Part shown: positions 1 to 64,000 of the stretch, one piece after another
Layout of the letters: every line of letters begins with the position of its first letter
Numbering within the stretch: the first letter of the stretch is position 1
Assembly: GCF_000225825.1 (NCBI RefSeq)
Contig: NZ_AGBX01000001.1
Coordinates: 992,001-1,056,000, forward strand
Direction of reading: 5' to 3'
Length of the DNA: 64,000 nucleotides
From: Brachybacterium squillarum M-6-3
Lineage (GTDB): Bacteria > Actinomycetota > Actinomycetes > Actinomycetales > Dermabacteraceae
Translations under genes and position numbers: made by a program
The notes under the pieces: generated by a model
The model's input: the letters and a program-made list of their open reading frames with translations, nothing else
What the model was told of the DNA's origin: nothing
Database searches by the model: none

Positions 1-650
1 TGTTGGAGGCGCCCCCGGGCGGCCCCACGCCGTACCGCGAGGCCGTGGTCGCGGCGCTGGAGGCGCAGCGTTCCGGCGACCTCGAGGCCCACTGGGCCGA
101 CGACTCGCTGCTCGGGCGCCGCCCCGCCGACCCCCTGCCCGAGGACCCCACCTGGGCCGGCCACACCGTGTACACCGACCGTCGCGAGCGCCGCGCCGAG
201 GACGTCGACCCGGACGCCGTGTGGCGCGTCATCGAGGGCATCGGCGGCGCCTCCGGGTGGTACTCGACGCCGCTGCTGTGGACCCTGCGCGGCCTGCTGG
301 ATGCCGCCGTGGGCGGGCCCGGCATGCGGCGCGGCCGCCGCGATCCGCGGTTCCTGCGGGTCGGGGACGCCGTGGACTGGTGGCGCGTCGAGCACCTCGA
401 GCGCGGGCACCTGCTGACCCTGCGCGCCGAGATGCGGATGACCGGCCGCGCCTGGCTGCAGCTCGCCGTCGAACCGGGGGAGGGCGGCCGCGGCGTCGTC
501 TACCGCCAGCGGGCCGTCTACTTCCCCGACGGGCTGATGGGCCGGCTCTACTGGTTCGCGATCCTGCCCTTCCATGCTCTCGTCTTCCCCGCCATGGCCC
601 GGAACATCCTGGCGGCGGCTCGTCAGGAGGGGGACGCGGAGGAGCGCTGA
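1..650 (+). CDS. DUF2867 domain protein, 5' end outside the window
   Basis: The reading frame is open to the first base, so the gene begins upstream; a TTG at position 3 is probably internal. The 215 visible residues match the DUF2867 region that forms the C-terminal half of YbjT-like NAD(P)-binding SDR-family proteins: GASGWYSTPLLW near the start, a DWWRVE segment in the middle, and the closing GRLYWFAILPFHALVF hydrophobic stretch. In this family the Rossmann domain lies N-terminal and is therefore outside the window. The substrate is unknown; these proteins are usually annotated as putative NAD(P)-dependent oxidoreductases. The next gene starts 115 bp downstream with its own -10-like box, so they are probably separate transcripts. 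Confidence 0.75.
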   Translation, partial: LEAPPGGPTPYREAVVAALEAQRSGDLEAHWADDSLLGRRPADPLPEDPTWAGHTVYTDRRERRAEDVDPDAVWRVIEGIGGASGWYSTPLLWTLRGLLDAAVGGPGMRRGRRDPRFLRVGDAVDWWRVEHLERGHLLTLRAEMRMTGRAWLQLAVEPGEGGRGVVYRQRAVYFPDGLMGRLYWFAILPFHALVFPAMARNILAAARQEGDAEER

Positions 651-764
651 GGCCCTCCGCGGTGAACGGCAGGACACGGGAAGGTCACGGTCCTGACGCG
701 GGTGGCCGAGGTCATGCCACGCGGGGGTGGACGCGCGCGCGGATCCGCCTAGAGTTGGCGCGTC

Positions 765-1910
765 ATGCGCCGCGTCAAAGATCCCCTCTCGGGCCTTCCT
801 GCCCACGCCCGGAAGTGCCGGGCGGTGCACGCCCGTCAGCCCGTGCCCTTCCACCGGATGGCGACCCTGCGACCCGAGTGGTCCGCCGGGCCGCGTCCCC
901 TGCTCACCGTGCTGGCCGCCGTCATCGCCTTCACCCTGATGGCCTCCGTGCTGCTGGTGGCGACCGTGCTGATCCTGGCGCTGGCCCCCGGGGTGAACAT
1001 CGCCCTGGGCGTGACCAGCGGTGACCCCACCAGCCCGCTCGACGTGGGCCTCGCGCTGGCGATGGGTGCGCTCTGGCTGCCCGCCGGCATCGTCGCAGTG
1101 CGGGTGGGCGGCTGGCGGCCGCTCGGCACCGCCGGCTCCGTGGCAGCGAAGATCCGTCGCCGCCTGCTGGGCTCCAGCGCCCTCGGCGTGGTGCTGGCCG
1201 GCCTCGGCGTGGTCTCCCTCGCCGCCGCCGCGGGCGCGATCGTCGCCGCGGTGCTCGGCACGGGCGACGGCACCGGGCTGGAGACCGGCAGCGAGGACTC
1301 CTCCACCGGGCTCGCCGCCCTGCGCCGCGCCGCCGTCGTCGTGATCGCCCTGGTGCTGGCGCCGCTGCAGGCCATCGGCATGGAGCTGAGCATGCGGGCC
1401 GTGCCGATGCAGGCCGTCGGCAGCCGCTGGCGCTCCCCGCTCCTCGCGATCGCGGCGGCGACCCTGCTGGCGCTCGTGGCCCGCGAGCTCAGCGTCGCCG
1501 TGCTGATCCCGGCGCTCACCCTGGCCTGCTGCGCCGCGGTGCTGGCCTGGAAGAGCGGCGGCCTGGAGCTGCCCGTCCTGCTCACCGGCACCGTCACCCT
1601 GGTCTCCGTGGTCCTCGCCGCCGTGCTCAGTGGGGTCGGCGCGATCGGCTCGGGCGCGGCCGCCGGGGCCTCCGCCCTGGTCGCCGCCTCCGCCGCGCCC
1701 GGCACCTCCAACGCTGCCCTGCCCTCCGCGGTCGCCGCCTCCGACGTGCTGGGCTCCGCCGCGCTCGCCGGCGGCATCGCCGGGGCGGGCGGCCTGATCG
1801 TCGTCACCGTCGTGCTGGCCCGCGTGATCGGCACCCGCTCCAGCGTCCGCGCCCTGCAGCCCGTGGGCCGCGACTGCCACGCCCCCGTGCCGGAGCCCGT
1901 CGCCGTCTGA
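765..1910 (+). CDS. CPBP-like membrane protein lacking the catalytic residues
   Basis: The 381-residue protein has about eight hydrophobic segments. Its order of features follows actinobacterial CPBP intramembrane proteases: an N-terminal FHRMATLRP-type segment, a WRPLGTAGSV loop, then APLQAIGMELSMRAVPMQ where active members carry an EE..R motif, and a later LELPVLLTG where they carry the HxxxN motif. Here the first glutamate of the EE pair is Met206 and the histidine region near residues 270-285 has no His. I infer a non-proteolytic family member. The ATG at 765 lies 10 bp after a TAGAGT box (750-755); an internal ATG at 858 is an alternative start. The family assignment rests on motif order and was not searched. 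Confidence 0.6.
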   Translation: MRRVKDPLSGLPAHARKCRAVHARQPVPFHRMATLRPEWSAGPRPLLTVLAAVIAFTLMASVLLVATVLILALAPGVNIALGVTSGDPTSPLDVGLALAMGALWLPAGIVAVRVGGWRPLGTAGSVAAKIRRRLLGSSALGVVLAGLGVVSLAAAAGAIVAAVLGTGDGTGLETGSEDSSTGLAALRRAAVVVIALVLAPLQAIGMELSMRAVPMQAVGSRWRSPLLAIAAATLLALVARELSVAVLIPALTLACCAAVLAWKSGGLELPVLLTGTVTLVSVVLAAVLSGVGAIGSGAAAGASALVAASAAPGTSNAALPSAVAASDVLGSAALAGGIAGAGGLIVVTVVLARVIGTRSSVRALQPVGRDCHAPVPEPVAV

Positions 1911-1946
1911 CCGCTGCCGTGCGGCCCGTTCGTCGGGGTCCGGGCC

Positions 1947-1952
1947 TAGGCT
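1947..1952 (+). promoter_or_regulatory. -10 box TAGGCT, leaderless promoter for the serine hydrolase
   Basis: TAGGCT fits the actinobacterial TANNNT -10 consensus, and its last T is 8 bp before the ATG at 1960. With no Shine-Dalgarno sequence in between, transcription would start at or next to the start codon. No clear -35 is visible. Confidence 0.5.
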
Positions 1953-1959
1953 CGAAAGC

Positions 1960-2898
1960 ATGAGCCCCGCCGCCGAGCGCACTGCTGAGACCCCGGACCC
2001 GCTCCTGCTGCTGCCCCTGCGCCAGCGCATCCACGAGCAGCGCCTCGGGGTGCGGGCCCTGCACCTGCACCGTCCTGGCCGGGCGCCGCTGGTGCACCGC
2101 TTCGTCGACGACACCGCCGAGAACGTCTACTCCGTCTCCAAGACCGTCACCGCCCTCGCCGTCGGCATCGCCCGCGCCGAAGGTCTGCTGGAGATCGAGG
2201 ACCGGCTCGTCGACCACCTCCCCGCCCCCGCGGGCGGATACGGCGAGGGGGTCGAGCAGATCCGACTGCGCCACCTTCTGCAGATGACCTCCGGCTCGCC
2301 GGTCACCTGCTTCGTCGACATCGAGCGCGAGCACCCCGATCCCGCCTCCCTGTTCCTCGCCACCGACCTGGTGCACGCCCCGGGGGTGCGCTTCGAGTAC
2401 TCCAACGGCGGCGTGCTGATGCTCTCCCGCGTCGTCACCGAGGCCACCGGGCTCTCCCTGCGCGACTGGCTGCTGCCGCGCCTGTTCCACCCCCTCGGCA
2501 TCCTGAACCCGCAGTGGGCCACGACCCGCGCCGGCCACACCTGGGGCGCCACCGGCCTGCAGCTGCGCAGCGGCCAGATGGCCCGCCTCGGCGACGTCCT
2601 GGCCGGGGGCGGCACCGTCGACGGCCAGGCCCTGGTGCCGGGGGAGTGGGTCGCCGCGATGCACGCCGCGGACTCCCTCGTCCCCACCGGCGACGCCGAG
2701 CCGGAGAGCGCCCGCTACGGCCACGGCATCTGGGACTGCACGGTGCCCGGCGCGTGGCGGGCCGACGGTGCTTACGGCCAGTTCCTGCTGGTCCTGCCAG
2801 CGCAGGAGGCGATGCTCGCGGTCACCTCGCACCTCGAGGGCCGCGGCGGCGCCGAGATCCTGCGCGCCGTGTGGCAGGAGCTGCTGCCGCTGCTGTGA
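1960..2898 (+). CDS. Beta-lactamase-family serine hydrolase
   Basis: A 312-residue PF00144-type (class C beta-lactamase/DD-peptidase-like) hydrolase. The nucleophile motif SVSK is at residues 58-61 and the YSN motif at 147-149, both well spaced for the family. There is no signal peptide, so it is likely cytoplasmic, in which case an esterase or amidase role is more plausible than beta-lactam resistance. The length is near the family minimum (typically 330-400). The ATG at 1960 is 8 bp after a TAGGCT box, which suits a leaderless transcript. The true substrate cannot be told from sequence. Confidence 0.85.
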   Translation: MSPAAERTAETPDPLLLLPLRQRIHEQRLGVRALHLHRPGRAPLVHRFVDDTAENVYSVSKTVTALAVGIARAEGLLEIEDRLVDHLPAPAGGYGEGVEQIRLRHLLQMTSGSPVTCFVDIEREHPDPASLFLATDLVHAPGVRFEYSNGGVLMLSRVVTEATGLSLRDWLLPRLFHPLGILNPQWATTRAGHTWGATGLQLRSGQMARLGDVLAGGGTVDGQALVPGEWVAAMHAADSLVPTGDAEPESARYGHGIWDCTVPGAWRADGAYGQFLLVLPAQEAMLAVTSHLEGRGGAEILRAVWQELLPLL

Positions 2899-2923
2899 GC
2901 CGGGCGGGCCGCGCAGGGCGAGA

Positions 2924-2938
2924 GCGGCTGTGAGCCGC
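2924..2938. terminator. Short hairpin after the serine hydrolase gene
   Basis: GCGGCT and AGCCGC form a perfect 6-bp stem around a 3-nt loop, 26 bp after the hydrolase stop codon and upstream of the next promoter. There is no T tract, so this is only a candidate terminator. Confidence 0.3.
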
Positions 2939-2983
2939 GCTTCCTCCCGTCCGCGACCTGGGGGTTCGCTGAGCCGCGCACGG

Positions 2984-2989
2984 TAGCGT
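2984..2989 (+). promoter_or_regulatory. -10 box TAGCGT, leaderless promoter for the CBS-domain gene
   Basis: TAGCGT ends 8 bp before the ATG at 2997. An in-frame GTG at 2988 overlaps the box, so the box itself argues for the ATG as the real start. No Shine-Dalgarno sequence is present. Confidence 0.5.
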
Positions 2990-2996
2990 GGCCGCC

Positions 2997-4310
2997 ATGG
3001 ATCCCTCCGTCCTGGTCAACATCGCGCTCGTGCTGCTCTTCGTCATCATCGGTGGCGTGTTCGCCGGCACCGAGATGGCGATCGTGAACCTGCGGGAGTC
3101 CCAGATCGACCAGCTCGAGGAGAGCGGGGAGCGCGGCGCCGCGACCGCCCGCCTGGTCCGCGACCCCAACCTGTTCCTCTCCGCCGTGCAGATCGGCGTG
3201 ACCGTCGCCGGGTTCTTCTCCTCGGCCTACGGCGCCTCGACCATCGCGCCCTCCCTCGCCCCCGTGCTGGAGCGCCTGGGGCTCAGCTCCGGGGCCGCCG
3301 GCACCGCGGCTCTGATCGTGATGACGCTGATCATCGCCTACCTCTCCCTCGTGCTAGGCGAGCTCGTGCCCAAGCGCCTGGCCATGCAGAACGCGATGGC
3401 GCTGACCAAGGTCGTCGGCCCGCCGCTGAACGTCTTCGGCCGCCTCATGCGCCCCGTCATCTGGCTGCTGTCCGTCTCCACAAACCTGGTGGTGCGGCTG
3501 CTCGGCGGCGATCCGCACGCCAACCGCGAGGCCGTCTCCTCCGAGGAGATCCGCGCGATGGTCCGCGACTCCGACGCCCTCGAGGAGGCCGAGTCCCGCG
3601 TGCTCGCCGACGTCTTCGACGCCTCCGAGCGCACCGTCTCCGAGGTGATGCGCCCCCGCCACCAGGTCGACTTCCTCGACGGCGCCATGACCGTCGGCGA
3701 GGCCCGCCGCCTGATCCGCAGCAGCGGCCATTCCCGCTACCCCGTCACCGGGGAGGACCTCGACGACGTGCTCGGCTTCGTGCACGTGCGCGACCTGCTG
3801 CATGCCGAGGACGACGCCGTCACCACCCTCGCCGCGATCGTGCGACCCATCGAGCACGTGCCCGGAACCGTCGCAGTACTCTCGGCCCTGAACTGGATGC
3901 GGGCCCAGGCGCAGCAGATCGCCGTGGTGATCGACGAGTACGGCGGCACCGACGGCATCGTCACCCTCGAGGACCTGCTGGAGGAGCTCGTCGGCGAGAT
4001 CTATGACGAATTCGACCAGGCCGGCGCCACCGTCACCGGGGAGCAGGCCGCGGTGATCGAGGGCGAGATCGACGGCGGGCTGATCCTGCAGGAGTTCGAG
4101 GCCACCACCGGCATCGAGTTGCCCGACACCGGCGGCTACGAGACTGTGGGCGGCTTCGTGATGGCGCGCCTGGGCCGCATCGCCGAGGTTGGTGACGAGG
4201 TGCAGGTCGAGGGCGGGCACCTCACCGTCACCGCGATGGACGAGCGCCGCGTGGCGACCGTGCACCTCAGCCGCGACCCGGCCGCGGAGGACGAGGCGCA
4301 GGAGGACTGA
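2997..4310 (+). CDS. CorC/HlyC (CNNM) family membrane protein with CBS pair
   Basis: A 437-residue protein in the usual order: DUF21/CNNM transmembrane domain (about residues 1-190, with GGVFAGTEMAIVNLRESQ and the LGELVPKRLA segment), a CBS pair (about 210-330), and a CorC_HlyC domain (about 345-425). Relatives are called hemolysin C or TlyC, but several family members act in Mg2+/Co2+ export or homeostasis, which is the likelier role. A GTG 9 bp upstream is an alternative start. The stop codon abuts the GTG of the next gene, so the two are probably co-transcribed. Confidence 0.88.
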   Translation: MDPSVLVNIALVLLFVIIGGVFAGTEMAIVNLRESQIDQLEESGERGAATARLVRDPNLFLSAVQIGVTVAGFFSSAYGASTIAPSLAPVLERLGLSSGAAGTAALIVMTLIIAYLSLVLGELVPKRLAMQNAMALTKVVGPPLNVFGRLMRPVIWLLSVSTNLVVRLLGGDPHANREAVSSEEIRAMVRDSDALEEAESRVLADVFDASERTVSEVMRPRHQVDFLDGAMTVGEARRLIRSSGHSRYPVTGEDLDDVLGFVHVRDLLHAEDDAVTTLAAIVRPIEHVPGTVAVLSALNWMRAQAQQIAVVIDEYGGTDGIVTLEDLLEELVGEIYDEFDQAGATVTGEQAAVIEGEIDGGLILQEFEATTGIELPDTGGYETVGGFVMARLGRIAEVGDEVQVEGGHLTVTAMDERRVATVHLSRDPAAEDEAQED

Positions 4311-4985
4311 GTGGACCGGCGCGGCGGCGAGGCTGACCGGCGGCTGCGCCTCGGCGCGCTCCTGCTGTTCGCAGCCGTCACCGTGCTGCTGCTCGCGGCC
4401 GCCGGGGCCGTGAGCGCCCCGCAGGTGCGGTACGTCTGGCCGCTCAGCATGATCAGCGACCTGGGCTCCGGCACCTGCTTCTCCGCCGACGGCCGCTGGA
4501 TCTGCTCCCCCCGCGCCGGCGCGTTCAACGCGGGCCTGGTCCTCACCGGGGTCCTGCTGACGGCGGCGGTCGCGGTGCTCGGACGGCGCTGGGGTCCCTG
4601 GCTGCGGGCGGCCCTGCTCACGGTGGCGCTCGGCCTGCTGCTGCTGGCCGTCTTCCCCTCCGACGCGGCGCCGCGGATCCACCTCGCCGCGGCCGTGCTC
4701 GCCCTGCCGCTGACCTCGGCCCTGCTGCTGGTCAGCGGCATCCGCGAGGAGACGGTGCGGGGGTCATGGGACGTACCGGCCGTGCCGGCCGTACCGCGCC
4801 TGCGCGCCGTCCTGGCCGCGGTCTCCCTGGCCTCGACCATCGCCCACCTGGTGCCCTCCTGGCGGATCCGCGGGGCGGCCGAGCTGATCTCCCTGCTCGC
4901 GCTGGTGCTGATCGTGCTGCTCGAGTCCGGGGTCCTCGAGCGCACGGCCCGGATGGTGCGGCGGGACGCTCAGCCGCCCAGGTGA
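4311..4985 (+). CDS. DUF998 family membrane protein
   Basis: A 224-residue integral membrane protein with about six hydrophobic segments. The SAPQVRYVWPLSMISDLGSG..C region, followed by a second FNAGLVLTG helix and a LAVFPSD loop, is typical of DUF998 (PF06197), whose function is unknown. The GTG start directly follows the stop of the CBS-domain gene without a gap, so translational coupling is likely. The last 16 bp overlap the convergent glycosyltransferase gene. Confidence 0.75.
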   Translation: MDRRGGEADRRLRLGALLLFAAVTVLLLAAAGAVSAPQVRYVWPLSMISDLGSGTCFSADGRWICSPRAGAFNAGLVLTGVLLTAAVAVLGRRWGPWLRAALLTVALGLLLLAVFPSDAAPRIHLAAAVLALPLTSALLLVSGIREETVRGSWDVPAVPAVPRLRAVLAAVSLASTIAHLVPSWRIRGAAELISLLALVLIVLLESGVLERTARMVRRDAQPPR

Positions 4986-6436
4986 CGGAAGGCCGGCCAG
5001 ACGGCGTCCCAGCCGCCGATCGGGCCCCGGCAGCGCAGCATCGGCGAGCCGGCCACGCCGAAGGGGTCGCTCGACGCGGCCTCCAGGGTCCCGGCGTCCG
5101 TGCAGTGCGCGAAATGGCCCGAGAGGCCCGTGCTGCGCTCGCCGACCAGCAGCACCTCCGGCGTGCCCGGCGGCCCCAGCTCCCACAGCGCGTTGTGCCC
5201 CGACGCGATCGGGATCGGCGCGGACCTGCCCTCGCCCTCGTGGGCGATGGCGCCCGCCAGGGCGTAGCCGTCGGTCACCACCCCCACCCCGTCGCCGCCG
5301 CGCGCCCGCTGGACCTGGTCGACGTAGGCCGGCCAGGAGGCCTGGTCCCGCAGCGTCGGGTTCACGGCCGCGACCACCGAGAAGGCGGGGGAGCCCAGCG
5401 GCACCAGGGGGAGCACCAGCAGCGCGGCGACCACGGCGTTCGCGGCCACCACCGCCGGGGCGCGGCGCCAGATCCGGCTGCCGGCCTCCCGGGCCGGGCC
5501 CCAGCCCAGCGCCAGGGCGCACAGGGCCAGACCCACCGGGTAGTAGGGCTGCGCCGGGCCCAGCAGGGTGAACACCACCAGCACCGCCATCGCCGGCGCC
5601 AACAGCCCGAGCAGGCCGGTGCCCGCCTCCGACCAGCGCAGCCCGCGCAGCCACACCAGCAGCAGCGGGGGGCCCACGAACACCACCAGCAGGGGCAGCA
5701 CCAGCAGCCGGTTCAGGTCCCCCGAGGAAGCGACGAGATCGGCGGAGACCTCCCGCATCGGCCACCCGTGCAGCGCCTGCGCGAGCAGCTGCGGCCCCCC
5801 GATCAGGGCCGCCGCGAGCGCCCCCAGCAGGGCCGGGCGGGTGCGCAGCAGGTCGCGCCGCACCAGCAGCAGGGAGACCACCAGGACGCCCGCCAGCGGC
5901 AGGATCAGCAGCTTGTTCCAGCAGGCCAGGCCGACGAGTATCCCCGCGGGCAGCAGCGCTTGCGGCCGCCCCCGATCGGCCGCCACCACCATGAGCACCA
6001 CCGCCTGCCAGGCCAGCAGGTCCAGGGTCGCCGTCAGCAGCACGTGCCCCATGATCAGCGGGTACACGGTGGTGGCGTGCGCCCAGGCCGCGACCGACTG
6101 CACCCGCCGGTCGAAGCCCTGCACCCGGGGGAAGGCCCCGGCCAGCAGCGCCCCCGCGGCCGCCGCCAGCGCCGCCGGGACCCGCTGCACCCAGCCGGCC
6201 TCGCCGAACTGCGTCATCAGCTGGGTGAGGGCCACGGTCAGCGGCGGCTGGTCCTCGTACCACCAGCGCAGCGGCAGCATCCGGAAGTAGAGCTCGTCCC
6301 CGTGCAGCCCGTAGCGGCCGCCCGTGGCCAGCAGCACCACCAGCACGGTCAGCGCCGCAAGGGTGCCCGGCGGTATCCGTTCGTGCCATCTCGTGGTGCC
6401 CGGACCGCGGCGCATGGGGGGCGAGGCGACGCTCAC
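4970..6436 (-). CDS. GT-C family (GT39/ArnT-like) glycosyltransferase
   Basis: A 488-residue polytopic protein with about eleven hydrophobic segments, resembling PMT_2-domain glycosyltransferases that use polyprenyl-phosphate sugars outside the membrane. The first extracytoplasmic loop holds the conserved acidic pair (Asp47-Glu48 in HGDELYF), followed by YEDQPPL, the usual catalytic loop. A soluble C-terminal third follows. The GTG start overlaps the stop of the upstream GT1 gene as GTGA, so the two form an operon; an ATG seven codons in is an alternative. The product may glycosylate a lipid, a wall polymer or exported proteins; the acceptor is not evident. Confidence 0.8.
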   Translation of the reverse strand: MSVASPPMRRGPGTTRWHERIPPGTLAALTVLVVLLATGGRYGLHGDELYFRMLPLRWWYEDQPPLTVALTQLMTQFGEAGWVQRVPAALAAAAGALLAGAFPRVQGFDRRVQSVAAWAHATTVYPLIMGHVLLTATLDLLAWQAVVLMVVAADRGRPQALLPAGILVGLACWNKLLILPLAGVLVVSLLLVRRDLLRTRPALLGALAAALIGGPQLLAQALHGWPMREVSADLVASSGDLNRLLVLPLLVVFVGPPLLLVWLRGLRWSEAGTGLLGLLAPAMAVLVVFTLLGPAQPYYPVGLALCALALGWGPAREAGSRIWRRAPAVVAANAVVAALLVLPLVPLGSPAFSVVAAVNPTLRDQASWPAYVDQVQRARGGDGVGVVTDGYALAGAIAHEGEGRSAPIPIASGHNALWELGPPGTPEVLLVGERSTGLSGHFAHCTDAGTLEAASSDPFGVAGSPMLRCRGPIGGWDAVWPAFRHLGG

Positions 6437-7689
6437 GGCGTCCCCGCGCCGGAGCGCCGAGCCCCGGAGTGCGCGAGGACCCGTTCGAGGTGGCGCACCG
6501 CCGTCCCGGTGCCGTCCTCGGCCCGCACCTGCTCGCCGAGAGCCGCGGCCCGACGCCGCGGCGCCTCCCGCAGGCCCTGCTCGAGGGCCCGGGCGAGGCG
6601 GTCCGCCGTCAGCAGGGCACGCGGCAGCGGAGGCGGGGAGATGCCGAGGCGCTGCGCCCGGTGCCCCCAGAAGAACTGGTCCGCGACGTGCGGCACCACC
6701 ACCGTGGGGACGCCCGCGCGGGCGGCGGCCCCGGTGGTGCCCGCCCCGCCGTGGTGGACGGCCAGGGCCACCCGGGCGAACAGCGCTTCGTGCGGCACCG
6801 CGCCGAGGCCGCGCACCGTGCCGTCCTCCCAGCCCTCCGTGCCCGGCAGCTGCAGGGCGACGCGCACGCCGACGCGGCGGGCCGCCGTGCTCGCGAGCTC
6901 CCACAGCCGCTCGGGATGCGCCTGCGGCATCGAGCCGAAGCCCATCGCCACCCAGGTCCCCGCGGACAGCGGCTCCACCCCAGGAATGTTCGGGTCCCTT
7001 TGCCCCTCCGGCTCCTGCCACCAGCCCGTCACCGCGGCGTCGACCGGCAGGCCGGCCAGCAGGCGCGGGCTCACGGCCAGCAGGGAGCCGTGGGTGGTGC
7101 CGGTCAGCCCGGCGGGGTGATGGGGGTGCAGCCGCAGCCGGCACCGTCGCCAGCCGCCGTCGAAGCCGCCCAGGTAGGGTTCGGCGCGCCGCATCCCCGC
7201 CCGCAGCGCCCGGCGCGCCGGCTCGGGCAGCGCCCAGGCGTAGGGCAGCAGCGGCATCGGGCCGTGCAGGGCCTCGTTCTCGGGCCACTGGTGGGCGCGC
7301 ACCACCGGCACGCCCCGCTGCCGGGCCACGTCCACCGCGCCGATCGCGAAGGTCGAGGCGAGCAGCAGGTCGGCGCCCTCGAGCGCGGCTGAGACCGGGG
7401 CCGCGACGGCGGAGACGAAGGCGGCGAACTCGCCGCGGGCCCGGTTCAGGCCCACCGGATCGAGGCGGCGCAGCGCCCGCCCGCCGGGCCCGGCCAGCAG
7501 CTGGTGGGCGTCCCCGGGCACGGTGCGGACGACCGCCCCCGCAGGGGCGGTGTCGCGGAAGGACTCGTGCGTGACCAGCACCGGCTCGTGGCCCTCGCGG
7601 AGCAACCGGGCGGCCAGGGCGGCGAAGGGGACCGCATCCCCCCGGGTGCCGACCGTCGCCAGGACGACCCTCACCGGACCGCCTCGCAC
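6433..7689 (-). CDS. GT1/GT28-type glycosyltransferase (MGT-like)
   Basis: A 418-residue GT-B fold enzyme. The N-terminal GTRGDAVPFAALAARL motif and the C-terminal HHGGAGTTGAAARAGVPTVV nucleotide-binding motif (around residue 310) are those of macrolide/sterol-type UDP-glycosyltransferases. It starts with GTG at 7689; a second GTG five codons later (VRVVLATVG) aligns better with family N-termini and may be the real start. It is the first gene of a two-gene operon with the GT-C enzyme, so a glycolipid made here and extended or transferred there is a reasonable inference. Confidence 0.82.
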   Translation of the reverse strand: MRGGPVRVVLATVGTRGDAVPFAALAARLLREGHEPVLVTHESFRDTAPAGAVVRTVPGDAHQLLAGPGGRALRRLDPVGLNRARGEFAAFVSAVAAPVSAALEGADLLLASTFAIGAVDVARQRGVPVVRAHQWPENEALHGPMPLLPYAWALPEPARRALRAGMRRAEPYLGGFDGGWRRCRLRLHPHHPAGLTGTTHGSLLAVSPRLLAGLPVDAAVTGWWQEPEGQRDPNIPGVEPLSAGTWVAMGFGSMPQAHPERLWELASTAARRVGVRVALQLPGTEGWEDGTVRGLGAVPHEALFARVALAVHHGGAGTTGAAARAGVPTVVVPHVADQFFWGHRAQRLGISPPPLPRALLTADRLARALEQGLREAPRRRAAALGEQVRAEDGTGTAVRHLERVLAHSGARRSGAGTP

Positions 7690-7711
7690 ATCATCGCCCC
7701 AGCGTACCCGC

Positions 7712-7784
7712 GCGGAGAACGGGCTCCCCCTGCACCATCACTGCGTATATCGCCGAGAAGGTGCACCGGGAGCCCGTTCTCAGC
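7712..7784. repeat. 73-bp REP-like inverted repeat, copy 1
   Basis: Two 25-bp arms (7712-7736 and 7760-7784) match at 22 of 25 positions as inverted repeats around a 23-bp loop; the core GAGAACGGGCTCCC is perfect. A second copy of identical total length lies at 55570-55642, and the right arms of the copies agree at 22 of 25 positions. Both sit between divergently transcribed genes. The element would form a strong cruciform or RNA hairpin; its role is unknown. Confidence 0.65.
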
Positions 7785-7877
7785 GGCCGGAACCGGCTGC
7801 TGTGCGGTGGTGAGGGTGGGCGGGGACTGTGCACGGAGAAACACCGCCCGGGCCGACCACGGCTCGGCGCACGGGTC

Positions 7878-7883
7878 TAGGCT
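7878..7883 (+). promoter_or_regulatory. -10 box TAGGCT upstream of poxB
   Basis: TAGGCT matches the TANNNT pattern and is identical to the box before the gene at 1960. It would give poxB a leader of about 57 nt with a GGGAGGA ribosome-binding site 7 bp before the ATG. No clear -35 is visible. Confidence 0.4.
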
Positions 7884-7946
7884 CGAACCGAAACACCCCG
7901 CACCCGCACGCCGTGCCGGTGCACCCCGACCCGGGAGGATCCCCTC

Positions 7947-9695
7947 ATGGCCCGCGCCACCCTCGCTCAGCTCCTTGTCACGCAGCTCCGGGACCTGGGG
8001 GTGGAACGGATCTACGGCGTGGTCGGCGACTCCCTGAACCCCGTGGTCGACGCGATCCGCACCACCGAGGGCATCGAGTGGGTCCATGTGCGCAACGAGG
8101 AGGCCGCAGCCTTCGCCGCGGGCGCCGAGGCCCGTCTGACCGGCAGGCTCGCCGTGTGCGCCGGCTCCTGCGGCCCCGGCAACACCCACCTCATCCAGGG
8201 CCTCTACGACGCCCACCGCGACGGCGCCCCCGTGCTGGCCCTCGCCTCCCACATCCCCAGCGAGAAGATCGGCACCGGCTTCTTCCAGGAGACCCACCCC
8301 GAGCGGCTGTTCCAGGAGTGCTCCCACTTCTGCGAGATGGTGAACTCCGGCCCCCACGGCGCCACCCTGCTGCACATCGCCGTCCAGACCGCGATCGCCC
8401 AGCACGGCGTGTCCGTCCTGGTCATCCCCGGGGACGTCGCCGACGAGGAGGTCGACGGGCCTCTCACCCGGACCCTCGCCACCGAGCTCGGCGCCGTCCA
8501 GCCGGCCGCCGGCCCCGTCGGCGAGCTCGCCGAGATGATCGCCCGCGCGGAGACGGTCACCCTGTTCGCCGGCGCCGGGGTGCGCGGCGCCCGCGAGGAG
8601 ACGCTCGCCCTCGCCGAGCGGCTGAACGCCCCCGTGGGCCACGCCTTCGGCGGCAAGGAGTGGATCCAGTACGACAACCCCTACGACGTGGGCATGTCCG
8701 GGCTGCTCGGCTACGGGGCCTGCTACGACGCGATGCACGAGGCCGAGCTGGTGATCCTGCTCGGCACCGACTTCCCCTACAGCGAGTTCTTGCCCCGCGG
8801 CGGCTCCTCGACCCGCATCGTGCAGATCGACGCCGACGCCTCCCGGCTCGGCCGCCGGGTTCCCCTGGACCTGGCCCTGCACGGCGACGTGGCCCTCACC
8901 CTGCAGGCGCTGATGCCGCTGCTGGAGGACGGGAAGAAGGACCACCGCTTCCTGCACCGCATGCTCAAGCAGCACCACAAGACCCTCAAGGGCGTCGTCT
9001 CCGCGTACACCAAGAACGTGGAGAAGATGACCCCGATCCACCCCGAGTTCGTGGCCGCCACCCTCGACGAGCTGGCCGACGACGACGCGGTGTTCACCGT
9101 GGACACGGGCATGTGCAACGTCTGGGGCGCCCGCTACATCACCCCCAACGGGAAGCGGCGCGTGTTCGGCTCCTGGCACCACGGCACCATGGCCAACGCC
9201 CTCCCGCAGGCCATCGGGGCCTCCGCCTCCCACCCCGGCCGCCAGGTGATCTCGATGTCCGGCGACGGCGGCCTCGGCATGCTGATGGGCGAGCTGCTCA
9301 CCGTGAAGCTGCACCGGCTGGACACCAAGATCGTCGTCTTCAACAACTCCAGCCTCGGCATGGTGAAGCTGGAGATGCTGGTGGAGGGCCTGCCCGACTA
9401 CGGCACCGACCACGAGGCGGTGGACTTCGCCGCCATCGCCCGCGGCGCCGGCATCGCCTCGGTGCGCATCACCGACCCCAAGAAGCTGCGCAAGCAGCTG
9501 GCCGAGGCCCTGGCCACGCCCGGCCCGGTGCTCATCGACGTGGTCACCGACCCCGATGCGCTCTCGATGCCGCCGAAGATCACGGCCCAGCAGATCCGCG
9601 GCTTCGCGACCTCCTCGACGAAGATCGTGCTCGGCGGCGGCGTGGGCAAGATGCTGGACCTCGCCGCCAGCAACCTGCGCAACATGCCGCGCTGA
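7947..9695 (+). CDS. poxB: Pyruvate oxidase/dehydrogenase (quinone), TPP- and FAD-dependent
   Basis: A 582-residue protein close in length and sequence to E. coli PoxB (572), which oxidatively decarboxylates pyruvate to acetate and CO2 and passes electrons to quinone at the membrane. Visible hallmarks are the TPP-activating Glu51 in HVRNEEAAAFAAGAEA, the CAGSCGPGNTHLI and FFQETHPE segments, and a GDGG thiamine-binding motif (about residue 438) followed by NNSSLGMV. The C-terminal 25 residues resemble the PoxB lipid-binding tail. A strong GGGAGGA ribosome-binding site fixes the ATG. The gene is monocistronic, divergent from the GT operon. Confidence 0.92.
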   Translation: MARATLAQLLVTQLRDLGVERIYGVVGDSLNPVVDAIRTTEGIEWVHVRNEEAAAFAAGAEARLTGRLAVCAGSCGPGNTHLIQGLYDAHRDGAPVLALASHIPSEKIGTGFFQETHPERLFQECSHFCEMVNSGPHGATLLHIAVQTAIAQHGVSVLVIPGDVADEEVDGPLTRTLATELGAVQPAAGPVGELAEMIARAETVTLFAGAGVRGAREETLALAERLNAPVGHAFGGKEWIQYDNPYDVGMSGLLGYGACYDAMHEAELVILLGTDFPYSEFLPRGGSSTRIVQIDADASRLGRRVPLDLALHGDVALTLQALMPLLEDGKKDHRFLHRMLKQHHKTLKGVVSAYTKNVEKMTPIHPEFVAATLDELADDDAVFTVDTGMCNVWGARYITPNGKRRVFGSWHHGTMANALPQAIGASASHPGRQVISMSGDGGLGMLMGELLTVKLHRLDTKIVVFNNSSLGMVKLEMLVEGLPDYGTDHEAVDFAAIARGAGIASVRITDPKKLRKQLAEALATPGPVLIDVVTDPDALSMPPKITAQQIRGFATSSTKIVLGGGVGKMLDLAASNLRNMPR

Positions 9696-9919
9696 TCCGC
9701 GGCGGGCGATCCCGCGGGAGGCCGCGGCCGCGCGCCACCGGTGCCGGGACCCGCCGTTGCCGCCTTCGCGGCGCGCTCGGTGGAACCCGCGCCACGGCGG
9801 CACCGTCACGATCCGGACGTTCCGGACAGACCTGCGCGCGATGGGTCCCGGAACGCCCGGAAACCGGGTGTGGCCACATACGATGACGCCGAGGTGACCC
9901 CTGCCGAGACGGTGCCGAC

Positions 9920-10576
9920 GTGACCATCGAAGACTTCCTGCGGATGCTGCTGCGCAACGCGCTGCTGCTCATCGCCGTCACCGTGCTCGGCGCCGCCGCC
10001 GGATACGGCTACTCGTACACCCAGCCCTCCCTGTACTCCGCCTCCGCGCCGGGGTACGTGGCCAACGGCAACGTGATCCCGACCGAGAAGACGGGCTCCG
10101 AGGAGGGGCACGCCATCGCCAACGACGCGGTGGAGGCCGTGGCCATCGAGACCGGCGGCGACGAGGGAGTGACCGCTGGCTACTCCCTGGTCACCTATCA
10201 GACGGCCCTGCTGCCCACCGCGCCGGTCTCCCCGGACCGGCAGCGCTTCGCGATGCTCGGCGCCGCGGCCGGTTTGCTGCTGGCACTGGCCCTGGTCTTC
10301 CTGTGCGACCGCAACGACACCCGCGTCCGCACCGCCGGGGACCTCCCCGACGGCCTCGAGCTGCCGGTGCTCGGCACCCCGCCCGAGGACAAGGAGCTGG
10401 CCCGCGTCGGCCAGCCGACGCTGCTGATCGACGCGGACCTGCGCCGCCCCGTGGTCGCCTCCGAGTTCGGGGTGTACGGCGAGGTGGGCCTGTCCCAGCT
10501 GCTGGCCGGCACCGCGGACCCCGAGGAGGACGGCGGGCGCCGGCGCCGCGCCGCCGATCCGCAGGAGCCCCGATGA
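9920..10576 (+). CDS. Shortened Wzz/BY-kinase-like protein without a P-loop
   Basis: The 218-residue frame starts with a Wzz-type N-terminus (TIEDFLRMLLRN, first membrane helix, YTQPSLYSASA) and a second helix after APVSPDRQRFAMLG, then RNDTRVRTAGDL and ends in LLIDADLRRPVVASEFG, the Walker-B-type motif of bacterial tyrosine kinases. In relatives, long extracytoplasmic and kinase segments lie between these pieces, including the GxxGxGKS P-loop and a Tyr-rich tail; all are absent here. I infer several internal in-frame deletions and a product unable to bind ATP normally. A TACGAT -10-like box is at 9879-9884. The next gene overlaps it as ATGA. Confidence 0.6.
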   Translation: MTIEDFLRMLLRNALLLIAVTVLGAAAGYGYSYTQPSLYSASAPGYVANGNVIPTEKTGSEEGHAIANDAVEAVAIETGGDEGVTAGYSLVTYQTALLPTAPVSPDRQRFAMLGAAAGLLLALALVFLCDRNDTRVRTAGDLPDGLELPVLGTPPEDKELARVGQPTLLIDADLRRPVVASEFGVYGEVGLSQLLAGTADPEEDGGRRRRAADPQEPR

Positions 10577-11517
10577 GCACCGGGCGGTGCGGAGTGGTGG
10601 TCCCGGTGCACGGGCCGATCGCCCCGGTGCTGCCCCTGCTGGAGGACCTGCTGGGCGAGCCCGCCCGTGAGCGCCCCGCCCGGCTGCTGCTGGTGGACGA
10701 CGCCTCGACCCCGCCCGTGGAGTTCGCCGACCTGCCCGCGGGCGTCGAGCTGCTGCGGCGGGAGCGCAACGGCGGCTTCGCGGCCGCGGTGAACACGGGC
10801 CTGGAGGCCCTGGCCGCGGGGGAGGAGCCGATCACCCAGGCCCTGGTGCTGAACTCGGACCTGCGTCTGCCGCCGGGCTTCCTCGGCGACCTGCTCGCCC
10901 ACGCCGCCGCGTTCCAGCCCGCCGTGGTGGGCTGCCGGAGCGTCGACGCCAGGGGCCGTTCCGGGTACGCGGCCCGGCGCTTCCCGACGATCGCCCAGCA
11001 GACCGTCGAGTGGCTGGTGCCGCTGGACTCCCAGCGCCACCGCGACCTGCTGCACCGCGCCGTCGGCCACGACCTGGCGGCCGAGCGCGGCCACGGCCTG
11101 GTGCCGGTGGACTGGGTCTCCGGCGCGGTGCTGCTGCTGCCCCTCTCCGCGGTCCGCGCCCTCGGGGGTCTCGACGCGGGGTACTTCATGTACGTCGAGG
11201 AGGTGGATCTGCAGCTCCGTCTGCGCGAGCGCAGCATCCCCTCCCTGCTGGACGCCGACCTCGAGGTGGTCCATCTCGGCGGCGGCTCCGCCGGCAGCGA
11301 GGCGCGACGCCGCCGCTGGCTGGTGGGCGCCCGGATGCGCTTCGCCCGCCGCCATGGCCACGTGCACGCCCTGCGCGCCGCCCTCACCCTCGCCACCGCC
11401 GTGAACCTGATGTGGAATGCTGGACGCCGGGCCGCCGGACGCGAGGTGCGGCCCCTGAAGGTCGCGCGCGAGGAGCTGGGTCTCATCCACCGGGCGGGGA
11501 GGGAACTGGCACCATGA
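10573..11517 (+). CDS. GT2 family glycosyltransferase
   Basis: A 314-residue GT-A enzyme resembling rhamnosyltransferases: VVVPVHGPIAP start, LLVDDAS nucleotide-binding segment, ERNGGFAAAVNTG, LNSDLRLPPG in place of the DXD region, a DWVSGAVLLLPLSAVRALGG loop, and YVEEVDLQLRLRE as the catalytic-base motif. It appears complete. The ATG overlaps the previous stop (ATGA) behind an AGGAG site 7 bp away, and the gene ends in another ATGA overlap, so it sits within a translationally coupled operon of surface-glycan genes. Confidence 0.85.
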   Translation: MSTGRCGVVVPVHGPIAPVLPLLEDLLGEPARERPARLLLVDDASTPPVEFADLPAGVELLRRERNGGFAAAVNTGLEALAAGEEPITQALVLNSDLRLPPGFLGDLLAHAAAFQPAVVGCRSVDARGRSGYAARRFPTIAQQTVEWLVPLDSQRHRDLLHRAVGHDLAAERGHGLVPVDWVSGAVLLLPLSAVRALGGLDAGYFMYVEEVDLQLRLRERSIPSLLDADLEVVHLGGGSAGSEARRRRWLVGARMRFARRHGHVHALRAALTLATAVNLMWNAGRRAAGREVRPLKVAREELGLIHRAGRELAP

Positions 11518-12269
11518 GCACCGACGTCCCCCGCCTGCTGCTGGTCACCCCCGGCTTCCACGGCTACGGCCGCAGCATCGCCGAGGCCTTCGCCCGCCGC
11601 GCCGCCGAGTGCAGCCGCCTCACCGACCGTGCGCTCGCCGCCGTCCGGGAGCTGCGCTCCGAGCGCCTCGTCGTCATCAAGGGCGACGCCCTGGACGATC
11701 GCTTCTGGGAGGAGACCGCCCGCATCCCGCGGATCCTCTGGCTCTACGACGACCTGCACCGCCAGGACTACACCACCGCGTTCCTGCGGGAGGTCGGCCC
11801 GGTGGTGGACTTCGCCGAGTCCGAGACGGCCGCCCTGCGCGCGGCCGGTGTCGACGCCCTCTGCGTGCCCGACGCCTTCGACCCCCACCGCGCCCGCACC
11901 TTCTCCTGGCGCCGCCCCTCCTTCCGGACCTCCCGGGAGGTGCCGCTCGAGCGCGCCTACCAGCTCCACGCCGACGGCGCCGCCGGCATCGCCATCCACG
12001 GCCTGCAGAACGGCCACGCGATGCGCACCTTCGAGATCCCCGGCACGGGCGGCGTGCAGCTCGTGGACCGCGAGGACGTCACCCGCTACTACGACATCGG
12101 CACCGAGGTCGCGCTGTGGCGCGACCTCGACGAGCTCGCCGAGCTCGGCCGCCTAGCCCTCACGGACCGCGCCCGGGGCGAGAGCCTCCGCGCCGCGGGC
12201 CGTGCCCGCACCCTGGCGAAGCACACCTTCGACCATCGCATCCAGGAGGTCGACTCCCCGTGGCCCTGA
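11514..12269 (+). CDS. Shortened CgeB-type glycosyltransferase
   Basis: The 251-residue product has the landmarks of CgeB/DUF3880-type GT-B proteins: LLLVTPGFHGYGRSIAEA at the start, RLVVIKGDALDDRFWEE, ILWLYDDL, ALCVPDAFDPH, and the C-terminal MRTFEIPGTGGVQLVDR..YYDIGTEVALW block. Family members are about 320-380 residues. Two stretches present in relatives are missing: after residue 28 (between the first Rossmann strand and the KGD segment) and after DAFDPHRA (the VFVGARYP linker). Both gaps preserve the frame. It overlaps its neighbours by 4 and 10 bp. Activity is doubtful. Confidence 0.6.
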   Translation: MSTDVPRLLLVTPGFHGYGRSIAEAFARRAAECSRLTDRALAAVRELRSERLVVIKGDALDDRFWEETARIPRILWLYDDLHRQDYTTAFLREVGPVVDFAESETAALRAAGVDALCVPDAFDPHRARTFSWRRPSFRTSREVPLERAYQLHADGAAGIAIHGLQNGHAMRTFEIPGTGGVQLVDREDVTRYYDIGTEVALWRDLDELAELGRLALTDRARGESLRAAGRARTLAKHTFDHRIQEVDSPWP

Positions 12270-13333
12270 TCCATCCCCGCAGCCTGGACCGCTGGCAGGA
12301 GTGGCAGCACAGCCGCCACCGCCTGCGGCACGCCAAGCACGCCCTCACCGGCACCCTCGGCTCCCTCCGCGGGTCCCCCGCCGCCGAGGAGCCCGCCCCG
12401 ACCCTGGTGCGCCATCGCCGCGAGGGCGAGGACCCCGCCGCTCCGCGGGTGCTCATCGGGGTGGACTCCGCGACCCCCTCCTCCCGCGCCAGCCTGCTCA
12501 CGGCCCTGCCCTACCTCACCGTCGGGGTGGACGTGCTCGCCCCCGCCGGGGTGGAGCTGCCCGAGCTGGGCGGGCCGGAGTGGAGCGCCGAGTCCCTGAC
12601 CGACGCGCGTCGCGCCCTGGACGAGGAGCCGCCTGCCGCGCTGCTCACCCTCGGCCACCACCTCGGCGTCGGCCGGGTGCTGCACGACTGGGCGTTGGAG
12701 ACGGGGGTGCGCACCGCCGTCGTCCAGCACGGTGCGCTGACCCCCTTCGCCCCACCGCTGCCCGCCGATACCACGCTGCTGGCCTGGAGCGACGCCGACG
12801 CGGCCTTCCACCGCTCGGGCCGCGAGGACGTCGCCACCCGCACCGTCGGCTCGCAGCTGCTGTGGCAGGCCGCCCACGAGTCCGAGTCCGCACCGTCCCC
12901 CGCTGGGGGGCAGATCGTGTTCCTCGGCCAGATGCACGGCGCCGAGCTGCCGCGTCGGCTCAGCGCCGGGATCCCCTACGAGTTCTGCCGCCGCGAGGGC
13001 GCCGTCTACCGGCCCCACCCCGCCGAGACCGACCGCGTCTCCCGCGCCGCGCACGCCCTCATGCGCCGTCGCGGCATCGAGGTCGTCGAGCCCACCACCC
13101 CGCTGCCCGAGCTCGACGGGCCCGTGGTCGGCATCTTCTCCACCGGCATCCTGGAGGCCGCCGTCCGCGGTCGACCCGCCTGGGTGACCGGCCGCTCGAT
13201 GCCCGACTGGGTGCGGGAGTTCTGGGAGCGCTACGGCATGCGCCGCTGGGGCGGCCCGCCCACCCCGGCCCCCGCCGTCGGCGCCGACGAGCCCGCCCGG
13301 CTGATCGCCCAGTTCCTCGAGGACGGGACGTGA
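12260..13333 (+). CDS. Putative capsule/polysialic-type glycosyltransferase
   Basis: A 357-residue protein beginning at a GTG preceded by AGGAGG 9 bp upstream, overlapping the preceding gene by 10 bp and neuA by 4 bp (GTGA). It has no signal peptide. The C-terminal half shows VFLGQMHGAELPRR, YRPHPAETDR and GIFSTGILEAAVRGRP, a pattern like that of GT-B polysaccharide transferases and polysialyltransferase-like proteins; TAVVQHGALTPF also fits. Immediate linkage to a CMP-sialate synthetase gene supports transfer of a sialic-acid-like nonulosonate, but that is an inference. The sequence looks intact. Confidence 0.55.
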   Translation: MALIHPRSLDRWQEWQHSRHRLRHAKHALTGTLGSLRGSPAAEEPAPTLVRHRREGEDPAAPRVLIGVDSATPSSRASLLTALPYLTVGVDVLAPAGVELPELGGPEWSAESLTDARRALDEEPPAALLTLGHHLGVGRVLHDWALETGVRTAVVQHGALTPFAPPLPADTTLLAWSDADAAFHRSGREDVATRTVGSQLLWQAAHESESAPSPAGGQIVFLGQMHGAELPRRLSAGIPYEFCRREGAVYRPHPAETDRVSRAAHALMRRRGIEVVEPTTPLPELDGPVVGIFSTGILEAAVRGRPAWVTGRSMPDWVREFWERYGMRRWGGPPTPAPAVGADEPARLIAQFLEDGT

Positions 13334-14040
13334 GCGCCCTCGCGGTGATCCCCGCCCGCGGCGGCTCCCAGGGCATCCCGCGCAAGAACCTGCTGGAGGT
13401 GGGCGGACGGCCTTTGATCGCCTGGACCATCGCGCAGGCCCTCGCCGCCCGGGAGCAGGACCCCGAGCTGAGCGTCGCCGTCTCCACCGAGGGCGCGGAG
13501 ATCGCGGGCGTCGCCCGCGAGCACGGCGCCACCGTGATCGACCGGCCCGCGGAGCTGGCCGGCCACACCGCCGCCAGCGAGCCCGCCGTGCTGCACGCGA
13601 TGGACGTCGTCGAATCGGGCGGCGCCACGCCGGACGCCGTGCTGCTGCTGCCGGCCACCTCCCCGGTGCGCCGCACCGACACCATCGCCCGCGCCCTGAC
13701 GCTGTTCCGTGGTTCCGAGGTCGACGCCCTGGTCGGCGTCGTCCCCGAGAGCCCCTTCTTCTGGCGACCCCCCGTCGAGGAGGGCGGCAGCGCCGTCCCC
13801 GCTTACGACGTGACCGCCCGGCCCCGCCGCCAGGAGCTGCGTCCCGAGTAGCTCCACTACTTCGGGAACGGCTGCCTCTACGTCACCGCGCCGCGCATCT
13901 ACCGGGAGCAGGGCAACCGCCTCGGCGGCCGCATCGGTCTGTTCGTGCTGGAGGAGGCCGAGGCCGTGGACATCGACACGGTGGCCGACGTCGCCGTCGC
14001 CGAGAGCATGCTGACTCACCTCGGATGGAGACCCTCGTGA
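13330..14040 (+). pseudogene. neuA: CMP-sialic acid synthetase, interrupted by a TAG codon
   Basis: The frame begins with the classic cytidylyltransferase signature ALAVIPARGGSQGIPRKN and continues through LLPATSPVRRTDTI and a RPRRQEL segment. At codon 174 (13849-13851) a TAG stops translation, but the same frame goes on for 62 more codons with family-typical sequence (HYFGNGCLYVTAPRIYREQ, GGRIGLFVLEEAEAVDID) to a TGA at 14040. A single C-to-T change (CAG to TAG) explains it. The truncated 173-residue product lacks the dimerisation and active-site parts. The full 236-residue length is normal for NeuA. The GTG start overlaps the preceding stop codon. Confidence 0.8.
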
Positions 14041-14869
14041 TCCTGGACCGCCGCACCGCCCCCTACGTGGTCGGCGCGCAGGCCGGCGTGCTCGAGGCGC
14101 TGCGCCGCATCGAGGCCAACCGCTCCCGCGTGGTGTTCCTGCTCGACGGCCACGGCACCCTGCGCGGCTCCCTCAGCGACCGGGACGTGCGCCGCCGGCT
14201 CGTCGGCCACACCGCCCCCGACCAGGGAACCATTGAGGTGCTCGTCGTCATCGACGGTGCGGTCGACGACTCCGAGGGCGTCGTTCGCGACGCCGCCGAT
14301 ACGGCCTCCGCCCACCTGGAGGTGCGCGCCGTGGTGCTGCCCCGGAACCGCGGCCGCGTCGGCGCACTCAACGTCGGACACGCGGCCGCCCGCGGGGACG
14401 TGCTGATCCGCTGTGACGACGACCTGCTGCCCGCCCCGGACTTCGTGGCCCGCCACGTGGCGGCCCACGCCGGCGGGGAGGACGTCGACTACGGCTCCCG
14501 GCTGCACGCCGCCGGCCTGGAGATCGCCCTGGAACCGGGCCTTGAGGCCGGGCACCGCGCCGCCGCCGTCACCACCGTGATCCGGGCGCGCCGCGCCCAC
14601 GACGCCGGCCGCGCCCGGCACCGCTTCGAGACCCTCCACCCCGCGGCCGGGCTCCCCGCCGCGATCCCGCCCCTGTCCGCCTGGAACCTCGCCGTCCGTG
14701 CCGTCTCCCGTCTCCCCGGTCTACCCCGGCGGGTGCAGGCCCGGTCGACGCGCTGCTGCCCCGACTGCCGCGTCCCCTGGGCCGGAAGCTCGTGGCGCTG
14801 TGGGTCGAGGGCGCCGGGGTGGTCGGATACCGTCGAGCCTGCGCACGAGAAGGAGCAACCCTGTCATGA
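14037..14869 (+). pseudogene. CBS-domain/GT2 chimera with a frameshift
   Basis: About 60 N-terminal residues (TAPYVVGAQAGVLEALRRIE, VVFLLDGHGTLRGSLSDRD) are the first CBS repeat of proteins usually fused to a sugar nucleotidyltransferase in sialate operons. They run without a break into a GT2 remnant (VLVVIDGAVDDS, LPRNRGRVGALNVGHA, CDDDLLPAPDF, AGHRAAAVTTVIRARR). Near 14737 the GT2 C-terminus (VDALLPRLPRPLGRKLVALW) moves to another frame, consistent with loss of one G in a G/C run. In that frame the gene ends at 14869, overlapping the next ATG as ATGA. So at least one fusion deletion and one indel have occurred. The start may be ATG 14025 or GTG 14037. Confidence 0.65.
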
Positions 14870-16035
14870 CCCCGTCCCCCTCTCCGGGACCCCGCGTGGC
14901 CATCGCCCACGATTACCTCACCCAGCGCGGCGGTGCCGAGCGGGTGGTGCTCTCCCTGTGCCGGGCCTTTCCCGAGGCCGAGATCCACACCCTGTTCCAC
15001 GAGCCCGAGCAGACCTACCCCGAGTTCGCCGAGCATCGCATCCGCACCAGCGGCCTGAACCGCATCGAGGCGCTGCGCACGGACCCCCGTCGCGCCCTGC
15101 CGCTGCTCTCGCACGCAGCGGACCGGATGCACATCGACGCGGACCTGGTGATCGCGAGCTCCTCCGGCTGGGCGCACGCCTTCCCCACCCAGGGCGCTCG
15201 CCTGGTCTACTGCCACTCCCCGGCGCGCTGGCTCTACCTGCCCGCCGACTACCTCGGCACGTCCGGTCCGATGGACCCCAAGCGCCTGGCCCTCACCGCG
15301 CTGACGCCCTCCCTGCGTCGCTGGGACCAGCGCGCCGCCCGCACCGCCGCCGCGAGCGGGGAGTACCTCGCGAACTCCACCATCGTCCGCGAGCGGATCC
15401 AGGAGGCCTACGGCATCCAGGCCAGCACCGTGTTCCCGCCCTTCCACCCCGCTGTCGCCGAGGGGGAGCAGCGGCCGATCCCCCAGCTGGCCGGCTGGGC
15501 CGGCGCCGACGGCACCGAGGGCGGACACCACCAGGTCGTCTCCCGCCTGCAGCCCTACAAGCACGTGCACCGCGTGATCCGCGCCGTCGGCGACACCGCC
15601 GGCGCCCGTCTGCTGGTGGTGGGCCGCGGCCCCGAGCGGGAGCGGCTGCGCGCCATGGCCCCGCCGAATGTCCGCCTGGTCGAGGGCCTGGACGACGCCC
15701 AGCTGCGCTGGGCCTACGCCCGCGCCCGCGGCCTGATCGCGATGAGCCACGAGGACTTCGGCCTCACCCCCCTCGAGGCCGGCGCCCACGGCATCCCCAC
15801 CCTCGCCCTGCGCGCGGGCGGCTACCTCGACACCATCGCCGAGGGCGTGAACGGGCACCTCATCGAGGGCACCTCCCCGGCCGAGATCCGCCGGGGCCTC
15901 GCCGAGATGGAGGAGATGAGCTGGGACGCGGCTCGCATCCGCGCCCACGCCGAGACCTTCTCCGAGCAGCGGTTCATCGAGGAGATCCGCGCCCGCGCGG
16001 AGGCGCTGGTGCTCGGCGCCAAGATCCCCCGCTGA
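14866..16035 (+). CDS. GT4 family glycosyltransferase (WbaZ-like)
   Basis: A 389-residue GT-B enzyme that appears complete. It has the WbaZ-type N-terminus VAIAHDYLTQRGGAERVVL, a YCHSPARWLY segment, ANSTIVRERI, the domain-2 start QVVSRLQPYKHVHRVIRA, and the C-terminal SHEDFGLTPLEAGAHGIPT motif with the EX7E-type glutamates. Relatives transfer mannose or similar sugars from nucleotide donors to lipid-linked glycans at the inner face of the membrane. An AGGAG site lies 11 bp before the ATG. It is the only undamaged gene between the neuA pseudogene and the next remnant. Confidence 0.86.
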   Translation: MTPSPSPGPRVAIAHDYLTQRGGAERVVLSLCRAFPEAEIHTLFHEPEQTYPEFAEHRIRTSGLNRIEALRTDPRRALPLLSHAADRMHIDADLVIASSSGWAHAFPTQGARLVYCHSPARWLYLPADYLGTSGPMDPKRLALTALTPSLRRWDQRAARTAAASGEYLANSTIVRERIQEAYGIQASTVFPPFHPAVAEGEQRPIPQLAGWAGADGTEGGHHQVVSRLQPYKHVHRVIRAVGDTAGARLLVVGRGPERERLRAMAPPNVRLVEGLDDAQLRWAYARARGLIAMSHEDFGLTPLEAGAHGIPTLALRAGGYLDTIAEGVNGHLIEGTSPAEIRRGLAEMEEMSWDAARIRAHAETFSEQRFIEEIRARAEALVLGAKIPR

Positions 16036-16649
16036 CCCTCCCGCGGATCAGCGTGGTGATCCCCGCCCGGGACGCCGCCCCCACGATCGCCGCCCAGCTC
16101 GACGCGCTCGCCGCGGTCGACGCCGCCTTCGCCGCCGGCCGCGGTCTCGGCCTGGCCAGCGGCGTCCCGACGGGGGAGGACCCGGCGACCTTCGCGCTGC
16201 CCGTCACCCAGGGGTACCTGCCCTACGGGATCTCCGCCTTCCTGGTGCTGCGCCGCGCGGTGCTCACGGACATCGGCGGCTTCGACGAGGACTTCGTGCG
16301 CGGCCACGACGGGGTGGACCTGTGCTGGCGCGCCCAGCAGGCCGGGCACCGCCTCGGCCTCGTCCGCGACGCCCACTTCACCGACGTGCCGCGGGGGCGG
16401 CTGCGCGACGCCTTCACCCAGTACCGCCGTTACGGCGCCACCTCGATCCTGCTCTTCGTCAAGCACATCGACCACGATCTGGACCGCGCCTCGTGGAGGA
16501 TCGAGCTGCGGCGTCTGCGTCGACTTCCCGGTGATCTGTGGCGATTGCTGTGCGGAGATGGTGACCGCCAGGAGCAGGCACAGGGGCGGGGATGGGTGAC
16601 CGGCCGCTGGCAGGGCCGGATCCGCCACCGCACATGGGGCCCGCGGTAA
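16032..16649 (+). pseudogene. GT2 glycosyltransferase with its core deleted
   Basis: The frame holds a GT2 N-terminus (RISVVIPARDAAPTIAAQLD, about 30 residues) joined to the C-terminal galactosyltransferase-type block (GYLPYGISAFLVLRRAVLTD, GFDEDFVRGHDGVDLCWRAQ). The central 130-150 residues that carry the DNGSxDG and DXD motifs are missing, so the product cannot bind a sugar nucleotide. The join keeps the frame. The only start overlapping the previous gene is CTG at 16032 (CTGA); GTG at 16053 is the next candidate and removes the first beta strand. This is probably non-functional. Confidence 0.65.
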
Positions 16650-16671
16650 ATCTGACCGGACAGGCCTCCCG

Positions 16672-17772
16672 TCAGGTGGCCGCCCCCGCTCCGGGCAGCG
16701 TCACCGCCGCGAGCTGCTGGGCCCACGCCTTCCAGCTCAGGCGCCGGGCCGCGTCCTCGGCGGCGCTCGCCGAGACCTGCGCGAGCCGCTGTGGGGACAG
16801 CCGCACCAGCCGCGCCAGCATCTGCCCCTCCACCTGGCCGGGGTCGACCAGCCAGCCGCCCACGCCGTGCCGCACCAGGGTGGAGACGCCGCCCGCGTCG
16901 ACCGCGAGCACCGGCAGGCCGTGGGTGAGGGCATCGGTGATCACCACCCCCGAGGCGTTGGCCCGGGAGGGCTCCAGCAGCAGGTCGGAGTGGGCGTACA
17001 GCCGGGAGAGCTGCGCCGCGTCGAGCGGGCCCACGGCGCGGGCGCCCGGGGGCAGCTCCGCCGGGGCGTCCCCGACGATGGTCAGCTCCACCGGTCGCAG
17101 GTGCCGCAGCAGCGACAGCACCCGCAGCGCCGCCGCGCCGTTCTTGCGCTCCCAGTCCCGTGCCACCAGCAGCAGCCGCAGCACGTCCCCGGGCGCGCGG
17201 GGCGGACGGGGACCCTTCGGGGTGATGGCCGGGCCGAAGGGGGCCACGGTCACCCGGAAGGGCGGCACCCCGATGTCGCCCACCAGCGAGTCGCGTGCCC
17301 AGACGCTCGCCACCAGGTAGTGGTGGGTGTGCAGGGCGGCGCGGCGCTCCACCCAACGGCCCTGCCGCCGCGAGGAGGCGCTGAGATCCGCGTACAGCGG
17401 GTACAGGGCGGAGACCGCGTCGAAGGTGGCGTCGGTGACCTGCACCGTCGGCCGGCCCGGGTCCAGCACCAGATCGGTCGAGGAGGCCAGGGAGACCAGG
17501 GCCCGGGTGGGGGAGGCGGCCAGCACCCGGCCGAGCGCCGCGGAGCGCCGCTGGGCGGTGGCCCGGGAGTGGGAGGGCAGCACCGTGCGGGGGGAGAGGC
17601 GGGCGCGGGCCCGGTCCACCAGGGCGTCCCCGACCGGCGGGACCTCCAGCAGCTCCGGTTCGCAGACGGACTCGATGGCCCGCACCATCGGCGCGATCAC
17701 CCCGGACCAGGCGGCCGGGTCGCGCAGCGGCCAGGCGCTGTGCACGCCGACGGGCGCATCGACCAGCTGCAT
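16672..17772 (-). CDS. GT4 family glycosyltransferase
   Basis: A 366-residue GT-B enzyme: linker VTVAPFGPAI, domain-2 strand LRLLLVARDWERKNGAAAL, then LLLEPSRANASGVVITDALT and GLPVLAVDAGGVSTLV, the region that carries the donor-binding EX7E glutamate. I prefer the ATG at 17772, which has AGGAGG 5-6 bp upstream, over the ATG at 17808: a TAGCAT -10-like box (17812-17807) overlaps the latter. It is transcribed opposite to its neighbours, divergently from the truncated ABC transporter. The N-terminal domain is a little compact but no obvious break is visible. Confidence 0.78.
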   Translation of the reverse strand: MQLVDAPVGVHSAWPLRDPAAWSGVIAPMVRAIESVCEPELLEVPPVGDALVDRARARLSPRTVLPSHSRATAQRRSAALGRVLAASPTRALVSLASSTDLVLDPGRPTVQVTDATFDAVSALYPLYADLSASSRRQGRWVERRAALHTHHYLVASVWARDSLVGDIGVPPFRVTVAPFGPAITPKGPRPPRAPGDVLRLLLVARDWERKNGAAALRVLSLLRHLRPVELTIVGDAPAELPPGARAVGPLDAAQLSRLYAHSDLLLEPSRANASGVVITDALTHGLPVLAVDAGGVSTLVRHGVGGWLVDPGQVEGQMLARLVRLSPQRLAQVSASAAEDAARRLSWKAWAQQLAAVTLPGAGAAT

Positions 17773-17876
17773 CGCCGCCTCCTGCGCATCGTCGTACGTA
17801 GGGGCCATGCTACGGACCGGCCCGGGCGGCCGTCATCGACACCATCGCCCGCGTCCGCCCGCCGAACGGAGCGGAC

Positions 17877-18383
17877 ATGCCTGACCGTCCGCCGCGCACC
17901 ACCGTGCGCCAGGACATCTCCCGCCTGCGCCGGAGCTTCGCCCTGGTGCCGTGGCGGATGCGGGGGCAGGTGCTCGGTCTGCTGGTCACGGCGTCGCTCT
18001 CCGCGGGCCTGGACATGCTGGCCGTGCTCTCGATGCTGCCGCTCACCCAGATGCTCACCTCCGAGGGGGAGCTGCCCGGCTCGGTCCGGCGATACCTGGT
18101 GCCGCTGCTGGGCACCGAGGACCGTCCCCGGGTGCTGCTGGCCCTCGCAGGCCTCGTCGCCGGGGTCTTCATCCTCAAGAACCCGGCCCTGATCGCGATC
18201 CGCTGGTGGAGCCTCGGGATCACCAGCCGCGCGGAGGCCGCCGCGCAGTCCGAACTCCTTCGACGCTATCTCGGCGCCCCCTACGCCGCGCACCGCCGCC
18301 GCCCGCGGGCCACCATCCTGCAGGTGCTCTCCGGTGCCGTGCCCACCGCCTTCTCCCGGATCATGCTCGGCTGGCACGCATAG
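17877..18383 (+). pseudogene. ABC exporter, N-terminal membrane domain only
   Basis: The 168-residue frame starts like a fused permease/ATPase: a charged N-terminus, then helices (LLVTASLSAGLDMLAVLSML; VLLALAGLVAGVFILKN) and the coupling-helix segment LLRRYLGAPYAAHRRR. Such proteins are 550-620 residues with a C-terminal ATPase domain, of which nothing remains. The similarity breaks at about 18370, where the sequence turns into the antisense of a glycosyltransferase, and a TAG follows at once. This is a physical junction, not a domain-sized protein. Confidence 0.65.
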
Positions 18384-19444
18384 GTGTCGAGGTCCTCATA
18401 GGGCTGCGCGGTGTCGTAGCCGCCCACCGCGCGCAGGGCCTCCATGCGCAGCAGAACGGTCGGCGCGGGGATCCAGTCGGCGTGCTCGAGCATCCGCAGC
18501 AGCGGATCGGGCGCGGCAATGCGCGCTGCCCACTGCGGATGCGTCCCGGAGAAGGTCCGGGACTCGAGGTGCCCGGCGCGGTCGGCCCGCAGGCAGTCCC
18601 CGTAGGCCAGCACCGCCCCGGTGTCCTCCAGGGCCGCCACCTGTTGGGGGAGGCGCCCCGGCAGCTGCCAGTCGTCCCCGGCCAGGGCCAGGATCACCCG
18701 CTCCCGGTCGGCGGGGGAGAGCTCCGAGGCCCATGCCCGGATCTCCTCCGCGGTGCCGTCGGGGGACGCGTTGTCGCACACCACCAGGCGGCAGTCCGGA
18801 TCGGCGAGGACGCTGTCCAGGCACTGCCGGATGACGGGACGGCGACGGTACGCCATCACCCCCGCGGTGACCGCTGGCCCGGTCCCGGCGTACCAGCGGA
18901 TCCGCAGGTCGACGAGGACCTGCTGAGGCCGGTGCCACCAGCGCTCCCCGCGACGGGAGTCCACCAGGCGCACGGTCGCGGCGCGCTCGGCGGCGAACAT
19001 CCGCTGGAAGTCCGGGGCGCGGGAGGTGGTGGACATGTCGGTGATGAAAGGGGTGCGGATGAGAGCCGCGGGCGGTCGAGGGGACATGGTCACCAGCCAG
19101 TCGTCCCCGCCCCAGGTCTTCAGCTCCGCCGGCACGGGGTGGTAGTCGCGCCGCCGCAGGCAGTGGAAGGTGCCGTCGTAGCGCGTGGTGGCGTCGGGGC
19201 GGGCGAGGCGGTGGCCGATGCGTCCCCCGGCGCCGAGGTCCCAGGCCGGGTTGACGAAGATGTTGCGCCCCCGCTCGAGCACCCGCAGCTTCGGGTGCTC
19301 CCGGTCGATCGGGGTCCCGGCGTTGTTGATGACGATCACCTCGAGCACGAGGCGGTGCTCCAGGCAGCGGTCCAGAACCTCCGCCAGCCGCGGCGACCGC
19401 TGCAGGGTCGGCACGATGACCGTGAAGGGGGGCTGGCCGCGCAT
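18281..19444 (-). pseudogene. Merged, 3'-truncated GT2 glycosyltransferases
   Basis: Reading from the ATG at 19444, the first part is one GT2 type (PPFTVIVPTLQRSPRLAEVL, PKLRVLERGRNIFVNPAW) with a gap, then LARPDATTRYDGTFHCLRRR and WGGDDWLVT. After about residue 205 a second GT2 begins (TAGVMAYRRRPVIRQCLDSV, VVCDNASPDGTAEEI) and continues to PYEDLDTYA. Past about 18375 the frame is only the antisense of the truncated ABC gene. So two glycosyltransferases appear merged by deletion and the 3' end is lost. The sequence shares its break with the ABC remnant, tail to tail. Confidence 0.6.
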
Positions 19445-19692
19445 GCGCCCAGGGTGGTGCCCCGTCCGAGGATCCCCCGCGCCCGTCCCTCGAACCACGG
19501 CGTGACCCTCGTGTGACGCATTCGAACAGCGAAGATGTACGGCTCGTGGTTACGGCGGATCCCGGGGCGCGGGTAAGGTTCACGAATCGGTCATACTCCG
19601 CAAAAGCTCGGGTAGTACGCCTCGCAGGCCACCCGGGTGCGGAGTTCCCGCCCCTTGTTTCACCTCTCCCACGACACCCTGGAGGGTCACCC
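19445..19692. other. 248-bp intergenic region before the priming transferase
   Basis: It separates the divergent GT2 remnant from the sugar transferase gene. Candidate -10 boxes on the plus strand are TAAGGT (19574-19579) and CATACT (about 19592). The region is less GC-rich than its neighbours. No RNA gene or repeat was seen. Confidence 0.4.
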
Positions 19693-21264
19693 GTGGCTCC
19701 CACGACTCAGCCTCTTCCGTCCCTCGACCACGACGGCCCGGCACCGCCCGCGAGCGTCGTCGAGGCGCCGGACCCCTCCCCCTCCGGTGGCCCGGCACCG
19801 CACCGCATCGCGCTGACCGCCCAGGCTCCCGCCCGGATCCGTCGACGGCGGGTCATGGCCACCACCTCCCTCGTGCTGGCCGACATCGTGGCCCTCACCC
19901 TGGCGTCCGTCGCCGCCTACTTCATCCGGCAGTCCTTCGTCTCCCTCGGCCGCGCGCCCGACCTGGGAGGCGCGATCTCCGACTCCGCCGTGGTGATCGC
20001 GGCCGGCTGGCTGCTGGCGATCATGGCCTCGGGGGGCTACAACCCGCGGCTGATCTCCGCCGGTCCCGAGCTGTACCGCTCGGTGATGCGCGCCAGCTTG
20101 ATCGCCGCGGGCCTGGTAGGAGCCGGTCTCTACCTCACCGGAGTGCCGCTGTCGCGGCCCTTCTTCGTGGCGCTGTTCCTGGTGGGTCCGCTGCTGCTGC
20201 TCCTGGTGCGACTGCTCGCCCGCCGCCTGCTGCAGCGGGCCCGCACCGCCGGGAAGTTCCGCTCGCGGGTGCTGGCCGTCGGCTCGCCCTCCGCGGTCCG
20301 CGGCATCTCCCGCACCCTGCGTCGGGAGGCGTGGCTGGGCTACGACGTCGCCGGGGCCGTGCTGCCCATCTCGGAGCACTACGACCGCGGGCCGCAGGAC
20401 ATCGACGGCATCCAGGTGATGGGCCGCGAGGACTCCCTGCGCTCCGTGGTGCGGCTGATGCGCCCGGACATCGTGCTGTTCACCGCCGGCTCCACCGCCA
20501 CCGCCGAGGAGTTCCGCCGCACCGCCTGGGACCTCGAGGACCTCAACGTCGACGTCATCGTGGTGCCCGGCCTCAGCGAGATCGCCGGGGACCGGGTGCG
20601 GATGCGCCCCGTCGCCGGTCTCCCGCTGGTGCACCTGGACCTGCCGCGATCCCGCAAGGCCCTCACCTGGACCAAGCGGGCCTTCGACATCGCCGCCAGC
20701 TCCCTCGCCCTCCTGCTGCTGTCCCCGGTGCTGCTGGGGATCATGATCGCGATCAAGCGTGACGACGGCGGCACCCCGATCTTCCGCCAGCAGCGCGTCG
20801 GCCGCGGCGGCCGCCCCTTCACCTTCCTGAAGTTCCGCTCGATGGTGACCGACGCCGAGTCGCGCCGTGACGAGCTGGAGACCCTGGCACGCGACCGCGG
20901 CAACGCGGTGATGTTCAAGATGGCCGACGACCCCCGGGTGACGAAGGTCGGCAAGGTCCTGCGCCGCTACTCCCTGGACGAGCTGCCGCAGCTGATCAAC
21001 GTGCTGCGCGGTGACATGTCCCTGGTCGGACCGCGCCCCGCGCTGCCCCAGGAGGTCAGCGACTACGACATCGACGCCAAGCGCCGTCTCGCGGTGAGCC
21101 CCGGCATCACGGGGCTGTGGCAGGTCTCCGGACGCAGCAACCTCTCCTGGGACGACACGGTGCGGCTGGACCTGTACTACGTGGACAACTGGTCCTTCAC
21201 CCGCGACCTGCTGATCCTGGCCCGCACCGTGCGGGCGGTGCTGGCCTCGCGCGGGGCGTACTGA
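19693..21264 (+). CDS. Priming polyprenyl glycosylphosphotransferase
   Basis: A 523-residue WbaP/CpsE-type enzyme that transfers a sugar phosphate to undecaprenyl phosphate and so starts repeat-unit synthesis. Four or five N-terminal helices (about residues 55-180) are followed by a CoA_binding_3-like domain and a C-terminal bacterial sugar transferase domain with its re-entrant helix (TWTKRAFDIAASSLALLLLS), FLKFRSMVTDA, DELPQLINVLRGDMSLVGPR and GITGLWQVSGRS. I chose the GTG at 19693 for its GGAGGG site; the frame is open upstream to 19513 without better support. It is intact and would serve the Wzx/Wzy genes further east. Confidence 0.88.
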   Translation: MAPTTQPLPSLDHDGPAPPASVVEAPDPSPSGGPAPHRIALTAQAPARIRRRRVMATTSLVLADIVALTLASVAAYFIRQSFVSLGRAPDLGGAISDSAVVIAAGWLLAIMASGGYNPRLISAGPELYRSVMRASLIAAGLVGAGLYLTGVPLSRPFFVALFLVGPLLLLLVRLLARRLLQRARTAGKFRSRVLAVGSPSAVRGISRTLRREAWLGYDVAGAVLPISEHYDRGPQDIDGIQVMGREDSLRSVVRLMRPDIVLFTAGSTATAEEFRRTAWDLEDLNVDVIVVPGLSEIAGDRVRMRPVAGLPLVHLDLPRSRKALTWTKRAFDIAASSLALLLLSPVLLGIMIAIKRDDGGTPIFRQQRVGRGGRPFTFLKFRSMVTDAESRRDELETLARDRGNAVMFKMADDPRVTKVGKVLRRYSLDELPQLINVLRGDMSLVGPRPALPQEVSDYDIDAKRRLAVSPGITGLWQVSGRSNLSWDDTVRLDLYYVDNWSFTRDLLILARTVRAVLASRGAY

Positions 21265-21281
21265 GTCCGGGAGGCGTCCCC

Positions 21282-21730
21282 GTGCCGCACCGGCCCGCCG
21301 ACCCGGGACCCGTCCGCCGGGGACGGACCCTGCGATGGACGGCCTGTGCGGTGCTGCTGCTGTACCCGCTGGGTGCCGGCGTGCTGCTGCTGACGGCCGA
21401 CGGCTGGGGGGCCGTGAACCACGCGAACCTGCGTGCCTGGGAGCTGACGATGGGGCCGCTGGGCCTGCAGTCGGTGATCTCCCCGGAGGTGTTCTTCGAC
21501 CTGGCGAACGTGCTGCTGTTCGTGCCCGTCTTCGCCGCACTCGCGGTGCTGAGCCCGCGCTGGTGGTGGGTGTTGCTCGGGGCCGGGATCTCCGTGGCGG
21601 TCGAGACCTATCAGCTCACCCTGCCCGGTCGCGACGCCACCGTGGTGGACGTCGCCACCAACACGATCGGGGCCGTGCTGGGCGTGGCCCTCGGCATCGC
21701 CCTGGCCCGCCTCGTGCTCGAGGACGCTGC
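21282..21730 (+). pseudogene. VanZ-like membrane protein without a stop codon
   Basis: From a GTG with a GGAGG site, about 147 codons encode a VanZ-family protein: a first helix, the FFDLANVLLFVPVFAALAV segment, VAVETYQLTLPGRDAT and NTIGAVLGVALGIAL. Just after LARLVLED the sequence turns into the antisense of a nucleotidyltransferase fragment, and the frame has no stop until well inside manA (22868). The end coordinate is the approximate similarity break. VanZ proteins are membrane proteins of poorly known function (one gives teicoplanin resistance). It follows the priming transferase by 17 bp, probably in the same transcript. Confidence 0.6.
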
Positions 21731-21878
21731 CCGCGGCGAAACTCGTCACCGGCTCCCAGCCGGCCGCCTCCAGGGCCCGGTCGAGGCGGTCGACGGCGTC
21801 GGGGTCCACCAGCAGATCGCAGTCCGTGGAGCGGCCGCGCCCGGCGGCCAGCTCGGGCACCCGAACGCTCTCGGTCAT
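21726..21878 (-). pseudogene. Nucleotidyltransferase (PF14907-like) fragment
   Basis: From the ATG at 21878 the 50 visible residues (RSTDCDLLVDPDAVDRLDRA, then LEAAGWEPVTSFA) match the active-site strand and following helix of NTP_transf_5-type nucleotidyltransferases, where the DxDxLV pair binds metal. The LKG-type segment normally preceding it is missing, and the C-terminal two thirds are cut where VanZ begins on the other strand. Relatives of this family are found beside PqqD and HPr-kinase-like genes, as here. Confidence 0.5.
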
Positions 21879-21934
21879 GGCCCGCAGTCCAAGGAGCCCG
21901 CCTGCTCCTGGACGCATCGTGGAGGTCGGTCTCC

Positions 21935-21940
21935 TAGGGT
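21935..21940 (+). promoter_or_regulatory. -10 box TAGGGT upstream of manA
   Basis: TAGGGT fits the TANNNT pattern and would give a leader of about 60 nt to manA, which has a GGAAGGA-type ribosome-binding site just before its ATG. Confidence 0.4.
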
Positions 21941-22008
21941 TGAGAACGGACGGGCGGGCACGAGGTCCCCGCCGAGCACCATCGCCGACCTCGCCCGGGG
22001 GAAGGATC

Positions 22009-23217
22009 ATGCCCATGTGGGAGCTCGAGGGCCGCGTGCAGCGGTACCCGTGGGGGTCCCGCACGGCGCTGCCCGCCTTCCTGGGCGCCGAGGCCGACGG
22101 GGAGCCCTGGGCGGAGATCTGGTTCGGCGCGCACCCGCTGGCCCCCGCCGGGCTGCCCGGTGCCCGCTCCCTGGACGCGGTGATCGCCGCGGACCCGGAG
22201 CGGCTGCTTGGGGAGGACGTGTGCCGCGCCTTCGCGGGCCGCCTGCCCTATCTGCTCAAGCTCATCGCCCCCGAACGTCCCCTGTCGCTGCAGGTCCACC
22301 CCACCCGGGAGCACGCCGCCGAGTCCTTCGCCGCCGAGAACGCGGCGGGCCTGGCCCTGGACGCCCCGGGCCGCAACTACCGCGACGACAACCACAAGCC
22401 GGAGATGGTGGTGGCGCTGACCCGCTTCACCGCCATCTGCGGCTTCCGCACCCCGCGCCGCGCCGCCGCGCTGCTGGCCGGGCTCGGCACCGACCTCACC
22501 GACCGCCTGCACGGCCTGCTCACCGAGCACCCCACCGCCCACGGCATGCGCGCGGCCTTCCGCACCCTGGTGGCCGCCTCGATGCGCCCGGGCGAGGCGG
22601 AGGTGCGGGCGGTCGTCGACGCCTGCGCTGCCCGCCTGGTGGCGGGGGACTCCCCCTCCCCACGCATCGACCGCACGGTCGGCCTGCTGGCCGCCCACCA
22701 CCCCGGCGACCCCGGCGTGGTCGCCGCCCTGCTGCTGAACCCCGTCACCCTGCAGCCCGGGGAGGCGATGTTCGTGCCCCCGGGTGCCCTGCACGCCTAC
22801 CTCGAGGGCATCGCCGTGGAGGTGATGGCCGCCAGCGACAACGTGCTGCGCGCCGGCCTGACCGGTAAGCGGGTGGACGCCGAGGAGATGCTGCAGTGCG
22901 TGAGCGTCAGCGCCGCACCGCCGCTGCGGGTCGCTCCCGAGCGGCAGAACGCCACCTCGATCGCCTACTACGCCCCCGTGGACGACTTCGAGCTGTCCCT
23001 GACCACCCTCGAGGACCCGCCCGGGGTGTTCCGCCCCCGCCATCCCGTGCCCGGCTCCGGACCCCGCACCCTGCTGGGCCTGGAGGGGGAGGTGCTGGTG
23101 GAGACCGCGGCCGGGCGGCACGTGCTGCCCCGCGGCCGCGCCCTGTTCGTCCCCGCCTCCGCCGGGGCCCTGTGGGCCGGCGGTGCCGGCCGGTTCGTGC
23201 AGGCGAGCGTGCCGTGA
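22009..23217 (+). CDS. manA: Mannose-6-phosphate isomerase, type I
   Basis: A 402-residue zinc enzyme interconverting mannose-6-phosphate and fructose-6-phosphate, feeding GDP-mannose for glycan synthesis. Visible hallmarks are the RYPWGSRTALP start, WFGAHP, KLIAPERPLSLQVHP (Gln and His zinc ligands), NHKPEM (Glu ligand), FVPPGALHAYLEG (His ligand) and SDNVLRAGLTGKRVD. The ATG at 22009 and an ATG two codons later are both possible. It ends in a GTGA overlap with the PqqD-like gene. No damage is seen, unlike its neighbours. Confidence 0.93.
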   Translation: MPMWELEGRVQRYPWGSRTALPAFLGAEADGEPWAEIWFGAHPLAPAGLPGARSLDAVIAADPERLLGEDVCRAFAGRLPYLLKLIAPERPLSLQVHPTREHAAESFAAENAAGLALDAPGRNYRDDNHKPEMVVALTRFTAICGFRTPRRAAALLAGLGTDLTDRLHGLLTEHPTAHGMRAAFRTLVAASMRPGEAEVRAVVDACAARLVAGDSPSPRIDRTVGLLAAHHPGDPGVVAALLLNPVTLQPGEAMFVPPGALHAYLEGIAVEVMAASDNVLRAGLTGKRVDAEEMLQCVSVSAAPPLRVAPERQNATSIAYYAPVDDFELSLTTLEDPPGVFRPRHPVPGSGPRTLLGLEGEVLVETAAGRHVLPRGRALFVPASAGALWAGGAGRFVQASVP

Positions 23218-23538
23218 GCGACGGCGACGTCCGCGCCTACCGGCTGCGCACCCTCGTGCTCGACGTCGGGGTGGAGGGCACCCGGGTGGGGGGCGCTGCC
23301 CTCCGGCGCGGTGCTGCAGCTGCACGGTGCGGGGGAGTGGATCCTCGACGCCCTCGGGGCCGTTGACGACCCCGAGCCGCTCTGGCGCACTCCCGCCGCG
23401 ATCTCCGCCGAGCTCCGTGCCGAGCTGGAGGACGCCCCCGCCGACCTGGACGACGTGGTCGCGGAGTTCCTCGCCTCCCTCGCCGCCCAGGGCCTGCTCC
23501 TCTCGCGCCCCGCCGACGCCGCCGGGGAGCCGGCATGA
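23214..23538 (+). pseudogene. PqqD-like protein, frameshifted in a G run
   Basis: The GTG overlaps the manA stop. The first 25 codons (DVRAYRLRTLVLDVGVEG) and the rest (AVLQLHGAGEWILDALGAVD, FLASLAAQGLLLSR) lie in different frames. A single extra G in the G-run near 23288 explains the shift; without it the product would be about 107 residues. The pattern, a short beta sheet then helices with a QGLLLSR end, fits the PqqD family, the peptide-recognition fold of ribosomal-peptide pathways and HPr-rel-A systems. The family call is tentative because the sequence is short. Confidence 0.5.
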
Positions 23539-24040
23539 GCGCGCCCCGTCCCGGCGCGGGCCCGAGCCCGGGACCTGCGCCTCGCCGGGCACCCCGTGCG
23601 GATCGCGCTGGGTCCCGGCCACGAGGCGCTCGCCGCCGAGCTCGCCCGCCTCTGGGCGCACCTCGCGGACCCCCGCCCCGAGGGGGAGGCGTCGCCGTCG
23701 GCGACCGGGTCGGAGGAGGAGCGCACCGCCCCGATCGTGCTGGCCTACTCCCCCCCGCCCCGTCGGGGGAGGAGCCCCCGGAGGGCGACCGCGCCGGGGG
23801 TCCCCGCCCGCTGTCCCCGGGGCCGACCGCCGCCTACACCCTCTCGGGCGACCTCACCCGAGCCATCATCGAGCGGCGCATCGGGCGCGAGCTGCTGCTG
23901 CACGCCGGGGTGCTGGACCATCCCCGGCTCGGCGTGGTGGTGCTGCTGGACGGGGTGACCGCGGTGGTCTGGGACGCGCTCGCCGCCCGCGGGGCCCTCG
24001 ACCCCACCGCGCGTCGAGCGCGGGCGCGGCCGCTCGGCGG
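23535..24040 (+). pseudogene. HPr-kinase-like protein remnant
   Basis: Coding sense switches frame twice: the ATG frame gives way near 23550-23580 to one with RLAGHPVRIALGPGHEALAA, then returns in the C7 run at 23750-23756 to a frame with TLSGDLTRAIIERRIGRELL and LHAGVLDHPRLGVVVL. The last block is what precedes the P-loop in HprK-related serine kinases, but the P-loop itself (GxxGxGKS) is absent; the text passes straight into LLDGVTAVVWDALAARG, more like a PqqD end. I infer two indels plus a deletion. It overlaps the PqqD-like gene by 4 bp and converges on the MauE-thioredoxin gene. Confidence 0.5.
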
Positions 24041-24044
24041 TCGC

Positions 24045-25133
24045 TCAGTGCGCGGCGGGCTCCGCCGCGGGGAGAGCGCCCTCCGCGCGGGCCTCGCGGA
24101 TCTGCTCCGCGATCTCCGCGGCGAAGCCGATCACCTCGTCGCCGCCGACCACCGGCCCCCCGGCCAGCATCCCGTCGGCCCCCAGCAGCACCGCGCTCGG
24201 CGCTCCCCGGCCGCCCAGGGCCTCGCGCGCGCTGAAACGGGGGTCGTGCAGCGCACGCCCGGCGACCCGGGCGGTGGTGCGCTCCCGCAGCCCTGCCGCC
24301 GGGGTGCGGAGCACGGCGAGCACCTGCACGGTGGGCTCCAGCTCGGCGGCCCAGCCGCCCACCTGGTCCAGCACCCGCTCGCAGGGGCCGCAGCCCTCGG
24401 TGACGAACAGCAGCAGGGCCGCCCGGGCCTCCGTCAGCTCCCGCAGGGTGACCAGGGTGCCGTCCTCGCGCTGCAGCACGGCGGCGGGGATGGCGCTGCG
24501 CTCGTAGTCCAGCTCCTCCGCCTCCTCCGCGCCCCGGTCGAGCTCGGAGCCCCCAGCATCCCCGGCGTGCTCGTCGCCGTGCGGGACCGCGGGCGCGGCG
24601 GCGGACGGTACGTCCGGGGCGGTCAGCCCCCCGAGCGCCGCCGTGGTCAGCACCGTCGTCGCCACCAGGGCGAGGGCCCAGCCGAGCAGGGACCCGGGGG
24701 TGTGCACCACGGCGTCAGCGACCTCCCCGGTCGCGGCCAGCACGACGGTGAGCAGGGCGGCGAGGGTCAGCAGCGCGTTGCGCAGCAGGGTGGCGCGGGA
24801 GACGGTGGGGGAGGCGAGGGTACCGAAGCAGGCGCACTCCACCGCCTCCTCGAACCGCAGCGCGCGGGCGATGATCACCAGATAGGCCACCATGAGGGCG
24901 GCGACCAGCACCGCGATCACCGTCTGCAGGACGGGCACGGGCGCCCACAGCAGCAGCGCCAGGGCCACCTCCGCCCCGGGCAGGACCGTCGCCACCAGCC
25001 GATGGAGCCCGCGGGCAGGCAGGCGCAGCGAGGTCATCGCGTCGACCGTCGCGCGCCGGCTGCCGAGCTTCGCCAGGCCCGAGACCAGCAGCGTCATCGT
25101 GATCAGGATCGGGGCGGCCAGGGCCGGACTCAT
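24045..25133 (-). CDS. MauE/DoxX-thioredoxin fusion, redox membrane protein
   Basis: A 362-residue protein. The N-terminal part (about residues 1-170) is a MauE/DoxX-like domain of five or six helices (ILITMTLLVSGLAKLGSRRA start, VECACFGTLA loop with two cysteines). A charged linker with many Glu and Asp follows, then a TlpA-like thioredoxin domain with a CGPC active site near residue 245 (FVTEGCGPCERVLDQ). MauE and related proteins move electrons for disulphide formation outside the membrane. The ATG at 25133 overlaps the upstream phosphatase stop; a GTG one codon earlier is an alternative. No break is visible. Confidence 0.8.
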   Translation of the reverse strand: MSPALAAPILITMTLLVSGLAKLGSRRATVDAMTSLRLPARGLHRLVATVLPGAEVALALLLWAPVPVLQTVIAVLVAALMVAYLVIIARALRFEEAVECACFGTLASPTVSRATLLRNALLTLAALLTVVLAATGEVADAVVHTPGSLLGWALALVATTVLTTAALGGLTAPDVPSAAAPAVPHGDEHAGDAGGSELDRGAEEAEELDYERSAIPAAVLQREDGTLVTLRELTEARAALLLFVTEGCGPCERVLDQVGGWAAELEPTVQVLAVLRTPAAGLRERTTARVAGRALHDPRFSAREALGGRGAPSAVLLGADGMLAGGPVVGGDEVIGFAAEIAEQIREARAEGALPAAEPAAH

Positions 25134-25360
25134 CACGCGTCCCCGTCCCCGCGCAGGCGGGCGTCGAGCTGCTCGCAGGTGTCCCAGATCCGGGAGGCGG
25201 CCGCGGCGGCCGCCTCCTCGCCGCGCCGGTAGGGGTCGGCGATCTCGGCGCCGGGGCCGGGGGCGCTGCGGGCCCAGCGGGAGACGGCGGCGAAGGGGGA
25301 CCGGCAGATGTTCCCGGTGCAGACCACGAGCACGGGGCCGGGGAAGGGCGAGGCACTCAT
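25133..25360 (-). CDS. Low-molecular-weight phosphatase-like protein, shortened
   Basis: The 75-residue frame has the complete LMW-PTP P-loop (CTGNICRSP, Cys14 to Arg20) and the general-acid Asp loop (ADPYRR, Asp42) but only about 20 residues lie between them, where LMW phosphatases have about 100. The deletion is in frame. In intact enzymes both motifs line one active site; this protein is too short to form that fold. In polysaccharide loci such phosphatases reverse BY-kinase phosphorylation, and here the BY-kinase-like gene at 9920 has lost its P-loop too. It is the first gene of a two-gene operon with MauE-thioredoxin. Confidence 0.65.
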   Translation of the reverse strand: MSASPFPGPVLVVCTGNICRSPFAAVSRWARSAPGPGAEIADPYRRGEEAAAAAASRIWDTCEQLDARLRGDGDA

Positions 25361-25413
25361 CCCGCCAGCCTAGTTGTCGACGGAGGCCGGCGGCACGTCG
25401 CCGCCGACCGCCC

Positions 25414-25419
25414 TATCGT
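25414..25419 (+). promoter_or_regulatory. -10 box TATCGT, leaderless promoter for the aldehyde dehydrogenase
   Basis: TATCGT ends 7 bp before the ATG at 25426. The GGGGG between them is too close to the box to act as a leader-borne ribosome-binding site, so a leaderless start is favoured. Confidence 0.45.
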
Positions 25420-25425
25420 GGGGGG

Positions 25426-26859
25426 ATGAGCAGCCCGGAGCCCCCCGCCCCCGCCGTCCGCGCCACCCGTCCCACCGCGGACGACATCGCCGCCCTGGTC
25501 GGGGAGCTGCGCGCCACCTTCGAGGCCGGCACCACCCGGCCGGTCGCCGCCCGCCTCGCGCAGCTGAAAGCCCTCTCGGAGGGCCTGCGCGCCCACCGCG
25601 GCGCGCTGCTGGAGGCCCTGGACACGGACCTCGGCAAGTCCGCCGCGGAGGCCCAGCTCACCGAGCTCGGCGTGGTGCAGCAGGAGATCGGGCACCACCG
25701 TCGGAAGCTGCGCTCCTGGCTGCGGCCCGAGCGCTTCTCCCCGGGCGTGATGCTCGCCCCCTCGCGCGGCGAGATCCATCGCGAACCGCTCGGCGTGACC
25801 CTGGTGATCTCCCCCTGGAACTACCCGCTGAACCTGGCCCTGGCACCAGTGGTCGCCGCCATCGCCGGCGGCAACACCGTGGTCCTGAAGCCCAGCGAGG
25901 TCGCCCCCGCCACCTCCGCCGCGATCGCCTCGCTGGTCGCCGAGCACCTCGACCCCGCCTGGGTGCGGGTCGTCGAGGGCGGGGTCGAGGAGACTACGGC
26001 GCTGCTGGCCCAGCGGTTCGACCTGATCCTCTACACCGGCAACGCGACCGTCGGCCGGATCGTCGCCCGCGCCGCGGCCGAGAACCTCACCCCCACCGTG
26101 CTCGAGCTGGGCGGGAAGTCCCCGGTCTTCGTCGACGAGGGCGCCGACCTGGAGGTCGCGGCCCGCGGCATCGTCTGGGGGAAGTTCACCAACGCGGGGC
26201 AGACCTGCGTGGCCCCGGACTACCTGATGGCGACCCCGCGCACCCTCTCCCGCCTGCTGCCGCTGCTGCGCCGGGAGATCCGCCGCATGTACGGCGCAGA
26301 CCCCTCCCGCTCCCGCGACTACGGCCGCATCGTCGCCGCCCGACACTTCGACCGCGTGGCCGGACTGATCGACGAGGAGAAGGTGCTGCTCGGAGGCCTG
26401 GAGACCGCCGACCGCGGGGCCCGTTACCTGCCGCCCACCCTGATGACGGGCGTGGGCTGGGAGGACGCGGTGATGCAGGAGGAGATCTTCGGCCCGGTGC
26501 TGCCGCTGCTGGAGGTCGCCGGACCCGCGGAGGCCGTCGAGCGGGTCCGCGCCGGGGAGAAACCGCTGACCGCCTACGTCTACACCCGGCGCACGGAGGT
26601 GGAGGAGGCCTTCACCGAGCTGACCTCCTCGGGCTCCCTCGCCATCAACCTGACCCTCGCGCACGTCGGCTCCCCGACCATGCCCTTCGGCGGCGTCGGC
26701 GAATCCGGCATGGGGCAGTACCACGGCCGGGCCGGGCTGGAGGCCTTCACCCACGCCAAGCCGGTGATCCGCAAGCCGCTGCGCCCGGACACCCTGCGGG
26801 TCGCCCACCCGCCGCTGCGGGGCCTGCGCGCCGCCCTGCTGCGGCGGATGATGCGCTGA
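25426..26859 (+). CDS. Class 3-type aldehyde dehydrogenase
   Basis: A 477-residue NAD(P)-dependent aldehyde dehydrogenase. The cofactor segment SPWNYPLNLALAPVVAAIA and GGNTVVLKPSE, the general base in LELGGKSP (Glu227) and the nucleophile in NAGQTCVAPDY (Cys261) are present, as is the EEIFGPVLPL block. The short form, without the roughly 50 N-terminal residues of class 1/2 enzymes, and the FGGVGESGMGQYHG end place it with class 3 enzymes acting on medium-chain or aromatic aldehydes. It stands alone with its own promoter. Confidence 0.92.
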   Translation: MSSPEPPAPAVRATRPTADDIAALVGELRATFEAGTTRPVAARLAQLKALSEGLRAHRGALLEALDTDLGKSAAEAQLTELGVVQQEIGHHRRKLRSWLRPERFSPGVMLAPSRGEIHREPLGVTLVISPWNYPLNLALAPVVAAIAGGNTVVLKPSEVAPATSAAIASLVAEHLDPAWVRVVEGGVEETTALLAQRFDLILYTGNATVGRIVARAAAENLTPTVLELGGKSPVFVDEGADLEVAARGIVWGKFTNAGQTCVAPDYLMATPRTLSRLLPLLRREIRRMYGADPSRSRDYGRIVAARHFDRVAGLIDEEKVLLGGLETADRGARYLPPTLMTGVGWEDAVMQEEIFGPVLPLLEVAGPAEAVERVRAGEKPLTAYVYTRRTEVEEAFTELTSSGSLAINLTLAHVGSPTMPFGGVGESGMGQYHGRAGLEAFTHAKPVIRKPLRPDTLRVAHPPLRGLRAALLRRMMR

Positions 26860-26920
26860 CCAGGCGCTGACGACCGTCCCCCAGGACGGTCCTCACCACC
26901 GGCGACGGGGTCCGCGGGGT

Positions 26921-26926
26921 TAGGGT
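26921..26926 (+). promoter_or_regulatory. -10 box TAGGGT upstream of the M48 protease
   Basis: TAGGGT lies 45 bp before the ATG at 26971. The leader contains an AAGGAG ribosome-binding site about 8 bp before the start. Confidence 0.4.
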
Positions 26927-26970
26927 TCACGCAGGTCGGCACCGGACCGTCCGGGTGAAGGAGCACGCAC

Positions 26971-28383
26971 ATGACCCAGCCCCCCTCTGGCCCCCCGCAG
27001 CCCCCGTACGGCGGCGGCTCCGGCAACCCGCCCTCCGGCGGCGGCCCCGGCTCCCCGCCTCTCGGTCCCGGCCCCGGCTCGGCGGCCCCCGGCCCGGCCC
27101 CGCAGAACGAGCAGCCGAATCTGATCAACGGCGCCACCACCCACGGCATCCTTGGCCAGAAGGCCATCCGCCACCCCTGGGAGCTGCCGCTGCTGGGCGT
27201 CGGCATCGCGACCACCATCCTCGGCTACATCGGCTGGTTCACCTTCCTGCTGGTGCTCCTGCTGCGCTGGATCAACAACGGCGCCGCGGCCGCCGGGCAG
27301 GTGATGACCGTCGCCTCCGGCCTCCCCTTCGTCGCGCAGCTCATCGTGCTGCTGCCGCTGGCGCCCCTGATCTACTGGTGGATCCGCGCGATGGGCTACG
27401 CCCGCTCGCGGGCCACCTCCGTGCGCATGAGCCCCTCCCAGTTCCCCGAGGGCTACCGCATGGTGGCCGAGGCCGCCCAGCACTACGGCCTGCGCAAGGT
27501 GCCCGACGCCTACGTCGAGCTGGGCAACGGCACCATCAACGCCTTCGCCTCCGGCCACGGCTTCCGCCGCACCGTGGTGGTCACCTCCGACATGTTCGAG
27601 ATCGGCGGCTCCGCCCGCGACCCCGAGGCGCTGCGCTTCGTGATCGGCCACGAGGTGGGTCACCTGGCCGCCGGTCACGTCTCCTACTTCCGCCTCGTGT
27701 TCACCACCGTGATCAGCACGATCCCGCTGCTGGGCCCCGCCTTCTCCCGCTCCCAGGAGTACACGGCCGACAACTTCGGCTACACCTTCTGCCCGGCGGG
27801 CGCCCCCGGCACCGTCGCGGTGCTCACCGGCGGCAAGTACCTCAACGCCGACGTGAACTTCCACGAGCTGGCCGACCGCGCCGCCACCGACCCCAGCTTC
27901 TTCGTGCACTGGGTCAACGTGCAGTCCTCCCACCCGGTCCCCACCTGGCGCGCCCACGCCCTCCGCGACCGCACCAAGCCGGGCTCGCTGTGGATCCGCC
28001 CCAGCGGGGCGCTGTTCACCTCGCCGCTGCCCCCGGGATCCGTGTTCTCCTCCCGCTACCCGACCCCGCAGCAGGCCCTGGCCATGCTCGGCGCGGCCGA
28101 CGCCGCCCGCCCCGCGGGCACCGCCGACCAGTGGGGCCGCTTCCCCGGAGCCGACTACCAGGGCCGTCCCCCCGCCCGGCAGGTCCAGACCGCCCCGCCG
28201 GTGCTGGGCCAGCGCACCTCGTACACGATCGCCCCGGGGCCCTACCGCGACGACGCCCGCGGGCAGGACGGCCCGCCCTCCGGCGGCTTCGGAGGCCCCC
28301 AGCAGCCGGGCGGCCCGAAGTCCCCCTCCGGACCCGTCGGCCCCACCGGGTACCAGAGCCCCCCGCTGCCGCCGCGGGGCTGA
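26971..28383 (+). CDS. M48 family membrane metalloprotease
   Basis: A 470-residue zinc protease related to HtpX. Residues 1-50 are a Pro/Gly-rich cytoplasmic tail, followed by two hydrophobic hairpins (about 75-145). The zinc motif HEVGH is at 227-231 and the third ligand in SQEYTAD at Glu263. The C-terminal 110 residues are again Pro/Gly-rich and probably disordered. HtpX-like enzymes degrade misfolded membrane proteins, which is the probable role. The ATG is supported by an AAGGAG site. A strong hairpin follows the stop codon. Confidence 0.87.
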   Translation: MTQPPSGPPQPPYGGGSGNPPSGGGPGSPPLGPGPGSAAPGPAPQNEQPNLINGATTHGILGQKAIRHPWELPLLGVGIATTILGYIGWFTFLLVLLLRWINNGAAAAGQVMTVASGLPFVAQLIVLLPLAPLIYWWIRAMGYARSRATSVRMSPSQFPEGYRMVAEAAQHYGLRKVPDAYVELGNGTINAFASGHGFRRTVVVTSDMFEIGGSARDPEALRFVIGHEVGHLAAGHVSYFRLVFTTVISTIPLLGPAFSRSQEYTADNFGYTFCPAGAPGTVAVLTGGKYLNADVNFHELADRAATDPSFFVHWVNVQSSHPVPTWRAHALRDRTKPGSLWIRPSGALFTSPLPPGSVFSSRYPTPQQALAMLGAADAARPAGTADQWGRFPGADYQGRPPARQVQTAPPVLGQRTSYTIAPGPYRDDARGQDGPPSGGFGGPQQPGGPKSPSGPVGPTGYQSPPLPPRG

Positions 28384-28405
28384 TCCGCGCCTCACACAGC
28401 GCCCC

Positions 28406-28438
28406 TGCCCACCCCGGCACCCCGCCCCGGGGTGGGCA
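28406..28438. terminator. 12-bp-stem hairpin between M48 protease and MFS genes
   Basis: TGCCCACCCCGG (28406-28417) pairs perfectly with 28427-28438 around a 9-nt loop. It lies 23 bp after the protease stop and directly abuts the -10 box of the MFS gene, so it probably terminates the first transcript without reading into the second. There is no T tract, as is common in high-GC actinobacteria. Confidence 0.6.
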
Positions 28439-28444
28439 TACGCT
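28439..28444 (+). promoter_or_regulatory. -10 box TACGCT, leaderless promoter for the MFS gene
   Basis: TACGCT ends 7 bp before the GTG at 28451 and starts at the last base of the preceding hairpin stem. No ribosome-binding site lies between box and start codon. Confidence 0.5.
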
Positions 28445-29822
28445 GGGTCAGTGACCCCCGATCCCCCCGCGCCGCAGCCGCCGGTGCGTCGCAAGGCCCT
28501 GCTCGCCGTCCTCCTCGCCCCGCTGTTCATGGCGCTCGTCGCCGTCAGCGTCATCAACGTGGCGCTCGCCGCGATCGGGGAGGCCCTCGCCGCCGACAGC
28601 GGCGGCCTGCAGTGGGTGATCTCCGGCTACGCCCTCGCCTTCGGCATCGTGCTGGTGCCCGCCGGCCGCGCGGGCGACGCCACCGGCCGCCGCCGCATGT
28701 TCCTCATCGGCGTCGCCCTGTTCACCCTCGGTTCCCTGGCCAGCGGACTGGCCCCGAACGTCGAGCTGCTGAACCTCTCCCGCATCCTGCAGGGCCTCGG
28801 CTCCGGCCTGCTGAATCCGCAGACCGTCGCCCTCATCCAACAGCACTTCCGCGGCCAGGACCGGGCACGGGCCTTCGCCATGCTCGCCACCACCGTCGCC
28901 GTGGCCACCGCCGTCGGCCCCGTCATCGGCGGCGCGCTGATCCAGGTCCTCGGCGCCGACGCCGGCTGGCGCTGGATGTTCCTGATGAACGTGCCGATCG
29001 GCGTGGTCGCCATCGTCGCGGCGCTGCGGATCATCCCCGACGACCGCCGCCACCGGGTGCCCGGGAAGGGGCGTCGCCCCGATCTGGACCCCGTCGGCAC
29101 CCTCCTGCTGACCCTCGCGATCCTCGGCGTGATGCTGCCCTTCCTCGAGCGCGGCGTGAGCACCCTGGTCTGGCTGAGCTTCCCCGTGGGCCTGGCGATG
29201 CTGGGCCTGTGGTGGGTGTGGGAGCAGAGCTACAAGGAGCGCGGCCGGCCCCCGATGGTCGACCCCGCCATCTTCACCAACCGGCCCTTCCGTAACGGCA
29301 TCCTCATCGTCTCGGTGTACTTCCTGGGCGCCACCAGCGTCTGGATCATCGTGCCGCTGTACCTGCAGATGCACCTCGGCCACAGCGCCTTCGAGGCCTC
29401 CCTGCTGGGGCTGCCCTCCTCGGTGGCCGCCGCGATCAGCTCCCAGATCGCCGGCTCCCGGGTGCTGGGCATGGGCCGCCGGATGGTGATCTACGGCTTC
29501 GCGGTGGCCTTCACCGGGCTGCTCGGCACCGCCCTGCTGGCGGGGCCCGTGGAGTCCGGCTGGATCCCCTTCTGGCTGCTCGCCGTGCCGCTGACCCTGA
29601 TGGGCGTCAGCCAGGGCATGACCATCGCCCCCAACCAGACCCTCACCCTGAACTCCGTGGACCCCCGCTACGGCGGGGTGGCGGGCGGCATCCTGCAGCT
29701 CGGTCAGCGCACCGGCGCCGCCGTCGGCACCGCGATGATCCCCGGCATCATCTTCTCCCTCACCGAGTCCGGCACCCCCTGGCTGGAAGCCTTCACCATC
29801 GCCGTCGCGAGCATCATGGCGC

Positions 29823-32065
<2,243 letters not shown>

Positions 32066-32103
32066 CCCGGCCCGGGCCCGGCATCGACGGGCCTGTCCAT
32101 CCG

Positions 32104-32160
32104 ACGCACTCAGGTGGCATGTCGCGTGCATATCGCAGGCGACATGCCACCTGAGTGCGT
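32104..32160. repeat. Perfect 22-bp inverted repeat, 13-nt loop
   Basis: Positions 32104-32125 (ACGCACTCAGGTGGC...) and 32139-32160 are exact inverted copies separated by GTGCATATCGCAG. It lies 38 bp after the Rpf-like stop codon and 47 bp before the PHP gene. It may terminate the first transcript, but the perfect arms and lack of a T tract look more like a dispersed palindromic element. Confidence 0.7.
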
Positions 32161-32207
32161 TCGGGGGACGGGGTCGCCCGGCGCGGTGCCCGTGAGAGGC
32201 TCGCCGC

Positions 32208-33848
32208 ATGAGCCTGCCCGCCGACTCGCACGTGCACAGCCAGTTCTCCTGGGACACCGGCGGGCCCGCGCTCGCCGCCGGACGTATGGAGGCCACCTGC
32301 GCCCGTGCCGTGCGGATCGGCCTGCCCGCCCTGTTCTTCACCGAGCACCTGGATCTCGACCCGGACTGGTGGACCGCCCCGGAGGACATGGAGGACCACG
32401 CGAAGCCCCTGGTGGGCGACGACGGACTGGTGCGGACGCCGGCCTTCGACGTCGAGGGCTACCTCGCGGAGGTGGAGCGCTGCCGGGCACTGTTCCCCGG
32501 CCTGCGCATCGGCACCGGTCTCGAGGTCGGCCAGCCCCACCGCCACCTGGCCGGTGCCGCCCCCTGGCTGGGCCTTGACCGCTTCGACCGGGTGCTGGGC
32601 TCCCTGCACACGATCCCGGACGGAGACGTGCGCTGCGAGCCGAACACCGCCTTCCGCCGGCACGTGCCGGGCGAGGTGGTCCGGGCCTACCTGGCCGAGA
32701 TCCCTGCGATGGTGGCGAGCGACGCCCCCTTCGCGGTGGTCACCCATCTGGACTACGCGCTGCGGTACTGGCCGGAGGAGGGGGTCGGGCCGGTGGATCC
32801 CCGGGAGTTCGAGGAGGAGTTCCGGGTGGCGCTGCGAGCGCTCGCCGCGAGCGGCCGCGCCCTGGAGCTGAACACCCGGCGGCTGTGGCCCTGGCTGGTG
32901 GACTGGTGGCGGCAGGAGGGCGGCCGCGCCGTGAGCCTCGGCAGTGACGCCCACGAACCGGCCCGCCTGGCCCACGGCCTGCCCGAGGCCGCCGCCATGG
33001 CCGAGGCGTTCGGCTTCCTGCCCGCCGCCGACCCCGCCGAGCTCTGGCGACGCCGTGAGCCGCTCGCCGTGGCGACGCCGCCGCGCGACGAGGTGCACGA
33101 CGAGGAAGAGACCACCGGTGGCCGGGAGCCGGAGGGGATGCCGGGGGACGACCCTTCGCGCGACGAGGCGACCGCGCTGACCGAGCGGCGCCTCGCCGCC
33201 CTCCTCGCCCAGCGCTATCCCCGCGACACCGCCGGCAGCGACCGCGGGATGGGCTTCGGGTTGGAGCTGGTGCGTGCCGCCGGGATCGACACCGTCGAAG
33301 GGCTCGCCGCGGCGCTGGACGGGGTCGACGGCCTGGCCGTGCGCCGCCACATGGACACCGCCACCGAGGTCACCCGGGTGCGACGGCTGGACGACGAGCT
33401 GCTGGCCCGCTTCGGGGAGGACTACATCGTCGCGACCGCCGGCATCGGCCGGGGCGAGCACCGCGAAGAGCAGCTGCGGGCCCGGCACGAACGGCTGCGG
33501 GACCAGGTCGTCGCGACCGCGGACTACCGGCTGCTGGGCGAGGACTCCCCGCCGCGGCTGCGCGGGACGACGATGCCCGCCGCCCGCGTGGTGCGTGAGG
33601 TGGCGCACCTGCTCGCCGAGCGCGACGGGGCGTCCCGCGCCCTCTTCGACGGGGTGGTCAGCCGCTCCGGCGGTCTGGACCACGCCGCCCGCGCCCGCCC
33701 CGTCGCCCTGGACGCCGAGGAGCCGCTGTGGGTGGCGACCCAGATCGCCCCGCGGGAGGCGGAGCGCCTGGCCGTCCAGCTGCTGGAGCGCTACGGCGAG
33801 GGCCTGGTGCTGATGCGGGCGGGGGAGCGGATCCACCCGCCCCGCTGA
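32208..33848 (+). CDS. PHP-domain phosphoesterase with an extra C-terminal domain
   Basis: A 546-residue protein. Residues 1-285 form a PHP (histidinol-phosphatase-like) domain: DSHVHSQFSWDTGG with its metal-binding His pair, FFTEHLDLD, TGLEVGQPH, LGSLHTIPDG, THLDYALRY and SLGSDAHEP. After an acidic linker (290-330) comes a C-terminal domain of about 215 residues (YPRDTAGSDRGMGFGLELVR, DDELLARFGEDYIVATAG, RGTTMPAARVVREVAHL) that I do not recognise. Stand-alone HisK-type phosphatases are about 260-290 residues. The ATG follows a weak GAGGCT -10-like box by 7 bp. It is not near other his genes, so the substrate may differ. Confidence 0.75.
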   Translation: MSLPADSHVHSQFSWDTGGPALAAGRMEATCARAVRIGLPALFFTEHLDLDPDWWTAPEDMEDHAKPLVGDDGLVRTPAFDVEGYLAEVERCRALFPGLRIGTGLEVGQPHRHLAGAAPWLGLDRFDRVLGSLHTIPDGDVRCEPNTAFRRHVPGEVVRAYLAEIPAMVASDAPFAVVTHLDYALRYWPEEGVGPVDPREFEEEFRVALRALAASGRALELNTRRLWPWLVDWWRQEGGRAVSLGSDAHEPARLAHGLPEAAAMAEAFGFLPAADPAELWRRREPLAVATPPRDEVHDEEETTGGREPEGMPGDDPSRDEATALTERRLAALLAQRYPRDTAGSDRGMGFGLELVRAAGIDTVEGLAAALDGVDGLAVRRHMDTATEVTRVRRLDDELLARFGEDYIVATAGIGRGEHREEQLRARHERLRDQVVATADYRLLGEDSPPRLRGTTMPAARVVREVAHLLAERDGASRALFDGVVSRSGGLDHAARARPVALDAEEPLWVATQIAPREAERLAVQLLERYGEGLVLMRAGERIHPPR

Positions 33849-33865
33849 GCCGACCCTCCCGCAGG

Positions 33866-34315
33866 TCAGCTCAGGCGCAGCGCCGTCGGGTCCAGGGGCG
33901 GCGCGGTGAGCGCGTCCAGGGCCCGGCGCAGCTTCGTCGAGGAGGTGTGCGCGGTGTACGGGAAGTAGACGACCTCCACCCCGACCTCGGCGAACTGCTC
34001 CTCCAGGCGGCGGCCCTTCTCGGTGCCGCGCCAGTCGTCACCCTTGAAGAAATGCGTGAAGCCCACCGCGCGCCAGGCGTCCATCTTCGAGGGGGTGGTC
34101 TCCACGTGCACCTGGTCCACCACGCGCACCCCGGCCACGATCTCGGCCCGCTCGACCGTGGGGATCACGGACTCGACGCCCTTGACCTCGCGCAGCATCT
34201 CGTCGCTGACCACGCCCGCGACCAGATGGTCGCACTGCTCCTTGGCGTGCTGGAGCAGGCGCAGGTGGCCGATGTGGAACAGGTCGTAGGCGCCCGCGGC
34301 GTAGCCGATACGCAT
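33866..34315 (-). CDS. TagD-like cytidylyltransferase family protein
   Basis: A 149-residue nucleotidyltransferase. It has GAYDLFHIGHLRLLQHAKEQ with the HxGH signature (His14, His17), the KMDAWRAVGFTHFFKGDDW segment and a C-terminal SSTKLRR in place of the usual TTxIxxR. Length and motifs match glycerol-3-phosphate cytidylyltransferases, which make CDP-glycerol for wall or capsule polymers. A related gene type, a CDP-alcohol phosphatidyltransferase, lies at 48500-49219, so a CDP-polyol could be used within this locus; that link is an inference. Confidence 0.83.
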   Translation of the reverse strand: MRIGYAAGAYDLFHIGHLRLLQHAKEQCDHLVAGVVSDEMLREVKGVESVIPTVERAEIVAGVRVVDQVHVETTPSKMDAWRAVGFTHFFKGDDWRGTEKGRRLEEQFAEVGVEVVYFPYTAHTSSTKLRRALDALTAPPLDPTALRLS

Positions 34316-34564
34316 CCGGGGTCCCCCTCCGGGTCTCGATGTTCGGCCCCGTCGGGTGCCCGAGGCCGTGACATCCGTGAGGACTCCCGGTCGACGCCCG
34401 GCAGAGACCGGGACCGACCCGTGAGACGGGCCGCAGATCGACGGATTCGGAACAACGGATGAATCGCGGGTAGCGTACCCTGAATGTCCGATCTACGACA
34501 GTTGTCCGGACCGGAAGAGTGACCGGGAGCGTCCTGGGCTGGCCGAGGAGTAGTACGCGCAGTG
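34316..34564. promoter_or_regulatory. Divergent promoter region with a GGGTA-gcg-TACCC palindrome
   Basis: A palindrome at 34468-34480 contains TAGCGT on the plus strand and TACGCT on the minus strand, both TANNNT -10 boxes. It could start transcription both ways: towards the GT4 operon (leader about 85 nt) and towards the cytidylyltransferase (leader about 150 nt), or bind a repressor. The region is less GC-rich than its neighbours. A GAGGAG at 34545-34550 is rather far (14 nt) from the ATG. Confidence 0.45.
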
Positions 34565-35809
34565 ATGACCACCAGACCCGTCCAGGACGTGGCGCCCCGG
34601 CGCCCCGTCGCCGCCCCTCCCGCCCGTCCGGTCCGAGGATCACGCTCCGGCCTGCTGGAGATCGCGATGGTCGGCACCCGCGGCGTCCCCGCCGCCTACG
34701 GGGGATTCGAGACCGCGGTCGAGGAGGTGGGCAGGCGCCTCGTGGAGCGCGGGCACCGGGTGACCGTGTACTCCCGCCGCGCCGAGCAGCGCGTCCGCGA
34801 GCACCTCGGGATGCGCGTCGTGCACCTGCCCGCGCTGCACCAGAAGCAGCTCGAGACCCTGAGCCACACCGGCCTGTCCGCGCTGCACCTGGTCACGCGG
34901 CACCGTCCCGACGCCGCCTTCGTCTTCAATGCCGCCAACTCGCCCTTGCTGGGGGTGCTCCGCGCCCGCCGGGTGCCCGTCGCCCTGCACATGGACGGCC
35001 TGGAGTGGCGCCGTTCCAAGTGGGGGCCGCGCGGCCAGGCCTACTACCTCCGCGCCGAGGAGCACGGCGTGCGCACCGCTGACGCCCTGATCGCCGACGC
35101 CCCCGGCATCGCGGACTACTACCGCCACCAGTTCGACGTGCCGACCGAGCTGATCCGTTACGGCGCCCCGATCCTCGAGGACGTCGCCGCCGCCCCGCTC
35201 GTCGAGCTGGGCCTGGAGGCGGGCCGCTACCACGTGGTCGTCGCCCGCTTCGAGCCCGAGAACCACGTGCGCGAGATCGTCGAGGGGTACCACCGCAGCG
35301 ACGCCCGACTGCCGCTGGTGGTCGTCGGCTCCGCTCCCTACAGCGCCGGCTACACCCAGGCCATCCAGCGCGCCGCCGAGACCGACCAGCGGATCCGCCT
35401 GCTCGGTGCCGTCTACGACCAGGATGTGCTGGACGCCCTCTACACCCACGCGGCCACCTACGTGCACGGCCACTCGGTGGGCGGCACCAACCCCTCGCTG
35501 CTGCGGGCCATGGGCGCCGGCACCCCGGTGATCTCCTACGACGTCGGCTTCAACCGGGAGACCCTCGACGGGGACGCCTGGTTCTTCACCGGGGCCGAGG
35601 ACCTGCCGGCCGCCCTGCACGAGGCCGAGGCCGACGCGGAGGTCACCGCCCGCCGCGGCGCCCGCCACCGCGACCGGGCCCGTGAGGCCTTCCGCTGGGA
35701 GGACGTCGCCACCGCCTACGAGGACCTCGCGCGCCGCCTCGCGGCCGGGGAGAGCGTGCACCCGCGCGCCCGCCGCGCCCGACGCCGGGTCGAGGAGTGG
35801 CCCGGGTGA
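34565..35809 (+). CDS. GT4 glycosyltransferase with DUF1972 (rhamnosyltransferase-like)
   Basis: A 414-residue GT-B enzyme. After about 30 variable residues comes the DUF1972 signature MVGTRGVPAAYGGFETAVEE, then VALHMDGLEWRRSKWG, IADAPGIADYY, a YHVVVARFEPENHV donor-domain strand and HGHSVGGTNPSLLRAMGAGT. Relatives are beta-1,4-rhamnosyltransferases of capsule loci, usually adding the second sugar of the repeat. A GTG one codon upstream is an alternative start. It heads a four-gene plus-strand operon (GT4, GT4, pyruvyl transferase, Wzx). Confidence 0.86.
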   Translation: MTTRPVQDVAPRRPVAAPPARPVRGSRSGLLEIAMVGTRGVPAAYGGFETAVEEVGRRLVERGHRVTVYSRRAEQRVREHLGMRVVHLPALHQKQLETLSHTGLSALHLVTRHRPDAAFVFNAANSPLLGVLRARRVPVALHMDGLEWRRSKWGPRGQAYYLRAEEHGVRTADALIADAPGIADYYRHQFDVPTELIRYGAPILEDVAAAPLVELGLEAGRYHVVVARFEPENHVREIVEGYHRSDARLPLVVVGSAPYSAGYTQAIQRAAETDQRIRLLGAVYDQDVLDALYTHAATYVHGHSVGGTNPSLLRAMGAGTPVISYDVGFNRETLDGDAWFFTGAEDLPAALHEAEADAEVTARRGARHRDRAREAFRWEDVATAYEDLARRLAAGESVHPRARRARRRVEEWPG

Positions 35810-37044
35810 GCGGCCGCCCCCGCACCGTCCTGGTGGTGCACCCCGGCGGCGAGATGTTCGGCTCGGACCGGATGATGCTCGAGACCGTCACCGGCCTCAC
35901 CGGCGCCGGTCACCCTGTTGAGGTGCTGCTGCCCGAGGGCGGGCCGCTGGTGGCCGAGCTGGAGGCTGTCGGGGCGCGGGTCACCGTCGCCCCGGTCCTG
36001 GTGCTCCGCAAGTCCCTGCTGAAGCCCCGTGGTTGGCCGCGACTGCTCTCCCTTGCGGTGCGCGGCGGGGTCGCCGGTTGGCGCCTGCTTAGGCGCCATC
36101 GACCCGACGCCGTCTACGTCTCCACCATCACCCTGCCGCAGTGGCCCCTGCTGGCGCGACTGGCCGGCGCCCGCGCGATCACCCACGTGCACGAGGCGGA
36201 ATCCTCCGCCCCCCGCGTGGTCCGCACCGGGCTGTACCTGCCGCACCTCGCCGCCACCGGAGTGGCCGTCAACAGCGAGGTCGCCCGACGCACGCTGGCC
36301 TCCGCCCTGCCCCGGCTCGCGCGCCGGGCCGAGGTGATCCACAACGGCGTCGCCTCCCCGGACGAGCCGCCGCCACCCCGCCCGGAGATCGAGGCCGAGC
36401 TGCGGGTGCTGTACGTCGGCCGGCTCTCCCCGCGCAAGGGCCCCGACCTGGTGATCGAGGCCGCCGCCCGGCTGCAGGAGGAGGGCATTCCGGTGCGGGT
36501 GCGGATCCTCGGGGCCGTCTTCCCCGGCTACGAGTGGTTCGAGCGGGAGCTACGCGCCCAGGCCGAGGCCTCGGGTGTGCCCGTCGATCTGCTGGGCTTC
36601 GACCCGGACGTGTGGCCCGCCCTCGCCGCCGCCGACGTGCTGGTGGTGCCCTCCCGAGGGGACGAGTCCTTCGGGAACACTGCCCTGGAAGGGGTGCTGG
36701 CACGGCGGCCCGTGGTCCTCAGCGACCGGCCCGGACTGCTGGAGGCGGCGAGCGGCTACGCCACCACCCGCGTGGTCCCCGCCGATGACGCCGCCGCGAT
36801 CGCCGCCGCCCTCGCCGAGGTGCGTACCCGCTGGTCGGAGCTGGGCGCCGAGCTCGACCGGAGCCGGGAGGAGGCCCGCGACCGGCACGCCCCCGCGCGC
36901 TACCGGTCGCGCATCGTGGCGGCCGTCACCGGGGAGCCCCTGCGCCCCGTCACGGCGGACGACGGGGATGCAGTGAATGTCTATTATGTCCCGATCGCCC
37001 GGAACGACCGGGGCGCAGCGGAGACCCCGGAACGAGAGTCATGA
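35806..37044 (+). CDS. GT4 family glycosyltransferase
   Basis: A 412-residue GT-B enzyme: VLVVHPGGEMFGSDRMMLET at the N-terminus, ITHVHEAESSAPRV, VNSEVARRTL, the domain-2 start LRVLYVGRLSPRKGPDLVIE and the donor-site segment VVPSRGDESFGNTALEGVLA with the EX7E glutamates. The GTG overlaps the previous stop (GTGA) and has GAGGAG upstream; the gene ends in an ATGA overlap. It probably adds a later sugar of the same repeat unit. No damage is visible. Confidence 0.85.
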   Translation: MSGRPRTVLVVHPGGEMFGSDRMMLETVTGLTGAGHPVEVLLPEGGPLVAELEAVGARVTVAPVLVLRKSLLKPRGWPRLLSLAVRGGVAGWRLLRRHRPDAVYVSTITLPQWPLLARLAGARAITHVHEAESSAPRVVRTGLYLPHLAATGVAVNSEVARRTLASALPRLARRAEVIHNGVASPDEPPPPRPEIEAELRVLYVGRLSPRKGPDLVIEAAARLQEEGIPVRVRILGAVFPGYEWFERELRAQAEASGVPVDLLGFDPDVWPALAAADVLVVPSRGDESFGNTALEGVLARRPVVLSDRPGLLEAASGYATTRVVPADDAAAIAAALAEVRTRWSELGAELDRSREEARDRHAPARYRSRIVAAVTGEPLRPVTADDGDAVNVYYVPIARNDRGAAETPERES

Positions 37045-38153
37045 CCGGCAGCACCACCCCGGCGGGCACGCCCCCGCGCATCCTGATCCTCTGGGCGGCG
37101 GAGGCCTCCGTGAACCTCGGGGTGGCGGCCCTGGCCCGCGGCTCCCGGGACCTGCTGCGCCGCGCCCACCCGGACGCCGAGTTCGTCTATGCCGACTACG
37201 GCAGCCGCCCCCGCGAGATCCCCTTCGGCCTGCCCCGCTCCCTGCTGCGCGAGCGCGTGCAGGGACGCTTCGGGATGCAGGAGTACCTGGCCGGCTTCGA
37301 CCTGGCCTGGGACACCCGCTCTGGCGACAGCTTCGCCGACATCTACGGCGTGCCCCGCCACCTCACGATGAGCCTGGTCCACGAGTTCACCGTGGAGGCC
37401 GGCACCCCCGTGGTGATGGCCCCGCAGACCATCGGCCCCTTCGCGACCCGCCGCGGCCGCGCCCTGGCCCGCCGCACCCTGCGCCGCTCGGCCCTGGTCA
37501 TCGCCCGCGACCCCCGCAGCGCGGAGGCCGCGACCGAGCTGGGCCGCGCCCCCGACCTCACCGCCGCCGACCTGGTCTTCGCGATCGACCCGCCCGAGCC
37601 CGGCCCCGACCGGGACGTGCTGGTGAACGTCTCCGGCCTGCTGTGGACCGAGAACCCCCACGTCGACGCCGCCGGCTACCGCCGCGCGATCCGCGAGACC
37701 GTCCAGGGCCTGCGCGCCGAGGGCCGCGAGGTGGCGCTGCTGGCCCACGTGCTCGAGTCCGACAACCCCGACAACGACGTGCCCGCGGTGCGGGCGCTGC
37801 GTGAGGAGCTCGGGGAGGACCTCGAGATCATCGTCCCCACCGACCTGGACTCGGTCCGCGGCGCCATCGCCGGGGCGAACCTGGTGATCGCCTCCCGCAT
37901 GCACGCCTGCCTCAACGCCCTCTCCGTCGGGGTGCCGACGATCCCGCTGGCCTATTCCCGCAAGTTCGCCCCGCTGCTGGGCTCGGTGGGCTGGGAGACC
38001 GGCTTCGACCTGCGCCACGACGACCTGTTCTCCCTGCCGCCGCGGGTGCTGGCCGCCGCCTCCCAGGTGCGCCGGGAGGACGCCGAGGCCGCCGCCGCGC
38101 GCGGCTGCGCCAGCCTGGAGGCGGTGCTCGAGCTGGTCCGGACCCTGCGGTGA
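37041..38153 (+). CDS. Polysaccharide pyruvyl transferase family protein
   Basis: A 370-residue PF04230 protein: ILILWAAEASVNLGVAALAR start, a WDTRSGDSFADIYG segment, VVMAPQTIGPF, VIARDPRSAEAATELG, LVNVSGLLW and the C-terminal ASRMHACLNALSVGVPTIPL motif with SRKF. Family members transfer pyruvate from phosphoenolpyruvate to hexoses, giving the polymer acidic ketals. Operon position between glycosyltransferases and the flippase supports decoration of the lipid-linked repeat unit. Confidence 0.86.
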   Translation: MTGSTTPAGTPPRILILWAAEASVNLGVAALARGSRDLLRRAHPDAEFVYADYGSRPREIPFGLPRSLLRERVQGRFGMQEYLAGFDLAWDTRSGDSFADIYGVPRHLTMSLVHEFTVEAGTPVVMAPQTIGPFATRRGRALARRTLRRSALVIARDPRSAEAATELGRAPDLTAADLVFAIDPPEPGPDRDVLVNVSGLLWTENPHVDAAGYRRAIRETVQGLRAEGREVALLAHVLESDNPDNDVPAVRALREELGEDLEIIVPTDLDSVRGAIAGANLVIASRMHACLNALSVGVPTIPLAYSRKFAPLLGSVGWETGFDLRHDDLFSLPPRVLAAASQVRREDAEAAAARGCASLEAVLELVRTLR

Positions 38154-38186
38154 CGCCGCGTCCGTCCCACCCGCGGGGGTGCCGGC

Positions 38187-39662
38187 GTGGCCGCTAGCCT
38201 CGGCTCGACCGCCGCCCGCGGCGCCCTGATGACCCTCGGCGGCCAGGGCGGCCGCATCCTGCTGCAGTTCCTCGGCATCGTGGTGCTGGCCCGCCTGCTC
38301 GACCCGGAGGACTACGGGCTGCTGGCCGTGGTCACCGTGATCATCGGGGTGGGGGAGATCTTCCGCGACTTCGGGCTGTCCTCCGCGGCGGTCCGCGCGA
38401 AGACCCTCAGCCACGGCGAGAGCTCCAACCTGTTCTGGATCAACTCCGGGATCGGGGCGCTGCTGGGCCTGATCCTCATCGCGATCTCCCCCCTGGTCGC
38501 GGATGCCGTCGGGCGCGAGGAAGTGCAGGGCATCGCCCAGGCGATGTCGCTGGTGTTCCTGCTCAACGGCCTGGCCACGCAGTTCCGGGCGCACCTGATG
38601 CGCTCGCTGCGGTTCCGCCAGCTCGCCACGGTGGACGTGTGTGCCCCGGCGCTGGCGCTCGCCGTCGCGGTCGGCGGGGCGCTGCTGGGCTGGGGGTACT
38701 GGGCGCTGGTGGCCCAGCAGATCACCCAGGCGCTGGTGGTGCTGGTGGGCGCCGCCCTGGTGGGGAGCTGGCGGCCCGGTCGACCCCGGCGCGACGTCTC
38801 CGTACGCTCCTTCCTCCGCTTCGGCACCGGCCTGGTCGGCTCGCAGCTGGTCAACTACGGCACCAACAACGTGGACACGGCCATCGTCGGCGTCGTCCAC
38901 GGTGCCACCGACCTAGGCCTGTACAACCGGGCCTACCAGCTGGTGATCACCCCGCTCGCGCAGGTGCAGGCGCCCGTCACCTCGGTGGCGGTGCCGGTGC
39001 TCTCGAAGATCCAGGACGAGCAGGCCCGCTTCGGCGCCTACCTGCTGCGCGGGCAGCTTGCGCTGGGCTATCCGATCTCGCTGGTGCTGGCCCTGGTGGC
39101 CGTCGAGGCGGAGAACATCGTCGCGCTGATGCTGGGGGAGAAGTGGCTCGCGGCGGTCCCGCTGCTGCAGCTGTTCGCCCTGGCCGGTATCGCCCGCAAC
39201 CTCGCCTACGTGGGCTACTGGGTGTACGTGGTGCGCGGCCTCAGCCGCTCCCTGTTCCGCTACTCGCTGCTGACCGGGGCGGTCCGCGTGCTCTGCGTGG
39301 CGATCGGCGCCTCCTTCGGCGTGGTGGGCGTCGCCGCGGGCCTCGCGATCGCCCCCTGGATCGCCTGGCCGATCTCCCTGGCCTGGCTGTCCCGGGTGAC
39401 GACAGTGCCCACCCGCGGCCTGTACGCCGGGGCGCTGCGGATCATCGCGGTGGCGGTGCTGGCCGGGGGCACGGGGTTCGGGCTGTCGCTCGCGCTGCCC
39501 GCGCTCCCCGCTGTCCTCGAGATCGCCCTGGTGGGCCTCATGATGCTGCTGGTCGCCGCGGCCCTGTGCCTGCTGCCCGCCTTCCGCCGCGACGTCCGCG
39601 ACCTGCGCGACGTGGCCCGGCTGGTGCGCGACCGGCGCTCCCGCCGGAGCGACCCCGCCTGA
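38187..39662 (+). CDS. Wzx-type lipopolysaccharide/oligosaccharide flippase
   Basis: A 491-residue membrane protein with about 14 hydrophobic segments, in the WzxC/MOP superfamily. It starts with GALMTLGGQGGRILLQFLGI, followed by VLARLLDPEDYGLLAVVTV and FRDFGLSSAAVRAK. The conserved segment LVNYGTNNVDTAIVGVVHG lies near residue 225. It moves undecaprenyl-linked repeat units to the outer face. GTG start 33 bp after the pyruvyl transferase; no strong ribosome-binding site. It is the last gene of its operon. Confidence 0.88.
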   Translation: MAASLGSTAARGALMTLGGQGGRILLQFLGIVVLARLLDPEDYGLLAVVTVIIGVGEIFRDFGLSSAAVRAKTLSHGESSNLFWINSGIGALLGLILIAISPLVADAVGREEVQGIAQAMSLVFLLNGLATQFRAHLMRSLRFRQLATVDVCAPALALAVAVGGALLGWGYWALVAQQITQALVVLVGAALVGSWRPGRPRRDVSVRSFLRFGTGLVGSQLVNYGTNNVDTAIVGVVHGATDLGLYNRAYQLVITPLAQVQAPVTSVAVPVLSKIQDEQARFGAYLLRGQLALGYPISLVLALVAVEAENIVALMLGEKWLAAVPLLQLFALAGIARNLAYVGYWVYVVRGLSRSLFRYSLLTGAVRVLCVAIGASFGVVGVAAGLAIAPWIAWPISLAWLSRVTTVPTRGLYAGALRIIAVAVLAGGTGFGLSLALPALPAVLEIALVGLMMLLVAAALCLLPAFRRDVRDLRDVARLVRDRRSRRSDPA

Positions 39663-39674
39663 CCCGCTCGGGTC
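39661..39674. terminator. Hairpin between convergent wzx and wzz genes
   Basis: GACCCG and CGGGTC form a perfect 6-bp stem with a 2-nt spacer, beginning in the wzx stop codon. The two transcripts converge here, so a bidirectional terminator is plausible. There is no T tract. Confidence 0.35.
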
Positions 39675-39688
39675 GGCGGGGCCGTGGC

Positions 39689-40348
39689 TCAGCGCTCGGC
39701 GCGCCGACCGTTGGCCGCGCCGCTGCCGGGGTCCCGGATCAGGCCGATGACCAGCACGATCGCCAGTCCCACCACGGCGCCGCCAGCCATGCCGATGACG
39801 GCCTGGCGCGGGGTGTTCGGGGCCGACTGCACGGTGGGGGCCACGGCCTCGTCGATCACCTCGGCGGAGACGGTGGTGTCGCCCTCCGGGGTCTCGGGGG
39901 TGACGGCCTGAACCTGCTCGATGAGCTGCTCGGAGACGGCGGTGGCGATCTCGGCGGAACGCTCCCCGTCCGTGGTCGTCGCCGTGACCTCGAGGATCGC
40001 GGTGTCCTGGGGGATCGTCACCTCGATCTGCTCGGCGAGGTCGGCGGCGTCGCCCTCCAGACCCAACTCTTCCACCACCGGGGTCAGCACCGTGGAGCCC
40101 TCCGCGAGCTGCGCGTAGGTGAGCATCTGGGCGAGCGTGTAGGTGGAGCCCTGGGAGAGCGCGGTCGCCGAGGCGCCGTCGTCGGCGGTGAAGTGTACGG
40201 CGGCGGTGGACTCGTACTGCGGGGTCTGCATCGAGGACCAGCCCGCGCTCGCGATCCCGCCGATGACGGTGGCCACGGCGATCACCCACCAGAGGCGACG
40301 CACCGCCGGGATCAGGGTGCGGGCGATGAGGGTCTGCTCGGTGGTCAT
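39689..40348 (-). CDS. Wzz-type polysaccharide chain-length regulator
   Basis: A 219-residue protein with a membrane helix at each end (VIAVATVIGGIASAG near 22-40 and AVIGMAGGAVVGLAIVLVIG near 180-203) and an extracytoplasmic middle: YESTAAVHFT, TYTLAQMLTYAQLAEG and AILEVTATTTDGERSAEIAT, as in Gram-positive CapA/YveK chain-length proteins. The kinase half, if any, is separate; none is intact in the window. The ATG overlaps the wzy stop by 4 bp. It ends the minus-strand operon. Confidence 0.85.
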   Translation of the reverse strand: MTTEQTLIARTLIPAVRRLWWVIAVATVIGGIASAGWSSMQTPQYESTAAVHFTADDGASATALSQGSTYTLAQMLTYAQLAEGSTVLTPVVEELGLEGDAADLAEQIEVTIPQDTAILEVTATTTDGERSAEIATAVSEQLIEQVQAVTPETPEGDTTVSAEVIDEAVAPTVQSAPNTPRQAVIGMAGGAVVGLAIVLVIGLIRDPGSGAANGRRAER

Positions 40349-41712
40349 GCGGGGATCTCCAGCTCGTCAGTGGTGGTGGTCACGGGATCGTGGGGGTCGG
40401 TCGGATCAGGGTCGTCGGTCGGGTCGGGGTGCTCGGGCGGTTCGTCGCCGGCGCGGAGCCGGGGGCCGGGTGGACGGTCGTGCAGGGCGGGCAGGCCGTC
40501 GGGGCCCGGGGCGGCCCAGGCCACCGTGAGGCCGACGCAGAACCACAGCAGCACCCCGTACTGGGTGATGAGGTCGACGACGAACAGGGCGGGCACCTGC
40601 CCCGCCACGGCGATCGCGGCGGGGGAGCGGGTGAGGCGGTTCCGCAGCGCCCAGATCGCGCAGAGCAGCACCGCCAGCAGCAGCGCCGTCGGCACCATGC
40701 CGTAGCGCAGCAGCATCAGCAGCACCGCGTTGTCGACCGAGGCGGCGAAGGTGCCCAGGTAGTGGCCGTCTTCGGTGACGGTGGTGGTCCAGTCGCCGGG
40801 ATTCCCGAACCAGGAGACCTGCCGCAGCAGGGTCCACAGGTCCGCCCGGTAGCCGGCGCTGCCGGAGGCCTCGGAGCCGGCGGCCCCCAGCACCATCCAG
40901 ACCAGCGGCACCACGGCCGCCAGGCACACGGTGCCCAGGACGGCGATGGTCACCCGCGTGCGGCGGGCGAGATCCGGCTGCAGCAGCGTCGCCAGCGCCA
41001 GGGTGAGCACCAGGGTGATCAGACCGGCCCGACTGAAGGTGACCACGGTCGCCATCGACACCAGTCCGACACCGAGGATCGTGGGCAGCAGCCGCCAGCG
41101 GGCACCGATCACGAAGGCCGAGGACATCGCCAGGCAGGTGCCCAGCGCGATCGAGTGGCCGAGGGCGCCCTCCGCCCGGGGCAGCCCGCCGCGGGTCTGG
41201 ATCTCCGTCCAGGTGGAGCGCAGCGGCTCCGCGCCGGGGATGCGCACGAAGGGGTTGGTGCCCGTGGCCACCTCGAGCAGGGCGAGGGCGGCGGCGACGA
41301 CGGCGATCACGGCGATCGTCCGCACGATGAGCAACGGTTCGACCCGGCCCGGGGCGACACGGCCGCCGAGGTAGGACAGCACCCAGATCGAGCCCGCGCC
41401 GACCAGCGCCGCGTAGTCCACCGCGCCCACCGCCTGCAGGCCCAGGATCAGCAGCACGAAGGCCGCCATCCAGCCGTCCGCGGGCCGCAGCGGGACCGGC
41501 GTGGCCAGGCCGATCACCAGCAGCACCGTGGCCAGGGCGATGCCCGTCCACTGGATGCCCGCGGAGACACTCACCCACACGGGCACGAAGAACAGCACCA
41601 GCGTCCAGCCGACCACGGTCACCCGTGGCAGGGAGCGCGCCAGGATCGACGCGACCACGGCGGTCGCGGCGAGCACCAGCAGCAGCGCCAGCAGGGGGAT
41701 CATCGCGCTCAT
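40345..41712 (-). CDS. O-antigen polymerase (Wzy)-like protein
   Basis: A 455-residue membrane protein with about 11 hydrophobic segments and a large loop near the middle-to-end (RADLWTLLRQVSWFGNPGDW), as in the Wzy_C/O-antigen ligase family. The VTFSRAGLITLVLTLAL helix is characteristic. The C-terminal tail is Asp/Pro/Thr-rich (repeated DPT/DDPDP). It polymerises repeat units outside the membrane, working with the Wzx and Wzz next to it. The ATG overlaps the upstream giant gene's stop (ATGA), an unexpected coupling. Confidence 0.82.
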   Translation of the reverse strand: MSAMIPLLALLLVLAATAVVASILARSLPRVTVVGWTLVLFFVPVWVSVSAGIQWTGIALATVLLVIGLATPVPLRPADGWMAAFVLLILGLQAVGAVDYAALVGAGSIWVLSYLGGRVAPGRVEPLLIVRTIAVIAVVAAALALLEVATGTNPFVRIPGAEPLRSTWTEIQTRGGLPRAEGALGHSIALGTCLAMSSAFVIGARWRLLPTILGVGLVSMATVVTFSRAGLITLVLTLALATLLQPDLARRTRVTIAVLGTVCLAAVVPLVWMVLGAAGSEASGSAGYRADLWTLLRQVSWFGNPGDWTTTVTEDGHYLGTFAASVDNAVLLMLLRYGMVPTALLLAVLLCAIWALRNRLTRSPAAIAVAGQVPALFVVDLITQYGVLLWFCVGLTVAWAAPGPDGLPALHDRPPGPRLRAGDEPPEHPDPTDDPDPTDPHDPVTTTTDELEIPA

Positions 41713-44700
41713 CCCTCACCCCCGTCCGAACCATCCGTGCCGTCCGCTCCGTCGGCGTCCTCCTCGGGAGTCGCCTCGGCGGCCTGCGAGGCGAGCTCCT
41801 GCACCTCGAACTCCTCGACGGTGACGACGGCCGCGTCGCTGCCGCTGCGGGAACGGTAGGCGTAGACGCCGGGGGCGCCCTCCCCGGTGAGCGCCTCGGA
41901 GGCGTCCACGGTGTGCTCCAGCTGCCAGTCCTCGGGCTCCTCCTGGCCCTCGACCCAGGCCTTCGCCCGCAGCGTGGTCTCCCCGTCACCGGTGACCTCG
42001 CTGTCCAGGTGGATGGTGTCGCCGTCCTGCCAGGTGTCCGGCAGCGGCTGGCTGGACAGCACGGTGCCGTCGCGCTGGATCAGCAGCCACATGGAGCCGT
42101 CCGCCCGGTGCCACACCAGGGCGCGGTAGTTGCCCTCCGCGGTGGAGCGGGCCACCGTCCCGGCGTACAGCGAGCCGGCGTCGGGGCCGGGGGAGAGGGT
42201 GTAGGAGACCTCGCTCGCGGTGTCCCTGGCCTGCACGGAGGGCAGGGTCATGGTGCGGCCGCTGCCCGGTGGCAGGGTCAGCACGCCGGCGCCGCCGGAC
42301 ACGGAGGCGGCAATCGGGGTGCCGCCCGCCAGGGTCCAGTCCCCGCCGGTGTCCGCGGTGCCCCAGGAGCCGGTGGCCTCCCGCTCGAAGGAGTCGGAGA
42401 CGACCACCTCGCCGCGGCTCACCTCCACCTCGGTGGTGGCCTCCGAGGTGGCCCCGTAGGAGTCGGTGACGGTGAGGGTGACGGTGTAGGTGCCGTCCTC
42501 GGCATAGGTGTGCTCGGCGGTGACGCCCTCGCCGGTGGAGCCGTCCCCGAAGTCCCAGACGTACTCCGCCTCGGCGTCGTCGAACAGCTCCGTGCCCGAG
42601 GCGTCGACGGCGAGCTCCCGGCCGGTGGCGGTGGCCTCGAAGGCCGCTGCCGGGGCCGCGTGCTCGACGGTGACCTGCTCGGTGACGCTGTGGCTGCCGC
42701 CCTGGTCGTCGGTGACGGTGAGGGTGACGGGGTAGGTGCCGGCAGCACCGTAGGTGTGCTCGACGGTCTCGCCCTCGGCGGTGGTGCCGTCGCCGAGGTC
42801 CCAGTCCCAGGAGACGATCTCGGCGCCCTCATCGGCCGTGGACGAGGAGGCGTCCAGCTGCACGGCGAGTCCGGAGGCCTGCTCGGTGAAGGCCGCGGTG
42901 GGGGCCTCCCAGACGCGGCCGAGGCGGTAGTGCTCGGCGATGCGGTCCCGGGGAAGCACCCGGTCGTACACGGCGGCCTCGTCAAGGTCCCCGGTCAGGA
43001 AGTCGGTGCTGGGCCGGTCGGGCCAGCCGTTCACCGAGTCGCCGCCGAATCGCCAGGAGCCCTCGCGGTCGTCGGCCCCGGTGACGTCCGGGTCGGTGGC
43101 GAGGACCTGCCCGTCGACGGTGAGGGTCATCCCGTCGGCGCCCTGGGAGGCGACGACGTGGTGCCACTGTCCGTCGTTGAAGGACTCCTCGGTGCCGATG
43201 GTATGGGTGGTGCCGTTCGGGTAGGTGCCGAACCGGAGCGTGCCGGCGTCTGTCATGTACACCTGTCGGTCGTAGGTGAGGGAGGTGCCGGAGCTGCGGT
43301 CGCCGAAGCCGAGCAGCTTCCCCCCGGTGGTGGTCTCGGTGCGGACCCACACCTCGGCGCTCCACTCCTCGGGCGCCGGGCCCGTCGCGCCGTTCTCCCC
43401 GATGGTCGCGTCGCTCCCGCCGTCCAGGCCCGAGGGGCCGGTGGCCGAGTTCGAGATGCCGTCCTGGCCGGGTGCGACCCCGGCCCCGAACAGGGCGGGG
43501 TCGGTGCCGGCCCAGGCGGCCTCGGTGTCCCCGAGCGGGTAGTAGAGCAGCGGATCGTCCTCCAGGACGGCGGCGGTGTAGGAGGGGGTCTCGCCCTCCT
43601 CGGCCTGCAGGTCGATCCCGGCGCTGCTGACTTCGTTGCCGTCCCCGTCACGGGCCCGCACGGTGTAGGTGTGCGTGGTGCCGGGCTCGGCAGTGGTGTC
43701 CTCGAGGCCGATCTCGGGCTGCTCCCACCAGGTGGAGTCCGCGACGACGGTGTCCACGGGGTCGTCCAGGTCCTCGCGCCACAGCTCGTAGGTGAGGGTG
43801 AGGTCGTCCCGGTCCCAGGTGCCGGGGATCGTGAGCCGTGTCCGCCCCGGGATGCCGGGATTGGCGACCGGCTGCCAGTCCTCGCCGCCGATGCGGGGCC
43901 CGTCGGCGGCACCGCCCTCGGGGTCGGTCGCGAAACGCACGATGCCCTGGTAGTTGCCGTCGTTGACGCCGACGAACTCGCCGGCCACCGCGATGTACTC
44001 GTCGTTGCCGGTGATGGTCAGGCCGGCCTGGCCGAGACCGGTGGCGGTGCCGACGAGGAAGTCCGGGTACCAGACATAGGGGGAGGGCGCGGGGCTGCCG
44101 CCCCAGTTCTTGTAGCCCGAGACATCGCTCTCGGCGACCACACCGCGGGCCTCCGTCGTGAAGGCCTCGACGTAGCGGTTCTCGCGGGGGTCCTGCTCGG
44201 GGGCGAGGCCCACGGTCTCGCAGGAGTGGGTGTGGCCGGTGGTGTAGACGGTCTCGCCGCTCGAGAACACGCCGTAATGGTCCCCGTGGCAGTCCGCCAC
44301 CCAGCGCAGCTCACCGGTGCCGGCCTCGGCGGCGAAGGTGCCCTCGAGCTTCCGCTCCTGATCCCAGAAGGCCCAGCCGGTGCCGTAGACGGCCCCCTCG
44401 TCGGCTGCGAGGGCGAAGATGCCGGCCTGACCGCGCGCTGTCGCCAGGGCGCCGCTCTCCACGGTCTCGGGGAGCACCCAGTCGGTGTCGACCTCACCGG
44501 TGGTGCGGTGCACGGCCCCGATGCCCTTCAGGCTGCCGTCGCCGTTCACCGCGGTGAAGCGGCCGCCGAGGACGATGTCTTCCCCCGCGGGGTCCGCGAC
44601 CATCGCGTCGATCTGTCGATCGGGCTCGGGGGCCCAGGCGCGCAGGGCCCCGTCCTGCTCCGCGAAGGCTGCGGCATTGCGCCGTGCCGCCCCGTTGGCC

Positions 44701-45323
44701 TGGGTGAACAGACCCCCGGCGTAGACGGTGTCCCCGTCGGCCACCAGGGAGTACACCCCGGTGCCGCCGATCGCGGGGCGGAAGTCGTCGAGCACCTCGC
44801 CCGTCACCGGGTCCAGGGCGGCGATCCCCCAGCGCGACTCCCCGTTGACCCGGTTGAAGGATCCGCCGATGTAGATCCGGCTGCCGTCGGGGGAGGCGGC
44901 GACCGCCTTGACCGGACCGTTGACCTCGGGGGCGAAGTTCTGGTCGAGGTCCCCCGTGGTGATGTCGTAGGCCAGGGCGTTCGTGCGGGGCGTGAGCCAG
45001 GTGCCGGGATCCGCGCGCGGCGCGCGGGCGTTGTCGAAGCCGCCGACGGCGTAGACGGTGTCGCCGATCATCGTCTGCGCCCAGACGTAGCCCTCGTCGA
45101 TCTGCACGGTGGGCAGGGCATCCGCCGTCACCACGTTCTCGTCCCGCTGCAGCAACGGCGGCACACCCTCGTCGGCACCCGCCGGCGGCGAGACGCCGGG
45201 GCCGAGCACCGAGGTGGCGAGCACCAGGGCCCCGAGCAGGGTGAGGGCCAGGGCGGAGCGCAGGGCCTGCGGCCTCGGCGGGACGGGGTCGCGGGTCTCG
45301 TGGTCACGCGGGGAGTCGTGCAC
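41709..45323 (-). CDS. Giant secreted propeller/LamG/PKD surface protein
   Basis: A 1204-residue exported protein. The signal peptide (ALTLLGALVLATSVLG core) ends near residue 50. Residues 55-480 form repeats of the delta-60/WD-like kind (TVYAVGGFDNAR, RIYIGGSFNRVNG, TVYAGGLFTQANG, IVLGGRFTAVNG), probably a beta-propeller. Then come a fibronectin-like stretch (YTVRARDGDGNEVSSAG), a LamG domain (EESFNDGQWHHVVASQGADG), two PKD domains (SWDWDLGDGTTAEG; YVWDFGDGSTGEG) and a final jelly-roll-like region. The tail is acidic with no LPXTG. It is presumably a wall- or glycan-binding adhesin or enzyme. GTG start with AGGAGG. Confidence 0.83.
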   Translation of the reverse strand: MHDSPRDHETRDPVPPRPQALRSALALTLLGALVLATSVLGPGVSPPAGADEGVPPLLQRDENVVTADALPTVQIDEGYVWAQTMIGDTVYAVGGFDNARAPRADPGTWLTPRTNALAYDITTGDLDQNFAPEVNGPVKAVAASPDGSRIYIGGSFNRVNGESRWGIAALDPVTGEVLDDFRPAIGGTGVYSLVADGDTVYAGGLFTQANGAARRNAAAFAEQDGALRAWAPEPDRQIDAMVADPAGEDIVLGGRFTAVNGDGSLKGIGAVHRTTGEVDTDWVLPETVESGALATARGQAGIFALAADEGAVYGTGWAFWDQERKLEGTFAAEAGTGELRWVADCHGDHYGVFSSGETVYTTGHTHSCETVGLAPEQDPRENRYVEAFTTEARGVVAESDVSGYKNWGGSPAPSPYVWYPDFLVGTATGLGQAGLTITGNDEYIAVAGEFVGVNDGNYQGIVRFATDPEGGAADGPRIGGEDWQPVANPGIPGRTRLTIPGTWDRDDLTLTYELWREDLDDPVDTVVADSTWWEQPEIGLEDTTAEPGTTHTYTVRARDGDGNEVSSAGIDLQAEEGETPSYTAAVLEDDPLLYYPLGDTEAAWAGTDPALFGAGVAPGQDGISNSATGPSGLDGGSDATIGENGATGPAPEEWSAEVWVRTETTTGGKLLGFGDRSSGTSLTYDRQVYMTDAGTLRFGTYPNGTTHTIGTEESFNDGQWHHVVASQGADGMTLTVDGQVLATDPDVTGADDREGSWRFGGDSVNGWPDRPSTDFLTGDLDEAAVYDRVLPRDRIAEHYRLGRVWEAPTAAFTEQASGLAVQLDASSSTADEGAEIVSWDWDLGDGTTAEGETVEHTYGAAGTYPVTLTVTDDQGGSHSVTEQVTVEHAAPAAAFEATATGRELAVDASGTELFDDAEAEYVWDFGDGSTGEGVTAEHTYAEDGTYTVTLTVTDSYGATSEATTEVEVSRGEVVVSDSFEREATGSWGTADTGGDWTLAGGTPIAASVSGGAGVLTLPPGSGRTMTLPSVQARDTASEVSYTLSPGPDAGSLYAGTVARSTAEGNYRALVWHRADGSMWLLIQRDGTVLSSQPLPDTWQDGDTIHLDSEVTGDGETTLRAKAWVEGQEEPEDWQLEHTVDASEALTGEGAPGVYAYRSRSGSDAAVVTVEEFEVQELASQAAEATPEEDADGADGTDGSDGGEG

Positions 45324-45351
45324 AAGAACCTCCTGGGGTGGGGCGGCAGCG

Positions 45352-47724
45352 TCAACCGCGGCCGATCTCGTAGTGGGCGGTGATCTCCGCGGGCGTCAGG
45401 ACGCGGTCGTAGACGGCCGCCTCGTCCAGCTCCCCGTCGAGGGAGGTGTCCGAGGGACGGTCGGGCCACCGCGGGCCGAGGTAGTCGCCGCCGAAGCGCC
45501 AGTAGCCGCGATGCCCGCTGGCCTCGGTGACGTCCGGATCGGAGGCGACGACCTCCCCGTCGACGGTAAGCGTCATGCCGTCGGCGCCCTGGGAGGCGAC
45601 GACGTGATGCCACTCGCCGTCATTGAAGGACTCCTCGCTGGTGACGGTGTCCGGCCCGGAGGGGTAGACGCCGAACACCAGGCGGCCCTCATCGGTCATG
45701 TAGACGAGGCGGTCGTGACGGGAGGAGCTCCAGGTCTGGCGGTTGCTGAAGCCGGAGATCCGGCCGCCGTCGCGCGAATCGCTGCGCATCCAGACCTCGG
45801 TGGTGAACTCCTCCGGGGCGGTCGCGGAGGAGCCGTCCGGCGCCAGGTAGGCGCGGGAGCCGCCGTTCAGGGTGGAGGAGCCGGTGTCCGAGTTCGCGAT
45901 GCCGTCCGTGTCCGCGCCGACCCCGCTGCCGGTCAGCAGCTCCTCGTCGCCGACGAGGGGATCGGTGGTGTCCCCGAGCGGGTAGTAGAGGATCGGGGAG
46001 TCCGCGAGCACGGCCTCCGAGTAGTCCGAGACGCTGCCGTCGACGACGTCGATCGTGACGGGGGCGCTGGAGACCTCGTTGCCGTCGGCGTCGCGGGCCA
46101 CCACCGTGTAGGTGGCTTCGCCGGGCTCCGCGGCGGGGTCCTCGAGCTCGATCTCCGCGGGGTTCCACCAGGTGGAGTCCGCCGTCGTCGAGTCCGCGGG
46201 CTCGGAGGCGCCCTCGCGCCACAGCTCGTAGGTGAGGGTGAGGTCGTCGCGGTCCCAGTTGCCGCCGATGCCGACCCGGGCGGTGCCCGGTCCGGAGCTC
46301 AGGGCCTCGGGCTGCCAGTCCTCGCCGGCCAGCTCCGGGCCCATCCGCGGACCGCCCGCCGGATCGGTGGAGAAGCGGACGATGCCCTGGTAGCGGCCGC
46401 CGTTGACGCCGGGGAACTCCCCGGCCACCGAGATGATGTCCTGGGTGCCGGTGATCGAGAGCACCGCCTGGTCGAGGCCCGAGGTGGTGCCGTTGTAGAA
46501 GTGCGGCTCCCAGGCATAGGCGGAGGGTGCGGGGGTGCCAGTCCAGCTGGTGTAGTTGCGGTCCGGATTGGTGCCGAGGGTGCCGCGGGCATCGGTCGTG
46601 TAGGCCTCGACGTGGCGGGCCCGGGCGGGGGACTGGTCGGCGTGCAGGCCCATCGTGGAGCAGCCGTGGGTGTGGCCGGCCGCGTAGACCGTCTCCCCGG
46701 TGGAGAACACGTCGTAGTGGTCGCCGTGGCAGTCGGCCATCCAGCGCAGCTCGCCGTTGCCGGCCTCGGCGGCGAAGGTGCCCTCGAGGTTGCGCTGCCG
46801 AGTGCTCCAGGTCCAGCCGGTGCCGTAGACGGCGTCCCCGTCGGTGCTCAGCGAGGAGATCCCGGCGTGGGTGCGGTTGCCCACGTAGATGCCGTTCTTG
46901 ATGACGTCGGAGAGCTCCCAGTCCTGGTCCAGGGCGCCGCTGGTGCGGTCCACCGCCGCCAGGCCCTGCTTCTCGTCGTCCCCGTTCACTGCCATGAAGC
47001 GGCCGCCGAGGATGATGTCCTGCCCGGCGGGATCGGCGACCATCGCGTCGACCTGGTGGTCGGGCTCGGGGGCCCAGGCGCGCAGGGCGCCGTCGCGGGT
47101 GGCGAAGGCGGCGACGTTGCGGCGGGCGGTGCCGTTGGCCTGGGTGAACAGGCCGCCGGCGTAGACGGTGTCCTCGGTGACGGTGAGGGAGTAGACGCCG
47201 GTGCCGCCGATGGCGGGGCGCACGCCGTCCACCAGTTCGCCGGTCCGCGCGTCGAGCACCGCGATGTTCCAGCGGGACTCGCCGTTGACGCGGGAGAAGG
47301 AGCCGCCGATGTAGATGCGGCTGCCGTCGGGGGAGGCGGCGACGGCCTTGACGGGGCCGTTGACCTCGGGCGCCCAGTCCGGATCGAGCTCGCCCGTGGT
47401 GATGTCGAAGGCCAGGGCGTTGCTCCGCGGGGTGAGCTGCGTGCCGGGCGCCGCGAGCGGGGCGCGGGCGTTGTCGAAGTCGCCGACGGCGTAGACGGTG
47501 TCGCCGTTCATGGTCTGGGCCCAGACGTAGCCCTCGTCGATCTGCACGGTGGGCAGGGCGTCGGCGGTGACGACGTCCTCGGTGCGCTGCAGCACCGGGG
47601 GGACGGCCGCCTCGGCGCGGGGGGTGAGGCCGGGCGTGAGCACGAGCGTGCTCGCCACCAGCGCCGCCATCAGGGCGAGCGCGGTCAGGGACCGGAGACC
47701 GCCGGTACGGGTCGCGGCGGTCAC
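45352..47724 (-). CDS. Secreted propeller/LamG protein, shorter paralogue
   Basis: A 790-residue paralogue of the downstream 1204-residue protein: signal peptide, the same propeller repeats (VQIDEGYVWAQTMNGDTVYA, RIYIGGSFSRVNGESRWNIA), the same fibronectin-like stretch and one LamG domain, ending just where the first PKD domain would begin (TPAEITAHYEIGRG). The two genes lie 28 bp apart and share long near-identical stretches, so they are a tandem duplication that has diverged. The GTG overlaps the lipoprotein stop (GTGA). Confidence 0.83.
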   Translation of the reverse strand: MTAATRTGGLRSLTALALMAALVASTLVLTPGLTPRAEAAVPPVLQRTEDVVTADALPTVQIDEGYVWAQTMNGDTVYAVGDFDNARAPLAAPGTQLTPRSNALAFDITTGELDPDWAPEVNGPVKAVAASPDGSRIYIGGSFSRVNGESRWNIAVLDARTGELVDGVRPAIGGTGVYSLTVTEDTVYAGGLFTQANGTARRNVAAFATRDGALRAWAPEPDHQVDAMVADPAGQDIILGGRFMAVNGDDEKQGLAAVDRTSGALDQDWELSDVIKNGIYVGNRTHAGISSLSTDGDAVYGTGWTWSTRQRNLEGTFAAEAGNGELRWMADCHGDHYDVFSTGETVYAAGHTHGCSTMGLHADQSPARARHVEAYTTDARGTLGTNPDRNYTSWTGTPAPSAYAWEPHFYNGTTSGLDQAVLSITGTQDIISVAGEFPGVNGGRYQGIVRFSTDPAGGPRMGPELAGEDWQPEALSSGPGTARVGIGGNWDRDDLTLTYELWREGASEPADSTTADSTWWNPAEIELEDPAAEPGEATYTVVARDADGNEVSSAPVTIDVVDGSVSDYSEAVLADSPILYYPLGDTTDPLVGDEELLTGSGVGADTDGIANSDTGSSTLNGGSRAYLAPDGSSATAPEEFTTEVWMRSDSRDGGRISGFSNRQTWSSSRHDRLVYMTDEGRLVFGVYPSGPDTVTSEESFNDGEWHHVVASQGADGMTLTVDGEVVASDPDVTEASGHRGYWRFGGDYLGPRWPDRPSDTSLDGELDEAAVYDRVLTPAEITAHYEIGRG

Positions 47725-48446
47725 GGGGTGGTCCCCGTGAAGACGGAGGCGGTGTCGCCGGGGGTGGGCTGCACGGTCACGGTGACCTCACGGTCCGTCG
47801 GGTCCTCCAGCAGGAAGACGTACAGGGCGCTGGTGCTCTCGCCGGCGGCGAGCTCCCCCTCGAAGGGGGCGAAGGGCTCGGAGAAGGTGGGGACGGCCAG
47901 TTCCCCGTCGGCCGTCTCCACGGAGACGGTGGTCGAGCCCAGGTCCTGGGCCTCCTCGCCGTCGTTGCTGATCTCCACCTCGACGACGAGCGCGGGGCCG
48001 TCGACCTCGCCGGGGGTGGCGGCCTCCACCTCGGTGGCGCCGATCTCGCCGAGGGAGACGACGAGGCCGTCCCCGACCTCGGCGGTCTCGTCGATGCCGG
48101 CCTCGGTCTCGTGCACCTCGGGGGCGGCGGTGGGGCCGACCTCCTCGGGGTCGGCGGGGGCCTCCCAGGTGCTGGTGGGCTCCTCGGGGGTCGGGTCGTC
48201 CCCGGCTGCCCGGGTCTCGGGGGCCTCGGAGCTCCAGTCCTCGGGGCTCCTGGTCGATCCTCCGCCGTCGGAGGCGCCGCCGCCGGCGGTGCTGCCCCCG
48301 GTATCGGAGGCGGTGCCCGGGTCGGCGGCGGGCTCCTGCTCGGAGCAGGCGGAGGCGCCGATCGCGAGGCCGGCGGCGAGGGTGGTGGTGGCGAGCACGC
48401 GCAGCGCGCGCCGTGGTCGAAGGAGGGAGCGGGGGGAGTCGAGCAT
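47721..48446 (-). CDS. Lipoprotein with DUF4352-like domain
   Basis: A 241-residue protein. The N-terminus has RRALRVLATTTLAAGLAIG and a lipobox ending in Cys (GASAC), so it is probably a diacylglycerol-anchored lipoprotein. A Ser/Thr/Pro/Glu-rich spacer follows, then a beta domain (VVEVEISNDGEEAQDLGSTT, SALYVFLLEDPTDREVTVTV) resembling DUF4352, an extracytoplasmic immunoglobulin-like fold. I chose the ATG at 48446 because the signal peptide begins there. It is coupled by a 4-bp overlap to the propeller genes and may help to anchor their products. Confidence 0.75.
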   Translation of the reverse strand: MLDSPRSLLRPRRALRVLATTTLAAGLAIGASACSEQEPAADPGTASDTGGSTAGGGASDGGGSTRSPEDWSSEAPETRAAGDDPTPEEPTSTWEAPADPEEVGPTAAPEVHETEAGIDETAEVGDGLVVSLGEIGATEVEAATPGEVDGPALVVEVEISNDGEEAQDLGSTTVSVETADGELAVPTFSEPFAPFEGELAAGESTSALYVFLLEDPTDREVTVTVQPTPGDTASVFTGTTP

Positions 48447-48499
48447 CTCGGTCTCCAGACGCGGCAGGGCGGGAACGGGGCGGCCGGGGGCGGCCGGGG

Positions 48500-49219
48500 T
48501 CAGGTGCTGGGCAGGGCACCCATCTCGCGGAACCACTTGGCGGCCGCGAGGAGGAGGAAGCCGACGCTCGCCGCGGTGAGCAGACCGTAGCCGAGCAGGA
48601 AGGGCACGGGCAGTCCCCACAGCAGGAAGACGAGGCACACCAGGCCGAAGTCGGTGGGCGCCAGCAGCAGGGAGCGCCCGAGGGTGCCCCCGCCGCGCTC
48701 ATGGGTGGAGGCGGTGCCGTGCTTGCCCTTGAGCAGGTCGTTCAGCAGCATCGCGGAGAAGAAGGTGCTCGCGCTGATCGAGAAGAAGATCGGCACCAGC
48801 AACGTCCAGGTCTGCCCGTCCGGGACGGTCCGGAACATGCCGATGAGCACGGCGAGGTGCAGGGAGGAGATCTTCAGGGTGTCGATGAAGTGGTCCAGCC
48901 ACTCGCCCTGGGGGCTGCCGCCGCCGCGCAGCCGCGCCACCTGACCGTCGGCCGAGTCCCAGGCGTAGCCGAGCGCCAGCAGCAGGGCGATCACGATGCC
49001 CATCACCACGGTGCGGGGCGCCGCGGCGATCAGGACGATGGCAACGGCCGAATGCGTGGCGGAGACCAGGGAGACCTGGTTCGGGGTGAGGCCGATCCGG
49101 TAGGCGACGGCGGCGAGTACGCGGCCCAGCCGACGGTTGACGTAGACGGAGTAGGCGGGCGCACCGCGGGCGTGGCCCTTCTGTGCGCGGCTGAGCCGGT
49201 GATAGGCCTCGGCGACCAT
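48500..49219 (-). CDS. CDP-alcohol phosphatidyltransferase family protein
   Basis: A 239-residue membrane protein with the family signature complete: Asp88, Asp91, Gly92, Ala95-Arg96, Gly105, Asp109 and Asp113 (DSADGQVARLRGG then DHFID), and five or six helices. Enzymes of this type transfer a phospho-alcohol from a CDP-activated donor or a lipid. The ATG at 49219 has AGGAAG 6 bp upstream. It is first in the minus-strand set, 53 bp before the lipoprotein gene, so it may modify a lipid or the glycan there; a housekeeping phospholipid role is the alternative. Confidence 0.82.
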   Translation of the reverse strand: MVAEAYHRLSRAQKGHARGAPAYSVYVNRRLGRVLAAVAYRIGLTPNQVSLVSATHSAVAIVLIAAAPRTVVMGIVIALLLALGYAWDSADGQVARLRGGGSPQGEWLDHFIDTLKISSLHLAVLIGMFRTVPDGQTWTLLVPIFFSISASTFFSAMLLNDLLKGKHGTASTHERGGGTLGRSLLLAPTDFGLVCLVFLLWGLPVPFLLGYGLLTAASVGFLLLAAAKWFREMGALPST

Positions 49220-49448
49220 GCGTACTTCCTGATCGTGCGGGGGGTAGGGGTGGGGGAGGACGGTCGGGATCCCCGTCCGTCGGAGTCGTCCGGTATGGTC
49301 CGGATCATCCGATATCGCCTGAAACATACCCCGCGCCGGGATCGTTCTTGGTTTTCGTGTGACCTGTTCGAGGCGTTGTGATCGGTTCGTGTCCTAGCCG
49401 TCGCGTGATCGCGACGGTCCCCCTCCCGTCCCCTCCTGGAGCCGTTCC
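49220..49448. promoter_or_regulatory. Divergent promoter region with two palindromes
   Basis: A 229-bp spacer between the CDP-alcohol transferase (minus) and the bifunctional GT2 (plus). A TATGTT -10-like box on the minus strand lies near 49321-49326. CGGATCATCCG (49301-49311) is palindromic. CCGTCGCG and CGCGACGG (49398-49417) form a perfect 8-bp stem with a 4-nt loop, 31 bp before the GTG of the GT2. Either palindrome might be an operator or leader hairpin. Confidence 0.4.
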
Positions 49449-51464
49449 GTGCCCGAGTCCTCCGGCAACGTCCTCGCCCTCAGCAGTACCTGGCCGAGCG
49501 GCGGCCCCGAGCCAGCGGTCTCCGCCGTGGAGGGAGAGGAGGAGCGGATTCCCCTCGCGGTGGTCGTGGTGAGCTACGGCGACCCCGCCCTGATCGCCCG
49601 CACCCTCGACCCCGCCCTGGACGCGGACCCCTCCGCCCTCGTGGTCGTGGTCGACAACTTCTCCCGCGCCGACCATCGCGAGCGGGTCCGCGAGCTCGCG
49701 GCGGAGCGCGGGTGGCTGCTGGTCCCCGCGGCGAACGAGGGCTTCGGGGCCGGGGTGAACCGCGGGCTTGAGGCCGCCATCCGCCGCGGCCACCGTGCCC
49801 TGATCCTGCTGAACCCGGATGCTGTCGCCCCGCTGCCCGTGCTGCAGGAGCTGGCCCGCCAGGTCACCGCGGACCCCGAGGTGCTGGTCTCGCCCTTCAT
49901 GGACACCTCCGCGGGGCACCGTCACTACCGCGGCACCTCGGTCAACCACCGCACCGGCCGGATGCGCTCGGTGTGGACCGAGGGGGACACCGACCCCGAG
50001 TGGGGCAACTGGCTCAGCGGCGCCTGCCTTGCCCTCAGCGACCACGCCGCCGAGCGGCTCGGCGGGATGAGCGAGGACTACTTCCTGTACTGGGAGGACG
50101 TGGACGTCTCCCGGCGGGCCGCGGCCCGGGGCCTGCGACTCGCCCTGCGCCCGGACCTGCGGGTCGTCCACGACGAGGGCGGCACCCACGGGCGTCGTCA
50201 CTCGCTGGCGAAGTCGCCGCTGTACTACCGCTGGTCGATCCGCAACCGGCTGCTGTTCGGGCGCCGTCACCGCCGCGGACTCGCCTGGTGGCGCTGGGTG
50301 GCCGCGACCCCGCGCGAGTCCTGGATGATCTGGCTGCGCGGCGGGCGCAAGCAGCTGTTCACCGACCCCCGCGGTGTGCTGGGCGCGGGTCGGGGCCTGC
50401 TGGAGGGGCTGACCCTGCTGGGTCGGCGGCCCGGCCCCGGTCCGGCCGAGCGACGCGGCGGGCTCTCCGAGGACCTCGGGGCGGACCCTGCCCCGGACGG
50501 GGCGCCGGGGGAGCGGCGCGGGACGGGCCTGAGCCTGCGCATCGCCGTGCCCACCTTCCGGCGGCCCGCGCAGCTCGCCCGGCTGCTCGCCGCCATCCCC
50601 GAGCGGGTTCAGGAGCTGGCGGCGACCGAGCCCGAGCTCACGGTCGACGTGCTGGTGGTCGACAACGACCCCGAGGGCTCCGCCTCCGCCGTCGTCGCCG
50701 CGGCCGAGGGTCCCGTGCCGCTGCGCCACGTGGTCGAGGCGACACCCGGCATCGCCGCCGTGCGGGAGCGCGCCCTGCGTGAGAGCGGCCAGAGCGACCT
50801 GCTGGTCTTCATCGACGACGACGAGGTTCCCCGCGCGCGCTGGCTGACCGCGCTGCTGGAGGTGTGGCGCGCCCACCGGCCCGCCGCCGTCGCCGGCCGC
50901 GTCGTCTCCCTGCTGCCCGAGGGGCTCGACCCGTGGATCGTCGCCTCCGGCACCTTCCGCCGCCCCGAGCGCCCCACCGGCGCCCGGCTCGACGCCGCCG
51001 CCACCGGGAACCTGCTGCTGGACCTGCGCCGGGTGCGGGCCGCCGGGATCGGCTTCGACCCCGCGCGCGGGCTCTCCGGCGGGGAGGACACCCTGTTCAC
51101 GCGGCGCCTGGCCGCCGCGGGGGAGACCCTCGTCTGGTGCGGGGAGTCCGTCACCGAGGACGAGGTGGTGCCCGAGCGCCTGACCCGCGACTGGGCCCTG
51201 CGTCGCGCGGTCAGCACCGCGAACTCCACCGTCGACACGGCCCTGCACCTGGCCTCCGGCGGGGCTGGGCGCCTGCGGGTGCGGGCCCGCTACGTGCTGG
51301 GCGGCGCGGCGCGGCTCCTCGCCGGGCGCGGGCGGGAACTGCTGGGCCGGGCGACCGGGAACCTGGTCCACGAGGCACGCGGCGCCCGGGCCGCCGCCCG
51401 GGGACGCGGCATGGTCTCCGGCGCGCTTGGTCAGCGGGTGCAGGAGTACGCCCGCCCGGACTGA
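49449..51464 (+). CDS. Bifunctional glycosyltransferase with two GT2 domains
   Basis: A 671-residue protein with two GT-A domains. Domain 1 (about 35-310) reads VVVVSYGDPALIARTLDPAL, NEGFGAGVNRGLEAA, LLNPDAVAPLP, WLSGACLALSD and EDYFLYWEDVDVSRRAAARG, as in rhamnosyltransferases. Domain 2 (about 360-671) reads IAVPTFRRPAQLARLLAAIP, VLVVDNDPEGSASA, LVFIDDDEVPRARW, GNLLLDLRRVRAAGI and GLSGGEDTLFTRRLAAAG. It probably adds two successive sugars. Domain 2 is clearly paralogous to the separate GT2 on the other strand at 51513-52520. Confidence 0.82.
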   Translation: MPESSGNVLALSSTWPSGGPEPAVSAVEGEEERIPLAVVVVSYGDPALIARTLDPALDADPSALVVVVDNFSRADHRERVRELAAERGWLLVPAANEGFGAGVNRGLEAAIRRGHRALILLNPDAVAPLPVLQELARQVTADPEVLVSPFMDTSAGHRHYRGTSVNHRTGRMRSVWTEGDTDPEWGNWLSGACLALSDHAAERLGGMSEDYFLYWEDVDVSRRAAARGLRLALRPDLRVVHDEGGTHGRRHSLAKSPLYYRWSIRNRLLFGRRHRRGLAWWRWVAATPRESWMIWLRGGRKQLFTDPRGVLGAGRGLLEGLTLLGRRPGPGPAERRGGLSEDLGADPAPDGAPGERRGTGLSLRIAVPTFRRPAQLARLLAAIPERVQELAATEPELTVDVLVVDNDPEGSASAVVAAAEGPVPLRHVVEATPGIAAVRERALRESGQSDLLVFIDDDEVPRARWLTALLEVWRAHRPAAVAGRVVSLLPEGLDPWIVASGTFRRPERPTGARLDAAATGNLLLDLRRVRAAGIGFDPARGLSGGEDTLFTRRLAAAGETLVWCGESVTEDEVVPERLTRDWALRRAVSTANSTVDTALHLASGGAGRLRVRARYVLGGAARLLAGRGRELLGRATGNLVHEARGARAAARGRGMVSGALGQRVQEYARPD

Positions 51465-51512
51465 GGTGCGCGACGTGACCTGCGCGGCGTGAGCGGTGGC
51501 GTCGTCCCGGGG

Positions 51513-52520
51513 TCAGGCTCCCCGGGTCGCCCGGCGCGGCGCGCGCTGCCACCGCGGACCGGAGCGGGCGTAGGGCGCGGCGACGAAGCCGAGGCAACCG
51601 GCCAGCACCCCGAGGCCGCTGGCCTGCCGGATCTCGCCGCGCGCCCGCAGGGGCAGGGACCCGCGGACCCGTCCCAGCAGGGTCTGCAGGGTCCCGGCCG
51701 CCAGCTGTCGCAGGCCGATGAGGACCCACCGGGCCTGCTGCCCCCACCGGGCGACGAGGTCCGGCGCGAGCAGCCGGTCCACCAGCACGTGCGTGGCCGA
51801 CTGCGCCCGCCGTCGGGCGAGGTGGAAGGCGCGGGTGTTGCGCTCCGGCGGGATGGTCTCCTCGACGCCCGCCTCGGCGCACCAGAGGATGCGGCCGCCC
51901 GCGGCGGTGAGCTGCCCCGTCAGCAGCGAGTCCTCCCCGCCGGACAGGCCGAGGGCGGGGTCGAACCGCAGCCCGTGCGCCTGCACGAACGCGAGGTCGA
52001 GCAGCAGGTTGTTGGTGGCCGCGCGGGACAACGGGTAGCCGGTGGGCAGGCCGGGACGCTCCTCGCGACGGGAGACGCCCCCGGCGGCGATCCAGGGGTC
52101 CTCGCCGCCCAGGAAGACCGGGTGCACGGGGCCGGCCACGGCGGTGGCCTCGTGCCGCGAGGCCGTGGCGAGCAGGCCGGTCAGCCATCCGGGACGGGGG
52201 CGTTCGTCGTCGTCGAGGAGCACGAGGACATCGGCCCCGGCGGCCTCGGTGAGGATCCGGTTGCGGGCGTGGCTGATGCCGGGCCGCGGTTCGTGGACGT
52301 AGCGCAGGGGCACCGCCGTGGCCGCCGCGGCGGCCTCCACCGCGGTGCGCGCGCTCGCCTCCGGGTCGTTGTCCACCACCAGCAGCTCGACCCGCGGGGC
52401 CGGGTCGCCGCTGCGCATCACGGCGCGGGCCTGCGTCTGCAGGGCGGGCAGCAGGGCGGCCAAGGTCTCCGGGCGACGGTAGGTCGCGGCGGCGACGACC
52501 ACGCGGGAGGGCTGGGGCAC
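51513..52520 (-). CDS. GT2 family glycosyltransferase
   Basis: A 335-residue GT-A enzyme: VVVAAATYRRPETLAALLPA, LLVVDNDPEASARTA, PRPGISHARNRILTEAAGAD, LVLLDDDERPRPGW (DXD-like site), ATNNLLLDLAFVQAHGL and LSGGEDSLLTGQLTAAGG. The GTG at 52520 has a GGAGGT site 6 bp upstream. The frame stays open upstream through a spacer into the IS110 transposase because of a frameshift there, so an automated call could wrongly merge them. The sequence is paralogous to the second domain of the neighbouring bifunctional GT. Confidence 0.82.
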   Translation of the reverse strand: MPQPSRVVVAAATYRRPETLAALLPALQTQARAVMRSGDPAPRVELLVVDNDPEASARTAVEAAAAATAVPLRYVHEPRPGISHARNRILTEAAGADVLVLLDDDERPRPGWLTGLLATASRHEATAVAGPVHPVFLGGEDPWIAAGGVSRREERPGLPTGYPLSRAATNNLLLDLAFVQAHGLRFDPALGLSGGEDSLLTGQLTAAGGRILWCAEAGVEETIPPERNTRAFHLARRRAQSATHVLVDRLLAPDLVARWGQQARWVLIGLRQLAAGTLQTLLGRVRGSLPLRARGEIRQASGLGVLAGCLGFVAAPYARSGPRWQRAPRRATRGA

Positions 52521-52573
52521 GGCGGGACCTCCGGGTCGGCCAGGGATGCAGGGGGGTGTCCCTATGTTCTGAG

Positions 52574-53798
52574 TCAAGCCGCAAGAGCGGCCGGCTCTGG
52601 GGTCGGGGTGGTGGTCGGGGGCTGGTAGTAGGTGCCGTCGCGGAGCATCGCGAAGATGACGTTGCAGCGGCGGCGGGCCAGGCAGATCACGGCGGCGTTG
52701 TGGCGCTTGCCCCTCGGCGCGTTTGCGATCGTAGTAGGCCTTGGAGATCGGGTCCGAGTGAGAGGCGACCCAGGCGGAGTAGAACAGCGCGTTCTTGAGC
52801 CGCTTGTTGCCTGAACGTGCGGGGAACTCTCCGCGGATCGAGGTGCCGGATCTTCGTGTGACCGGCGCGATTCCGGCATAGGCCGCGAGGTGGCCTGGGG
52901 TCTCGAACGCGGAGGCGTCGCCGATGGTCAGGAGGATCTGGGCGGCGGTCTTGATGCCGATCCCCGGCATGCTCATCAAGACCGAGGCGAGAGGGAAGTC
53001 CTCCAGCATGGTCTCGACCTCCCTCGCCACGGTCGCCCGCTGCTCCTTCAGCTCCTTCACCTGACCAGCGACTCTGGGAATCACGAGCTCCACTGCCGCG
53101 GTCGCTGGCACGATCACGGTCTGCTCCGCGAGCGCGGTGAAGATCTGGTCGATCAGTACTTCGGGGTTGCGGCGCGAATGGGTCCGGGCGAACCGTAGAA
53201 CCCTGCTCCGGCCTGCACTCTTGAACCCGGTCGGGCCTCCGAACTTCTCCAGCAGGTCCAGCACGAGCCCGGTCGAGAGGGTCCCGCCGACGAAGACTCG
53301 CTCGAGCGCGGGATGAATCTGCGTGAGCAGAGACCGGATCCGGTTCAGCGCCCGCGTGGTCTCGTGGGCGAGGTCCTCGTCGAAGCCAGCGAGCACCTTC
53401 AGAGCGGAGAGGACGTCGCTGTCGCGGTCGACCTGTCGGAGGGTGTGGGGCATGGTCCGGGCCGTGTCAGCGATGATGAACGCGTCCCGCGCGTCGGTCT
53501 TTGACCTGCCCGGATAGAGGTCTGCGGCCTTCCGCATCGCCAGGCCCGGCAGGTAGGCGACGGAGCAGCCGACGTCGCGGGCGACCGCGATCGGCAACGC
53601 TCCGATGGTGTTGGGCTGATCGACCACCATCAGTACTTCACCGTGGTTCTGCAGCTGGGTGAACAGCTCGCGGAGCTCGGACTCGTCCTGCGGGAGAGGC
53701 TTGTCGAACAGCTTGTTCCCGGCGGGATCTAGCGCGCAGGCATGATGACTGCTCTTCCCGACGTCGAGGCCGACGACGACCGCGAATCGTGTGTCCAT
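52574..53798 (-). pseudogene. IS110-family transposase with a C-terminal frameshift
   Basis: From the ATG at 53798 the N-terminal RuvC-like domain shows VVVGLDVGKSSHHACALD, MVVDQPNTIG and KTDARDAFIIADTART (DEDD residues). The C-terminal Tnp domain has MSMPGIGIKTAAQILLTIGD, APVTRRSGTSIRGEFPARSG with its catalytic Ser, and FYSAWVASHSD. At about 52712 an extra G (GAGGGGCAAG) shifts the frame; the genuine end (KRHNAAVICLARRRCNVIFA to a TGA at 52574) is in the next frame. The element therefore loses about 45 residues and is probably immobile, unless the indel is an error. Confidence 0.8.
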
Positions 53799-53892
53799 GA
53801 TGCTGTCCTTCCCTGGAGCATCATTGCTGGTCGCAGTCTTGACACCCGGTGCCGGCACCCACGTTACGAAGAGACCTCAGCAATGCTGGGCC
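53799..53892 (-). ncRNA. Candidate bridge-RNA region of the IS110 element
   Basis: This non-coding left end precedes the transposase. It holds an 8-bp stem (53797-53804 with 53817-53824) whose loop carries the transposase ribosome-binding site, a GGTGCCGGCACC palindrome (about 53849-53860) and a small CAGC/GCTG stem (about 53878-53888). IS110-group elements transcribe a structured bridge RNA from this position. The location and structure are suggestive only; neither loop was matched to target or donor sequence. Confidence 0.35.
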
Positions 53893-53902
53893 GTGTCCCT
53901 AT

Positions 53903-54130
53903 CAGCGGTCAACGCGTGTCTCCCGGCCGGGCGGCAACACCCCCCGGACCATTGATGGCAGGGCAACAAAGCCATACCCGGCCGAGCGACCAGACCCCGT
54001 CCATCGGGGTGCTCACAAGGTAACGGGCGGCGCGCCGCGGGGAACCGTGCGACGCGCCGCTCGCAGCGAAGACTAGAGAGCCCGGGGCGGAACGGACAAA
54101 TCGGTCCCGTCCGCTGTGGATCGGGAGGGA
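53903..54130. other. Intergenic region between IS110 and MATE genes
   Basis: No gene is supported. The sequence is GC-rich with several short self-complementary stretches (for example GGCGCGCCGCGGGG near 54030). It contains the MATE gene's 3' flank and the sequence beyond the IS end. Confidence 0.4.
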
Positions 54131-55510
54131 TCAGTCCTCGAGCCGCATCCAGGCATCGCCCCGCACCCGCAGGCCCAGCGTCACCGCCCGGGCGATCAGG
54201 AAGATCAGCGTGCAGGCCACCCACAGCGCCGCCAGCCCCCACGGCCCGGACCAGCCCGAGACGTACACGAAGCCCGCGAAGGGCAGGGTGACCAGGGCAT
54301 TGATCACGCCGACGCGGGCCAGGTAGGGGGCGTCGCCGGCGCCCATCAGCACCCCGTCCAGCACGAAGACGTAGCCGGCCACGGGCTGGGCGATCATCAG
54401 CACCCAGAGCGCGGCGCGCAGGTTCTCCTGCACGGCGACGTCGGGGGTGAACAGGGCGGGGACCACGTAGCTCGCGCCCAGCAGCAGCACCCCGGTCACC
54501 ACGCCGCCGCCCACGCCCCACCACATCAGCCGACCGGTCACGGCGCGGACGGCGGGGGCGTCCCTGGCGCCGAGGTGGCGGCCGGTGAGGGCCTGCCCGG
54601 CGATGGCGAGGGCGTCCAGGGCGAGGGACAGCAGGGTGAACACGGTCAGGGCGATCTGGTGGGCGGCGAGCTGCACGGTGCCGAGCTGCGTGGCCACCAG
54701 CGTCCCGGCCAGCAGCACCACCCGCAGCGAGAGCGTCCGCACGAACATCGGCACCGCGTCCCGGCCCGCCGCCGCCATCTGCCCCGGGTGGGGGCGCAGC
54801 CCCACCTGTTCGCGCCGCGCGGCCCGGGCCACGACCACCAGGAGCACCAGGGCCATGCCCCACTGCGCGATCACGGTGCCGATCGCACTGCCGGCGATGC
54901 CGAGGCCCGCCCCGAAGATCAGCGCCGCGTTCAGCGGGATGTTCACGAGCGCACCGGCGACGGCCACCACCAGCGGCAGCCGGGCATCCTGCAGGCCGCG
55001 GACCAGGCCGGTGGCGGCCTGCACGGCCAGCATCGCGGGGATCCCGGCGGCGCTGATCCGCAGGTAGATCGTGGCCTGCTCGAGCACCTCGGGGCTCGGC
55101 CCGAAGAGGACCAGCAGCGGTCGGCCCGCCAGCAGCAGGATCAGCGCGGCCGCCAGGCCGATCGCGAGCGCCAGCCAGCAGGCGTCGATCCCGCGGGCCA
55201 GGGCCTCCCGGCGGCGCCCGGCCCCGAAGGCCCGGGCCACGGCGGCGGTGGTCGAGTAGGCCAGGAACACCGACAGCCCCACCACCGTGGTGAGGATCGC
55301 CGAGGCCAGGCCCAGGCCCGCCAGCGGCACCGTGCCCACCCGGGCGATGAAGGCCGAGTCCGCCATCACGAACAGCGGCTCCGCCACCAGCGCCCCGAGG
55401 CTCGGCACGGCCAGGCGCAGGATGTCCCGGTCCACTGCCTGCCGCGCCCGGCCCGGGGACGTCCCTGCCGGGTCGGGGGAGGGCGGGGAGTCGGGGGAGC
55501 GCGAGGTCAC
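54131..55510 (-). CDS. MATE family exporter (DinF-like)
   Basis: A 459-residue membrane protein with 12 hydrophobic segments in two homologous halves: DILRLAVPSLGALVAEPLFV, ADSAFIARVGTVPLAGLGLA, STTAAVARAFGAGRRREA; then FVRTLSLRVVLLAGTLVATQ, TVQLAAHQIALTVFTLLSLA and AGQALTGRHLGARD. DinF-like members export drugs or metabolites in exchange for H+ or Na+. The GTG at 55510 lies 7 bp after CAGAAT (55522-55517, minus strand), as in leaderless promoters. It is monocistronic. Confidence 0.88.
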   Translation of the reverse strand: MTSRSPDSPPSPDPAGTSPGRARQAVDRDILRLAVPSLGALVAEPLFVMADSAFIARVGTVPLAGLGLASAILTTVVGLSVFLAYSTTAAVARAFGAGRRREALARGIDACWLALAIGLAAALILLLAGRPLLVLFGPSPEVLEQATIYLRISAAGIPAMLAVQAATGLVRGLQDARLPLVVAVAGALVNIPLNAALIFGAGLGIAGSAIGTVIAQWGMALVLLVVVARAARREQVGLRPHPGQMAAAGRDAVPMFVRTLSLRVVLLAGTLVATQLGTVQLAAHQIALTVFTLLSLALDALAIAGQALTGRHLGARDAPAVRAVTGRLMWWGVGGGVVTGVLLLGASYVVPALFTPDVAVQENLRAALWVLMIAQPVAGYVFVLDGVLMGAGDAPYLARVGVINALVTLPFAGFVYVSGWSGPWGLAALWVACTLIFLIARAVTLGLRVRGDAWMRLED

Positions 55511-55516
55511 CCCACC

Positions 55517-55522
55517 ATTCTG
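55517..55522 (-). promoter_or_regulatory. -10-like box CAGAAT, leaderless promoter of the MATE gene
   Basis: On the minus strand CAGAAT ends 7 bp before the GTG start, the same spacing as at three other genes here. The first base departs from the TANNNT pattern, so this box is weaker. Confidence 0.35.
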
Positions 55523-55569
55523 GTCCAGCCCGCCCCGTGGTGGTGCCCCCACCGTGTCGGGTCCGCACC

Positions 55570-55642
55570 GCTGAGAACGGGCGTCAGGTGCACCGTCAAG
55601 GCTCAGGAGGCGTTCGTGGTGCACGGGGAGCCGGTTTTCAGC
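55570..55642. repeat. 73-bp REP-like inverted repeat, copy 2
   Basis: Arms at 55570-55594 and 55618-55642 match as inverted repeats at 19 of 25 positions around a 23-bp loop. The outer GCTGA...TCAGC and inner GGTGCAC parts are conserved with the copy at 7712-7784, and both copies are exactly 73 bp. It lies between the divergent MATE and RND genes. Confidence 0.6.
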
Positions 55643-55829
55643 GCTGAGGCCAGCCGCCGTGCCCGGGTGTGACCTGATCGGGCCCCAAACTCCTACGGAG
55701 GTCGGATACGGAGGCGTATCGGGGCGTGGGAGAGTACCCGGGCAGGGTTCCGGAGGAGTGTGCTCCGCAGCTGGTCGACGGTCCGGGCACCCCGCGCCAC
55801 GCGCCACCTTGACCTCCCCGAGGAGCCTC

Positions 55830-58800
55830 ATGTCCCGCCTCGCTCGCCTGAGCCTGAACAACCGCGCCTTCATCGCGCTGGTGTGCATCGCGGTCTCGAT
55901 CATCGGCGCCTTCGCCATGACGACCATGCGCCAGGAGCTGATCCCCTCCGTCTCGCTGCCGCAGGTGCAGGTGGTGACCTCCTCGCCGGGCTCCTCCTCG
56001 GAGCAGATCCAGGAGCGCATCTCCGGCCCCATCGAGCAGGCCGTCAGCGGGCTCGAGAACGTCGAGTCCACCACCTCGACCTCGCAGGCCGGCACCTCGA
56101 TGGTCACCCTCGAGATGTCCTACGGCACCGACGTGGCCCGCACCTCCAACCAGGTCGACGCCGCGCTGAACCAGATCGAGGACCAGCTGCCCGAGGACGC
56201 CGAGCCGCAGGTCGTCTCCGGCGGCACCAGCGATCTGCCGGCCGTGGTGCTCTCGGTCTCCTCCGACCTCGAGCCCTCCGAGCTGGCCGATCGCCTCGAC
56301 GCCGCCGTGGTCGAGGACCTCGAGCGCATCGACGGCGTCTCCTCCGTGGCCGTGATCGGCGCGCCCGAGGAGATCGTCCGCATCACCCCCGACGAGGACG
56401 AGCTGGCCGCCCGCGGCCTCAGCGAGTCCGACATCTCCACCGCCCTGGACGAGAACGGCCTCTCGGTGCCCGGCGGCTCCGTGACCGACGGGGACAAGAG
56501 CCTCGACGTGGTCGTGGGCCAGTCCATGGACAGCATCGAGGACCTCGAGACGATGGTGCTGATGCCCTCCGAGGAGGCCCAGGAGCAGGCGCAGTCCGCC
56601 GGCCAGACCCTGGAGACCACCACCCTGGCCGACGTCGCCACCGTGGAGCGCACCACCGAGGACGCCACCTCCATCTCCCGCACCGACGGCCGCGAGTCCC
56701 TGGTGCTGATGGTGACCGCCACCGCCGACGGCAACGTCGTGGACATCTCCGAGGACGTCGACGCAGTCCTCGAGGACACCCTCGCCGACGTCGGCGGCGA
56801 CGCCGAGAGCGCCGTCGTCTTCGACCAGGCGCCCTTCATCGAGGAGTCCATCGTCGCGCTCGCCGAGGAGGGCCTGCTGGGCCTGGTGATGGCGATCGGC
56901 GTGATCCTGCTGTTCCTGCGCCGGGTGCGCCCCACCATCGTCACCGCGATCTCGATCCCCACCTCGCTGCTGATCGCCTTCATCGGCATGCTGGTCACCG
57001 GCTACACGCTGAACATGCTGACCCTGGCCGCGCTGACCATCTCCATCGGGCGCGTGGTCGACGACTCGATCGTGGTCATCGAGAACATCACCCGCCACCT
57101 GTCCTACGGCAAGGCGCGGATGCGGGCCATCCTCGACGCGGTGGGCGAGGTGGCCGGCGCGATCACCGCCTCCACCCTGGCCACCGTCGTCGTGTTCCTC
57201 CCGATCGCGCTGGTCTCGGGCATGTCCGGGGAGCTGTTCCGGCCCTTCGCCCTCACCGTGGCGATCGCGATGCTGAGCTCCCTGCTGGTCTCCCTGACGA
57301 TCGTGCCGGTGCTGGCGTACTGGTTCCTGCGCCGCCCCAAGGACGCCCCCTCCGCGCACGACGAAGAGGGCGCCGCCGCGGCCCGCGAAGCCGCCGAGGC
57401 GAAGGAGGAGCGCTCGATCCTGCACCGGATCTACGCCCCGATCCTCCACCTCACCCTGGACACCCTGCCCCGCCGCCTGGCGACCCTCGCGGTCTCCCTG
57501 GTGGTCCTGGTGGGCACCGTGTTCCTGGTGCCGCTGCTGACCATCAACTTCCTGGGCGACACCGGGCAGAACCTCGCATCGATCACCCAGACCCTCCCCG
57601 CCGGCACCTCGCTCGAGGACTCCTCGGACAAGGCCGCCGAGGGTGAGGAGGCGCTGATGGACCTCGACGGCGTCGAGACGGTGCAGACCACCATCGGCGG
57701 CAGCCAGTTCTCCTTCTCCAGCGCCGAGAACGAGATCAGCTACTCCATCACCACCGACACCGAGGCGGACCAGGAGGCCCTGACCGACGAGATGGTCTCG
57801 GTGCTGGCCGACATCCCCGACTCCGGGGAGGTGGAGGCGGCCGACGTCACCTCCGCCACCGGCTCCACCTCGGTGGACATCCAGATCACCGGCCCCACCG
57901 CCGAGGCCCGCCAGGAGGCCAACGACCTGCTGCTGGCCGAGCTGGACCCGCTGCCTGCGGGCGTCGAGGAGGTCACCAGTGACCTGGAGGGCGACCAGCC
58001 CACCGCCGTGGTGACCGTGGACCGCGAGGCCGCCGCCGAGCGGGGCTTCACCGAGGAGGCCGTGGTCGGCCTGGTGGCCCAGCAGCTCTACCCGGGCGCC
58101 ATCGGCACCATCACCCTCGAGGACACCGAGCTGGACATCGTCGTGGAGCAGGGCGACAGCGTCGACACCCTGCAGCAGCTGCGCGACCTCGAGCTCGCCC
58201 CCGAGGTGTCGCTCACCGACGTGGCCTCCGTGGACGAGGAGCTCTCCCGCCCCTCGATCACCACCCAGGACGGCCTGCAGACCGTCACCGTCTCCCTCGC
58301 TCCCGAGGGTGAGGACGTGGGCGCCGTGACCACGGCGGCGAACGAGGCGATCGAGGCGGTGGACCTGCCCGAGGGCGTCTCCGCCACCGTGGGCGGCACC
58401 TCCGCGGACATCGACGAGACCTTCGGGCAGCTCGGCATCGCCATGCTGGCCGCGATCCTGCTGGTGTACGTCCTGCTGGTGTGGATCTTCAAGTCCCTCG
58501 TGCAGCCCCTGGTGCTGCTGGTCTCGATCCCCTTCGCCGCCACCGGCGCCCTGGGCCTGCTGGTCATCACCGGGGTGGCCCTGGGGCTGCCCTCGATGAT
58601 CGGCCTGCTGATGCTGGTGGGCATCGTGGTCACCAATGCGATCGTGCTGATCGATCTGGTGAACCAGTACCGCCGCCAGGGCATGGGCCTGGACGAGGCG
58701 CTGCACCTCGGCGCCGCCAAGCGTCTGCGCCCGATCCTGATGACCGCCGCGGCGACGATCTTCGCGCTGCTGCCGATGGCCTTCGGCATCACCGGCAACG

Positions 58801-59264
58801 GCGGCTTCATCGCCCAGCCGCTCGCGGTGGTCGTGATCGGCGGCCTGATCTCCTCCACCCTGCTGACCCTGGTGATCGTGCCGGTGCTGTATCGGATCAC
58901 CGAGGGCCCGGGGGAGCGGCGCCGCCTGCGCCGCGAGGAGCGGGAGGTCGCGGAGAAGGCCGCCGCCGACCGGGCGGCCGCAGAGCGCCGTGCCCGCCAC
59001 CGTAGCGAGGCCGCCGAGGAGACTTCAGTGCCCACGGAGGCCGCGGCGATGAGCTCTTCTCCGGTCCCGAGCGCGGAGAGTTCCTCCGCATCGCAAGTCG
59101 GCCCGGAGGACACCGCCGCGCGCGGGGCAGATGTTGCCCCGGCGGAGGACTCGACCCCGGCGGCCTCGACCGGCCCCGCGGCGGCCGGACACGGCGCCCG
59201 CAAGCCCTCCCTCAAGGAGCGCGGCGGCCTCGTGGGCATCCTGCGCCGACGCCGCCGACGCTGA
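55830..59264 (+). CDS. RND-family efflux permease (AcrB/HAE1-like)
   Basis: A 1144-residue transporter with the RND plan: helix 1 (RAFIALVCIAVSIIGAFAM), a large extracytoplasmic porter loop (about 35-350), six helices, a second loop (about 590-860) and a further five or six helices. GRVVDDSIVVIENITRHLSY carries the proton-relay aspartates of TM4. The C-terminal 100 residues are an Ala/Glu/Ser-rich tail ending in a basic RRRRRR cluster. Proton-driven export of lipophilic compounds is likely. No adaptor or outer-membrane partner is nearby. The ATG has GAGGAG 5 bp upstream. Confidence 0.9.
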   Translation: MSRLARLSLNNRAFIALVCIAVSIIGAFAMTTMRQELIPSVSLPQVQVVTSSPGSSSEQIQERISGPIEQAVSGLENVESTTSTSQAGTSMVTLEMSYGTDVARTSNQVDAALNQIEDQLPEDAEPQVVSGGTSDLPAVVLSVSSDLEPSELADRLDAAVVEDLERIDGVSSVAVIGAPEEIVRITPDEDELAARGLSESDISTALDENGLSVPGGSVTDGDKSLDVVVGQSMDSIEDLETMVLMPSEEAQEQAQSAGQTLETTTLADVATVERTTEDATSISRTDGRESLVLMVTATADGNVVDISEDVDAVLEDTLADVGGDAESAVVFDQAPFIEESIVALAEEGLLGLVMAIGVILLFLRRVRPTIVTAISIPTSLLIAFIGMLVTGYTLNMLTLAALTISIGRVVDDSIVVIENITRHLSYGKARMRAILDAVGEVAGAITASTLATVVVFLPIALVSGMSGELFRPFALTVAIAMLSSLLVSLTIVPVLAYWFLRRPKDAPSAHDEEGAAAAREAAEAKEERSILHRIYAPILHLTLDTLPRRLATLAVSLVVLVGTVFLVPLLTINFLGDTGQNLASITQTLPAGTSLEDSSDKAAEGEEALMDLDGVETVQTTIGGSQFSFSSAENEISYSITTDTEADQEALTDEMVSVLADIPDSGEVEAADVTSATGSTSVDIQITGPTAEARQEANDLLLAELDPLPAGVEEVTSDLEGDQPTAVVTVDREAAAERGFTEEAVVGLVAQQLYPGAIGTITLEDTELDIVVEQGDSVDTLQQLRDLELAPEVSLTDVASVDEELSRPSITTQDGLQTVTVSLAPEGEDVGAVTTAANEAIEAVDLPEGVSATVGGTSADIDETFGQLGIAMLAAILLVYVLLVWIFKSLVQPLVLLVSIPFAATGALGLLVITGVALGLPSMIGLLMLVGIVVTNAIVLIDLVNQYRRQGMGLDEALHLGAAKRLRPILMTAAATIFALLPMAFGITGNGGFIAQPLAVVVIGGLISSTLLTLVIVPVLYRITEGPGERRRLRREEREVAEKAAADRAAAERRARHRSEAAEETSVPTEAAAMSSSPVPSAESSSASQVGPEDTAARGADVAPAEDSTPAASTGPAAAGHGARKPSLKERGGLVGILRRRRRR

Positions 59265-59283
59265 TCTCCGGCTCCCGAAGACC

Positions 59284-59328
59284 GGACGCCGGTGCGTCCC
59301 GCCCTCGCGGCGGGGTGCGCCGGCGTCC
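59284..59328. terminator. Strong hairpin after the RND gene
   Basis: Arms of 20 bp (GGACGCCGG outer, CCCGCC inner) pair with three mismatches around a 5-nt loop, starting 20 bp after the RND stop codon. There is no T tract, as is common for high-GC genomes. Confidence 0.55.
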
Positions 59329-59405
59329 TGCGCGTTCCGGCCCGGCATCGGGCCGATGCCGCAGGGTCCGGTCCCTGCCCCGTAGAACCGTCGGATGGCA
59401 CCGCG

Positions 59406-59435
59406 GACAGGAGTGGAAACGACAGGAGTGGAAAC
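59406..59435 (+). repeat. Two perfect tandem copies of a 15-bp unit
   Basis: GACAGGAGTGGAAAC occurs at 59406-59420 and again at 59421-59435. Each copy contains an AGGAG ribosome-binding-type site; the second lies directly before the small frame at 59436. The patch is A-rich for this genome. Confidence 0.7.
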
Positions 59436-59534
59436 ATGGTAGAAAAGGGGCGAAAACGGTGCGTCTCCCGATTGGTCGGGAGGTCCGCCCTGCCCCGCCG
59501 CCTCCCCGTCCGCCCGCACCGTCTGCTGAGGTAG
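59436..59534 (+). CDS. Possible 32-codon leader peptide
   Basis: An ATG 7 bp after AGGAG opens a 32-codon basic frame (MVEKGRKRCVSRLVGRSALP start, TAG at 59534) that ends 2 bp before the ATG of the glycoside hydrolase gene. No homology is recognised. The strong ribosome-binding site and tight spacing suggest an upstream frame coupled to the hydrolase; it may equally be chance. The hydrolase itself has no clear site of its own, which would make coupling important. Confidence 0.35.
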   Translation: MVEKGRKRCVSRLVGRSALPRRLPVRPHRLLR

Positions 59535-59536
59535 TC

Positions 59537-60646
59537 ATGTTCCAGCGTGCCCGCCCCGAGAGCCCCACGGTGGGGCAGATCACGCGCCGCCGTGTGATCG
59601 GGGCGAGTGCGGCCACAGGTCTCGTGCTGGCGACGTCCGGGGCCACGGGGCAGCGCGAGCAGCTGTCCGACCGGCGGGTCGCGACCAACCTGTTCACCAC
59701 GGGGCCGCCACCGGGGATGGGTGCGACCATCGGATCCTTCGACGACACGGGCTCGAACGCGGCGGACCTGCACGAGGACCTGCGACGCATTTCTGAGCTC
59801 GGAGGCACGTGGGCGCGGATGAACCTCTCCGCCGGCCACCTGGTGTCCGATTGGGACGCGCCCGACGGACCCGTCACCCTCCGCCCCGCCGCTGTTGAGC
59901 AGAACCATGCTCTGCTCGACGATGCCGCCCAGCGCGGGCTCGCCATCTGCATGATGTACATCAACCACTACCCTCGCACCGAGGCGAGCCACGCCACCTG
60001 GGTCGAACGGACCACTGCCTGGTGGAGAGTCGCCAGTGCCGAGTTCGCGCCCAAGATCGCGATGGCGCAGATCTTCAATGAAGCAGCCGGCCATCACTAC
60101 CGCTTCTACCGGGATGTTCCCGCGGTACGCGAGGAGGCCTATCGCCGGGAGATGGCGGATCTGATCCTGCTGGCTCGCTCGGTGATCCATGAGTTCAACC
60201 CTCAGGTGCAGGTCACCACCAATCTCTACGGCTGGCCCGTGGGACCGGACATCGAGGAGCAGTGGCACCGCGAACAGGCGGATCTCGCCCCGGTGCAGGA
60301 CCTGCTGACCGTGGACGCCTACGTGGACTGGGGCGATGAGGGCGCCGAGACGCTGAACGGGTTGATCCCCCGCGTCGCGCGGCTCGAGGAGGCCTTCGGC
60401 AAGCGGGTCGCGATCGGAGAGATCGGCGTGCCCGACCTCGGGCTCGCCCCGTCCGTTCACGCCGACCGGCTGGAGCGGATCGTCACCATCGTCAAGGCTG
60501 CCCTTCCGACCGCCTACGCCACCTTCATCTATCAGCTGCGGGATTCGACGGTCGGCCCGGAGTTCGAGCAGACCTTCGGGCTGGTCGAGGCCGACGGCAC
60601 GCCCAAGGAGGCGTTCCGACGCCTGGAGAGGATCGGACTGGCATGA
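59537..60646 (+). CDS. Tat-exported TIM-barrel glycoside hydrolase-like protein
   Basis: A 369-residue protein with a twin-arginine signal (TRRRVIGASAATGLVLATSG, residues 16-35). The mature part fits a clan-A TIM barrel: strand 4 ends in AQIFNEAAGHHY (candidate acid/base Glu182) and strand 7 in VAIGEIGVPDLG (candidate nucleophile Glu295). The substrate is unknown; a role in trimming or releasing the polysaccharide made here is an inference. Codon use is a little less GC-biased than in the neighbours. The stop overlaps the next ATG (ATGA). Confidence 0.7.
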   Translation: MFQRARPESPTVGQITRRRVIGASAATGLVLATSGATGQREQLSDRRVATNLFTTGPPPGMGATIGSFDDTGSNAADLHEDLRRISELGGTWARMNLSAGHLVSDWDAPDGPVTLRPAAVEQNHALLDDAAQRGLAICMMYINHYPRTEASHATWVERTTAWWRVASAEFAPKIAMAQIFNEAAGHHYRFYRDVPAVREEAYRREMADLILLARSVIHEFNPQVQVTTNLYGWPVGPDIEEQWHREQADLAPVQDLLTVDAYVDWGDEGAETLNGLIPRVARLEEAFGKRVAIGEIGVPDLGLAPSVHADRLERIVTIVKAALPTAYATFIYQLRDSTVGPEFEQTFGLVEADGTPKEAFRRLERIGLA

Positions 60647-61572
60647 ACGACCACGGAGCGCAGCCCCACGTCCCCCCACAGATCTCCGTGCTGATCCCGG
60701 TGTACAACGGTGAGGGGTCCCTGGAGGCCCAGCTCGATGCGCTGGCATCGCAGCAGGTGCCGGAGCCTTGGGAGGTCATCGTCTCCGACAACGGGTCGAC
60801 GGACGGCACCCGGGACCTGGTTCTCTCCCGGCGCGAGGAGTTCCCCGTCCCGCTCCGGGTGATCGACTCCGGCGCGCACCCCGGCGTCTCCTACGCGCGC
60901 AACGCCGCGATCCAGGCGGCACGTGCCGATCGGATCGCGATCTGCGATGCCGACGACGTGGTGGGCCCCCAGTGGTTGCGCGGGGCCCTGGATGGTCTGG
61001 CCCGCCATGATGCCGTCGGGGGCCCACTCCGCCGGCTGCTGGACCCCTTCGACCCCGATGCCCCGACGATCGCCTTCGAGTCGGTGGGGCCGGAAGGCCT
61101 GATGGGCAACAACGTCGCGATGCGCATGGAGATCGTGCAGGCGATCGGCGGCTTCGACGGGTCCTTCACGACGTATGGGCGTGAAGATTTCGAGTTCTCG
61201 GTGCGACTCCTGCGAGCAGGCGCAGATCTGGGCCGCGATGACCGGGTGCTGCTGTACTACAACCTCTCGGACACGAGTTGGACATTCGTGCGCAAGATCT
61301 TCGACAGCGCCCGGTCCGACGTCCAGATCTGGCGACGCCACCCGGAGGACTTCCCGGATCGCCAGGGGCGCTCCTATGTCGTGCGGCGATTCCTCACCCT
61401 CCCGCTGGAGGTCGTCCGAGCGTGGAGTCGTGGGGGCGCCCGGCCGGCAGCCCGAGTGGTCGTGAGTCTCGCGGGTCACGCCCGGGCTCTGCTTCCTCCG
61501 CAGCGGCCGCTGCTGCCGCCGATGTACCTTGCCGACATGCCGCCGGTGACGGAGATCGACGCCCTCGACTGA
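60643..61572 (+). CDS. GT2 family glycosyltransferase
   Basis: A 309-residue GT-A enzyme: ISVLIPVYNGEGSLEAQLDA, VIVSDNGSTDGTRDLV, GVSYARNAAIQAARADRIAI, the metal site CDADDVVGPQW, VAMRMEIVQAIGGFDGSFTT and YGREDFEFSVRLLRAGAD with the catalytic base. It appears complete and is the intact counterpart of the GT2 remnant at 16032. It is translationally coupled to the Tat-exported hydrolase, so the two probably act on the same glycan. Confidence 0.86.
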   Translation: MNDHGAQPHVPPQISVLIPVYNGEGSLEAQLDALASQQVPEPWEVIVSDNGSTDGTRDLVLSRREEFPVPLRVIDSGAHPGVSYARNAAIQAARADRIAICDADDVVGPQWLRGALDGLARHDAVGGPLRRLLDPFDPDAPTIAFESVGPEGLMGNNVAMRMEIVQAIGGFDGSFTTYGREDFEFSVRLLRAGADLGRDDRVLLYYNLSDTSWTFVRKIFDSARSDVQIWRRHPEDFPDRQGRSYVVRRFLTLPLEVVRAWSRGGARPAARVVVSLAGHARALLPPQRPLLPPMYLADMPPVTEIDALD

Positions 61573-61605
61573 GGACTCCGCGAGGTCCGCCGCCGGAGCG
61601 GGCGC

Positions 61606-62583
61606 TCAGCCCTTGCGGCGGTCCCGGAACTGGTAGGCACGGCGGTGCAGGGCGGGGGAGAGCAGGGCCAGCGTCCAGGAGGCGGCGTCCTTGCGGTGCC
61701 CGTCCCTGGCCAGGGTGAGCACGTCCTTCCAGCTCATCCGTGCGCGGCACCACGAGGTGACCTCGGTCCGCAGCTCGCTCGGGCGACTCTCCCGGGCCGC
61801 CTTGTTCAGCATGTGGGAGACGGTCAGGCGACGCATGGTCGTATCCAGCCGGGCGGCCTCGGTGGGGTCGAAGACCTCACGGATCATCGGCGTGACGAAG
61901 CCGGGGACCTCGGCCAGTGTCCACACGGACTCGTGCAGGCCCCCGGCGATCGACTCGGCGTGGATCGTGTACCGGTACAGCGGGCGCTCCACGTAGGCCA
62001 CCAGGGTCGAGGTCGCGAGGTGGCGGAGGAGGAACACCCAGTCCGAGTAGACGAGCTCCTCGGGGGAGGTGACGGTGGGGCGGCGCAGGAGCACGTGCTG
62101 GCTGCCGGCGATATCGTTGTGCAGCAGACGCCGCATCGCCTCCTTCTCGTCGGAGACCGAGCCCGGCGGCGGATTCCAGAGCTGCGTCCCGATCTCGTGG
62201 CCGTCGCGCACGCAGAGGATCGGTGCCAGCACCGCGTCGGCCCCGAACCGTTCGCCGGCCTCCAGCATGACGGCGAGGTAGTCCGGCTCGATCAGGTCAT
62301 CGGCGTCGACGAACACGACCCATTCGCCGCGGGCGCGGGCGATCGCATGGTTGGTCACGGCCGCGTACCCGCCGTTGACGGGGCGACGGTCCACGATCAG
62401 GCGGGGGTCGTCGGGGAGGTCGTCGGGCACCGGCTGGTCCGGTGAGCCGTCGTCGATCACCAGCAGTTCCAGATCGTCCATCGTCTGGGCGAGCACCGAA
62501 TCGAGCGTGGGTCGGATGCCCTCGCCGACACGGTATGCCGCGACGACGACGGTCACGCGGGGAGAGGTGGAGGGGGCGGTCAT
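61606..62583 (-). CDS. GT2 family glycosyltransferase
   Basis: A 325-residue GT-A enzyme: VTVVVAAYRVGEGIRPTLDS, LELLVIDDGSPDQPV, GGYAAVTNHAIARARGEWVV, the metal-binding FVDADDLIEPDYL and a C-terminal helical region of about 110 residues. The ATG at 62583 has AGGAG 7 bp upstream. It lies 56 bp after the flippase gene in the same direction and converges with the GT2 at 60643. The donor sugar and linkage cannot be predicted. Confidence 0.86.
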   Translation of the reverse strand: MTAPSTSPRVTVVVAAYRVGEGIRPTLDSVLAQTMDDLELLVIDDGSPDQPVPDDLPDDPRLIVDRRPVNGGYAAVTNHAIARARGEWVVFVDADDLIEPDYLAVMLEAGERFGADAVLAPILCVRDGHEIGTQLWNPPPGSVSDEKEAMRRLLHNDIAGSQHVLLRRPTVTSPEELVYSDWVFLLRHLATSTLVAYVERPLYRYTIHAESIAGGLHESVWTLAEVPGFVTPMIREVFDPTEAARLDTTMRRLTVSHMLNKAARESRPSELRTEVTSWCRARMSWKDVLTLARDGHRKDAASWTLALLSPALHRRAYQFRDRRKG

Positions 62584-62639
62584 GGGCTGCTCCTGGAGAG
62601 ATGGGGAGGTCCGGGGGAGGCGGTCGGGCCGGGGGGCTG

Positions 62640-64000
62640 CTAGGTGTCGAGCGGAAGGGGCCCGATGTCCGCGCGATGGCGGCCGCCCGCCGTGGGGGCT
62701 CGAGAGGAGACGGGGACCCCTTCGTCGCGGCGGCGACCGTGCAGCGGGTCGGCGGCGTCCGGGTTCCGGGTGGGCATGACCGGGTCGTCCTCGCCGCCCT
62801 CCGGGTCGTCCCCTGCGCCCTCGCCACCACGGCGGCGCAGCATCAGGTGATCGACCACGAACATCGCCGCCAGCAATCCGTCGGAGACCGCCACGGCGAT
62901 CCCCGCGCCCACGGCTCCCCAGAGCCAGCCGGCCGGGAGCACCAGGGCAAGGTGCACGATCGCCCCGAGCACGGAGATCCGCGCGACCTGGCGGAAACGG
63001 TGCGCGGCAGTGGCGCGCAGCTGCAGCGACTGGGTGAGTCCCACGAAGGCGAGGGCCACCCCGAGCAGCTGCGTCACCGGCACGGCGGGGGCCATCTCGG
63101 CGCCCAGGTACCACGGCACGAACCAGGGAGCGGTCAGGATCAGCGCGAGCCCGGCCAGCGCGTAGATCCCGATCAGACCGATCGTGATCACGCGCTGCAG
63201 GTGGGCGGCGTGCTCGCCCTCGCGGGTCATGCGCGGCAGCATCACGTCGACCACGCCGCGCATCACCCCGCGCACGGCGTTGGAGAAGCGTTCGGCGGCG
63301 CCGAAGAAGGCCACCTGGGTGGGCGTGGCGACCACGCCGAGCACCACCGAGTTCGAGCTGCCCAGGATGATGCCGGAGGCGTTGGAGACGAACAGCGGGA
63401 AGGAGTCGCGCAGCGCCTCGGTGACGTCGGCGAAGCGCAGGGGCACCCGCTGCACGGAATGCCAGACCCGCCAGATCATCAGCCAGGAGGTCAGGGCGGA
63501 CAGCGCGAGCGGGAGCTGCTGCCACAGCATCGCCAGCACCAGGTCCTCCGGGCCGCGCACGGTGAGCACCAGGAAAACGAGCGCGACCAGGCGGGAGGTG
63601 GCGGTGAGCAGGGCGAAGGCCTTGACTCTCCCGGTGCCCTGCAGCAGCCAGGTGGGGTACATCGCGCCCACCCCGATGGCGAGCAGCCCCACCAGGTACA
63701 TCGCCCAGTACTCGCGGAGCTGAGGCGCCAGCAGCACGATCCCGATCAGCACGCCGCCGGAGACCACCCAGAGCAGGGCCTTCGCGGCGAGGGTCGAGAC
63801 CACCACGAGGGAGCGCTCCTCCCGGCTCCCGGCCACCGCGATGCGGCGCAGGGCGCTCATGCCGAAGCCGAAGTCGATCACGTAGATCACGACCTGCAGC
63901 ACCGCCAGCGCGAACATCAGGTGCCCGAGCGGGACCACCCCGACCACGCGGGTCAGGAACGGTAGGGAGACCAGGGGATAGGCGAAGGAGGCCAGGTATC
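62640..64000 (-). CDS. Wzx-like flippase, 5' end outside the window
   Basis: The frame is open to the window end; the last visible residues (YLASFAYPLVSLPFLTRVVG) match the first helix of Wzx proteins, so only about 10-15 N-terminal residues are missing. The 453 visible residues include about 12 hydrophobic segments (DFGFGMSALRRIAVAGSREE, NASGIILGSSNSVVLGVVAT, FFGAAERFSNAVRGVMRGVV). The C-terminal 60 residues are a polar, disordered tail. It is a second flippase besides that at 38187, probably serving a different glycan. Confidence 0.82.
   Translation of the reverse strand, partial: YLASFAYPLVSLPFLTRVVGVVPLGHLMFALAVLQVVIYVIDFGFGMSALRRIAVAGSREERSLVVVSTLAAKALLWVVSGGVLIGIVLLAPQLREYWAMYLVGLLAIGVGAMYPTWLLQGTGRVKAFALLTATSRLVALVFLVLTVRGPEDLVLAMLWQQLPLALSALTSWLMIWRVWHSVQRVPLRFADVTEALRDSFPLFVSNASGIILGSSNSVVLGVVATPTQVAFFGAAERFSNAVRGVMRGVVDVMLPRMTREGEHAAHLQRVITIGLIGIYALAGLALILTAPWFVPWYLGAEMAPAVPVTQLLGVALAFVGLTQSLQLRATAAHRFRQVARISVLGAIVHLALVLPAGWLWGAVGAGIAVAVSDGLLAAMFVVDHLMLRRRGGEGAGDDPEGGEDDPVMPTRNPDAADPLHGRRRDEGVPVSSRAPTAGGRHRADIGPLPLDT

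Follow-up and report, generated by a model that had tools for sequence, protein, structure and literature searches.

The surface-polysaccharide genes at 9.9–25.4 kb of the window (the whole 64,000-nucleotide stretch of Brachybacterium squillarum DNA analysed) are most probably the residue of a nonulosonic-acid (sialic-acid-like) capsule locus, which lost its use and is being removed piecemeal by deletions that would mostly stay in frame because short repeats mostly share one codon phase. The probability given to this reading is about 0.85. Decay is read from the collinear full-length loci of relatives, the blocks missing in B. squillarum, the absence of NeuB, the stop in NeuA, and the relaxed constraint of capsule genes, undeleted ones included, as opposed to the constrained shared genes; loss is confined to the capsule genes. 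A preliminary description had offered three readings, a decaying island, selection for mini-proteins and segments dropped by the assembly. The first is supported by these data, the second is not, and the third is disfavoured.

Structure of the locus

Genes and remnants are listed in Table 1. In eight genes, blocks that relatives possess are missing from the interior or from an end. This bears out the preliminary description, in which eight genes had been named as shortened; each is smaller than its counterpart in relatives. Full-length orthologs of Wzz, CgeB, the GT2s and the phosphatase reside in relatives. The list has been extended with GT2 10573 and GT4 14890, full-length yet relaxed, with NeuA, and with the ABC-transporter gene at 17877.

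Table 1. Genes and gene remnants at 9.9–25.4 kb of the window
Feature	Position	Strand	State
Wzz/BY-kinase remnant	9920..10576	+	retains the Wzz start, Walker A' and the transmembrane parts
GT2 glycosyltransferase	10573..11517	+	full length, relaxed
CgeB-like glycosyltransferase remnant	11514..12269	+	38 and 49 aa absent, both losses in frame
Shared gene without Pfam family (12260 gene)	12260..13333	+	full length, constrained
NeuA (CMP-nonulosonate synthetase) pseudogene	13330..14040	+	full length, in-frame TAG at 13849-13851
CBS domain remnant	14025..14222	+	left from a CBS-NeuB-SAF-TIM-barrel gene
GT2 remnant fused in frame to CBS domain	14223..14857	+	70-76 aa missing at 14474
GT4 glycosyltransferase	14890..16035	+	full length, relaxed
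GT2 remnant	16041..16649	+	76-77 aa including DxD block missing, in frame
GT4-like gene	16672..17808	-	no large loss relative to G018
ABC transporter remnant	17877..18383	+	first 166 aa (614 aa in G018)
Two GT2 remnants, single open frame	18281..19444	-	first lacks 48 aa including NDD block
Priming glycosyltransferase	19855..21264	+	intact, constrained
Small membrane gene (presumably VanZ-like)	21324..21752	+	matches 170-aa protein of G012
NTP_transf_5 nucleotidyltransferase remnant	21708..21857	-	about 50 aa recognisable of 241-285
manA	22009..23217	+	intact, constrained; name taken over from the preliminary description
Small remnant (presumably PqqD-like)	23229..23538	+	34-41% identity in matched part; frame uncertain
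HPr-kinase-like remnant	23545..24005	+	lacks the P-loop block (join at 23945); frame-shifted at 23667-23784
MauE-domain gene	24045..25133	-	intact, constrained
LMW phosphatase remnant	25133..25360	-	CxxxxxR loop joined to DPYRR, in-frame loss

The full-length nonulosonic-acid loci compared are those of G018, G020, G009, G014, G007, G011, G012, G040, G046, G039 and G008. In G018 the same locus is collinear and full-length, and measures 24.9 kb, vs 11.3 kb in B. squillarum. Gene gain in G018 may account for part of this gap. The best-covered genus loci share the order Wzz/BY-kinase, GT2, CgeB-like, 12260 gene, NeuA, CBS-NeuB, glycosyltransferases, priming glycosyltransferase, manA. They differ from the B. 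squillarum locus in having NeuB, and Wzz/BY-kinase, CgeB and NeuA genes which are longer or uninterrupted.

The Wzz/BY-kinase measures 218 aa, vs 512–596 aa in five relatives and 453–543 aa in relatives added later. Of the motifs usual in BY-kinases (Walker A, Walker A', Walker B), the block with Walker A (61 aa) is gone, as is the larger part of the C-terminus, including the stretch with LLIDAPP. Gene calls in some relatives are short or broken themselves, as are Wzz of G020 and G008. CgeB measures 251 aa, vs 332–342 aa in relatives, and both its missing blocks are absent relative to 6/6 relatives. Of the 368–465-aa HPr-kinase-like protein only pieces are left. The LMW phosphatase lacks 102–105 of 172–187 aa. 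It keeps the CxxxxxR loop and the DP acid motif, which presumably have the roles familiar in LMW protein tyrosine phosphatases, though no longer within a fold of about 150 residues.

Among the genus genomes compared, the short CgeB is private to B. squillarum. CgeB was found in 14 of the 37 other genus genomes, and in all 14 two conserved blocks, spaced by match coordinates, lie 146–162 nt wider apart. By the preliminary description, recent decay would be contradicted if relatives had equally short genes; none of the 14 has a short CgeB, and decay is not refuted.

Loss of the nonulosonic-acid pathway

NeuA shows full-length homology to the CTP_transf_3 protein of G009, but the stop interrupts the gene, and residues are changed at 16 columns invariant among six relatives. 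No match to NeuB (PF03102) was found in the B. squillarum genome. NeuB was identified in 15 of the 37 other genus genomes, including all 14 that carry CgeB. The CBS remnant corresponds to the first 66 aa of a CBS-NeuB-SAF-TIM-barrel protein of about 754 aa, and runs in frame into what remains of a different gene, a GT2. Judged from its sequence, the locus is a former, not a working, member of the nonulosonic-acid biosynthesis loci, having no NeuB; the prediction is that this strain forms no nonulosonic-acid capsule with it.

Constraint in capsule and shared genes

Constraint was measured as the rate of change in B. squillarum at residues invariant in relatives, relative to the relatives' own rate. 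Values for the five testable capsule genes, three of which are undeleted, are 2.67 (Wzz), 3.40 (GT2), 6.07 (CgeB), 4.27 (NeuA) and 4.69 (GT4). Values for six shared genes, four of which are interleaved among capsule genes, are 0.85 (poxB), 0.89 (12260 gene), 0.95 (priming glycosyltransferase), 0.95 (manA), 0.48 (MauE) and 0.96 (ALDH). Constraint is thus relaxed in capsule genes, though terminal branch length is a poor discriminator of the two groups (1.60–2.60 in capsule, 0.93–1.68 in shared genes). With fewer relatives the excess of GT2 10573 is only 1.7, with one relative above it; for Wzz one relative exceeds B. squillarum even in the main comparison. The GT4-like gene at 16672 has too few orthologs and stands outside the comparison. 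Priming transferase and manA, both described earlier as intact, are so; GT4, described likewise, is full-length but relaxed. The priming transferase, manA, the MauE gene and the 12260 gene may survive by being needed for other functions, and the priming transferase perhaps serves a second polysaccharide cluster at about 34–64 kb.

Reading frame of the deletions

Most joins had been said to keep the frame, with the caution that such joins are easier to spot. The caution was fair, yet the excess persists under frame-blind alignment, in which 11 of 13 well-supported joins are in frame (14–15/20 when seven weak joins are included). The frame is lost in at least two joins, one near 14711–14729, in the GT2 remnant fused to CBS, and one near 23667–23784. 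With the NeuA stop, such lesions are fewer than a blind model expects. A high gap cost was used; a low cost breaks weak stretches into many spurious shifts, and several joins then resolve into compensating shifts. Seven joins with flanks too weak to trust were kept apart from the 13. Among these, the Wzz C-terminus is frame-shifted in 5/6 alignments, the PqqD-like gene in 2/3, and the VanZ-like gene relative to the one relative available. The 9-aa loss of the nucleotidyltransferase, the fusion of the two GT2s and, at 28% identity, the second GT2 at 18.7 kb are in frame; the C-terminus of the nucleotidyltransferase is in frame in 3 cases but not in 2.

Direct repeats of 6–10 bases tend to recur in the same codon phase. 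The in-phase share is 0.73–0.90 in window genes outside the locus, 0.65–0.80 in relatives' genes of the locus, and 0.32–0.33 after base shuffling of window genes. The effect is seen also in E. coli and T4, but repeats are denser in the B. squillarum window, where 8-base pairs number 92 per kb, vs 16 per kb in the E. coli sample (about six-fold). Since short repeats are mostly in codon phase, a deletion from repeat to repeat would be in frame by default. The observed 11/13 has P=0.0002 under a blind one third, and P=0.11–0.50 under an in-phase share of 0.65–0.80; frame retention here is no evidence of selection.

Repeat-mediated deletion proceeds via slipped replication and short-homology recombination. 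After the locus lost its use, deletions between short direct repeats would have arisen by either route, mostly in frame and with no selection on the product, and remnants would stay open and resemble mini-genes. Internal losses of 5–200 codons, as found here, would be the outcome. Repeats at the joins themselves are not demonstrable because relatives are too distant: when both ends of lost blocks in relatives were set against random in-phase places, the mean longest match was 3.5 vs 2.7 expected (31 join-relative pairs, not significant), and no join had a median P <0.16.

It is unlikely, but worth weighing, that selection maintains the in-frame excess, dead upstream cistrons having to stay open for translation into a needed gene (CgeB into the 12260 gene, the phosphatase into MauE). 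There is an overlap between CgeB and the 12260 gene, and the phosphatase abuts MauE; all six joins that lie before a constrained, overlapping gene (three in Wzz, two in CgeB, one in the phosphatase) are in frame, and the NeuA stop and both frame shifts are located elsewhere. Yet 6/6 vs 5/7 in frame is no significant difference (P=0.46), and the share observed is already predicted by the repeat-phase background. Moreover, in G013 and G002, which carry neither CgeB nor NeuB, the 12260 gene sits between poxB and manA, directly after poxB, and no phosphatase gene is called upstream of MauE.

Controls on the assembly

Loss of segments in the assembly, the true genes being longer, would be compatible with a draft of 8 contigs, a very GC-rich genome and many losses crowded together. 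It was rejected as very improbable, as dropped segments cannot account for changed residues in undeleted capsule genes or for the sparing of shared genes lying among damaged ones, and NeuB is absent genome-wide. The missing blocks exceed the kept ones in GC content in only 7/19 comparisons, and the window has no ambiguous base. Comparable loss is almost absent from the flanks. Controls covered 160 kb of flanks plus those parts of the window outside the locus; flanks and window together make up 224 kb of a 3.19 Mb genome. A block of at least 10 aa is missing in 2/50 genes with a >45% ortholog, each relative to a single relative, and in 0/13 genes judged against two or more relatives. Inside the locus the same automatic count flags 2/10 genes, one being a wrong-strand gene call. 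The count is low there since only genes with >45% identity and one simple ortholog qualify; it thus undercounts the locus, and losses inside are listed gene by gene.

That the short genes are miniature enzymes under selection is the least credible reading and was likewise rejected: most frames are open and the short phosphatase keeps both motifs, but Walker A, the NeuB domain, the DxD block of one GT2, the NDD block of another and the HPr-kinase P-loop are gone, invariant residues are changed in undeleted capsule genes too, and the short CgeB recurs in none of the other CgeB-bearing genomes, all of which would ill suit selected mini-proteins.

Comparison with other decaying loci

Pseudogenised capsule and O-antigen loci of bacteria are similar to the decaying locus described here in that the whole surface-polysaccharide locus fails at once, and shared genes at the edges survive. 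They differ in that internal in-frame losses prevail here, in very GC-rich DNA, with no more than a single stop and two clear frame shifts. In the titles and opening lines of abstracts of the open-licence literature, no description of the locus or of the codon-phase effect was found, nor anything on Brachybacterium with nonulosonic acid.

For users of the annotation, open frames at 9.9–25.4 kb are mostly remnants, not short enzymes. If such repeats drive deletion, tests which assume that one third of deletions are in frame would mislead. Tentatively, the case may extend to genomes with strong codon bias in general: intragenic repeat deletions could be in frame by default, since chance repeats in coding DNA keep to codon phase, and gene death could pass through a long stage of open, stop-poor mini-genes which annotation takes for real, pseudogenes being undercounted. 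The undercount would then be greatest in genomes rich in GC, which would also have the highest density of such repeats. GC3 is still high across most remnants of the locus, so that either decay is young or mutation is GC-biased.

Organization and damage of the capsule locus

The nonulosonic-acid (sialic-acid-like) capsule locus of M-6-3 (9.9–25.4 kb of the window) is under decay. The genome measures 3.19 Mb in 8 contigs, the window being C8:992001-1056000; GC is ~75% over the locus, and third positions of coding stretches are mostly >90% GC. Syntenic stretches of relatives, with genes called by a codon-usage script, were compared with the window, the genus sample comprising 38 genomes, M-6-3 included. 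The order in relatives, with variations, is poxB, Wzz/BY-kinase, GT2, CgeB-like, the 12260 gene (no Pfam family), NeuA, CBS-NeuB-SAF-TIM barrel and further glycosyltransferases, then GT4, priming transferase, nucleotidyltransferase, manA, PqqD-like, HPrK-like, MauE, LMW phosphatase and ALDH. From Wzz to the priming transferase the window is collinear with the full-length relative G018 and measures 11.3 kb vs 24.9 kb, though part of the additional G018 genes may be gains on that side. The interval from poxB end to manA start measures 12.3 kb in the window, vs 20.5–33.4 kb in five relatives.

Full-length genes of relatives confirm the internal deletions noticed in the preliminary description. 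The Wzz/BY-kinase has lost ~70 aa behind the first transmembrane part (probably in more than one deletion event), a further 5 aa, the Walker A block (exactly 61 aa, absent in 6/6 alignments) and most of the C-terminus. CgeB lacks two blocks (38 and 49 aa). The CBS domain, sole part left of the CBS-NeuB gene, is in frame with a GT2 remnant lacking 70–76 aa and frame-shifted after that. The second GT2 has lost 76–77 aa, DxD block included, the third 48 aa, NDD block included; 166 of 614 aa are left of the ABC transporter, and 102–105 aa are gone from the LMW phosphatase, between the CxxxxxR loop and DPYRR. The HPrK-like gene features a deleted P-loop block, one frame shift and additional bases, and one GT2 gene (GT2a) also shows a small gain (+15 nt in 4/4 alignments). 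NeuA is full length, interrupted by an in-frame TAG, and changed at 16 columns which six relatives keep invariant.

Reading frame at the joins

Since in-frame joins, where the edges of a lost block meet, were feared to be more easily recognized, proteins of relatives were aligned to the window DNA by a frame-blind script, in which a frame change at a loss is nearly cost-free. Joins were counted if flanked by a clear block on either side and supported by at least 2 relatives; the CBS-GT2 fusion was added by comparing the frames of its two blocks. As initially proposed, most joins keep the frame (11/13; 14–15/20 once seven weak joins are included). The excess is marked against a one-third in-frame rate (P=0.0002 for 11/13, P=0.0009 for 14/20), and unremarkable for 11/13 against a background of 65–80% (P=0.11–0.50).

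Such a background is found in short direct repeats. Identical 6-10-mer pairs, spaced 12–800 nt, were scored for codon phase. Among 6-, 7-, 8-, 9- and 10-mers, in-phase pairs make up 73, 79, 83, 87 and 90% for 31 non-locus genes of the window, vs 65, 71, 76, 79 and 80% for 21 locus genes from relatives. Codon usage is the source of the effect, as the in-phase share in window genes survives codon shuffling (70–87%), but falls to 32–33% on base shuffling. The effect is not peculiar to GC-rich DNA, as shares are 55–69% in E. coli (6-9-mers; 91% for 10-mers, from 47 pairs only), 61–83% in T4 and 60–73% in Cutibacterium avidum. The distinctive trait here is density, 92 8-mer pairs per kb where E. 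coli has 16 and T4 has 27. In-frame loss thus calls for no special mechanism, and deletions would have taken place between short direct repeats. Lost-block ends compared in relatives gave a mean longest match of 3.5 nt vs 2.7 expected, none of 31 comparisons being convincing; at 50–78% protein identity, acting repeats would be eroded in relatives. Very short homology would account less well for the in-frame excess, because only 54% of 4-mers are in phase. Codon-phased repeats merit a survey as a general point; no publication on them was found in the accessible part of the open-licence literature.

Translational selection could contribute as well. The frame is kept at each of the six joins that precede a constrained gene, whether overlapping or touching (Wzz and CgeB ahead of the 12260 gene, phosphatase ahead of MauE), and the stop and both frame shifts are located elsewhere; the difference from the remaining joins (6/6 vs 5/7, P=0.46) is no evidence alone.

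Evidence for decay

Three independent lines, pathway, constraint and place, bear out the early suggestion of a decaying island. NeuB has no match across the whole M-6-3 genome, and is found in 15 of 37 other genus genomes, among which are all 14 CgeB carriers. At columns invariant in other relatives, the window/relatives ratio of change is 2.67 for Wzz, 3.40 for GT2, 6.07 for CgeB, 4.27 for NeuA and 4.69 for GT4, vs 0.48–0.96 for six shared genes (poxB, 12260 gene, priming transferase, manA, MauE, ALDH), four of which sit amid capsule genes. One relative scores above the window for Wzz. With a smaller set of relatives, a previous run yielded 1.7–3.0 for capsule vs 0.3–1.2 for shared genes; terminal branch lengths (1.60–2.60 vs 0.93–1.68) point in the same direction, with overlapping ranges. 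Outside the locus, a block of at least 10 aa is missing in 2 of 50 comparable genes (ortholog >45%), each against a single relative, and in 0/13 where at least 2 relatives serve as reference. The comparison with close genomes advised at the outset revealed no short CgeB among the 14 other carriers. GC3 is still high in most remnants, which points either to recent decay or to GC-biased mutation. Segments dropped from the assembly, with genes really longer, are disfavoured, as dropped segments would neither alter residues in undeleted genes nor leave the 12260 gene, priming transferase, manA and MauE untouched, lost blocks exceed kept blocks in GC in only 7/19 comparisons although the GC-richest would be the likelier casualties, and the window holds no ambiguous bases.

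Second polysaccharide region and other features

The priming transferase, whose top named matches are from Brachybacterium (identity up to 63%), is the sole full-length match in the genome; two weaker pieces share a single 417-aa open frame at C8:1110 kb. As a guess at the cause of the decay, one coat may have been replaced by another, the priming enzyme being common to both. The LamG gene pair likely encodes surface proteins next to the second polysaccharide region. In the 761-aa call, Pfam matches cover aa 9–356 (IS110-family transposase) and 438–657 (GT2); since the transposase end looks frame-shifted, the open frame probably runs on from a damaged IS110 copy into the adjacent GT2 gene.

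Coordinates of features in and next to the window
Feature	Position	Strand	Content
12260 gene	12260-13333	+	shared gene
In-frame TAG	13849-13851		NeuA
Partial match	29931-30293		73% identical to a portion of a 284-aa protein from genus genome G014; first 138 aa absent
Second polysaccharide region	34667-63998 (~34-64 kb)		GT4s, GT2s, polysaccharide pyruvyl transferase, two flippases, short Wzz (219 aa), CDP-alcohol phosphotransferase
Two adjoining large genes	41709-47724	minus	1204 and 790 aa; LamG (concanavalin A-like) domains in both, PKD in the larger
IS110-family transposase and GT2 glycosyltransferase in one open frame	51513-53858	minus	761-aa call
Gene just past the window	64632-65663 (C8:1056632-1057663)		44 aa absent vs its single comparable relative

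The partial match to the G014 protein is possibly a further remnant, outside the locus. The 44 aa absent just past the window are the biggest missing block outside the locus.
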